From Gigantopelta aegis (Eukaryota; Mollusca; Gastropoda; Neomphalida; Peltospiridae), in contig NC_054713.1 in NCBI RefSeq assembly GCF_016097555.1, forward strand, positions 43,683,071 to 43,747,070: a stretch of 64,000 bases of DNA, given 5' to 3'. The notes under the pieces were generated by a model. It had not been told where the DNA came from. It made no database searches and was given only the letters and a program-made list of their open reading frames with translations. Positions within the stretch are counted from its first letter, which is position 1. Each line of letters opens with the position of its first letter. Position numbers and translations under genes: made by a program. This document shows, piece after piece, positions 1-64,000 of this stretch.

Positions 1-206
1 CACCTATCCAGACCAGTGCACCACAACTGGTGTATTAAAGGATATGTGCTGATCTATCTGTGGGATGGTGCATATAAATGATCCCTTGCTACTAATGTTT
101 TCCTGTCTAAGACTACATGTCAGAATTACCAAATATTTGACATCCAATTGCCAACGATTAATAATTAATGTTTTCTAGGTCGTGTCGTTAAACAAAACAA
201 ACTTTA
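1..206 (+). repeat. tRNA-derived SINE (A tail), 5' end cut by the window
   Basis: The sequence holds the SINE body (CCAGTGCACCACAACTGG, CTGTGGGATGGTGCATATAA, GATCCCTTGCTACTAATG) followed by the A-type tail ending GTCGTTAAACAAAACAAAC. The tRNA-like head would lie before base 1. Orientation is plus. Confidence 0.85.
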
Positions 207-210
207 AATT

Positions 211-775
211 TAACTTCTTTCCAAAAATATTCTAAATTATTTTTGTGGACTTTTAATAAGAAGCATATTGGTAGTCAAATTGAAAAGTACCATCTCACTG
301 TAAAATAAGTTTGTCTAAAACAGATGTGTACAGTCAGTGTAGTACACAAGTCACTGCATGTAATTCAAGTGTTAGGAGTAGGTATCATTCAGGTAATCGA
401 ACAATTGGTTACCTAGGTAAAGAAAATCACGTGAACTGAGATCTGTTTACTTAAGATATTAAATTATTGTCATCTAGTTTGACTAGGCCTGAACCTAATA
501 AAAAAAAAGTAGGTTGAAAGTGTACATAGTATGCACTAAATACATAACATTTTATCTGGACCTGTATAGGGGTCAATGTAATAAAAAGAAAAATAATAAC
601 AAAATATAAAGCCCAAGTATTCTACATAATTTGTTTTGGCACGTCCCCTACAATACCTTTTTTTTCAGACTCCCATTTTTATGTCAAAATTATCATTTGT
701 TAAAAATGACACCAAATATATGTACATGTAGCTGTTATTTAAAATTTGTTGAGATGTCTTTAAATCATTAGAAAG
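211..775. other. AT-rich sequence without a recognised gene
   Basis: I see no coding exon or repeat here. It is probably intron of the gene whose last exon lies at 3000-3149, since the following array contains that gene's splice acceptor. Confidence 0.4.
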
Positions 776-2999
776 ATGACTGTTTCTATATTAAAATGAT
801 GATAATTATATTTACAGACTTACGGCTGTAACAACTGGGTGTTTGCTGATGACTGTTTCTATATTAAAGTGATGATAATTATATTTACAGACTTACGGCT
901 GTAACAACTGGGTGTTTGCCGATGACTGTTTCTATATTAAAATGATGATAATTATATTTACAGACTTACGGCTGTAACAACTGGGTGTTTGCCGATGACT
1001 GTTTCTATATTAAAGTGATGATAATGATAATTATATTTACAGACTTACGGCTGTAACAACTGGGTGTTTGCCGATGACTGTGTACCGAGACTGTTTCTAT
1101 ATTAAAATGATGATAATTATATTTACAGACTTTCTATATTAAAAAATGATGATAATTATATTTACAGACTTACGGCTGTAACAACTGGGTGTTTGCCGAT
1201 GACTGTTTCTATATTAAAATGATGATAATTATATTTACAGACTTACGGCTGTAACAACTGGGTGTTTGCCGATGACTGTTTCTATATTAAAATGATGATA
1301 ATTATATTTACAGACTTACGGCTGTAACAACTGGGTGTTTGCCGATGACTGTTTCTATATTAAAGTGATGATAATTATATTTACAGACTTACGGCTGTAA
1401 CAACTGGGTGTTTGCCGATGACTGTTTCTATATTAAAATGATGATAATTATATTTACAGACTTACGGCTGTAACAACTGGGTGTTTGCCGATGACTGTTT
1501 CTATATTAAAGTGATGATAATGATAATTATATTTACAGACTTACGGCTGTAACAACTGGGTGTTTGCCGATGACTGTTTCTATATTAAAATGATGATAAT
1601 TATATTTACAGACTTACGGCTATTTTTGCCGATGACTGTTTCTATATTAAAATGATGATAATTATATTTACAGACTTACGGGTGTTTGCCGATGACTGTA
1701 AACTGGGTGTTTGCCGATGACTGTTTCTATATTAAAATGATGATAATTATATTTACAGACTTACGGCTGTAACAACTGGGTGTTTGCCGATGACTGTTTC
1801 TATATTAAAATGATGATAATTATATTTACAGACTTACGGCTGTAACAACTGGGTGTTTGCCGATGACTGTTTCTATATTAAAATGATGATAATTATATTT
1901 ACAGACTTACGGCTGTAACAACTGGGTGTTTGCCGATGACTGTTTCTATATTAAAATGATGATAATTATATTTACAGACTTACGGCTGTAACAACTGGGT
2001 GTTTGCCGATGACTGTTTCTATATTAAAATGATGATAATTATATTTACAGACTTACGGCTGTAACAACTGGGTGTTTGCCGATGACTGTTTCTATATTAA
2101 AGTGATGATAATTATATTTACAGACTTACGGCTGTAACAACTGGGTGTTTGCCGATGACTGTTTCTATATTAAAATGATGATAATTATATTTACAGACTT
2201 ACGGCTGTAACAACTGGGTGTTTGCCGATGACTGTTTCTATATTAAAATGATGATAATTATATTTACAGACTTACGGCTGTAACAACTGGGTGTTTGCCG
2301 ATGACTGTTTCTATATTAAAATGATGATAATTATATTTACAGACTTACGGCTGTAACAACTGGGTGTTTGCCGATGACTGTTTCTATATTAAAATGATGA
2401 TAATTATATTTACAGACTTACGGCTGTAACAACTGGGTGTTTGCCGATGACTGTTTCTATATTAAAGTGATGATAATTATATTTACAGACTTACGGCTGT
2501 AACAACTGGGTGTTTGCCGATGACTGTTTCTATATTAAAGTGATGATAATTATATTTACAGACTTACGGCTGTAACAACTGGGTGTTTGCCGATGACTGT
2601 TTCTATATTAAAGTGATGATAATTATATTTACAGACTTACGGCTGTAACAACTGGGTGTTTGCCGATGACTGTTTCTATATTAAAATGATGATAATTATA
2701 TTTACAGACTTACGGCTGTAACAACTGGGTGTTTGCCGATGACTGTTTCTATATTAAAATGATGATAATTATATTTACAGACTTACGGCTGTAACAACTG
2801 GGTGTTTGCCGATGACTGTTTCTATATTAAAATGATGATAATTATATTTACAGACATACGGCTGTAACAACTGGGTGTTTGCCGATGACTGTTTCTATAT
2901 TAAAATGATGATAATTGTATTTACAGACTTACGGCTGTAACAACTGGGTATTTGTGGATGACTGTTTCTATATTAAAATGATGATAATTGTATTTACAG
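776..2999 (+). repeat. 73-bp tandem array of a splice acceptor plus exon start (about 30 copies)
   Basis: The unit is about 73 bp. It consists of roughly 33 bp of intron end (CTATATTAAAATGATGATAA then TTATATTTACAG) plus the first 40 bp of the exon that starts at 3000 (ACTTACGGCTGTAACAACTG onward, through GCCGATGACTGT). Copies are near-identical, with G/A variants and some deranged units around 1081-1140 and 1615-1710. The two copies nearest the exon are the most diverged. Each unit carries a polypyrimidine-poor but complete acceptor, TATTTACAG. Confidence 0.95.
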
Positions 3000-3149
3000 A
3001 CATACGGCTGTGACAACTGGGTGTTTGCCGATGACTGTTCTCACCGGAACGTTTACACGGCCGTCTACTTCAGCGGCCACGCCCTACTACTGCTGATTAC
3101 GTCCATCTTGGCCTGGGTGCTTTTGGCAAACTTCAGAATTGAGGTTTAG
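3000..3149 (+). CDS. Last coding exon of an unidentified membrane protein
   Basis: The exon opens directly after TATTTACAG and reads 49 codons to a TAG stop. The peptide starts TYGCDNWVFADDCSHRN and ends LLANFRIEV. Residues 27-43 form one hydrophobic segment (ALLLLITSILAWVLLAN), so this is probably the last transmembrane helix of a membrane protein with a short charged tail. Cysteines at residues 4 and 13 lie just before the helix. I do not recognise the family. The rest of the gene must lie upstream of base 1 or be hidden before the array. An alternative view is that this is an alternative last exon of the helical-repeat gene that resumes at 8997. The coding status is supported by a synonymous ACT/ACA difference from the array copies and by the clean stop after the helix. 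Confidence 0.6.
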   Translation, partial: TYGCDNWVFADDCSHRNVYTAVYFSGHALLLLITSILAWVLLANFRIEV

Positions 3150-3233
3150 TGGACATTGTTTTTTTTGTTTTTTTGTATGCTCTTTGGACAGAACCCTGTA
3201 TGACCTGTGGTTGTGTGAGGTTTATTGTTTCAC

Positions 3234-4440
3234 ACAGCAGTAATAATCCACATACGTGTCTGTCAGAAGTAATAATCCACATACGTGTATGTCAGAAGTA
3301 ATAATCCACATACGTGTCTTGTCAGAAGTAATAATCCACATACATGTCTGTCAGAAGTAATAATCCACATACGTGTGTCAGAAGTAATCCACATACGTGT
3401 CTGTCAGAAGTAATAATCCACATACGTGTCTGTCAGAAGTAATAATCCACATACGTGTCTGTCAGAAGTAATAAGCCACGTACGTGTCTGTCAGAAGTAA
3501 TAATCCACATACGTGTCTGTCAGAAGTAATAAGCCGCATACGTGTATGTCAGAAGTAATAATCCACATACTTGTCTGTCAGAAGTAATAATCCACACACC
3601 TGTCTGTCAGAAGTAATAATCCACATACGTGTCTGTCAGAAGTAATCCACATACGTCTATGTCAGAAGTAATAATCCACATACGTGTCTGTCAGAAGTAA
3701 TAATCCACATACGTGTCTGTCAGAAGTAATAATCCACATACGTGTCTGTCGCAAGTAATCCACATACGTGTCTGTCAGAAGTAATAATCCACATACGTGT
3801 CTGTCGCAAGTAATCCACATACGTGTCTGTCAGAAGTAATAATCCACATACGTGTCTGTCAGAAGTAATAATCCACATATGTGTGTCAGAAGTAATCCAC
3901 ATACGTGTCTGTCAGAAGTAATAATCCACATACGTGTCTGTCAGAAGTAATAATCCACATACCACGTACGTGTCTGTCAGAAGTAATAATCCACATACGT
4001 GTCTGTCAGAAGTAATAAGCCACATACGTCTGTCAGAAGTAATAATCCACACACCTGTCTGTCAGAAGTAATAATCCACATACGTGTCTGTCAGAAGTAA
4101 TAATCCACATACGTGTCTGTCAGAAGTAATAATCCACATACGTGTCTGTCAGAAGTAATAATCCACATACGTGTCTGTCGCAAGTAATCCACATACGTGT
4201 CTGTCAGAAGTAATAATCCACATACGTGTCTGTCAGAAGTAATAATCCACATACGTGTCTGTCAGAAGTAATCCACATACGTCTACGTCAGAAGTAATAA
4301 TCCACATACGTGTCTGTCAGAAGTAATAATCCACATACGTGTCTGTCAGAAGTAATAATCCACATACGTGTCTGTCAGAAGTAATAATCCACATACGTGT
4401 ATGTCAGACGTAATAATCCACATACTTGTCTGTCAGAAGT
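3234..4440. repeat. 29-bp minisatellite (about 41 copies)
   Basis: The unit is CAGAAGTAATAATCCACATA plus CGTGTCTGT. Variants lack the second TAA or carry CGCAAG. It starts 85 bp after the stop codon at 3149 and so may lie in a 3'UTR. It contains no exon sequence that I can recognise. Confidence 0.95.
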
Positions 4441-4513
4441 GGATTTACAAACATTTGATTGTCGACTCCGTGTAGCCCAAATACTGTACCAGAGATAACG
4501 GCAGATGTAATGG

Positions 4514-4820
4514 CAGGGGTGCAGAAATAGAAAATATTTAACTAGCCTTCCGGACCAGAACTAAGTTTTACTAGCCTGCCAGAATTTCTATAGAACAATA
4601 TATTATTAACAACATTATAATATACAGTGTCTTCACTTCAAATGAAATATATAGATATAATGAAAAAACATTATTAATAGCATTTGGTAAGTAATCAACA
4701 TCATGTGTCAAACAAAATCAAAAGGACAGACAGACCGTCGGGCTGGTAGTTTCATTTTTTAAATCATCCGTAAGAATTTTTACTCACATTTTGCGAGCGG
4801 GCGAGTACTTTCTGCAGCTC
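4514..4820. mobile_element. hAT-like MITE
   Basis: The left end CAGGGGTGCAGAAATA is an imperfect inverted match to the right end TACTTTCTGCAGCTC. It is flanked by 8-bp near-duplicates, TGTAATGG (4506-4513) and CGTAATGG (4821-4828). An 8-bp target duplication with CAGGG-type ends is the hAT pattern. No transposase is present. Confidence 0.6.
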
Positions 4821-4978
4821 CGTAATGGTATTTAATGTAAAACTTAGGGTTACTGTTGTATTAGAGTGGGAATCTTCGACTAATTGTTTGTTTGTCTTTT
4901 CTCATTAATAAGCCACTATATTACATGTATGTACTGATATATCTTAAAGTTCCAGTCATTTATATTATACTATATATA

Positions 4979-6530
4979 GACAAAACTACATATATGTGGT
5001 TTTCTGATTTCTGTATTCCACGAGTGTATTTCCTGCAGGAAACCCCGATGCCACAGGCAGAGGGGTTTCCGGCAGGAAATACACGAGTGGAATAAAGAAA
5101 TCAGAAAACCACATATATGTAGTTTTGTATTTATTACATACCCTAAATTGGATTTTTTTTCTCCAAATAATAATTTAGAAATTGTAACACAGCTAGCTAA
5201 TGACGGGGATTTCTAAATTTACACAACTAGGTCAGCTGTGTTACTACGCGGACCGAAGAACCACCAATTATTACACATAGGAATATAGTTCTATTTAAAC
5301 AATAAACAGAAATAAGAAAGAACGAGTGAAAAGTTACCTATAATTTTAATGATATTGTTTGAAATGCCTTTTAAAGACAATGTAATAGCTAAAATTCACG
5401 AACAATATAATATTTAATTTGCTCGTAATACGTGTCTGAGTCATCATCGGTGTGTTTACTTTTATTGATGTTCATGGAATTATTCGTTGCTGAAAAGTTT
5501 AAGTTTATATTAAATGTGCCTCCATAAATCATCGCTCCACTGAATAATCCGGTTGACAGTTCATTCAAGTTTTCCACGTGAGGAGACCGCATTATTGTTA
5601 AAGTCGACGACAGTCACTTTTCGCACCCTTGTTTTGGCTTCGTACACAATAAATATAGCATATCTTACCATAATTTCACTAGAAATCCATATTTCGTAAA
5701 AGGTGCAATTTTTTAATCACAAGATTTTGTTCAAAGACATCCAGGTGCATTAGTAATGTTAAGAAAAAAAGAAAAAAAATTCAATAGCAATTTCATATTG
5801 GAATTTTTTCAAAAAGGAAACGTCATGTACCCAGTTTATGGTTATTGTAAGGATATGCAAAGTGACGTCATTGGAATACTGACGTCATTTAAATAAAAAA
5901 TTAGCTGTATTATTACAATGCTGCGCCACATTAAAATAAAAACTAGTCTACTAACCTTGACCCCTGTCAAATTCCTATAACAAGCAGACAACGCTGTTTA
6001 CAGGTCGGTACTGTTTTTTTATTTTTCATAATTCTGGACAAAATATTAATTTGAAGTTTTGAAAGATGAAAGAAATAAAATTTACCTTTTGTCAAATATA
6101 TCATATCACAAAATTACGGTTGGAGATGTTTTATTTATTGAAAAAGAATAAGAATTGCGTACGATGTAACGAAGCCAAAACAAGTGTCCAAAAAGTAACT
6201 GTCGTCGACCTTAACTATCGTGGATTAAAAGCTCGTTGGTTAGTAGTGTTCCCGTCTCAAGTTTTGATATCGCGCTCATTAAATTGTAAATATTTGTCAC
6301 CGTTTTCGTCTGTTTTCAGTTCAAATTTTCCACAAAATAACATTTTAAACAAATGAAGCACAAACTTTGTTTACATATCGCAAAGGGCATTCCCGGTAAC
6401 CATGTGCTATAAATAGTAGCGTTGAATACGGTATAGTTCCGGCAGTTGAGTTGAATACGGAAAGTTGTATTCAATTCTTGTATTCAGAGCTGTATTTATA
6501 TAGTAAGATTTAATGGGTATGTAATAAATA
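4979..6530. repeat. 1.55-kb hairpin-bearing repeat, tandem copy 1
   Basis: This copy matches 6531-8099 over its whole length at a 1,552-bp offset, with few substitutions and one internal gap of about 60 bp near 5428. It opens with a palindrome (4981-5128). Internally, the segment around 5603-5660 recurs inverted around 6150-6210 (GTCGACGACAGT / ACTGTCGTCGAC with the GAAGCCAAAACAAG core), so the unit is largely foldback. Open frames of 67-96 codons inside resemble no family I can name. Element class unknown. Confidence 0.85.
4981..5128. repeat. Near-perfect palindrome (about 66-bp arms)
   Basis: The left arm runs from CAAAACTACATATATGTGG through CTGCAGGAAACCCC. The right arm runs from GGGGTTTCCGGCAGG to CATATATGTAGTTTTG. 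A loop of about 15 bases separates the arms. It could extrude as a cruciform or fold as an RNA hairpin. Confidence 0.9.
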
Positions 6531-6702
6531 GACAAAACTACATATATGTGGTTTTCTGATTTCTGTATTCCACGAATGTATTTCCTGCAGGAAACCCCGA
6601 TGCCGCAGGCAGAGGGGTTTCCGGCAGGAAATACACGAGTGGAATACAGAAATCAGAAAACCACATATATGTAGTTTTGTATTTATTACATACCCTAAAT
6701 TG
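6510..6702. repeat. Longer palindrome at the junction of the two tandem copies
   Basis: Here the arms extend to about 88 bp. The end of copy 1 (GGGTATGTAATAAATA) pairs with TATTTATTACATACCC just right of the hairpin. The tandem arrangement thus lengthens the hairpin beyond that of copy 1, which suggests that the element's own ends carry the inverted repeat. Confidence 0.85.
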
Positions 6703-8099
6703 GATTTTTTTTTCAAAATAATAATTTAGAAATTGTAACACTGCTAGCTAATGACGGGGATTTCTAAATTTACACAACTAGGTCAGCTGTGTTACTACGC
6801 GGACCAACGAACCACCAATTATTACACATAGGAATATAGTTCTATTTAAACCATAAACAGAAATAAGAAAGAACGAGTGAAAAGTTACCTATAATTTTAA
6901 TGATATTGTTTGAAATGCCTTTTAAAGACAATGTAATAGCTAAAATTCATGAACAATATAATATTTAATTTGCTCGTAATACGTCAGAAAACCTTCAGCG
7001 TGCCAGTTTTATCAACGAAGAAAAATGTCAAGAATTGTTCACTCAGTGTCTGAGTCATCATCGGTGTGTTTTCATTTATTGATGTTCATGGAATTATTCG
7101 TTGCCGAAAAGTTTAAGTTTATATTAAATGTGCCTCCATAAATCATCGCTCCACTGAATAATCCGGTTGACAGTTCGACGACAGTCACTTTTCGCACCCT
7201 TGTTTTGGCTTCGTACACAATAAATGTAGCATATCTTACCGTAATTTCACTAGAAATCCATATTTCGTAAAAGGTGCAATTTTTTAATCACAAGATTTTG
7301 TTCAAAGACATCCAGGTGCATTAGTAATGTTAAGAATTTTTTTTTTTCGATAGCAATTTTACATTGGAATTTTTCCAAAAAGGAAACGTCATGTACCCAG
7401 TTTATGGTTATTGTAAGGAGATGCAAAGTGACGTCATTGGAATACTGACGTCATTTAAATTCAAAATTAGCTGTATTATTACAATACTGTGCCACATTAA
7501 AATAAAAACTAGTCTACTAACCTTGACCCCTGTCAAATTCCTATAACAAGCAGACAACGCTGTTTACAGGTCGGTATTTATTTATTTTTTTCATAATTCT
7601 GGACAAAATATTAATTTGAAGTTTTGAAAGATGAAAGAAATAAAACGTACCTTTTGTCAAATATATCATATCACAAAATTACGGTTGGAGGTGTTTTATT
7701 TATTCAAAAAGAATAAGAATTGTGTACGATGTAACGAAGCCAAAGCAAGGGTCAAAAAAGTTGTTGTCGTCGACCTTAGGCTTAACTATCGTGGATTAAA
7801 AGCTTGTTGGTTAGTAGTGTTCCCGTCTCAAGTTTTGGTATCGCGCTCATTAAATTGTAAATATTTGTCACCGTTTTCGTCTGTTTTCAGTTCAAATTTT
7901 CCACAAAATAACATTTTAAACAAACGAAGCACAAACTTTGTTTACATATCGCGAAGGGCATTCCCGGTAACCATGTGCTATAAATAGTAGCGTTGAATAC
8001 GGTATAGTTCCGGCAGTTGAGTTGAATACGGAAAGTTGTATTCAATTCTTGTATTCAGAGCTGTATTTATATAGTAAGATTTAATGGGTATGTAATAAA
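6531..8099. repeat. 1.55-kb hairpin-bearing repeat, tandem copy 2
   Basis: Second direct copy. It retains about 60 bp (7003-7060 region, with TTCAGCGTGCCAGTTTTATC) that is missing from copy 1, so copy 1 carries the deletion or copy 2 the insertion. It ends at GGGTATGTAATAAAA, after which sequence unique to this flank starts. Confidence 0.85.
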
Positions 8100-8148
8100 A
8101 TGTTTTATTTATGTTGGGTGCTGTTTTTAAAACCCCCCAACAAAACTA

Positions 8149-8327
8149 CAGTAAAATACTCTTATAACGAACCGGAAAGACCATGATAGTTTGTTATAGC
8201 AGTAGTTTGTTGTACACATTGGTACAAGTTGGTTATTAATGTATAGGGAGATAACACGGGACTTTACGATCAGTTCGTTCTATGCATTAGTTCGTTCTGA
8301 GCATTTCGTTATAAGTGTACTTTACTG
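8149..8327. mobile_element. pogo/Tigger-like MITE
   Basis: Terminal inverted repeats CAGTAAAATACTCTTATAAC and its complement (GTTATAAGTGTACTTTACTG) are flanked by TA on both sides. It is 179 bp with no coding capacity. CAGT...ACTG ends with a TA target are typical of pogo-type Tc1/mariner MITEs. Confidence 0.75.
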
Positions 8328-8353
8328 TATGTATATTGTTTGTCTGTCATTTC

Positions 8354-8455
8354 TTTTACGTTCATCGGCATATGAAAACAAAACTGAATCGGTGAGTGTT
8401 CTCACATAAGTTTGCAGATGTTTTGTTTTTATTCATACCCCGATGAACGTTAAAA
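8354..8455. repeat. Short foldback repeat
   Basis: TTTTACGTTCATCGG with a following CATATGAAAACAAAAC pairs with the inverted GTTTTTATTCATACCC and CGATGAACGTTAAAA. The core is about 100 bp. MITE-like but with no clear target duplication. Confidence 0.5.
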
Positions 8456-8996
8456 AAAAGTAACAACATACTTATAATTAAATTTGAATTATACTTGCTA
8501 ATAATAACTCTAAAAGTTCATATTTTATTTGGAATTATTTTTTGGTCCTTAAACAATAACGCTCAGTAAGACAAACTACCGATATAAAATGACATCATCA
8601 GATATGACGTTCCCTGACAACGTTATTTTTACATTCATTGATAAATGAACAAACTCATGTTGCTACGGCTAGACCAGTATGATGACTTTAATTTGTAAAG
8701 AATGTAATTAAAATTTAATTATAAGGTTAATTATAAAAACAATAAGCGAAAAAAAAAAAATATATATATTTTTTAAATTAATATAATGTCTTTCAATGGC
8801 ATTCTTAACAAGATTCCTCAACTTATGCAAAATAAAATTTAATTTAAACTTTAATTTTTTTTTATTACTTGACCAAAAATTGAAGGAGTTTGGCCCGTCC
8901 CTACATGTAAAATCGCACTTGATTATAATGTAGATATTAACGTAATTACGATTAAGACATTAATTTAACATAATGTGGTGTGTGTTTTATTAACAG
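8456..8996. other. AT-rich stretch before the first recognised exon of the helical-repeat gene
   Basis: No repeat or exon seen. It ends in the acceptor TTATTAACAG at 8996, so it is intron of the gene that continues at 8997. The upstream exon feeding this acceptor was not found. Confidence 0.5.
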
Positions 8997-23909
<14,913 letters not shown>

Positions 23910-24867
23910 AGAACTGATATAACTTTTCCAGATTCATTTCTCAGTTCGAAAAGGCCTTAACTAAAATACAGATAATTTTTCCAGATTCATTTCTTTATTC
24001 AAGAAAAGTTTTAATTTAAAGAATTTATCTACTTTTTCAAGATCTATTTCTTGATTCGAGAAAGGTCATAATTAAAGAATTGATGTGAATTTTCAGATTC
24101 TTTTCTTAATTCAAGAAATGCCGTATCTACAAAACTGAATTGGATGTGACTTTTCGAATTCATTTCTCATTTCGAGAAAGGCCTCACCTAAACCAGAGAT
24201 GTGATTTTGCCCGATCCATTCCTTAATTCAGGATTGGCCTTAACTAGAGAACTCATCGAATTTTCCCACATTAATTTCTTTATTAAAAAAGTTTTAATGT
24301 AATGAATTGATCTACCCTTTCCAGATCTATTTCTTGATTCAAGAATGGCTTTTAACTACAGAACTGATGTAATCCACATTAAAAAAAATTAATTCAAGAA
24401 AGATTTTACAAAAGAACAAATGTGAATTTTCAGATTCATTTCTTAATTCAAGAAATGCTTTAACAGTATCTACAAAACTGAATCGTATGTGACTTTTCGA
24501 ATTCATTTCTCAATTCGAGAAAGGCCTTAATTAAACTCTTCTGATTTTTTCACATTCATTTGTGAATTAAAAAAACCCCTTGAACTTATAATGTGATATT
24601 TTCTTAACCGACTTCAGTCTGGTACTGTTGAAAGACTTTAATTATTATTTTTATTTAACATACAATACTTTTTACTTCAGCTATTTGAAATAGCAACATG
24701 TCTTTTTGCATTTATGTATTTTTTGTTTGTCATATTTTTAATCAAAATATTTAGTCTGCATTTATTCCATTTCGACATGATAAAATTCCGAAATGGCTCG
24801 CTGTCAGCAGAACAGTGGTTGGACCATCAGTGGTTTAATGTTTTAAGATTTTCTTTTCTTTTCCAAT

Positions 24868-24873
24868 AATAAA
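24868..24873 (+). terminator. Candidate polyadenylation signal of the helical-repeat gene
   Basis: First AATAAA after the stop codon and its array, in an AT-rich context. No cleavage site can be confirmed by eye, and further AATAAA sites occur near 25684. Confidence 0.35.
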
Positions 24874-25009
24874 AAGAACAAGAAATATTTTTTTAACATA
24901 ATCAAATATAGTTTACACAAGGCTTCTCTTTTCAGCAGGTTCTGAAATCTCTTTCTGAATTGTTGTTTTCATACAGCTTACCTAGAACATTCACTTTCTA
25001 AACATGTTG

Positions 25010-25543
25010 TGATAAAGGTCCTTGTTTCACTTATGACACTGTTGGATACTTCTGTGATAAAGGTCCTCGTTTCACTTATGACACTGTTGGATACTTCTGT
25101 GATAAAGGTCCTCGTTTCACTTATGACACTGTTTGATACTTCTGTGATAAAGGTCCTCGTTTCACTTATGACACTGTTTGATACTTCTATGATAAAGGTC
25201 CTCGTTTCACTTATGACACTGTTGGATACTTCTGTGATAAAGGTCCTCGTTTCACTTATGACACTGTTTGATACTTCTGTGATAAAGGTCCTCGTTTCAC
25301 TTATGACACTGTTTGATACTTCTATGATAAAGGTCCTCGTTTCACTTATGACACTGTTTGATACTTCTGTGATAAAGGTCCTCGTTTCACTTATGACACT
25401 GTTGGATACTTCTGTGATAAAGGTCCTCGTTTCACTTATGACACTGTTGGATACTTCTGTGATAAAGGTCCTCGTTTCACTTATGACCATGTTGGATACT
25501 TCTGTGATAAAGGTCCTCGTTTCACTTATGACACCGACACTTT
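25010..25543. repeat. 45-bp minisatellite (12 copies)
   Basis: The unit is GTGATAAAGGTCCTCGTTTC, ACTTATGACACTGTTGGATA, CTTCT, with GTTTGATA and CTATGATA variants. The length is a multiple of 3, so both strands show open frames that are artefacts. It lies about 1.1 kb after the stop codon. Confidence 0.96.
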
Positions 25544-25842
25544 CTGGCTGAAAGCTTCCCAGCCTCCCTGAACATTGGAAATAATTTCAGTTTTATTTAA
25601 TGTAAGACAAAAAGTTAGTGTTTTAAAAATAACTAAAACCCACACTATTTTTCTGTGTAATATAAAAAACAGTCTTTTCAGAAATAAATAAAATTATAGT
25701 ACATTCTATGGTACGAAAACGAAATCCACTGCTGGGAAGAACTAAAGTTTTTCACTAATATAATATTAATTTCTCTGTTTAATATGTAGGCATCCCACCA
25801 TCATTCTCACTGTTGTTTTCTTGTATAGCAGTTTAATATATA

Positions 25843-25992
25843 CAGTGAAACTCCTCTAAACTGGACACCCTCAGAACCAAGTATAATGTCCAGTTTTAAG
25901 AGGTATCCGATTTAGAGAGGTTCTCTTCTGTACAGATATTTAAAAAGGGACCATGAAAAACGTCCGGTTTTTGAGGGAATTTCTGTTTACTG
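25843..25992. mobile_element. pogo/Tigger-like MITE
   Basis: TA followed by CAGTGAAACTCCTCTAAACT starts the element, and it ends near TTTCTGTTTACTG. The internal GGACACCCTCAGAACCAAGT is typical of this class of MITE. The right end is imperfect. Confidence 0.6.
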
Positions 25993-26041
25993 AGTACCAA
26001 ATGAAATGCCAATCAAGGTTATGATTAGTTTGTAATTAGAA

Positions 26042-26201
26042 CAGGACTGGTGCTTATAAAACATTTAGTCTTAGACTGGAGATTCTATTAAGAGTCTGAG
26101 GCGGTAACGTCATGACAATGCCATACAAACTGTATGAGTGGGACGTCATTTGAGATTGAGTCTGGACTGTAGAATTCTAGTTTTATAAGCACGGGCCCAG
26201 G
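26042..26201. mobile_element. Short inverted-repeat MITE
   Basis: GGACTGGTGCTTATAAAAC at the left pairs with GTTTTATAAGCACGGGCCC at the right. About 160 bp, non-coding. Confidence 0.55.
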
Positions 26202-26371
26202 TTTACTTGTTTACAAACACTCAGTTGTGTTAAATAATAAATGGTGTATTGACCTGTACTTCTTCTGGATATCAACATACATGGATCCCTTCTTAAAAAA
26301 ATAAATTTAATGTTACCGCTGAAAATTTTATTTTTGCATTTCTTCTCGTATTCATTGTAAAGAATTTATAT

Positions 26372-26578
26372 ATTTTTTTAACGACACCACTGGAGCATAT
26401 TGATTCATTAATAATCGGCTATTGGATGTCAAACATTTTTTAAATTCTGATACATAGTCTTACGGAGGAAACCCGCTACATTTTTGCATTAGTAGCAAGA
26501 GATTTTTTACATACACTATTCTACAGACAAGATAGCACATACCATAGGCTTTTAATATACCAGTCATGGTGCACAAAT
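26372..26578 (-). repeat. tRNA-derived SINE (A tail), headless
   Basis: Minus orientation. The tail (TTTAACGACACCACTGGAGC) and body (ATACCAGTCATGGTGCAC) are present, heavily substituted. Confidence 0.85.
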
Positions 26579-27886
26579 ATCTTTCTAGATATTTCTTTGA
26601 TGATTACATACAGTATGAGCTAAATGAGTAAGTGCTCTGACTTAAGGGTGGACAGCCTATAACTGTGTTGATCAACCTCTTAATAAAGTAATTTACAGTT
26701 CAACTAAAACACTTTAGCCAGAAAATGTCCTATAATGTTGCAAGTGGATCACGTACCTTTAATTTTTAAATTTAAATTTTGAGTTTTTGTTTCCATTTTT
26801 ATTTTACATTGACGATACAGATTCTTTTTGATCTGATAGAGAATTCCATATATTTTACAGTAATTATTATGGTGATGGTTTTCATTTTGTAGATTTTAAT
26901 AAAAGTATCGTGAAGATGTTTCATATCAGTGCCTTATTAAACACAATCGGTTTTATAATGCGTTGCATAGTGCTTCACTGCAAGTTACGCTCATTCAAAG
27001 GTTTTTTATTCATCTATCAAATATATTTTTTTAAAGTTGAAAAAACATATTTCTGTGGAAATATTTCCAAAATCGGAGTTAAAAAAATTGGATTAAAATT
27101 AATAAGGTTAAACTTTATCTACTAATACTTGTCAGTTTATTGGGTTCAAAATTCAAAGTGACAACTTGCATAAGGAAGGAAATACAGTTAAGTTTACACC
27201 TGTCCCTCTTGCCTAGAAGTGTAACACCCGCTTTCCATTAACGCAGTTTCGCATCTGTTTATCAATACAGTGTATTTACATAATACCCTTTCCATATACA
27301 CAATTCTGCGCAGACATGCTTGGAAAAAAAGTCGATCAATTAGTCATTTCCGCATGCAAGTTTTTATCAACTCGGTGACGTCATAACGTGAAGTATTTAC
27401 TTTCAGCTTAAAGTACACTTCAACAACAACAATTTTTTTTATTATAAAATCCTCTTACGAAAACGCAGATGTGAAAAAGCACATGTCCACGCATGATAAA
27501 CTGCACGTGGAATTGTGTAAGTGGAAAGTGGGCCTAACATTTACAAAGTTTTATATTCCTGTTATAATGGCTGGTTTGAATTTGTTACTTCATCAATGTC
27601 AAACTGCCATTCCTCTGCTGTTTGTGAGTCTGAGATGTTTTTACAACCATATTATTGACCTTACGTTTCCAACTGCTGACCCCTATTTTTATTTGGACCA
27701 GAGTTCAATATCCTTTTTTGTTGTTGAGAATAATATGTACCAAAACCTTTTTGTTTTTCGTGAAATTTATCTTTTAAATTTGTTAAATTTGGTCAAATGT
27801 GTGTGGGACATTTTATATTTTGATTATAGTTTTCTTATACCTATTTGTTAATTAACCACATTAGATATAAGCAAATTGTGATATTT

Positions 27887-27922
<36 letters not shown>

Positions 27923-28432
27923 ATTAATTATTAACAGTCCAATTTATTTTCCGTCCACTATTATTATTTTATTAACTAATATTTTACTATTCATAATAAA
28001 ATACATATTATAAAACTTGGCTTTTTTGTTTTATTCTTGTATATTAAAATGAAGAATGTGACATTCCTCAATTAATATTTCATCCACTTGGATTATTAAC
28101 TATACAACACATCTGTAAACTCGACATCTCAAATTCGAATTTTTTTTCATGAAATATGATTTCTCTTTGTTTTATATTTGTTATAATAATTATTTGTTGT
28201 TTCAGATGTGATGAGACATGTTATATTTTGGTTATAGTTTTGTTATACCCATTTGTTACTTAACCACTTTGAATATAAGCAAATAATTTAATTGCAGAGA
28301 TGCCAACTTCTAGAAACCGTTTTCAGGAATTTATAAAGTTATTTTCCGAAATCTTAAAGTGTTTTTAGGAATCTCCTGTTCTTCATCAATAAAGAAATCC
28401 CAAGATGATAAAGCAAAATAGAACTATTACAA
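26579..28432. other. Intergenic AT-rich DNA
   Basis: There is a (TA)n tract at 27889-27921 and a direct repeat of about 80 bp (27805-27885 and 28205-28290, sharing TATAGTTTT, TTATACC, ATTTGTTA and TATAAGCAAAT). A 126-codon open frame at 27471-27851 has no recognisable domain and lies in AT-rich sequence, so I do not call it a gene. Confidence 0.5.
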
Positions 28433-28735
28433 AGTTTGTTTTGTTTAACAACGCCACTAGAGCACATTGATTTATTAATCATCAGCTACTGGATGTCAAA
28501 CATTTGGTAATTTCGACATAGTCTTAGAGAGGAAACCTGCTACATTTTTCTATTAGTAGCAAGATATCTTTTAGATGCACCATCCAACAAACAGGATAGC
28601 ACATACCATGGCCTTTGATATACCAGTCGTGGTGCACTGGATGGAGTGAGATATAGCCCAATGGACCCACTGATGGGGATCGATCCCAGACCGACTGCAC
28701 ATCAAGCGAGTGCTTTACCACTGGGCTGTCACACA
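28433..28735 (-). repeat. Full-length tRNA-derived SINE (A tail)
   Basis: Minus orientation from AAAGTTTGTTTTGTTTAACA to the tRNA-like head ending GCTTTACCACTGGGCTG. All SINE sections are present. Confidence 0.92.
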
Positions 28736-29014
28736 CTTCGGCTTAAAGGGACAGACCCTAGTTTTTAAACACCAAGACATATTTTTCACCTAAACACTAA
28801 GTTTGGTTAATATACGAACCTGTAACAAATTTGGATACAATAGAGTGAAACAAGAGTCCGTGACGTTGAAATAACCTTAAACATAGACTAAAACACGATT
28901 CAATAATCATTACTTCTGACGCATGTGCGTTTTAAAAATGGTATTAGAAACACCAGGATGACCAGAAACACTTCGGTTATATGGAAATGGATAATCTAAA
29001 CAATAAAATATATA

Positions 29015-30601
29015 CTACTCAAAAGAATTTAAGGGTCAGACGATATTTTCGACATTATTTTCTCTGAATGTCAATTATATTAGCTAGACCATAATGTCGC
29101 GCATGGTATTGTTCCATTTTGACGAAAGTGGGTCTAAGCAACCCATAAATGAATTAAAATCCACTGTCGACTAGTTCTAATGGCGAAAATATGCTTACAT
29201 TTGCACGTAAATTAGGGCGAAAGCGAAAGGTCTGCTAAGTGCTCATAACTTGCTTTTTCACAAAGCGCTTCATTTGCACGCTTTGCACGTGTATTCCATG
29301 TTCCAAATGCTGAATTTCCGTATAATTGGAGCTTGCGTTCGTGTATGGTGCACACTCCAAATTCGACAATGGTACGACTTCAACTGACTATCGAAGATCG
29401 AGGAAGGGCTATTGCTTGGCTTCAGGATGGCAATACGCAAAGAAATGTTGCTCTGAGACTTGGTGTCAGTCAGAGTGTCGTTGGCCGACTGTGGCAACGT
29501 TACCAAGCAACGAATTCTGTTCGAAATCGTCCACGTTCGGGAAGACCCTGAAGCACTACAAATAGAGAGGACCGCTACATCACCAATATGGCTCTACGTC
29601 AACGCACAACCACTGCACGCCGATTACGTGACAATCTGCGGACTGTGACTGGAACTCGAGTGTCTGATCAAACCATACGCAATCGTCTGAGAGCCAATAA
29701 TCTACGCTGCCGTCGCCAGGCTGTTCGACCACCACTCCTACCACGTCACAGAACGGTCAGACGTCACTGGTGCACGCTTCATCTGCAGTGGCAACGTGTT
29801 CAGTGGGGTCGAGTGATGTTCACTGATGAGTCCAGGTTTAGTCTCCAGTTCAACAACGGTCGGGTTCGTGTCTACAGACGTCCTGGGGAGCGCTTCACTG
29901 ACGTTAACGTTAGACAACGTCACCGGTTCGGTGGTGGCAGCGTCATGGTGTGGGGCGGCATCTCTATCCACCACAGGACCCCCCTCTATGTGGTGGATGG
30001 CAATCTCAATGGAATCCACTATCTGAATGAGATTATCCGGCCGTTGGTTCTCCCAGGCCTTCAGCAGATTGGCGGCGGGGCAGTTCTGCAGGATGACAAT
30101 GCCAGACCCCACCGCGCCAGGGTGGTAACGGACTTTCTCAGACAACAAGGTATCGCCAGGATGGATTGGCCAGCATATTCGCCTGACTTGGCCCCAATAG
30201 AGCACGCCTGGGACGAATTAGGCAGGAGAGTTCGGGATAGCCATGCCCATCCGGCCAACCTTCATGATCTGGGTCAACTTCTGGCAGAGTGGCAGGCCAT
30301 CCCCAAGAGTTCTTCAGACGTCTGATCAACAGCATGAGGCAATGATGTGTCGAGTGTATTCGCGCCAGGGGTGGATTCACACACTATTAAACGAATGTTC
30401 TAATGTGTAAAATCCATGTTTGACAACCTTCAACTTTGACAGCATGTCATGTGACTTTCTTGTATACAGTGACGTTTATTTGTGGCTTTTTGTAAATATG
30501 GAACAATAAATAAAAAAATTGGTGTAGTTTACGTCATCAATCTAATACACTCTGAAACTTATTTGGTTATAAATTTTTGACCCTTAAATTCTTTTGAGTA
30601 G
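29015..30601 (+). mobile_element. Tc1/mariner-type DNA transposon (1,587 bp)
   Basis: Perfect inverted repeats begin CTACTCAAAAGAATTTAAGG and close with CCTTAAATTCTTTTGAGTAG. Each is flanked by TA, the Tc1/mariner target. One transposase reading frame lies inside. Intact termini and a nearly intact frame imply a fairly recent insertion. Confidence 0.95.
29369..30390 (+). pseudogene. Tc1-type (DD34E) transposase, broken
   Basis: The frame opens MVRLQLTIEDRGRAIAWLQD with a paired helix-turn-helix DNA-binding region (NVALRLGVSQSVVGRLWQRY) and a GRP-type hinge. The catalytic region has VMFTDESRF (first Asp), VLQDDNARPHR (second Asp) and YSPDLAPIEHAWDELGRR, with 34 residues between the second Asp and the Glu, the DD34E signature of Tc1. 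A single in-frame TGA at 29549-29551 splits it, and the same frame continues to 30325. Near the end, frame changes around 30305 and 30345 move the normal C-terminus (CIRARGGFTHY, TAA at 30388-30390) out of frame. It should not give active enzyme but could still be cross-mobilised, because the ends are intact. Confidence 0.92.
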
Positions 30602-30699
30602 TATATAAGTAATGTTTGATTTCAGTGATCATAAACGGCTCCAATAGTGAAAAATATGCCTTAGTGTTTAAAAACTAGGGGCATGTCCCTTTAAAGAGA

Positions 30700-31488
30700 C
30701 TCTTGAATGCAAGCTACTACAAACAGGACAACCAGAATCACATTGAATACACAGATTAATTTTAGGATTGTCTATCATTTCTTTCACTTCATTGGGGTAT
30801 GAAAAAAGAAAAAGCATACACAAACTATTTTCCCAAAACAATTTGTGGGAATCTATTTCAAATAATTGTGTTTGAACACAGCACTGGACGACTCCTCATA
30901 AAAGAACAACAAAACGGCTATTTCAAATGTCTGTTTCTTAAATTTATTGTGATGAACACTTTTCACATGACAGAATTCTTGAAACAAATTTTCAACATCG
31001 GACCATGTTGTCAGGTTAGTTATTTTGATTATCTCAACGTCCCCCCCAAAAAAAATCACTTTGTGAAGCCAACCAGTTTCTTTTCTTTATCCTAATGTCT
31101 CCATTCAGGCACTGCAGTAAGTCGTGAACCATCGTTCAGATTACCAAGACGGCTCGAAACTCGCCAAAAAATATGGTGGCCCAAAAAATAATAATGGATG
31201 TTGGCAAATTATAATAAGTGAACCACGAGCAAAATTTTAATGTGGAATAATATATGCAATACAAATATTAATCGTGGCTCATATGTTATGGCTCTAAAGA
31301 AGATCGCCCAAATAATATTACTTGGTCAACTAACACCATTATTTTTTTTATATTTAAGTTGCCCAAACAGGACAGGCCGTTTCGAGCCCTGCTAAGAGGT
31401 TACCATGTGTCAAGAAAGTCAAGAACAGTATTTCATTCTCCACAAAACACCACCACCTACATTTTTAGCAATTTGCTCTGAATTAAAT
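30700..31488. other. Intergenic, no recognised feature
   Basis: AT-rich. A short pair (GGCTCGAAACTCGCC at 31151 and CCGTTTCGAGCCCTG at 31378) is inverted and may mark a small decayed MITE. No coding evidence. Confidence 0.35.
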
Positions 31489-31489
31489 T

Positions 31490-31682
31490 TCAAAAGCTGC
31501 AGGAATAGTTATTTTGCAACGAAAATATCAATTTTTACATGAAATCATTTCAACGAATTATCTATTAAATGTCAAAAACTGCAGGAAACCAGTTATTTTT
31601 CTACAAAATATCAATTATTACATGAAATTATTTCAGTTATTTTCCTACAAAATATCAATTATTACATGAAATTATTTCACCA
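31490..31682. repeat. Short tandem repeat (3 units)
   Basis: CTACAAAATATCAATTATTA with CATGAAATTATTTCA occurs three times with decreasing spacing (about 95 then 47 bp). Confidence 0.8.
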
Positions 31683-31958
31683 ACTTATTAAAATAAAATT
31701 CGCCTATTGTTTTTAAATTTTTGCAACTGGCGAATTTGGCAAGTGCCTGAGCAAGCTCTGAAATGACACAGACTTGTATCAGTAAAACGAGAACAGTGAT
31801 ATAAATGAATAAAAAACAAGTAGGCCTACGTTTACGAATGAATGATAATGGAACTGTAAACTTCGTAAACATGACCTGGGTTGCCAGGCACTGTATTCTT
31901 ATTTCGATGTCTGTGAATTAGAACACCGACATTAAGCCAGTTAAACTTGTGTAAATAT

Positions 31959-32141
31959 CAGGGGTGGGAATTGGTGAACTGTAAAAAAGAGGAAATCTAG
32001 AGGGGTCCCGGAAATTCTTGAAATCCTAGGTTAAAATCTGTGCCATCTGACACATTTTGGAGGAAAGGACAATTAAAATGTGAGGAAATGCAATGTTCCA
32101 TGAGAGGAAAACAGCTGATCCGAGGAGAATTCCCACCCCTG
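31959..32141. mobile_element. hAT-like MITE
   Basis: Perfect 14-bp inverted ends CAGGGGTGGGAATT / AATTCCCACCCCTG, 183 bp long. The 8-bp flanks (GTAAATAT, ATATATAG) do not match well. Confidence 0.65.
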
Positions 32142-32320
32142 ATATATAGCCATTACACGGAGTCTGCCTTCTCTGAGTTAGTCACTCTGTTAAGTTAAAC
32201 TGTTATTTCAAGATCCAAGACATTTAACATTCAAAGTTAAGCCAATGATACATGTCGGAGAGTCATTTCATTTATTCTAACATCTAAAATTAAGCCAATG
32301 TCATGAGTCAATTTATGTAT

Positions 32321-32326
32321 TTTATT
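32321..32326 (-). terminator. SRPRB: Candidate SRPRB polyadenylation signal
   Basis: TTTATT on plus is AATAAA on minus, about 330 bp after the SRPRB stop and just beyond the tandem array. Confidence 0.35.
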
Positions 32327-32329
32327 TCC

Positions 32330-32680
32330 TTTATGCCAACATCGGAGAAATGGTCCACTCTTGTTAAGTCACATGGTGATTTCCCTTCTCCCAACATCTC
32401 AGATCTTATCCACTCTGTTAAGTTAAATAGTGATTTCCTTAAACCCAACATTTACTGTTTTATCCAATTAAGTTAAATAGTGATTTTCCATATCCCAACA
32501 TTTGAGATTTTAGCTACTGTTAAGTTAAATAGTGATTTCCCAACATCTGCTATTTTAGCCACTCTATTAAGTTAAATAGTGATTTGCCCTAAGCCAAGTT
32601 TTGAGATTTTAGCCACTGTTTTTAAATTAAATAATGATTTCCCAACATCTATTAAGCCACTCTGTCGAGCCACCTCGTTA
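32330..32680 (-). repeat. About 47-bp tandem array running into the SRPRB stop codon
   Basis: The unit on plus is AACATCTGCTATTTTAGCCA, CTCTGTTAAGTTAAATAGTG, ATTTCCC. The unit at 32645-32672 (AACATCTATTAAGCCACTCT, GTCGAG) contains the SRPRB stop (TTA on plus) and its last four codons. The 3'UTR array is therefore built from the end of the CDS. Confidence 0.8.
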
Positions 32681-32862
32681 TGGTGCTAAAATCTGCCTCC
32701 TCGTCAGTTTTCCCGTGGATGCTGCACTCGACAAACTCGATGGACATGGGTTTGAGGTCGGAGAACTCAAAGGGTTTGTTCCTCTTTCCCAGGTACGAGT
32801 TGTTGTTGGACGTGTTGTCGGTGCCCTGCAGTGCAGCCGCCTTGGTTACCCGCAATGTATTC
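32652..32862 (-). CDS. SRPRB: SRPRB exon 7 (last)
   Basis: Opens after TTTTCCAG and reads NTLRVTKAAALQG, a Ser/Asn linker, GKRNKPFEFSDLK, FVECSIHGK (G5) and ends RWLDRVA-TAA. NTLRVT is a conserved SRPRB signature. Confidence 0.97.
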
Positions 32863-35800
32863 CTGGAAAATTATATTACTCTCAGAGTATTTCTAAAATA
32901 TTTATATTATAAGACTGAAAATACTCTTTGAAGTAATGTTATTATATTAACGACGCACTCAACACATTTTATTTACGGTTATATGGCGTCAAACATGTGG
33001 ATAAAGACCACACAGATAATGAGAGAGGAAACCCGCTGTCGCCACTTTATGGGCTACTCTTTTCGATTAGCAGCAAGGGATCTTTTATGTGCACCATCCC
33101 ACAGACAGGATAGTACATATCACGGCCTTTGATGTACCAGTCGTGTTGCACTGGCAGGAACGAGAAATAGCCCATATTATAAGAATGAAAATACCAGGGT
33201 TCGACAAATTCACTAGCCCTCGGTCCAGGGTCTACGCTACTGAATTTTTCTTCTGGGTTAGTGAACATTTTAAACTGTATTATTATAATACACATAGGGC
33301 ACTAGCCAAAGCTTCTGTTAGAGCTAGCGACTTACTCAAATAATCGTCAAACACCGAAAATACTCGTAAAGTATTCCTGAAAAATAATATTAGTCAGATT
33401 ATCAGATTGATAATACTTTAAAAGATTATTCTTGATAAATAATATTATCGGAAGGATAAAACTATCAATATATTCCTGAAAATCAATATATTATCACACT
33501 AAAAATATTCACGTAGGATTCCTAAAAAATATTATAAAATTAGCAAACTTAAACTCTACTGGAAACAACTGTTTCCATGAGAAATCTGAAGACCTTGAAT
33601 TAACAGTTCTAATGGATTTAACATATTCCAAACCTAATAGTAACAGTATGTACTTACATTTCTTTTTCCAGATTACTCTGTATGACCTTTGACCCCTTAG
33701 CTAATGTCTGATCCTGCTTGTTGCAGGCTATTAATATTGGCAGGGAGCGGCTCAATACAGTGTTGTCACTTAACACGGTGTACAGGAATCTGAAAATAAT
33801 TTTACATTTTATATTAGTTTTCAAGTCATAATCAACATTGTCAAAATAAGTCAGAAAAGAAGAAGAAGAAATAACCCAATGGATCCACCAACGGGGATCG
33901 ATCCTAAGACCGGCTTTACCATTGAGCTATGTTCTGCCCCCAAAATAATTTGACCACTGTTGTATTTCACTGACTATAATCATGTCTATGGCGTGTTACT
34001 GTAAACTGGGAAAACATTCATGGGTAAACATTTCGCACCTAACCTCAAGCATCTATACACATGCATTGTTTTTATTTCAGACATGCAATTCAGATACTAA
34101 TAGTTGTTTGCAAAATAAAGCTGAATTTAACAATTCTTGACCTTTGACCTTGACATGTGACCATGAACTTTTCAGGGAAAAAATGGCACCAAACATTTTT
34201 AAAATCTCCAAGGCCTAAGCTTCAAAATGGTGTATGTTGCCTGCCTTCTTCATAAAATTCCCACTGGAGATTATATGTTCACAACTGGCCCTGAACTAAA
34301 TATACACGTCACTAAGGTGCATGTTTGTGGTGGGAAACAACCATGTCACAATATTAATTACAGATTTATTACTTTATTTTGGAGGCTTAGTCGGTTGACC
34401 ATAAATTAAAGATTGAAATCTGCATAAGGAATCTCTGTAACAACTTTTTGACAGTTTTCAATCATTATTTCTGGAGTCATCAATTATTTTTTTTTATCCC
34501 ACTGCCCCCTTTCCTTTCTCTCCTTTGAATTCCATCTCATTTCTTTCTGATCTGGCAGCTCCTCCCATCTTTCAACTTCTTTCGCCGTCGACCTCCACAT
34601 CCCAGTCCTTGTCTCTCCAACTGCAACAGGTGATTGTCTCTTGTGGCTATCTGTGCCACACGCCTGCCATTCCCCATCAGCTTTTAGCTGTGGGCTTAGT
34701 CTGACCACTTCGGGGAGTGTTCAGTAGTTACATCTGGCATTGTTAAGAGGCACTTGTAACCACCTACTATGCACCACTACTATCGGCGGTCATTAGTGCT
34801 GTGGGTCAGACAAGCTTTATTAGCAGCTGAGGACCAGGATTGCCAGATGGGTGCAGGGAAATACCCAGAAATACCCATGGAGGAAGTTGAGACAGGTAGG
34901 CGATAGTGTGGACAGCTCAGAAGACAGAGTTGAAGTCATCAATTTAATCGATAGGCAAAAAACCCCAGAAAAAAAACCCCAAGACCCACCCACCCCCAAA
35001 AAAACCCCTATAAAACCAGTTAATAAGAGGTAATAAATCTACTCACTCTGCCACATCTTTGATTTCTTTCTGAAATGTCAGACTGTCAATAACAAACACA
35101 ACAGCTCTGAAAAGAAAAAGAGGAAACAGTTACTATCAAAAGCTGCTATTACTGTAAACCTAGAATCAAAGTGTTACACAGAAAACAAAGTCTACCACGC
35201 ATCATAAACCTTTAAGTACCAGCAAAGAGTCGTTTATAAGCTTTCACACTGTTTATATTTCTGAAGGTCTTGTGTATTTGAATTCCATTTTACTCTTAAT
35301 ATTCTGACATTAAAATTATCTGCAACAGTACTCAGGGAAGGATCCACGATTTTGTAAGGAAGGGGTCACAAAGTTCTGAAAAGACAGGGAACATTTTGTT
35401 TTCAAAATCTTGAATAGCAATATTTCTAATCAACTGAACACCGATTAGCACTCTACCAACTGATGAAATTTATTTTAATTTGGCGAAAAAATTTCAATTA
35501 ATAATTGGTGTTTTGTTGAAAAATAACTGGGTTTTGCATTTGTTGAGATGATTTGGCGAAATGTTTTGCTCAACTAGAACTAACCCTGCTTTTGCCTCAA
35601 ATAATCTTATCTTCTGCCGACTACAATAGCCAGGACCCATATTCACAAAACCTTGTAAGCCTAGTTTTACATGTAAATGTAAATCTATGACTCAGGAGCT
35701 ATTCATGAAACAACAAAAAGTTACGTAAGTTACATATAAAGTTGGACGTAAATATAAGAGTGCCTCCGGTTACAACTAACGCTGCACGTAAGTCGTGTAC

Positions 35801-38800
35801 ATATAATAAATCAAGCACGATCACTGTTATTTACCATTATTTACGGAAACTGGCAGCATTTCCAATAGTTGAAGCAGTTTTTAATGGAGAATGCCCACGG
35901 ATTGAACATATTTTTGTTGGTGATTGAACGGATGTTTTTGACTCGGCCAATTTCTCCTGAGTTATCTTTTCCTTTTTAAGAAATGTCCTCAGGTTCGTAC
36001 CAAAACACGGATCCTCACCAATACCAAAATGCCATGGATCACCGTTCGCGATGTTATTATAAGGTGCTTTTTGCACATAAATGTAAATCTACGGCAGACA
36101 TAACTGCTAGTCGTAGACGTAAATTTACACCTTTCTGTGAATATGGGTCCAGATCTCCATGTTTTTGCATCAAGGAGGAATTAACTCTGAAAGTCTTGAC
36201 TCACATAAGCAACTCTGAAAGTCTCGACTAATATAAGCATGAGATCACAAAGTATTCTAATACAGGGTTCACACACTTTGTCATCATCGTTATAAATCTT
36301 TTCCAAATTCCATGACTTTTATATCATATTTTCCCTGACTTTTTAACACAATCTAATAATACATACATGTATATTAGTATTACATTGTTTTGATTTTAAT
36401 TGACCATCTTGTGGTCTTGTACATGATAAACAAGAATCCTGCAGAATTAAATATCTCGCCTTCCATTACTCTTTTCTGTGCACTGTGATGAACAACCATA
36501 GGTAAAACTATAAACCAAGTTTCATAGACCTAGGTCTTAGTTTGTGAGAAAATTATTTAAACGTGAAATGTTAATGAAAAACTTTTAATGTAAAAATTTA
36601 TGTCATCGCAGCCACCACCGTAAAGGCAAGACAAAAATTAATAATAATATTTTTTTTTTCCACATCCTTTCTGACACAACTAAAAAGTCCAAGACTTTTC
36701 GGGCCTGGATAATAACACTGGCAAATTCCATAATTTTCCAGGTCCCATGTCTATACCGTACAATAAACGATTCGAGTGAACGACCTTCACCTTGCTTGAG
36801 ATTTGTTTTCCTCTAAACTTTGATTCCGAAGACGTTCATGTCCAGGCAAGTCAACGATCTTCACCTGTTTCTAAACAACATAAAACAAATAAAAATGTAA
36901 AAATTAAAACTAAAATATATACAGAACATAAAATCTCTCAGTAAAATAAAGCATTTGTTTTGGCATGGGATATAAATCATAGGTACATATATATTACAAA
37001 TATTCAATAATCTTCACATTTCTTTAACAGATAAATCAACCTCCACCAAGGGGAGTTGAACCACTGACCCTCAGTGTGAAAGTCCAGCACTCTACCAACT
37101 GATCTTATAGGTAAATTCCCACTAGCTACTGCCAGTTGAAGAACTTTATACCAACACTATTATATTTCTATTTCTAACAATGATTTTTGTTAAATATGAC
37201 ATCATTTTATCATCTTCTAATTGAAACACTTTGAGATGGCTCTTGCTGTTTGTAACAAATAACAATAATATGGATATTAAACAAATTATTACACTCGCGT
37301 GTGTGTCGACCGTACTGATTTTACGAAACTCAGGATTTATGTATTATTACCCACTTTCTCACTCAGGCAATACAAAAACCTGACACTCATTTCGTAAAAT
37401 CAGTACGACACATAAGGAATTTTGAGCCTGGCTACATATCTTCACAGACTGTACTCACATTCTTTAAACCTGGCTACATACATTCACAGACTGAACTCAC
37501 ATTCTTTAAACCTGGCTACATACATTCACAGACTGAACTCACGTTCTTTAAACCTGGCTACATACATTCACAGACTGAACTCACATTCTTCGAGCCTGGC
37601 TACATATATTCAGACTGAACTCACGTTCTTTAAACCTGGCTACATATATTCACAAACTGTACTCACATTCTTCGAGCCTGGCTACATATATTCACAGACT
37701 GAACTCACATTCATTGAGCCTGGCTACATATATTCACAAACTGTACTCACATTCTTTAAGCCTGCTGTGTAGTTACCATGGTTCGTCTTTATCGATGTGT
37801 ATGTTTCTTTAAATTTACCATGTGTCAACTGAAACAAACACAAACATTATAACTAATGTATAGTTAAGTGCAATTATTTCAAATTACAGCAATTTAAAGT
37901 ACCACTTCGAACACCAAAACAGCCATGTACAATCATATAAATTGTATTCATTTTTTTTTAACTAGGTTTTATTATTCATGCATATATATGTATGTGTGTG
38001 TAGCAGGGGTGGGGAAAAGCCCTTTTCTCCCGGTCTGGGACCGATTCTCGATCTCTGAGACCGAAATTATTTTTAAAAAATGTGTGTTTGCCGGTCCCAC
38101 TTTTGTCATTCTTGTCAGTCCGAAGCACCTGTCCATTTCTATTATTGGGACAAATTCTTATCCGTCAAGTGGACAGGCCTGCCCAGACATCGGTATCTCA
38201 TGCATGATTTAAAATAATAAATAAATAGTGGTCAATATGGCTAGTGGCAAGGCATCTGTGATTTTGAAGTCTGCCTAAGTATATATCGCCAGTCACTGAA
38301 GTCGGACCTACAGTAGTGTCAATCCACAGCCACTAGGCTAGACATTAATTTTGTCAAAGTTGCTGAGCCGATCAAGAGATTAAACAGACGTTAACAATAA
38401 CACCATTCTTGGTGAGAGAGCCATCAAGGTATTACACTCCAATTAAAACAACACCTGTCAACACCTATGTACGGAGCTTTGTCGGGTCGAGTGTCCCAGT
38501 CCGAAGCAAGAGACTTTTGTGCAATACAAACTGCTTGAAATAGCATAAAATATACTGAAATAATCTATAAATGTATTTATTGTTGACTGTTCAATGTAGT
38601 CTATCCAATAATTATAAAGGATTTTAAAATTAACAAAAGGTTTCCACTTTTTTGTTAACAAGTGGGAGTAAACAGAACAGCTACATGTACTGGTTATCTC
38701 AAGAGCCAGTAGAGGTCAAATTTCGTCCAATCAGTGATGACGTTATTAATCTCTTTGTCTAAACATGTGCTAGCTCAGGTTGTCAAACGCTTCAACGGTG

Positions 38801-41800
38801 CGATCTTTTATTAATTTTCAGGACACAGTACTGAATATTCGTACTTTTTATACATATATGGGATTTAAATTCATAGCTTTTATTCCTTTTTTATATTATT
38901 TATTCCATTATGTAAAATATATACAATTTGTGGGGTGGGTTTTTTTTCACTGATGTGATAAAAAAAAAGGTTTTTTTTATTCCTTTTTTTTTTTTCCCCC
39001 CTCCCACCTCCGTTAATGACATCAAGCGGGACCGATTGACAATTTTATTTTTCCCCATCCCTGGTGTGTAGTCTGTTAATAATTGTTAAACTTGGTCTCA
39101 GACAACACATTAAATTTTGTGCCCTATTAGGCTAAATAGATTAGCTTAGTCCTTGAGAATGCTAAAAATTAAATTTAAACAAATAAAGATGATAACTTTG
39201 TATAATAAATAGTACACAATGTCATATAATTATATAAGCTACAATTTAAAATATATTAATAAATGTAATGCTACGAAATGGTGACTGAACTGAATTCAAT
39301 ATAAAAATTACTTGATCTACATATATATATGGCCTTGACTGGCTTCACATGAAGGCCACTTTTAAACTACAAATAAAAACCACTTTTTTGGTCATATTCT
39401 ACACCCCATAGTTATATCTTAATAGATTGTACCCAAGTAAAGAGGAAAGTTTTTCCTTAAAGAAAGTGTGTACACGTTGCAGAATAGATACCCAAGTAAA
39501 GAGGAGTTTTAAATTGAAGAAAGTTTGTACACGTTGCAGAATAGATACCCAAGTAAAGAGGAGAGTTTTTCCTGAAAGAAAGTTTGTACACATTGCAGAA
39601 TAAATACCCAAGTAAAGAGGAGAGTTTTTCCTTAAAGAAAGTTTGTACACATTGCAGAATAGATACCCAAGTAAAGAGGAGAGTTTTTCCTTAAAGAAAG
39701 TGTGTACACGTTGCAGAATAGATACCCAAGTAAAGAGGAGTTTTTCCTTAAAGAAAGTTTGTACACATTGCAGAATAGATACCCAAGTAAAGAGGAGAGT
39801 TTTAAATTGAAGAAAATTTGTACACATTGCAGAATAGATACCCAAGTAAAGAGGAGAGTTTTTCCTTAAAGAAAGTTTGAACACATTGCAGAATAGATTA
39901 CCCAAGTAAAGAGGAGAGTTTTCCCTGCTCCACAAATTCCCAGCAGGAGGACACTGCTTCTGCCACTTCTTGTACTTTTTAGATAAAACAGCAAACCTGA
40001 AAAATAAACTCATGGAAGGTGACATTTTGTACATTTACCTTTAACATCCAGGCCTCCGAGTCTGAGAATTAAGAATTTGCTTACACCAGTTACGGGTTAC
40101 GCAAAAACAAATTCAGGTAACCCATTTGTTTTCACGTAACCCATCATGATAATATAAATCATGTAATAAATTCAATGCACAATGAAAAATGGGTTACGCA
40201 AACTATACTTATGCGAGTGACGCGCGAACGAAACTATCACTCTCACAATTTTCAAAGAGACCTGACAATGAATGAATGAATGAAAATGTTTAACTGTTTA
40301 AGACATAGCCTAAACATTACAAACAATGTTGGAACGTACATTTTTTAAAGTAATTTATGAAAAAAATATTACATGTTCAAGACATGACCTAAACATTACA
40401 AACCAATGTTGGAGGTAAACAATTTAAAATACAGGTGTTGCGCCAGTTCCGGATCACCTGTAGTTACCGATCAGTCTGTCGGTATATTAAATTTTTAGTC
40501 ATTTCTATGTAAATTTCATTAAACAAATATTCTAACAAACAAATAATACATGTTTCTTGAAATTGTACGTAAAATAACTGTAACAGCATATAGTCTTGGT
40601 TTTATTTTGGACGGCGATACATAACCACTATTAAAACTTTACACGAGCAGACGACATGAAAAAAAGAAGACGTTTAAAAAGAGAGATGAAGTTTTTGATG
40701 TTTTTCTTTTTATATCCTTTGAAATTTTATTGTACGAGTAGGGGAAACATCTATAGATTGTGTATGACTAGTTTTATAAAAAGTGATGCTGCAAACGACT
40801 TACTGTAACTCCTCAAAGGGGACACACTTGATACGCCAGTTGCGGATCACTCACAAAACGGAAGGATGAACGCAGGGTTTATCTCAAGACTCAAAAACGT
40901 TGAACACAGTGGATTTTTTTTCTCCCACTTTTCCCCCTTCCTTTATAACTTTATAACAATAATAATGATGATGATAATAATAATAATAATAATTATTATT
41001 ATTATTATTTTCTTCTTAAACCTCTCTTGATTCGTCATTTTAACCACTAGTTCATAATAATTCGACTCTGTATGTCTCGGGGGCCCCATGTACTAGTAGC
41101 CCTAGACTGTTCGTCCCATGGCCAGTCATCCTCTACAAAATATTATATTAATCGTTGTAGTTCCACCTATTTTTCTTGTATTATTTTTGTTTTCTACAGG
41201 TAATGACAATATGTATATAATGCAAAGACACGTATTTTATAAACTGAAACTACGATTTTAAGTGTTCGTCCACTTGTCTCTCACGTTATATTTGTAGGCC
41301 TACATGTAATTAGCCATTTGTACAAATATCAGCCGCAGTCATTCACAAATATGGCTAATATAAATAAAATTTAGTTTTTTAAAATTCCATTTTCGTTTAA
41401 TTCGGGCAAAAATCAGTCTGCCCTGCCCCCTACAAAAATAGGAGCCCGTAGGACCTGTTAGATCGCCAGTCTAGAATCGCTAAAATCGCTGTACACGTGT
41501 CTTGTATTTGCCCCATAAGACTATTCAGTAATGTTGCCCGCCCTCCTCAGTGTGAGAGCCGTCCACCCCATTGTTTGTTTGATTGATTGATTGAAAAAGA
41601 AAAGAAAAAGGTTTACTGTACAAAGAAAAGAATCGGCACAAGTTTGACATGAGGACCTTTATAAAACCATGCCACCGCCAGTGGTCTGTTTTGCATGTGC
41701 CATTGCACGTGCTTTTCGCATACTCGACTACTCGAATGCTCGACTTTGGGAGAGAGGGGGAAGGGGTCCTCTATTTGGTTTTGTCAACGAAGTGAAAATC

Positions 41801-42805
41801 TCTTATTCAGCTTAATTATAATTCGCATTTAAACAGTCTGTACCACTATAGGGTGGATTATTTTTTTCAGTGGATTTTTTGTTTTACACAATCGCATTCT
41901 GATGCAGGAGAGTCAGTCGGCCACTGATTTGTGCATTCACACGGTCAATCTGAGCTAGCCCTAGCCTTTAGACCGTCGTTGAAAATAATTCTGTATTCAG
42001 GAGTAGATCCAGGAATTATTTTGTGGGGTGGGGGAGAGACTAACCAGAAAAGGGCAAATAGAACAACACGTCAAAAATAATAATTAATAATTCACTTTTG
42101 TGACTGTTTAGTGTGTGTCACTATATTAATATTTATCATTATTAACAAGGGGTCTAACCGTCCTGCTTCAAACTTATTTGCTTAATTTTAATATTTAAAC
42201 AGGAGCGGATTATTTCCGGTTAAAAAACAAAACCCACCCCCACCACGTAGATAACCTGTAAGATTTATAATTTCAAATTATAAACATTTACATATTGTTT
42301 CGGACACCCCCCCCCCCCCCACACACACACCTAAAGCATAATCCGCCCCTGTATTATGATAAATACTAAACTGTCCCAAAGTTGATATTTTGCTGTCATT
42401 TTATTTTATTTTCAAGCCTTCCCAAAGTTGATATTTTGCTATGTCATTTTTTTCTATTTTCAAGCCTTTGTTCCTTTCACAAAGAAAATGTGACTTTTAA
42501 AAGTCATCAATATCCTCTGCGTGTGCTGTAACCTCACCGTGGTGCAGGGGTGTAACATTCTCTTTGAGAATGGCCAATACAGCACAAAATTGAAGTTTTG
42601 AGTAAAATTCAGTATCCGTAAAATTCTGTGATATTTGTTTTTTTGCACAGTTCTTTACACTGTTTTTGTTTAAGTCTTGAATTTTTATATTGATGTTGAT
42701 CATCACTTTATTTATTTGCATTACCATAGTTTGACACCCAATAGCCAATGTATTTTTCGTGCTGGGGTGTCGTTAAACATTCATTCATTCATTCAAGTCA
42801 TCAAT

Positions 42806-42837
<32 letters not shown>

Positions 42838-43744
42838 GATATATACGATAATAAATGAAAACAATTATTTATTATTAGTAATAATAATATTATTTATTAT
42901 TATTATATAATAGAATGCCAGAAATCAAATATAATTCAACGAAAATAATAAGGATCGCGCACCTTTACTTTTGACACACGCCCCGTATATCTGACATCAT
43001 GGGACGCCATCGTTGATTTTCAATCGATTTTAGAAATTGCTAATTAGGGACGTAATCAGGGGGGTGGGAACCCTATGGAGTTGCAAATGATCATAAAATA
43101 TATCCGGCAGGATCCACGAACGTGCTGAAAGTGCTAACATGTTGGAAATAGTGTTTTTGAAGGGGTAAGCCTCTATTTTTCGAAAGTGATCCGGAACTGG
43201 ACAAAGTGATCCGCAACTGGCGTAAGTACGCCAGCTAGAACAACACTGTTTTTGGTGCCAAATGTTTACCTAAATTTACATTTTATATCACTGTTTATTT
43301 ATATGGTTGATTATCTTTATTACCAAGAATTTCTTTTAAAGTCATACGTGCGCATGTTGACAGAATTCACAATTTTGTCTGAAGTGATCCGGAACTGGCG
43401 CATCACCTGTATTAATTTTTGAATATCAACAAATACTATTTCAAACAGCATTCATGATCAACTAAATAGTAAACATTTACCTACAAACTATTTAAAACAA
43501 AACCTATTATTTTCAACAATTTGATAAAGGTTACTTTTTTCTTTTTTAAAAAAATAAATAATAATAATAATAATAAATTTTAAAAATTAAAAATGTCATG
43601 AATCCATATGGCATTTAAATGATAGGCTATGTCACTTTGAAATTTACCTATAGTTAGTATGCCTACGAGTACAGCCACTAAAATCCCAATTGCTGAAGGA
43701 TCATGCCTCTTAAGAGCATCAACAAATTCTAAAACTAAACTCAT
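32652..43744 (-). CDS. SRPRB: Signal recognition particle receptor subunit beta
   Basis: SRPRB is the ER-membrane GTPase that anchors the SRP receptor alpha subunit and helps hand ribosome-nascent chains to the translocon. Seven exons on minus join in frame to 747 nt (248 aa; human 271): 43744-43648, 39996-39902, 37828-37751, 36864-36791, 35106-35047, 33789-33658, 32862-32652. The order is a short lumenal N-terminus, one membrane anchor at residues 18-38 (AIGILVAVLVGILTIGLLFY), G1 GICGAGKT (52-59), G3 DLPGHE (95-100), G4 NKQD (158-161) and G5 ECS (224-226). The C-terminus ITRWLDRVA parallels human SRPRB. Every GTPase motif is present, so it should be functional. The start ATG directly precedes SLVLEFVDAL with no better upstream choice. 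The gene is head to head with DDI2. Two introns contain arrays built from this gene's own splice donors. Confidence 0.97.
32945..33176 (-). repeat. tRNA-derived SINE (B tail), headless
   Basis: From ACGACGCACTCAACACATTT through body to GAACGAGAAATAGCCCAT. It sits in the last SRPRB intron in the same orientation as the gene. Confidence 0.92.
33658..33789 (-). CDS. SRPRB: SRPRB exon 6
   Basis: Encodes FLYTVLSDNTVLSRSLPILI, ACNKQD (G4), then AKGSKVIQSNLEKE. The donor is AT|GTAAGT-like (GTAAG). Confidence 0.97.
33869..33941 (-). repeat. SINE head fragment
   Basis: CCCAATGGATCCACCAACGG, GGATCGATCCTAAGACCGGC and TTTACCATTGAGCTATGTTC form the tRNA-like head only, minus orientation. Confidence 0.75.
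34485..34830 (-). repeat. Possible retroposed sequence with an oligo-A end
   Basis: On minus this reads a GC-richer stretch (GATAGCCACAAGAGACAATC, GATGTGGAGGTCGACGGCG, GAAATGAGATGGAATTC) ending GGGATAAAAAAAA. The composition differs from the surrounding intron. The family is not recognised, and the retroposon reading rests only on the oligo-A and base composition. Confidence 0.3.
35047..35106 (-). CDS. SRPRB: SRPRB exon 5
   Basis: Encodes AVVFVIDSLTFQKEIKDVAE, the strand and helix between G3 and G4, matching human IVFVVDSAAFQREVKDVAE. The donor is GTGAGT. Confidence 0.97.
35632..36152. mobile_element. Long-arm MITE
   Basis: GGACCCATATTCACAAAACC at the left and TTTCTGTGAATATGGGTCC at the right are inverted. 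ACATGTAAATGTAAATCTA and CATAAATGTAAATCTACGG add subterminal repeats. About 520 bp in an SRPRB intron. Confidence 0.7.
36264..36756 (+). repeat. Interspersed repeat, copy 1 (about 490 bp)
   Basis: Begins CAGGGTTCACACACTTTGTC. The middle part with ACTATAAACCAAGTTTCATA and GCAGCCACCACCGTAAAGGC recurs inverted at 59730-60175 (CATTGACCT / TGAAACTTGGTTTATAGTT, GGCGGTGGTTATGACATCA). Possibly a hAT-like non-autonomous element. Confidence 0.6.
36791..36864 (-). CDS. SRPRB: SRPRB exon 4
   Basis: Encodes VKIVDLPGHERLRNQSLEEN then KSQA. DLPGHE is the G3/switch II motif, with the His characteristic of SRPRB. Confidence 0.97.
37045..37107 (-). repeat. tRNA-like SINE head fragment
   Basis: On minus, GATCAGTTGGTAGAGTGCTG has an A-box and GGTCAGTGGTTCAACTCCCC a B-box, but no acceptor stem can be paired. 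A fragment of the same head lies near 35447. Confidence 0.5.
37286..37416. repeat. Palindromic MITE-like repeat, copy 2
   Basis: CGTACTGATTTTACGAAA and the inverted TTTCGTAAAATCAGTACG are the arms. It shares its core with 11524-11668. Confidence 0.75.
37418..37765 (-). repeat. 42-bp array of the SRPRB exon 3 donor (8 units)
   Basis: On minus each unit reads the exon end CCAGGTTTAAAGAAT, the donor GTGAGT, then TCAGTCTGTGAATGTATGTA. The true exon 3 (37751-37828) ends CAGGCTTAAAGAAT|GTGAGT and forms the first unit. Confidence 0.9.
37751..37828 (-). CDS. SRPRB: SRPRB exon 3
   Basis: Encodes LTHGKFKETYTSIKTNHGNY then TAGLKN, the switch I region after the P-loop. It is 26 whole codons, the acceptor is GTTTCAG and the donor GTGAGT. 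Confidence 0.95.
38004..39063. mobile_element. hAT-type non-autonomous transposon (1,060 bp)
   Basis: Ends CAGGGGTGGGGAAAA and TTTTCCCCATCCCTG are inverted with one mismatch. A perfect 8-bp duplication GTGTGTAG flanks it (37996-38003 and 39064-39071). CAGGGGTG ends plus an 8-bp target are diagnostic of hAT. No transposase is seen inside. It lies in SRPRB intron 2. Confidence 0.88.
39405..39915 (-). repeat. 59-bp array of the SRPRB exon 2 donor (about 8 units)
   Basis: On minus each unit contains the exon end GGAAAAACTCTCCTCTTTAC, TTGG, a donor GTATCT (GTAATC in the real copy), then ATTCTGCAATGTGTACAAAC, TTTCTTTAA. It includes the codons just after the P-loop lysine and abuts the real exon 2 at 39902. 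Confidence 0.92.
39902..39996 (-). CDS. SRPRB: SRPRB exon 2 (P-loop)
   Basis: Encodes GLLFYLKSTRSGRSSVLLLG then ICGAGKTLLFTW. It finishes the membrane anchor and holds the GTP-binding P-loop. The donor G|GTAATC was chosen because exon 3 then continues in frame with LTHGKF. Confidence 0.93.
40432..43409. mobile_element. Long TA-flanked inverted-repeat element (2,978 bp)
   Basis: The left end CAGGTGTTGCGCCAGTTCCG, GATCAC is inverted at the right as GTGATCCGGAACTGGCGCAT, CACCTG. Subterminal copies of the same word occur at about 40835 (ACGCCAGTTGCGGATCACTC) and at 43186-43225 (GTGATCCGGAACTGG, GTGATCCGCAACTGGCG). TA or TATT flanks both sides. I see no transposase. It has collected later insertions: an AAT tract at 40960-41010, a SINE tail at 42719-42797 and an ATT tract at 42805-42915. 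Confidence 0.65.
42719..42797 (+). repeat. SINE tail with CATT repeats
   Basis: TAGCCAATGTATTTTTCGTG, CTGGGGTGTCGTTAAACATT, CATTCATTCATTC is a SINE 3' end of another subfamily. A minus-strand relative (AATGAATGAATGAAAATGTT) lies at about 40268. Confidence 0.7.
43648..43744 (-). CDS. SRPRB: SRPRB exon 1
   Basis: ATG then SLVLEFVDALKRHDPSAIGI, LVAVLVGILTI. This is the short N-terminus and most of the single membrane helix. The donor G|GTAAAT joins to GLLFYL in frame. Confidence 0.95.
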
Positions 43745-44180
43745 GGTTTAAAATTTAGGATTTAGCAGCTTAAACTTCAAAAAGGTTTCAAAGAAACGTT
43801 TACAATCACATGTAGGCCTCCTTAGTGATCTCCCTTTACATCACCGAAGAGTTATCTTCCTTGGAGGTGTTCCGAAAACAAATCTCCGGACTGATGAATA
43901 AATAATAAAATAACTATGTTTTATAATGGAAAACTAATTATTTATTGTGTAATAAATTGGATGTGAATAACATTTAAGACATTAAATTTGTTTTTATGAT
44001 TTAGCAAGCGTCCTCAAACTATAAAAATAACTTGTCACTATTTTTGTTTAAATCCGGTTTTCACGGTTACCCACATGCGCAATTTTAAGTAAACAACAGG
44101 AAGTACGATTTCGAGGAAGAGTTTTGTTTTGTGTTGTCACATGTGATGTTGATATTTGTTGTATCAGGTTTAAACTAGCA
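43745..44180. promoter_or_regulatory. Bidirectional SRPRB / DDI2 promoter region
   Basis: The two start codons diverge across 436 bp. It contains ACATGCGCAA (NRF1-like half site, 44074-44082) and ACAGGAAGT (ETS-like, 44096-44104), both typical of housekeeping bidirectional promoters. No TATA box at a sensible distance stands out. The transcription start sites cannot be placed from sequence. Confidence 0.6.
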
Positions 44181-44478
44181 ATGCAGATCACGGTAACGAC
44201 TTTATCAGATCAGATATTCACTCTGGATGTCGGCGAGGACATGGAACTTGAAAACTTTAAAGCGCTTTGTGAATTCGAAAGCGGCGTACCGGCTACAGAG
44301 ATCGCTATTCTGTGGAACGGGCGGCCCCTTACCGACAACAAACAAACATTAAAGCAGTATGGGGTGAAGGGCGGCGATGTTCTTCTTCTCCAACACATGA
44401 GGGGGTCATCGTCACAGCTGGCTGGGAATCCTGCAATACAACAATCAACTAGTCGGACACCAGCTTCAAGTTCAAGTG
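44181..44478 (+). CDS. DDI2: DDI2 exon 1 (ubiquitin-like domain)
   Basis: Encodes [20 protein letters not shown], then [20 protein letters not shown] and [12 protein letters not shown], the beta-grasp UBL of DDI proteins. The donor G|GTATAA is chosen. The alternative A|GTGGTA two bases or so earlier would also keep frame, giving Ser for Ser-Gly. Confidence 0.93.
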
Positions 44479-47400
44479 GTATAAAAACACCCCACCCCGC
44501 CCTTCCATTATGATTATAATGATTATGATTAAAGGGACATTCCTGAGTTTTCTGCATTGTAAGATGTTTCCTACTAATAAAATATTTATATGATTAAACT
44601 TACATATTAAATATATTTTCTTGTTTAGAATATCACTGTCTGTATATTCAATGTGTTTTTGGTCGTCTTAATATTTGTAAGAAGCCCAAACTGGATTTTG
44701 TCTTCAAATAATTTCGTATATATACGAAAAAATTATATTTTAGGAAATAAAATGAAATTTAACCTAGTAGTACAAATATTAGAACGATCAGAAACACGTT
44801 TAATATACCGTATATAGCCACTAATATTTTATGCAGAAAAATATATTTGATATGTAATCGACTGAATCATTAAAAAGTTTTTCTTAATCAATAACATCTT
44901 AAAAATTGCAGGAAACTCAGAAATGTCCCTTTAAATTTATGGTAGGACTTTCCTTTGGCACTGTCACGTATAAAGAACATTATAAATACTTATAATAAAT
45001 AGTTAGAGTTAGGGTTAGTGACAGTGCCAAAAGAAAGTCCTTCCGCAGGCCCTAATCTATAGTCTGTCCGGCAAGAGTTCCTTATTTTCCCCAATAACTT
45101 TAAATATTTGTTGGAATTAGTTTAAGGTTAGGGTTAGCGATAGTTATATACAATGCCTTTTAAAACAGTTTGTTCTATAAAATCAACATAATGTTTATAT
45201 TTCGTAATCCAGTATCGCTTTCTTTTGAAAAATTAAGACTTCCGAACGTTCCAGCATTCAGTTTATTCAGGCTTAGGTTTAGGGCTAGTGATATTAGCAT
45301 GCATGCTGGAACGTTTGGAAGTCTTTCCCATTTTTTCTATGCACAGTGTAAACAAACGCTCTAATTTATTATAAGGCGCTTCGCTTTCAACAACCTGACT
45401 TGTAAAAAACCCATAAATGACTTGATAGTATAATAAACTATTTAACTAAATATATTTCAGTTTGCATCAATAGAACGAAATGGAGTTATAGTATTTTTCT
45501 TTTACAAAAAATCCAAAGAAAAAATGCATATTATTAAGCCTATTGGTAGGGTACGTTCGAGCAAAAACTACCACTCACGATACCCAAGTGATACTTTTCT
45601 TTTCTTTGGGAAGACGTAATTGGTCAGTTTTGTGATTTTAGATGGGAAAGTCTACTTAATCAAGGGTTTTACAGAATTACTTACAGTAATAAAGCAGGGC
45701 GGCTGATAATGCCCATTACGACTGAAGGGGTATCCGTACGGTACCACACAATACCCTGTGATCTTAATAAAAGAGGCACGTCTTTTTAGTGAGTCTAGAC
45801 ACAGTGTCTGGGGACCGTCTAAATATACACCTGTCAATCAGGAACCACAGGTACAGGCCACAGAAAGAAAAGACCAATTAACCAAGAAAACACTCCGATT
45901 ATTATTTCAGTACATGGATTAATTTATGTACCAAACACAATACAGTTGTTTCAACACTGACAATGGTGGTTTATTTTGTATTGAAAAATAATATATAATT
46001 AAATTGTTGCGATACATTCACAAAAAGCAGGTATGTTTTGTTTCTTCAGTTCGAAGACTAATTCCTGACGTGACATGTTAGGTATTACGTAACCACCAGC
46101 TCGCCAGAGGGCGTATTCACTGGGATGGTACAAAATGGCTGCGCCCTTTATATATAATAGCCGTCACATTTAACCGTTTTATTAATTAACTATACGATTA
46201 TACTTGTTGATATTAAGCAATAATGTGCATTATATATCGTTGAATATGCATACCAGGCCAAATGCCTTAAAGTTAATTGTCCCCTCCTTTAAGGTTAGGG
46301 TTAGCGATAGTTATATACAATGCCTTTTAAAACAATTTGTTCTATAAAATCAACATAATGTTTATATTTCGTAATCCAGTATCGCTTTCTTTTGAAAAAT
46401 TAAACATTTTGACTATTCTGTGTAAAATGTCCTCCACAAGGGTCCTTTTGTTGGTGCTTTTGGAGGAAATATAGTACAGAAGACAGAATGAGGCATTATG
46501 GGACTAAATCTTCATTTTATTCCATAGATGTTTGGTTCATTCTGTCAAAATACACCCTATGAGATTTATAAGTATTAAAATACAGTCTCATTTGTTAGTA
46601 CACTGCGTGGTTGAGTGGTTGGAGTGCTCGACTACAGTCCCGATAGTCTGGGGTTCGTATCCAGACCTAGCACTACGTCGTTTGTAGTGTTTAATGCAAT
46701 ACCCAGTTGATATGGCTAATTCAGTACACCAAATGTGGGGAAAATACAGAACTCTTTCCTCAGGGATTCACAGAAGCACAAAATTAAGCTAAATTTGTGA
46801 TCCGTTTCCACCCAAATCTATAATTATTTTCTCATGAAAACATTTTTACTTGAGAGTGAGTAGGTCAGTATAAACGTTCATTAATACCTACGTATAATAG
46901 TTTTTTTTTTAAACAGGCATTCCAGTAATAGATTTTGGCAGCATCCAGATTCCCGGACGAGGCACGCCATCGAGATCGTCGTCAGCTGTCAATCAGGGAG
47001 TCACTCCGGCCATGATGGAAGACCCGGCGTTTGTGAGACAGATGCTGCTTTCCAACCCCCACCAGCTCTCTCTCCTGAAGGAACGCAATCCGCCACTAGC
47101 AGATGCACTGGCATCGGGCAGTGTCGGTGAGAAAATAAACACTTTTGTTTCAAGTACCTCCCCAAACTCCCCTGTTTTTAGTGTCTTCATTAATAAGTGG
47201 CAGATGCTGTCACCACATTTTTATGCTTACAGCTATATGAAGAGTTCATTTTGAAAACGTTTTATATATAACCATTATGTCATTTAACGATACACTCAAC
47301 ACATTTTATTTACGGTTATAATATGGCATCAGTCTTATGGTTAAGGACCACACAGATATTGAGAGAGGAAACCCATTGTCGCCACTTCATGGGCTACTCT

Positions 47401-50400
47401 TTTCGATTAGCAGCAAGGAATCTTTTATATGCACCTTCCCAAAGACAGGCTAGTACATACCATAGCCTTTGTTACACCAGTTGTGGAGCACTGGCTGGAA
47501 TGAGAAATAGCCCAATGTCATTTTGAGAAAAACATGATTTTGCAATTGCAGACATTTAAGAATTGACCGCAATTATTTTTTGGTTCATCTAAGTATGAAC
47601 CCCCAAAATGATGTGCATACTGTATGATTCCGCGTAGAAGGTCATACAAAAGTGTGCACATTGTTTTTTCGGTTCATACTTGCATGAATCCAAATAATAA
47701 TTGCGGTCAAATCTTATAATTAAATTTATATGCATACTTTAACAATACATAACTGAATTTATTTTGTTTAGCTTTAACTATGCCTGTAGTATTGTTCGTG
47801 TAAACTTCATTGATACTTATGTCGCGTAAGAATGCAAATGTTCATTCACTATTATTTGAATCAGGTGATTTTTTGGTACATGACATCTTTTACCAAATGA
47901 CGTCATTTGATAAGCGACGTCATTTCATCTAGCTGCTGTTAATTTTTACAGATCATTTCGTTATATTGGAAGGAATTGTCCTATTATTTTTTTTATAGTT
48001 TATAGTTAATGAAACTGAATGAAGGGAACGTGTCTAACATTTATGCTGTCAGTAGAACCGTTTAATTTTTGCCAACAGCTGTAGAACATCGCTTACAAGT
48101 AAGTTACAGGCATGAAGTTTCCTACATGATTCATTCCTATGGCCACCAACCAAGTCTCATGTCATGATTAGCAAAGAGGTTATTTTGTTTTTTTTAAATC
48201 AATGGGTATAGATCTACATGTCTACTCTGCTATAGCATTTTCCATTAATTTATTGTATATATATATTTTTTTTGCTTTTGTAGCTTTCACATGTATTTTC
48301 TTCAAAATATCTAAATATGGTTGCCTGAATAATCCAGCTTGTTGCACAAAAGTAGTGCAAGTCGGGGGAGGGGTTAGTAGGCGTGGCTTAAATTTTTCAG
48401 TTCACAGTAGTTGCAAAACAAGGCGTCGCATGCGACGTTTACTATCCTCATTTGCGACGTCTATTTTCGCCACAGTTGCTCAGACTGCAGTTCATATTTT
48501 CTTGGTTCTTGTCTGAATGGATAGCTCGGCTTCTATGGGTTAATTTCTTCAGGAAAACTTTGAGTTTTCCACGAATACAGCATCCATAACGGCTCATTGC
48601 TGTGGCGATTAGCGCCCACTTACACTGTACATGGAACGCTTGGATATCGCTTATTCCTGCACTGACTAATCACATTCAAGGATAGAAATGTGGGATCACT
48701 CCACATGATTATCATTATCATGGATTGCGAGAAGAATCAGAAGAAAAAGCAGCCAAGGCAGGAGTCAATAGACTCTTTGTTCAAGTGACAGAAACGAGAT
48801 ACGGAAATTCTGAATCGCTTTTTTTCCAACAAGACCGACGGTCATCAGTGTGTGGAATGCCTTTGTTTAAAAAAAAAAAAAAAAATTGATTCATGAGCAC
48901 ACAGATCCAGTGATTTTTCGCGATCGCGGAAAACGGACGGAATTATCTGAATTCCCATTGTGAAACGGAATTTACATTTGGAAATGGAATTACGATCTTC
49001 CGCGAAGTTAAAAAAAAAATCAATACTATTTTACTATTGCCACACGCAGTAAAACTGACAACTGACCCGTGTGCAGTACTATTGGCAAACGCTAGACTGA
49101 ATTATGCGCTTCACGGTAAACCAAATGGTCACATTGGGAACCAATCAAATACTTCGCAAACATTAGCGAAACGTTTGCTGGCTGAACTTGGGGATGGTTT
49201 ACTGCTTAGTCTGTTGCGCCTGCGCAGCTGGGACAGTTTTTTTTTTCAGGAGTAAGTTTAGCCAGCGGTTTGTCGCTAACACTTGTCTTGGAAGACAGAT
49301 TTTTACGCTACACATTAAACCGAATGACCATTTCGGGAACCAGTCAAAATATGTTTAGCAAGAAAACGGCTGGTTGAACGTTGCAATGTTACTTTATTTC
49401 CACTGTGTCATGCACATACTTCAATTTGCAGACGATGTTAGACTGTCAAAGTGATGATAAAATAAATGTTTACATTTTGTGAACCCTAAGCCCCGTTGAA
49501 TAAAGCAGTGCATTTAATTGTTGGACAATCATACTTTATGTAGTTATTATAATTGTAGCCTTTGCTCCTGATATGATTTTTCACTACTGATATGATCACT
49601 TTAAGTAACCTAAAGTCCGAACCAAATTGTTAACAACTACGATAAATAATTACTCTCCTACCTTTAATTACCGTTATATTTCCCCCAACTTTTCTCCGAA
49701 CACAAGTTGTGAAAAAACCATTACATTGACACAGATTCCACATACGAGACTGTAACGATGTCGCCAGTATCGACTTCGCTGAGATAGCATAGGGCAGTTT
49801 TCTGCCATCTGCCACTTTGGTTTTTTATGGAATACTCTTCAAGAGGGGTGAAAGCCTCCAAAGTATGTGACATAATTAATATAAAATCAATGATCTCTAG
49901 TGGTATCTTTAGACAAACAAAAAATACTAATAAAAACATTAATATGACGTCATCACGTTTGTTTTTAGATCATAACATGTTAAGACGTTTTTATATTAAA
50001 TGATATCCTTTCACCCCTCTTGGAGATTATTCCATAAAAAGTCAAAATGGTAGCCGGCACAAAATTACATGCTTTTTGCCCTATCAGCGAAGTCGATATA
50101 GGTGACATGGTTATCATCTAGTATGTGGAATCTGTGTTATTGTAATGTTTTTTTCAAGATTTATGTCTGGACAAAATGTGGGTAAAATCTAACGAAAAAT
50201 AAAGGTAGGAGAGCAATTTATCGTAGTTTTTAACAATTTGGTTCAGACTTTAATAAGATGAGACAACTTGTAGACTTAGTCACCCAGTCAGATTTCTTGG
50301 TTTTTCAAATTGTCTGAACCTGAAGCAACTAGAGTGGTCAGAGTGAGACAGTTTCTTTCTGACACACCTTTGACACAAATTGCCACTGTTTTGTCGTGAA

Positions 50401-53400
50401 ACAGAGAAATAGAATACATCATGTGATGTAACGTAGTTTGAACCAACAGCTTTTACAAGACATGTGCATTAACAATCTGAAATTTTTCATAACCCGAAAG
50501 TCATACTTGTTCTATTCTTGGGCCAACAATTTCACCAACTATATGCATTACAAGTGGACTACATTGCACACTTCTGTGGTAACAGACTCCGGTCCATAAA
50601 GCCCACACCCCCCCACCCCCATGCCCCTCATTACTGACTGTCTGTAGCTCTCGATAAACCCCCAACTCCTACTCTGTCAGTTCCAACGCCTAGTAGTACT
50701 TCGTTTTGCAACCGCTTGTTCATCGAGATATGAATAGAAAAAAGTAAGCACCTCTGGACCAATCGGATTGCCGTAAAGTGTATAGACGCAAAGAAAATTT
50801 AATTATTGGTTGTTGATTAAATTAATATGGGTTGGAATTGAGTTAAAAACCCCTCATTTATAATTTAACTATGGTTTAAAAAGAAAGTTCCATTGTCAAG
50901 AGGTAACATTACCACTTTAACGATGATCATGTTTAATTTTACAGAGATATTTAATAAAGTGTTTAAAGCTCAACAGGAGGAACGGTTTCAGCGGGATCGA
51001 GAGCGCATTAGACTGGCAACAGCTGACCCATTTGATGCTGAAGCTCAGAAAAAAATAGCCGAAGAAATCAGGTAAACATCTAATGACAAGTACTGTCAGA
51101 AATCAGGTAAACATCTAATGACAAGTACTGTCAGAAATCAGGTAAACATCTAATGACAAGTACTGTCAGAAATCAGGTAAACATCTAATGACAAGTACTG
51201 TCAGAAATCAGGTAAAAATCTGACGGCAAGTTCTGTGAGAAATCAGGTAAAAATCTAATGACAAATACTGTCAAAAATTAGGTAAACATCTAATGACAAA
51301 TACTGTCAAAAGTTAGGTAAACATCTAATGACAAATACTGTCAAAAGTTAGGTAAACATCCAATGACAAATACTGTCAAATTAGGTAAACATCCAATGAC
51401 AAATACTGTCGAAAATTAGGTAAACATCTAATGACAAATACTGTCAGAAATCAGGTAAACATCTAATGACAAATACTGTCAAAAATTAGGTAAACATCCA
51501 ATGACAAATACTGTCAAATTAGGTAAACATCCAATGACAAATACTGTCAAATTGGGTAAACATCCAATGACAAATACTGTCGAAAATTAGGTAAACATCT
51601 AATGACAAATACTGTCAGAAATTAGGTAAACATCCAATGACAAATACTGTCAGGAAACTGAAAAACATCTTATGACAAGTACTTTCAAAACTCAAGGAAA
51701 CATGTAATGACAAGTACTGTCAAACTCGGGTAAACACATAATGACAAGTACTGTCAAACTCGGGTAAACACATAATGACAAGTACTGTCAAATTCAGGTA
51801 AACACATAATGACAGGTACTGTCAGAAATCTTGTAAACATCAAATGACATACTGTCAGAAATTGGGTAAACATCTGACAAGTACTGTAGAAATTGGGTAA
51901 ACATCTAATAACTACTGTCAGAAGTCTGGTAAACATCTAATGACTACTGTCTGAAGTCTGGTAAACATCTAATAACAAAGACAGTGTATTGTCAAGAATG
52001 TTGCTTCTTTCTTGACAACAAATTATTAAAAAGAATTACCACTTAATTTTTTATCAATTGTGTGTTATTAAAATATGATATTATTAAGCAGAAGCATGAA
52101 TGAATAACAGTGTGTCTGTAACTTTTTGATTTAAAAAATTGAGAAATTGAGTTTATATGTAATGACAAACACAGAGAAATATACACATAATAATCTATAT
52201 GCATAATATTGTGCAGGAAAGAATAGCACCTTTTAAACTGTAATGGCTGTGATAGACAATAGATTTTTTAGCAACATTTTGAAATTTTATAACTAATATG
52301 GTTAATAGGGTCTCCACAAGTTCAAAATATTGGAATTGAGTACTCGAGGGTCAAACTCGACCCAGACCCGAGCACCAGACACTTACACTAGATGATAATG
52401 ACACTAAGGAATAAAATGAAAATAGCATTATGCATCTTAATTCCAGTGCTGAACATGGATCTCAAATCATGACATTGTATTGTATTCCACACATTCTCAT
52501 AACCATATAATGTAACAGGCTGCATGCATATGGCAAAATGATGTTTAAAAATATAATTGAATGAAAGTTCTCTTCCTTGCACAGGTTTACTTGTGAGACT
52601 CGGTCCATGCCCGAGTACTTGTTGAGACCCTAATGATTAGTACAAAGTCCAGTCATTTCCTGGTGTTGTGTTAACTCTGTATTGTTGTTTGTGTAGGTTG
52701 AAGAACGTAGAATCTAACATGGAGACGGCCATGGAGTTTGCTCCAGAGAGTTTCGGTCAAGTCGTCATGCTGTACGTTGATTGCCGCGTCAACGGACACG
52801 CAGTGAAAGCTTTTGTCGACTCAGGTGTGAATAAAACTCTACTCCGTTATTTGATTTTAAAACACGTTTGTGCGCGATCGAGTAATATGTGGTTGTGATT
52901 TTCCCAGATTTCTAACATTGAACTTCAGGTAGGTTTTTTGGGTAGTTTTTTTAGTATTTATTATTTTGTACAAATTAAATTTCATTTGATTTGAAGTGTG
53001 GAAATCTGATGTTCACTGAGTGAAATAAATATGGAACCAATGTTTCGTGACTTGGATGCAAAGTGTAATGTGAGTCCATCTGCATGTCAAAATATTTCTC
53101 CATGTTAATATTTTGTGAAGTTTAACTTTTTTTTTTAAAAGTGTTACTAAATCAAAGATCAACTTGTAATACAGAATCTCTTTTATAGACAGGACGATAC
53201 ATACAATGGTCTTTTATATATCGATTAATGACATGACAGCTATTTGGTGTGTAATAATTTGTTAATTGGAAACTTGGATTCGAATGAGAGAGAGGAAACC
53301 CACTGTTACCACATAGGCTACTCTTACTTAATAACATCCAGGTATTCTTTGACCTATGATAGTACATACTCTAGCCTTTGATACACCACTTAAAGGGACA

Positions 53401-56400
53401 TTCCTGAGTTTGCTGCAAATTTTAACATGTTATCGACTAACAGAGACATTTTAGTGATTGTAAATACATATCAAATATATATTTCTGCATAAAATATTAG
53501 TGGCTGTATGTTAAACATGTTTTTGATTGTTCTAACATTTGTACTAGGTTATATTTCATTTTATTTCTTAAAATATTTGTTTTCGTATGTTCGAAATTAT
53601 TTGAAGACAAAATCCAGTTTGGGTTTCTTACAAATATTAAAATGACCAGAAGCACATTGAATGTGTAAACACTGATATTCTAAACAAGAAAATATATTTA
53701 ATATGTAAGTTTAATCGTAGAAATATTTTATTAGTCGGAAACAGCTTACAATGCAGCAAACTTGGGAATGTTCCTTTAATGACAGCTATGCGTTGTGTAG
53801 TATGTAGTTATTGTGACACTTGGTCCAGTGAGAGATGAAACTGTCTCATACCACTTAGGTTCCTCCTAGCAGCAGTGTAACTGTGACCTTGTTTATTGAA
53901 GGGTTTTCTGTGTTTCAGGAGCCCAGATGACGATCATGAGTCAGGCGTGTGCTGAGCGGTGTAACATCATGCGGCTCGTCGACAAGCGCTGGGCCGGCAT
54001 TGCGAAGGGCGTCGGAACGCAGAAGATCATTGGCAGAGTTCATTTATGTAGGCTTTGCACCATATTTGTTAAGTTCTTTTTTTTTTAAACGTCACAAGAA
54101 TTCACTTTTTAAAACGTACATTCTCCAAACATACATTTATTTGAATTACTAACCCTTGGAATTGCCCATGTCAATCGGTCATGCTGTGGAGATTGCAGTG
54201 GAGTTTTTAATTCTTCGCAGAACTTTTTTTTGCTTTGGGCTGGATTAAATTTTTTTCCCACATCATGTTTTTTTCCATATACATTTTCTTAATTGCAGGG
54301 GATGAATTTCCTGTGCTTTTATTAATTAGTATTAGGTTGTTACACCAATAAACAAATGACTGGCAATAAGTATAAAAACGGCTATACACTCTAGTGACAT
54401 CATCATCTAGTAATGATATTTTGATGCATGTTTAAAAAATGTATATTCTAATCAAAGTAACCAGAACAAGTGCATGCATACATTGGGTCACTAAGAAAGG
54501 TCACGGTACATTTCTAGCATTACTGACATTAGTTGTTGGTAAGAAACAGTTTTCTTCAAACCCATCATTAAATGTAGTCAACAATTTGTATACAATGGCT
54601 GAACAATTGAAAGTTTGTTATATTTCATATGTTCATTAAATTTATAGTATGTAATGGAGAGGTATTCAGTGATAGAAATAAGCAAAAAAATTTACTAGTC
54701 CACCAAACAAATACATCTAGAAATCTATTTGTCCGCCAATATTTTCACTTGTCAAAAAACCCAGATTGCTTTATTCAAGTACCAGGATGATGTTAGTGAT
54801 TGCCCAAAATGAAACTGCACTGAAATGTTTTACTTGTCCACTGGACAACCACCAAGGCACAGTTTGCTTGTCCAAATAAATTTTCACTTGTTGGGACAAA
54901 TGGACAAGTGCTTATTTCGAATGCCGGTATTTACCTAGGCCAATCAACATCATTTACCGTGCTGAATAAATATTGTTGTTGAATGTTGTAAGAGTATAGA
55001 TAGTATTTAGTATATGTAGGAACTACTAAAATTATAGAGCTGGGTCAGTGTTTGGGAGTCGGTTGGGTTAAACAAACAATTATATTTCTAAGGTCAGCCT
55101 TGAAGAACATGACTTAAATTCATTCTGTAACTTTTTGCACATATACACCTGTCAAATTATTTGTTTCAGGTCAAATACAAATAGGTCCAGATTTCCTTCT
55201 GTCATCTTTTTCTTACTGCCTTTCCACTTCATTTATTTAATGGATACTATTATTGAATGTTGTAGGATAATATGACTTGTTACGTTTAAACATTGTATAA
55301 CTTTGTTTATGTTGAATTGTTTATGTTTCAGGTCAGATACAAATAGGCCCAGATTTCTTGCAGTCATCTTTCTCCATTTTAGAAGATCAACCAATGGACA
55401 TGTTGTTAGGACTAGATATGTTAAAACGACACCAGGTAACTCAGATCTCAATCATTAAGACTAATACGTTATGTTATATTCATATTTAACCTAACCTCTC
55501 ATTTATATGCTTGGTTAGGTTCATGATTCTCGAATCCTTCCCTCATTTTGTAAGATATTATTTTTATGAAATTAGCTAACACTAATCAAACTAGGTCAGA
55601 TACAACTCAGAAAAGTTTGTGAGTTTCATAAATGTATTTAATGAAAATGAGTGGTATTTTATTTATTAATCACTTTCAAATAATGTACTATGTAATAACC
55701 CTGTACAGGGGTTGCTTGGGTGTCCTCTTGCCCTGTTAAGCAGTATCCTAACAGGACACGAGTGATTTTTATAGAAACCATTGATTTCAATTGCTGCATC
55801 CTAACTGCACGCGTATGGCGCGATAGGTTGATTTCATCGAGCTCACGACACACTACAGATAGGAATTGTTTCTATTTTTCTCGCGCAACAAAAATATATT
55901 CACCAATCAGACAAGTTTTACTTGGTGATTTCAACGGTCAAAATTAATTTCAAAATTGGACACTGTCGTTACGGTCACGTCTGGTTTGGACATAAATATT
56001 AACTCGTCGCACGCATTTGGTTAGGATACAGCTTTATGCTACGCAGCTTATAAGTTGTGTCAGGGCTAGAGATTACTCTATATAACAGTTTGTGAATTTT
56101 CTACAACCAAATTATCATGAAGTACTGGCTGTTACATACATTTGCCGGTAAAATTCAATTTGTGACATTCTGCAAATGGTGAAATACAACATAGGTATTC
56201 TCTAACTTACAGCCAGACATTCTGGTTATTTGCATACTTTGTAATGTAACCACGACTGGTGTAACAAAGGCTGTGGTATGTGCCATCCTGTCTGTGGGAT
56301 GGTGCATATAAAAGATCCCTTGCTGCTAATGGAAAAGAGTAGCCTATGAAGTGGCGACAGCGGTTTTCCTCTCTCAATATCTGTGTGGTCCTTAATCATT

Positions 56401-59400
56401 TGTCTGACAACATATTTTAACTGTAAATAAAATGTGTTGAGTGTGTCATTATAGTGATTTCCCTAGAAATTTGGCAAGGCATGTTAGACCAAACACTTTT
56501 GTGGAATTTTCACCATTTTCGGGGCACTTGTTTTTCATTAAAAATACACAAAAATTAATTGAAATAAACATTAATGTAATTTATGTGCTTGCTTTAAGAA
56601 ATGAATGGCAAAAGATATAAAAGGCATATTTTATTAATTACCTTTTTAACCTTTTTTGGTGTTTTATAAAGGCAATTTTAGAATTAATTACTGAAAAAGG
56701 CTTATTTAATCTCAGGGCAGCATGGTGCTGATTAAGGCAAGATGGTGCTAGACTATTGAGGCATGGTGCTGCACCATGCTAAAACAAGCTAGGGAAAACA
56801 CTACGTTAAATAAAACATTTTCTTCCTTTCTTCCTTGTAATATGATTTCTGTTTTTTCTCCTTTCAGTGCTGTTTAGATTTAAAGAGGAATGTTTTGGTG
56901 ATTGGCACCACAAGCACGGTGACAAAGTTTCTGAGTGAGGGCGACCTGCCTGAACACGCGCGACTCAACCTGCACGCCAGTTCGACGAGCGAGGACGACC
57001 AGGATCTCGCACAGGCCTTAAGTCAGTCGGCCGCGGAAGCAGGTAATCACTACAAGACTCAAAACTGACAGGAGCCAGACAGAAAATGCTGCTCTAAAAA
57101 GACAATATGCAGAGATGAAAGTATTTCTGATTTTTAGTCTGTATTCAGGGTTTTCCACGATTTGCCCCAAATTCCTTGTCCAAAACTTATTATATGCTTT
57201 CTGATGCTTTGCATATTATTCTGAATAGGCCCTGCCATTTTAAATCATTGTATAACAGTAACCCTAGGGCAAATCTTCGTGCTCTAAAAACACAATATGC
57301 AGAGATAAAAGTATTTCTGATTTTTAGTCTGTATGATGATTCAGGGTTTTCCACGATTTGCCCCAAATTTGTTGTATTCCGTGTCCAAAACTTACTATAT
57401 GCTTCCTGATGCTTTGCATATTATTCTGAATAGGCGCTGCCATTTTAAACCATTGTGTAACCGTAACCCGAGGGCAAATCTTGGTACTCGATACACCAAT
57501 ATTAAAGTTTAGTTTATTTTTTTCTGAATTTACTTTCTGATAATCAGCTTCACAAGAAACTTTAAAAGTAACATTTTCATTATATCTAGAATTCTTGATT
57601 TACAGGAGTGATGGTATAAACCTTATGATGTTATCCATATTTGTCTCGAGTCTTCTGAATTACTGTTAAAAAAGTTACGCTACAAATCTTATGTCGAGTC
57701 TCATTTTGAAAGTGATTTTTTTAGAACTGCTTTTCACTTTGTAGCATTTGCGTCCAGCTTAAATTTGAGAAGGAAAGATTGCTTCCCACTCCATAAAATG
57801 GAGTATTGTGATTTACAAGACAGCTCTGTTAAGAGATACTATTATCTATGATATTGTTATTCAATTGTTTGCTGGGGACAAAATCTACTTCCCTGACCCT
57901 TGTCATAAAATTGTTGGAGTGGATTTCATTGATTTCATATTGGGCTATTTCTCGCTTCGTCCAGTGCACCACGACTGGTATATCAACGGCCATGGTATGT
58001 GTTATCCTGTCTGTGGGATGGTGCATATAAAAAATCCCTTGCTGCTAATCGAAAAGAGTAGCCCATGAAGTGGTGACAGGGGGTTTCCTCTCTCAATATC
58101 TGTGTGGTCCTTAACCATATGTCTGATGCCATGTAACTGTAAATAACATGTCTTGAGTGAGTCATTAAATAAAACATTTCCTTTCCTTTCATTGATTTCA
58201 ATTATTATTATCATGGTAGTGAGAAGACACTGATTTAAATTTAAATTAAATAAAAGGTATCCACTGGGCAGCTAATCATGCCGGCAGTGACTGAGAAAGA
58301 AGTAACATTGGACAAACCAGAGGGCTGGAATAGGTCCAAAACACACCAGATTTCGGTGTTACACAACACACTGTGAACTATAGATCTGGCAGCAAACAAC
58401 ATTGAACATGTGCGCTGTATTTTGACAGTGCCAGACTCACCAGACATAGACTAACCAGACTCGCCAGACCTAGACTCATCAGACCAAGACTCACCAGACT
58501 CATCAGACCTAGACTCGTCAGACCTAGAGTCACCAGACCAAGACTCACCAGACCTAGACTCATCAAACCTAGACTGACCAGACTCGCCAGACCCAGACTA
58601 ACCAGACCTAGACTAACCAGACTCGCCAGACCTAGACTCACCAGACCTAGACTTATCAGACCTAGACTCACCAGACCAAGACTCACCAGACACCTAGACT
58701 TATCAGACCTAGACTAACCAGACTCGCCAGACCTAGACTAACCAGACTCGCCAGACCCAGACTCATCAGACCTAGACTCACCAGACTCGCCAGACCCAGA
58801 CTGACCAGACTTGCCAGACACAGACTGACCAAACTCGCCAGACCCAGACTGACCAGACCTAGACTCGCCAGACACAGACTCACCAGACCCAGACTAATCA
58901 GACCTAGACTCACCAGACCCAGACTCACCACACCTAGACTCATCAGACCCAGACTAACCAGACTCATCAGACCTAGACTCGCCAGACCCAGACTCACCAG
59001 ACCTAGACTCGCCAGACTCACCAGACCTAGACTAACCAGACTCACCAGACTTACCGGACCTAGACTCGGCTTCTGGGTGTTTTGGGCTTTAGACAGATTA
59101 AGTCACGCTATTATCACGGAACTAGACTCATTAGTTGTGCCAGTTTGGGCAAATATGTTTTTAATATCACTAAAAATTAATATTATTTTACTTTTAGCCA
59201 AATGCACAGAAGAATGATCGTCAGATATCCATAGTGCATCATTTAAAATTTTTTTTTTTTTTTTTTTTTTCCAGCCAAACAAACAGGAGAAGGGACGTCA
59301 TCAGATACCCATGGTGCCTCAGGATCGCGAAGCGGAATTCTTGCATTTTCCGAGAGTGTCGTCTCGGCACTAATGGCCAACGGGTTTTCCCGACAGGCGG

Positions 59401-59483
59401 TGCTTGAAGAACTACGAATAGCGCGCGGAAATTCCGACCAGGCTTTGGCAGCTTTATTCGCAAAATCTTTTCATATGCCTTGA
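44181..59483 (+). CDS. DDI2: DDI1 homolog 2: ubiquitin-dependent aspartic protease
   Basis: DDI proteins are proteasome shuttles with a dimeric retropepsin-type protease. They cleave heavily ubiquitinated substrates such as NRF1-type factors in cytosol and nucleus. Eight exons join in frame to 1,380 nt (459 aa): 44181-44478, 46917-47126, 50945-51071, 52697-52824, 53919-54047, 55332-55435, 56868-57042, 59275-59483. Order: UBL (1-76), linker, helical domain (about 133-212, [19 protein letters not shown]), protease (about 232-350) with catalytic Asp253 in FVDSGAQ and [14 protein letters not shown] (374-390, [17 protein letters not shown]) and C-terminal UBA (418-456, with NGF loop). All catalytic and binding motifs look intact. 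Mammalian DDI2 lacks the UBA, and this gene keeps the full architecture. ATG 44181 is chosen because it matches the family N-terminus (MQITV). An upstream in-frame ATG at 44124 would add 19 residues. Confidence 0.97.
44529..44934. mobile_element. TTAA-flanked MITE, copy 1
   Basis: TTAAAGGGACATTCCTGAGT at the left and CTCAGAAATGTCCCTTTAA at the right are inverted. Closely related to 53390-53779, sharing internal ATATAGCCACTAATATTTTA-type sequence. TTAA targets suggest piggyBac mobilisation. Confidence 0.8.
44945..45040. repeat. Small foldback repeat
   Basis: GGACTTTCCTTTGGCACTGT then CAC is inverted as GTGACAGTGCCAAAAGAAAG then TCC. The 50-bp loop contains GTTAGAGTTAGGGTTAGTG. Confidence 0.7.
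45122..45237 (+). repeat. 115-bp direct repeat, copy 1
   Basis: TTTAAGGTTAGGGTTAGCGA through TCTTTTGAAAAATTAA is repeated almost exactly at 46288-46404. Here it is followed by an inverted pair (CTTCCGAACGTTCCAGC / GCTGGAACGTTTGGAAG) ending at 45324, so a MITE of which 46288 is a fragment is likely. Confidence 0.8.
46288..46404 (+). repeat. 115-bp direct repeat, copy 2
   Basis: Two or three substitutions from copy 1. The right half of the element is absent here. Confidence 0.8.
46600..46810 (+). repeat. tRNA-headed SINE of a third family
   Basis: GCGTGGTTGAGTGGTTGGAG and GGGGTTCGTATCCAGACC are A- and B-box-like. They are followed by TTTAATGCAATACCCAGTTG and further non-tRNA sequence. It resembles a serine/leucine-type tRNA but no acceptor stem closes. 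Confidence 0.6.
46917..47126 (+). CDS. DDI2: DDI2 exon 2 (linker and helical domain start)
   Basis: Encodes [16 protein letters not shown], a Ser-rich linker, then [34 protein letters not shown]. The acceptor follows a T10 tract (AAACAG). The donor is GTGAGA. Confidence 0.95.
47279..47521 (-). repeat. tRNA-derived SINE (B tail), headless
   Basis: From TTTAACGATACACTCAACAC to GAATGAGAAATAGCCCAATG, in DDI2 intron 2. Confidence 0.92.
47556..47727. mobile_element. Palindromic MITE
   Basis: TAAGAATTGACCGCAATTAT and the inverted ATAATTGCGGTCAAATCTTA, with GGTTCAT / ATGAATCC inside. 172 bp. Confidence 0.75.
47728..49610. other. DDI2 intron 2 sequence without a recognised gene
   Basis: Contains a poly-A run near 48868 and a loose direct repeat (49118-49190 and 49311-49385, sharing GGGAACCA, TCAAA and GGCTG). 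No coding evidence. Confidence 0.45.
49611..50253. mobile_element. Large foldback element (about 250-bp arms)
   Basis: ACCAAATTGTTAACAACTAC, GATAAATAATTACTCTCCTA at the left is inverted at the right (TAGGAGAGCAATTTATCGTA, GTTTTTAACAATTTGGT). The arms run inward to TTCAAGAGGGGTGAAAG / CTTTCACCCCTCTTGGAG. The loop (49862-49995) contains a SINE A tail (CTCTAGTGGTATCTTTAGAC at about 49897). Confidence 0.75.
50945..51071 (+). CDS. DDI2: DDI2 exon 3 (helical domain)
   Basis: Encodes [40 protein letters not shown]. The ADPFDAEAQ motif is a strong DDI signature. The donor is CAG|GTAAAC, the first of a long series of copies. Confidence 0.97.
51060..51985 (+). repeat. 34-bp array of the DDI2 exon 3 donor (about 27 units)
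   Basis: The unit is GAAATCAG|GTAAACATCTAA, then TGACAAGTACTGTCA. It starts with the last 8 bases of exon 3 and its splice donor. The first four copies are identical. Later ones vary to AAATTAGGTAAAC and ACTCGGGTAAACAC. Confidence 0.95.
52307..52634. mobile_element. MITE with TAGGGTCTC ends
   Basis: AATAGGGTCTCCACAAGT at the left and ACTTGTTGAGACCCTAAT at the right are inverted. GTACTCGAGGGTC and GCCCGAGTACTT are subterminal. Probably hAT-like; target duplication unclear. Confidence 0.6.
52697..52824 (+). CDS. DDI2: DDI2 exon 4 (protease, catalytic Asp)
   Basis: Encodes [42 protein letters not shown]-(G). The catalytic Asp253 is here and its Gly is split across the junction. Confidence 0.97.
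53286..53389 (-). repeat. Degraded SINE (B tail) fragment
   Basis: GAGAGAGGAAACCCACTGTT, CATAGGCTACTCTTA and AGCCTTTGATACACCAC. It is cut at the point where the TTAA MITE starts. Confidence 0.7.
53390..53779. mobile_element. TTAA-flanked MITE, copy 2
   Basis: TTAAAGGGACATTCCTGAGT and the inverted AACTTGGGAATGTTCCTTTAA. It is in opposite internal orientation to copy 1 and shares AGTGGCTGTATGTTAAACAT and TCCAGTTTGGG. Confidence 0.8.
53919..54047 (+). CDS. DDI2: DDI2 exon 5 (protease)
   Basis: Encodes (G)[42 protein letters not shown], near-identical to human DDI2. The donor T|GTAGGC is moderate. Confidence 0.97.
54668..54926. mobile_element. MITE-like repeat with AGAAATAAGCA ends
   Basis: ATAGAAATAAGCAAAAAAAT and the inverted AAGTGCTTATTTCGAAT, plus repeated TTGTCCACTGGACAA-like words. 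The type is related to the CACTAGCC element at 61654. Confidence 0.45.
55170..55213 (+). repeat. Partial duplicate of DDI2 exon 6 with its acceptor
   Basis: TTTCAG then GTCAAATACAAATAGGTCCA, GATTTCCTTCTGTCATCTTT matches exon 6 start (55332 on) except at a few bases. Homology stops after 44 bp, and the frame then meets TAA at about 55240. It is a pseudo-exon sitting 118 bp before exon 6. Confidence 0.85.
55332..55435 (+). CDS. DDI2: DDI2 exon 6 (protease)
   Basis: Encodes [45 protein letters not shown] is the conserved second signature of the DDI protease fold. Confidence 0.97.
55739..56037. repeat. Possible inverted-repeat element
   Basis: AGCAGTATCCTAAC at the left and GGTTAGGATACAGCT at the right are inverted, with a third GCTGCATCCTAACTG inside. 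GC content is higher than the flanks. Class unknown. Confidence 0.4.
56244..56452 (+). repeat. tRNA-derived SINE (B tail), headless
   Basis: Body (GTGGTATGTGCCATCCTGTC) and tail (CTGTAAATAAAATGTGTTGA, GTGTGTCATTA), plus orientation, in DDI2 intron 6. Confidence 0.9.
56868..57042 (+). CDS. DDI2: DDI2 exon 7 (protease end and UIM)
   Basis: Encodes [33 protein letters not shown], then [17 protein letters not shown]. The last is an acidic-patch / Ala / Ser UIM pattern, as in human DDI2. Confidence 0.97.
57085..57490 (+). repeat. Tandem duplication (two units of about 190-205 bp)
   Basis: GACAATATGCAGAGATGAAA ... CCTAGGGCAAATCTTCGTGC is repeated from 57281 as CACAATATGCAGAGATAAAA ... CCCGAGGGCAAATCTTGG, about 90% alike. 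It starts about 45 bp after the exon 7 donor. Confidence 0.9.
57938..58190 (+). repeat. tRNA-derived SINE (B tail), headless
   Basis: ATTGGGCTATTTCTCGCTTC through GTCATTAAATAAAACATTTC, well conserved. Confidence 0.93.
58434..59068. repeat. CCAGACCTAGACTCA minisatellite
   Basis: Short units (CCAGACCTAGACTCA, CCAGACTCG, TCAGACCTAGACTAA) of 9-15 bp repeat about 50 times in irregular order. Lengths are multiples of 3, so a [10 protein letters not shown] frame opens on minus as an artefact. Confidence 0.93.
59193..59243 (+). repeat. Decayed duplicate of the DDI2 exon 8 acceptor edge
   Basis: TTTTAGCCAAATGCACAGAA, GAATGATCGTCAGATATCCA, TAGTGCATC lines up with CCAGCCAAACAAACAGGAGA, AGGGACGTCATCAGATACCC, ATGGTGCCTC at 59271-59322. 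It lies 80 bp upstream of the true edge and keeps an AG. Confidence 0.65.
59275..59483 (+). CDS. DDI2: DDI2 exon 8 (UBA domain, stop)
   Basis: Encodes a Ser/Gly linker then [40 protein letters not shown] and ends FHMP-TGA. It is a three-helix UBA with the NGF loop, a G-N-x-D-x-A-L motif and LF end. The acceptor has a T-tract of 24 bases before CCAG. Confidence 0.96.
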
Positions 59484-59729
59484 TTCTGGAGAAGAAACCA
59501 GACAAAATCTGAAATCGTGTTGACGTCCTGGGAAAGAAGTGTCACTTACAAACTTGTCTTTTTGAAGATTTTAAAGTAGCAATATCTGGTGGAGAATACT
59601 ACACAATTTTACAGTTATTCTATTGTATTTAAATAACTTTTAAACATCCTTCTAAATGCTGCAATCTCAAGAAAGTTATAATATTTATGTATTTAGCATA
59701 TATCTATTTAGTTTTATTTTCCTTTGGGT

Positions 59730-60175
59730 TTGTACGGGTTATGGAAACAGGAAAGTCATGAAATTTCTAAATTAATGTCATTCTCCAGGGCTAAAAAGTC
59801 CTGCGATTTGTTAATTTGGGTCATGAAAAATGGAAAAAATAGTGGAAATTCGCCCCCCCCCCCTTTTTTTAAAGTAACACAAGAAGAGTGGCAATTTGCA
59901 TCAAAAGATTGTAAAATTAAGTTGTTGGTGGCAGAAAAAGTAATGGAATTCAGTTGGGAACAAAGTGTATGAACCCTGTTTGTGTAGTGTTCCAGTTTTG
60001 TCTTGCCTTTACAAAGTGAAAAGAGGAGATATAGGTTTTACTTTTCTGATGGCGGTGGTTATGACATCAATGTTTGCGTTAATGTTAATGTTTCACATTT
60101 AGACAAGGTTCACAAGTTGTAGGTCAATGAAACTTGGTTTATAGTTGCACCTACGGATGTTCACAGATCACTGAA
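59730..60175 (-). repeat. Interspersed repeat, copy 2 (inverted relative to 36264)
   Basis: Ends AACAAAGTGTATGAACCCTG at 59958-59977, the complement of the CAGGGTTCACACACTTTG start of copy 1. The GAAACTTGGTTTATAGTTGC part at 60128 follows. The order is rearranged, so these may be two abutting fragments. Confidence 0.55.
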
Positions 60176-61653
60176 TTTTTTTTTTGATAGGCGAGTCATT
60201 TACTTCCACAGAATTCTTGTTCAATTTCCTTTAGAAATGTTTCTGCAATCTGGGTCACATTCAAAGATGGTTTACACTATATGGAGTGTGGTGGTAAAAT
60301 TGCCCGATTTTGTGATATTTATTTGTTGAATGACCCTTTAAAACTGCTGTTTTAAAATCCTTAAAACCTATAATACATCTCCAAGTTTGTTTAATCCATT
60401 CATTTCTAAATGCATGGGGGATTGAAAATCAAATTAATATTTAGCTCCCCTCTTCCTTCCCAGTCACTGTCATCTTCCGATGCCCGTGTATACACTAATG
60501 GTACTAATTTACATTTGACATCAGTTTTTTTAATCCGTGTTCTTCAGTTATTTTTTCCATTAACTTTCAGGTTGTTTGACTTTACACATAAGTACATGCC
60601 ATGGAGTAGTTACATATTTGTCAGCCCTCGGTAAATTGTGAGAATAATCGTTTCATTCGCACATCGCTTTTTTTATTCTCACGTTAAATTTAGGATACAC
60701 AATTTACATGGTCATGATGAGGTAAAGAAAGAAGAATTGGGTTACCTGGATTTTTTTTTTGCTCAACCTGTAAATGATTACACATAAATTTTAAGTTCTC
60801 AGAGGTTTTTTTTTAGCAATTGTATGATACCATGCATCATTATTAAATTTATTTATCAGTGCTGTGGACGTAATTACAAAAAATATTTACACATCAAATT
60901 GGGAATTTTCAGTGCCACTTGCTTTTGAGATCAGTTATCTGCTCGGTACTGCGGAATGCCTGGCTAAATCCATGTACTAGATACTCATTTTCTATCCACT
61001 CTGCTTTTTAAAACATCAGTCACCAACAAAACAATATGCAGACATTTTTTTTTGACACTACACTCATATATAAATGAGATGAATGATGAAGCTGCAGTAT
61101 TTCCAGTTTATGCCATTCAAAAATTATGTAACCCTTTGGGCGGGGGATGGTGCGTTACGATCCTTACGGTATGTAATTTTTTAAGAAGTGGTCTTAGCCG
61201 TACACAATATTAATGGTGATCATACCCCATCATACCCAATTAGGCTTCACTTACACTCTTGGTGGTCATATCCCATAGATTACAACAGCTATTATACGAT
61301 CAAGCATAAATTAAACCTTGGCTCATACATTTAAAGAAAACCCAACATATTTGCTTCATATTTAGAACAATAAAAAGAATATATCCAAAATCAGAGTCTG
61401 CAGCCTGCTGTCCAGTAACATGCAGAAAGCTGGGGGGTTTTTCCATATCTGCATTTTGAAATTAAATTTGACGTTGAAGAGTAATTTTATACCAAAAGTA
61501 AATACTTCGCCCTGTGATGTCACTGCACTAAAAAAAACCTGTGCACAGAAAAATTACTATAAATTGACTTTTTGGGTTGTTTTTTTTTAGTTCTCAGATG
61601 CTCATGTGCAGTATATGGAAAAGATACTGTGTATATGCATTGTATCGATACAG

Positions 61654-61988
61654 CAGGGCTTCTAGAATTCTTTTAAAATCCACTAGCCAAGATATCGGTG
61701 ATTAAAAAAATTTACTAGCCACGGTTAAAAATTCACTAGCCCTGTTTTACTTTAAGTTAATACAATTTTACTAAATCATAGTAATAATCAGATATGTCGC
61801 CTAAAGAGGGAGATCGAGCTTAAAACACTAATGTTAGGAGCTTGGGTGAGGTCATGATATTCATATTTGCAACATTTGACAAAAAAATATTTCACTAGCC
61901 GTCGGGCATGGCAATAGTAGTTATTTACTAGCCCAACATTGAATATCACTAGCCATGGCAGTGGGGCTACCATAATCTAGAAACCCTG
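61654..61988. mobile_element. hAT-like MITE with ACTAGCC repeats
   Basis: CAGGGCTTCTAGAATT and the inverted AATCTAGAAACCCTG are the ends. CGATACAG (61646-61653) and CGATACAC (61989-61996) are a 7/8 target duplication. TTTACTAGCC words repeat inside. A fragment of the same family is at about 33195 (CAGGGTTCGACAAATTCACT). Confidence 0.75.
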
Positions 61989-62572
61989 CGATACACCTGC
62001 ACAAAATCGTATTAAATTAAAAGTCGGCCTTATAGAAAAAGTGTAACATGAGACCATCCCTTACGGAAAATACTTGTTTACATGTATAGGCTATTATATA
62101 TAATGGACTACTCGATATATCATCAATATTATTGTGTGTCATCTCTCTTGCATATATATGTCATCAGAAACTTGTAAATGGTTATCCAAAGATTTCAGGG
62201 TTATTATTATTTTATTTATAATTTTTCTGCTTTGTAAGATACTAATTGGAACAGTTGATGTTAATATTGTCAGAATTCCATGTTGCGCTTGAACTCCAAG
62301 GTTACAGGTGTGTTTATACGGTGCATGTACGTGTGGATGTTCTGTGTCAGGTATATGTGTATCATGTCATGTATGTTCATGCAAGTATATCTTGCTGGTT
62401 TGGATAAATGAATTTCAACATATCACTATAAAGATGTCATTAATTCAAGAGTTTATTCTTGTGTTTTTTCATCTATTTAAGAAGAGCATAAAAAGATTTT
62501 TAAAAAATAAAAATTAATGATTGTATTTCATAATTGTCCCGTCACATGAAACTAATGTGATGTCTCTCTCAG

Positions 62573-62885
62573 TATGGGACATAGCTCAGTGGTTAAACTG
62601 ATGCACAGTTGTTCTAGGATCGATCCCCATTGGTGAGCCCATTGGAGTATTTTCCTTTCCAGCCAGTGCTCAACAGTTGTAACAGAGACTGTGGTATGTA
62701 TTATCCTCTCTGGATGCTGCTGCTTATAAAAGATCCCTTGCTGCTAATAAAAAAGATTAGCCCATGGAGTGGCAGCAGCGGGTGTCTTCTCATTATAGGG
62801 CATAATGCGTGGTCCATAACTATATGGCTGACATCATATAACTAATTAAAATGTGTTAAGTGTGTCGTTAAAATAAAAATATTTC
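62573..62885 (+). repeat. Full-length tRNA-derived SINE (B tail)
   Basis: Head GGGACATAGCTCAGTGGTTA, then GGATCGATCCCCATTGG, body, and tail AATGTGTTAAGTGTGTCGTT. This is the most complete plus-strand B copy. Confidence 0.9.
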
Positions 62886-63039
62886 ATTCATAGTCCATCA
62901 CCGTCTCTTCCTCGGTGTTAAAATGCTTCCATTCCACCAAGACATCACATACTGGAGCCTTTGGGAAGCCAGACAAGGAGCATTAGCTGGAATGGGAAAT
63001 AAAATTATTGTTCATTCGGAAAGACGGATTCTTACCACA

Positions 63040-63275
63040 AAATGTTTGTTTGTTTGTTTAAAAATGCCACTAGAGCACATTGATTATTCAAACATCTGCT
63101 ATTAAATGTCAAACATCTGCTATTGAATGTCAAACACTGGTCATTCAGATACAGTCTCTAGAGGAAATTTGCTACACTTTTCCATTAGCGGGAAGTGATC
63201 TTGTATATGCATTTTCCCATTGACAGGAGAGCACATTCCATGTCCTTTGATATATCACTCGTGGGACACTGGGGA
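63040..63275 (-). repeat. tRNA-derived SINE (A tail), headless
   Basis: TTTGTTTGTTTAAAAATGCC, ACTAGAGCACATTGATT through ATATCACTCGTGGGACACTG. A 24-bp internal duplication (CATCTGCTATTAAATGTCAA / CATCTGCTATTGAATGTCAA) is present. Confidence 0.88.
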
Positions 63276-63351
63276 TGGGGGAAAAGTGCAGTGGGTCAGC
63301 TTAAGGGGGATTAATACTACAACCAAAGCACTTCAAGGAGAAAAAAAAATT

Positions 63352-63631
63352 AATGTTTGTTTTGTTTAACACCACTAGAGCACATTGATTAATTAATCAT
63401 CGACTAATGGATGTCAAACCTGCTACATTTTTTCATTAGTAGCAAGGGATCTATAATATGCACTTTCCCACATACAAAAAACCACTTACCACGGCCTTTG
63501 ACCAATTGTGGTGAACTAGTTGGAACGAGAAAAAAACCCCAATAAGTTGAATGGATCCACCGAGGTGATTTCATCTTGCGACACAAGCACCTCAGGTGAG
63601 CACTCAACCGACTGAGCTAAGTCCTGCTCCC
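63352..63631 (-). repeat. tRNA-derived SINE (A tail) with a variant head
   Basis: TTTGTTTTGTTTAACACCAC through body, then CACTCAACCGACTGAGCTAA, GTCCTGCTCCC, the complement of a tRNA-like A-box. The head is of a different tRNA type from the others. Confidence 0.85.
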
Positions 63632-64000
63632 AATTTGAGACGTGTGCTTTACTTACGGAGCTAAATCCCCAACTTCAGACACGTGCTCTACTTGCCGAGC
63701 TAAATCCCGCCCCCAACTTCAGACACGTGCTCTACTTGCCGAGCTAAATCCCGCCCCCAACTTCAGACGTGCTCTACTTGCCAAGCTAAATCCCGCCCCC
63801 AACTTCAGACACGTGCTGTACTTGCCGAGCTAAATCCCGCCCCCAACTTCAGACACGTGCTCTACTTGCCGAGCTAAATCCCGCCCCCAACTTCAGACAC
63901 GTGCTCTACTTGCCGAGCTAAATCCCGCCCCCAACTTCAGACACGTGCTCTACTTGCCGAGCTAAATCCCGCCCCCAACTTCAGACACGTGCTGTACTTG
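63632..64000 (-). repeat. About 43-bp tandem array of a SINE promoter head
   Basis: The unit CTTGCCGAGCTAAATCCCGC, CCCCAACTTCAGACACGTGC, TCTA repeats about eight times to the window edge. On minus it reads GGGATTTAGCTCGGCAAGTA, GAGCACGTGTCTGAAG, which is the A-box half of a tRNA-derived head, as in the SINE just to its left. The array continues beyond the window. Confidence 0.92.

What the first reader, a model, noticed from the sequence alone, without database searches (positions are those of the whole stretch)
776..59243. Minisatellites repeatedly built from exon edges with their splice sites or stop codons
Six separate tandem arrays in 64 kb, in four different genes, each have a unit that spans a host gene boundary: an acceptor (776-2999), donors (37418-37765, 39405-39915, 51060-51985) and stop codons (23872-24590, 32330-32680). 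Four more boundaries have single decayed copies (15306, 22865, 55170, 59193). The unit always includes a few to 40 bases of exon and the adjoining non-coding side, and one edge copy stays functional. In the four splice-site arrays, use of any decoy reads straight into an in-frame stop. Possible explanations are that exon edges are preferred start points for slippage or break repair in this genome, or that edge-crossing duplications are simply the only exon duplications tolerated. Either way the density is striking, and I know of no described name for it.
Basis: partly seen in the sequence, partly recalled or inferred. Interest (0 to 1): 0.88.

Follow-up and report, generated by a model that had tools for sequence, protein, structure and literature searches.

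The report
Repeat arrays copied from exon edges
In one stretch of a deep-sea snail genome, short pieces that straddle the ends of gene segments have been copied over and over into repeat arrays; this kind of array was already described in amphioxus under the name "mirage", and what is new here is the animal, how many there are, and how closely repeat arrays crowd the exon ends.

Summary
The window is from the vent snail Gigantopelta aegis: my spliced SRPRB (250 aa) and DDI1/DDI2-like (459 aa) proteins are 100% identical to that species' annotated proteins, so the exon-proximal copies are the annotated sites. I modelled 25 exons (50 edges) of four genes. All six arrays are real. The four claimed decayed copies are significant, and I found a fifth (33361-33427). 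In total 11 of 50 edges have a nearby spanning copy. Splice decoys are mostly intact (AG 29/30; GT 7/7, 7/7, 24/26); decoy stop codons are not (6/11, 0/6).

A name exists: "mirage" minisatellites, described in amphioxus. This is a new member of a known kind.

Best explanation: ordinary tandem duplication in a repeat-rich stretch (24% arrays), filtered by tolerance of any duplication that leaves the exon-proximal site usable. Tolerance alone does not predict the excess at edges (6 of 26 minisatellite arrays span one, 0.73 expected) or that non-spanning arrays also sit near edges (6 of 15 within 50 bp, 2.1 expected; all six in one gene). An exon-edge hotspot stays open, on one post-hoc window; the genome-wide search did not complete.

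The parts
775..3039 (+). Acceptor-spanning array, 73-bp unit, about 31 copies. Functional acceptor at 2999|3000, 40 nt of exon in the unit; last exon of gene A is 3000-3149
   Evidence: AG intact in 29 of 30 decoys. Gene A is supported only by its open reading frame and splice signal.
23889..24590 (+). Array spanning the stop codon of the armadillo-repeat gene (stop 23907-23909), unit about 55 bp, 12 copies, 21 nt exonic
   Evidence: (TRF to 24372)
32324..32663 (-). Array spanning the end of the SRPRB coding sequence (exon low edge 32652), unit about 54 bp, 7 copies, 12 nt exonic
   Evidence: (TRF to 32650). The stop triplet is kept in 0 of 6 decoys.
33361..33427 (-). Decayed copy of the SRPRB last-exon acceptor edge (real edge 32862|32863).
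   Evidence: z 5.5, p 0.005 (floor)
37424..37764 (-). Donor-spanning array of SRPRB exon 3 (edge 37750|37751), 42-bp unit, 8 copies, 14 nt exonic
   Evidence: GT intact in 7 of 7 decoys
39421..39926 (-). Donor-spanning array of SRPRB exon 2 (edge 39901|39902), 59-bp unit, 8 copies, about 25 nt exonic
   Evidence: GT intact in 7 of 7 decoys
51063..51979 (+). Donor-spanning array of DDI-like exon 3 (edge 51071|51072), 35-bp unit, 27 copies, 9 nt exonic
   Evidence: GT intact in 24 of 26 decoys; identity to the functional copy falls with distance (rho -0.68, P 1e-4)
15286..15340 (+). Decayed copy of the armadillo-gene exon 3 acceptor edge (real edge 15801|15802; exons numbered from the first one identified)
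   Evidence: z 6.2
22867..22921 (+). Decayed copy of the armadillo-gene exon 7 donor edge (real edge 22514|22515)
   Evidence: z 6.1
55122..55212 (+). Decayed copy of the DDI-like exon 6 acceptor edge (real edge 55331|55332)
   Evidence: z 15.2
59166..59232 (+). Decayed copy of the DDI-like exon 8 acceptor edge (real edge 59274|59275)
   Evidence: z 6.1
32652..43744 (-). SRPRB gene, coding parts of 7 exons: 43648-43744, 39902-39996, 37751-37828, 36791-36870, 35047-35106, 33658-33789, 32652-32862
   Evidence: 100% identical to the annotated G. aegis protein
44181..59483 (+). DDI1/DDI2-like gene, coding parts of 8 exons: 44181-44478, 46917-47126, 50945-51071, 52697-52824, 53919-54047, 55332-55435, 56868-57042, 59275-59483
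   Evidence: 100% identical to the annotated G. aegis protein
11707..23909 (+). Armadillo-repeat gene, last 9 exons (earlier exons not identified)
   Evidence: (Pfam Arm, E 1.4e-10)
17509..18199 (+). (AC)n array starting 12 bp after the armadillo-gene exon 5 donor: a non-spanning array close to an exon edge
22540..22826 (+). 27-bp array starting 25 bp after the armadillo-gene exon 7 donor, between the real donor and its decayed copy

Best explanation
These are 'mirage' minisatellites: tandem arrays that began as ordinary short duplications which happened to span an exon edge, then grew by slippage or unequal exchange into the non-coding side. They persist because, when an edge is tandem-duplicated, the exon-proximal copy still joins to an unchanged exon, so the protein is intact as long as splicing (or translation termination, for the stop arrays) uses that copy. 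The other copies are neutral decoys that drift and decay. Shown: array structure, position of the functional copy, identity of the resulting SRPRB and DDI-like proteins to the annotated ones, intact decoys, no coding constraint on decoys. Inferred: that splicing ignores the decoys (no RNA data here) and how the first duplication arose. The crowding of arrays at exon ends suggests a modest extra bias towards exon edges, which is not proven.
For: All six arrays lie at an exon end and extend outward, with the functional copy exon-proximal. The proteins made with the exon-proximal sites are 100% identical to annotated G. aegis SRPRB and DDI1-homolog-2-like proteins, and a Haliotis relative aligns without a gap across the DDI junction. 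No array lies wholly in 3379 bp of coding sequence, with 2.0 expected by density. Decoy exonic halves are not more conserved than intronic halves in three of four arrays: pairwise difference 0.30 v 0.17, 0.17 v 0.06, 0.16 v 0.07; the fourth is 0.04 v 0.06. Identity to the functional copy falls with distance in two of six arrays (rho -0.68, P 1e-4; rho -0.89, P 0.02), as expected of growth at the exon end followed by decay. The same structure, reported not to interfere with regular splicing and to be unstable in length, is described for amphioxus mirages.
Against: Tolerance alone predicts that edge-spanning units occur no more often than a random unit would hit an edge, but 6 of 26 arrays span an edge against 0.73 expected. 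It gives no reason for non-spanning arrays to lie near exon ends (6 of 15 within 50 bp against 2.1 expected within the same introns, P 0.006). Four of six arrays show no significant distance-identity trend. In one of four splice arrays decoy exonic halves are slightly more alike than intronic halves. Splicing was not observed; I did not see how the NCBI models were supported.
Confidence: 0.72

Rival explanations
1. Exon edges are mutational hotspots for tandem array birth in this genome (for example through transcription-linked breaks, a composition step or chromatin boundaries), and tolerance only decides which survive.
For: Unit-collapsed enrichment of edge-spanning arrays (6 v 0.73 expected; 10 v 1.6-3.7). 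Non-spanning arrays, including an (AC)n and a CCAT array, lie close to edges when compared with random placement within their own introns (5 of 15 within 30 bp v 1.26, P 0.003; 6 of 15 within 50 bp v 2.1, P 0.006; 8 of 15 within 100 bp v 4.1, P 0.01).
Against: One window, chosen because of the pattern. All 8 non-spanning arrays within 100 bp of an edge are in one gene (armadillo-repeat). Uncollapsed, edges are less often in repeats than average positions. Copies of a constrained edge stay detectable longer than copies of neutral sequence, which inflates the decayed cases (my estimate by hand, not computed in a call: about 1.4-fold). The 45-nt exonic cap in one null was set after seeing the data.
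Confidence: 0.3
2. The arrays are selected regulators: decoy sites that lead to early stop codons tune expression by unproductive splicing.
For: Decoy splice signals are mostly intact (29/30, 7/7, 7/7, 24/26) and all 68 tested decoys give an in-frame stop (30/30, 24/24, 7/7, 7/7).
Against: Young copies keep GT/AG by descent alone. Random non-coding reads of 11-24 codons contain a stop 48-75% of the time. The two stop-codon arrays cannot work this way. The genes have unrelated roles (from general knowledge). Amphioxus mirages are reported not to interfere with splicing.
Confidence: 0.05
3. Chance overlap: in a window that is 24% array, edges simply fall in arrays.
For: Uncollapsed random placement would put about 12 of 50 edges inside arrays, more than observed.
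Against: Random placement would put edges deep inside arrays and arrays inside exons. The six arrays reach 9-40 nt into the exon and point outward. Unit-collapsed expectation is 0.56-0.73, or 1.6-3.7 for all duplications.
Confidence: 0.15
4. The arrays are assembly artefacts.
For: Not testable here: no reads were available and the genome search did not complete.
Against: Copies within the four splice arrays differ from each other (mean pairwise 5-21%), and five decayed single copies outside the arrays carry the same signature.
Confidence: 0.04

Closest known systems
Mirage minisatellites of amphioxus (Adh3; globins BflGb6 and BflGb9; PGBD5 repeats likened to them)
   Same: Minisatellite-like tandem duplications spanning an exon-intron boundary, at both 5' and 3' boundaries, with AG/GT kept in many copies and the authentic boundary used (PMC3087553 section 16; PMC3902484 passage)
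   Different: Here four genes of a gastropod are hit within 64 kb, with up to 31 copies per array, and two arrays span coding stops rather than splice sites. Splicing and length instability are untested here.
Intron gain by tandem duplication of AG|GT-bearing exon sequence (Rogers model; Drosophila cases in PMC2891723, passages; Zhuo et al. 2007, not held, known only as a citation)
   Same: Tandem duplication across a splice-competent sequence creates extra splice sites
   Different: Here the intron already existed, the duplication lengthens it, and no new intron is seen
Variable internal tandem repeats at exon-intron boundaries in human segmental duplications (PMC2812944, passages)
   Same: Minisatellite expansion at exon-intron boundaries
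   Different: Those change exon or intron structure between paralogs; here the SRPRB and DDI-like proteins are unchanged

Membership tests
Mirage minisatellite | Tandem array whose unit contains exon and adjoining intron of one boundary | tested here: met
   Four splice-edge arrays:
Mirage minisatellite | Many, not all, copies keep the AG/GT signal | tested here: met
   29/30, 7/7, 7/7, 24/26
Mirage minisatellite | Authentic boundary copy lies at the exon end and gives the normal protein | tested here: met
   Three of four splice arrays: SRPRB and DDI-like proteins 100% identical to annotated ones. For gene A inconclusive (49-codon frame, no Pfam match).
Mirage minisatellite | Does not disturb regular splicing | not testable with these tools
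   No RNA data
Mirage minisatellite | Length instability between haplotypes or in soma | not testable with these tools
   Only one haplotype sequence; genome search unanswered
Mirage minisatellite | Boundary is an exon-intron boundary (asked of the two stop-codon arrays) | tested here: not met
   The arrays at 23889 and 32324 span coding-sequence ends, not splice sites, so they are filed only as analogous
Intron gain by tandem duplication | A new intron bounded by the duplicated splice sites | tested here: not met
   The annotated SRPRB and DDI-like proteins need only the exon-proximal sites

The most novel reading that the evidence does not exclude
Exon ends are preferred birthplaces of tandem arrays in this genome: arrays of all kinds, including ones that contain no exon sequence, start within tens of bases of splice sites several times more often than intron position predicts. 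This would make introns grow from their ends by mirage formation.
Probability: 0.25. Interest if true: 0.7.

Novelty: new member of a known kind. Interest (0 to 1): 0.42.

Why it matters
It extends a little-known amphioxus curiosity to a gastropod, with six arrays and five decayed copies in 64 kb. If the excess near exon ends holds genome-wide, tandem arrays would be a route by which introns lengthen from their ends and by which decoy splice sites arise in bulk. The arrays would then be natural tests of how the spliceosome picks one of up to 31 near-identical sites.

Tried and rejected
Related-species DNA: the collections offered are described as prokaryotic, viral, phage or plasmid, so I spent no scans on them; related proteins were found. 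Recursive-splicing idea (AG|GT decoys as ratchet points): dropped, because of the three donor arrays only the DDI-like one has AG|GT, and in only part of its decoys. Idea that in-frame stops are a design feature: dropped after the random-read control. Raw overlap as a significance test: dropped, because uncollapsed placement expects more edges in arrays than seen. One search (tiles, one copy per family kept) gave local copies for 5-6% of intron tiles, 13-14% of intergenic tiles (I think largely the 1.5-kb duplication), 0-1% of coding tiles and 4-10% of tiles near exons, against 8-10 of 50 edges tested directly; the two measures are not equally sensitive, because the retained copy may be the intronic one, so I replaced them, which keep the exon-adjacent copy. 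The array list was merged by hand, with four arrays of period 2-4 left out of the spanning count and the limits of the two stop arrays extended beyond TRF's. The wraparound parse prints the SRPRB exon 2 donor as GTATCT; the sequence itself reads GTAATC. In one search the SRPRB exon 2 limit was wrong because the search string matched a later copy, and one search ran with a wrong SRPRB exon 5 limit, corrected to 35047. Papers: PMC117041 (the Adh3 mirage paper) and PMC1783408 are not held, so they are cited only through PMC3087553. Passages of an earthworm metallothionein paper (PMC12783039) tell of intronic repeats and of duplications of exon 4 that are absent from the transcript, which may be a related case; passages of a C. 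elegans paper (PMC4039745) tell of a minisatellite in introns next to alternate exons; passages of a mussel lysozyme paper (PMC3448621) mention intronic tandem repeats only. None was pursued.
Full report
What was checked. Arrays of all kinds, microsatellites included, cover 15,452 bases, 24.1% of the window (array list merged by hand).

Source. The spliced translations of two genes are 100% identical over their full length to proteins named "protein DDI1 homolog 2-like [Gigantopelta aegis]" (459 aa) and [quoted passage not shown] (250 aa), both listed with a longest contig of 46,388,186 bases. Gigantopelta aegis is a gastropod of the family Peltospiridae.

Gene models. Exons were set by reading frames, splice signals and frame continuity before those matches were known. 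SRPRB (minus strand, 7 exons) also aligns to solved SRPRB chains over residues 10-250 (E 2e-64). That alignment has a one-residue gap in the window's protein near the exon 3/4 junction, and no insertion there. The DDI-like gene (plus strand, 8 exons) has ubiquitin, Ddi2 HDD and aspartyl-protease domains and a UBA match below Pfam's cut-off. Two chains named DDI1 homolog 2 match on either side of the array-bearing junction but neither crosses it; the Haliotis asinina relative does cross it without a gap. Nine exons of an armadillo-repeat gene join in one frame and are 67% identical over 96% to a Pinctada protein. A single last exon (3000-3149) stands for gene A, which had no Pfam match, so its acceptor is less certain. 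That makes 25 exons and 50 edges: 44 splice edges, 4 stops and 2 starts.

The arrays. The acceptor array of gene A has a 73-bp unit, 31 copies and 40 exonic nt. The donor arrays are SRPRB exon 3 (42 bp, 8 copies, 14 nt), SRPRB exon 2 (59 bp, 8 copies, about 25 nt) and DDI exon 3 (35 bp, 27 copies, 9 nt). The stop arrays are the armadillo-repeat gene (about 55 bp, 12 copies, 21 nt) and SRPRB (about 54 bp, 7 copies, 12 nt). In all six the functional copy is exon-proximal. Decoy signals are intact in 29 of 30, 7 of 7, 7 of 7 and 24 of 26 copies of the splice arrays, but stop triplets are kept in only 6 of 11 and 0 of 6 copies of the stop arrays.

Decayed copies. Each of 50 edges was aligned to its surroundings within 1.5 kb, against 200 dinucleotide shuffles. 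Four further edges reach p 0.05 or less without convincing structure and were not counted: ARM5 donor (p 0.02, not spanning, an AC-repeat match), ARM7 acceptor (p 0.01), DD5 acceptor (p 0.03) and DD7 donor (p 0.04).

Is it more than chance? Placed whole at random, arrays would contain about 12 of 50 edges; likewise about 30% of all positions have a local copy scoring 58 or more, against 5 of 50 edges. So plain overlap means nothing, and by that measure edges are poor in repeats. The fairer test counts each array as one unit: 6 of 26 minisatellite arrays span an edge where 0.73 is expected (Poisson P 1e-4), and at least 4 splice-edge arrays has P 0.004. The limits of the two stop arrays were extended by hand; by strict TRF limits the SRPRB stop array would not span. 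Taking all local duplications as events, 10 of 43-46 in the window span an edge where 1.6-3.7 are expected (P 0.0015 or less); at a stricter threshold it is 8 of 39-45 (P 0.00025 to 0.022). One of the two nulls caps exonic overlap at 45 nt, a value set after seeing the data. All P values are post hoc, since the window was picked for this pattern. A copy of a constrained edge also stays detectable longer than a copy of neutral sequence, which helps the decayed cases more than the young arrays.

Arrays lie near exon ends even without spanning them. Of 15 non-spanning arrays in introns of three genes, 6 lie within 50 bp of an exon end where 2.1 are expected under placement within the same introns (P 0.006); 5 are within 30 bp against 1.3 (P 0.003); 8 are within 100 bp against 4.1 (P 0.01). 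All of these are in the armadillo-repeat gene, so one locus carries this result.

How it probably works. A tandem duplication across an exon edge leaves the exon-proximal copy joined to an unchanged exon. If that copy is used, the protein is unchanged, and further copies accumulate in the intron or the 3' untranslated side. Exon-internal arrays would alter the protein, and none is seen (0, with 2.0 expected). In three of four splice arrays the exonic halves of decoys differ more than the intronic halves, and in the fourth slightly less, so decoys show no coding constraint. In the DDI array the three copies next to the functional one are identical to it and identity falls outward (rho -0.68, P 1e-4); the SRPRB stop array shows the same trend (rho -0.89, P 0.02); the other four do not reach significance. 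Use of any tested decoy gives an in-frame stop (30/30, 24/24, 7/7, 7/7), but random non-coding reads of 11-24 codons do so 48-75% of the time, so this needs no selection.

What is known. Tandem repeats spanning exon-intron boundaries are called "mirages" in amphioxus: Adh3, globins BflGb6 and BflGb9 (PMC3087553, section 16 read). Repeats in PGBD5 are likened to them, and troponin C is named as another case (PMC3902484, one passage). The globin paper reports that mirages seem not to interfere with regular splicing and are unstable in length. I saw no report of mirages in molluscs in the listings of my ten paper searches; the most direct one (mirages, splice, tandem, intron) found four papers, two on amphioxus and two unrelated by title. 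Two listings were cut (10 of 3,129; 15 of 101), and only open-licence papers are held. Intron gain by tandem duplication (PMC2891723, passages) and boundary repeats in human paralogs (PMC2812944, passages) are related.

Verdict. The stop-codon arrays are an analogous case rather than mirages proper. Whether exon ends are preferred sites is open: the collapsed counts favour it, but they come from one window picked for the pattern, and the genome search that would decide did not complete.

Noticed in passing
4972-6516 and 6541-8099: A tandem direct duplication of about 1.5 kb in the intergenic stretch between gene A and the armadillo-repeat gene (event lists).
   Followed up: no
29249-30325: Tc-type transposase-like sequence (Pfam DDE_3 and HTH_Tnp_Tc3_2), interrupted by one in-frame stop.
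   Followed up: partly
19264-21594: A 57-bp satellite of 41 copies at 98% match, whose unit resembles by eye part of a dispersed repeat seen elsewhere in the window (for example near 32945-32990); it ends 72 bp before armadillo-gene exon 6.
   Followed up: partly
12432-14734 and 17509-18199: A 2.3-kb CCAT-type array and a 0.7-kb AC array in armadillo-gene introns produce long spurious open reading frames on both strands.
   Followed up: partly
57090-57276 and 57289-57502: A two-copy duplication of about 200 bp shortly after the DDI exon 7 donor (edge 57042), not spanning the edge.
   Followed up: no
3235-4440: A 29-bp array of 42 copies starting 86 bp after the stop codon of gene A, so both ends of this exon are next to arrays.
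   Followed up: no
11707-23909: The armadillo-repeat gene has relatives in molluscs, annelids, amphioxus, hemichordates and cnidarians, several with a ubiquitin-like domain and named ARABIDILLO-like or left uncharacterized (30 proteins listed).
   Followed up: no
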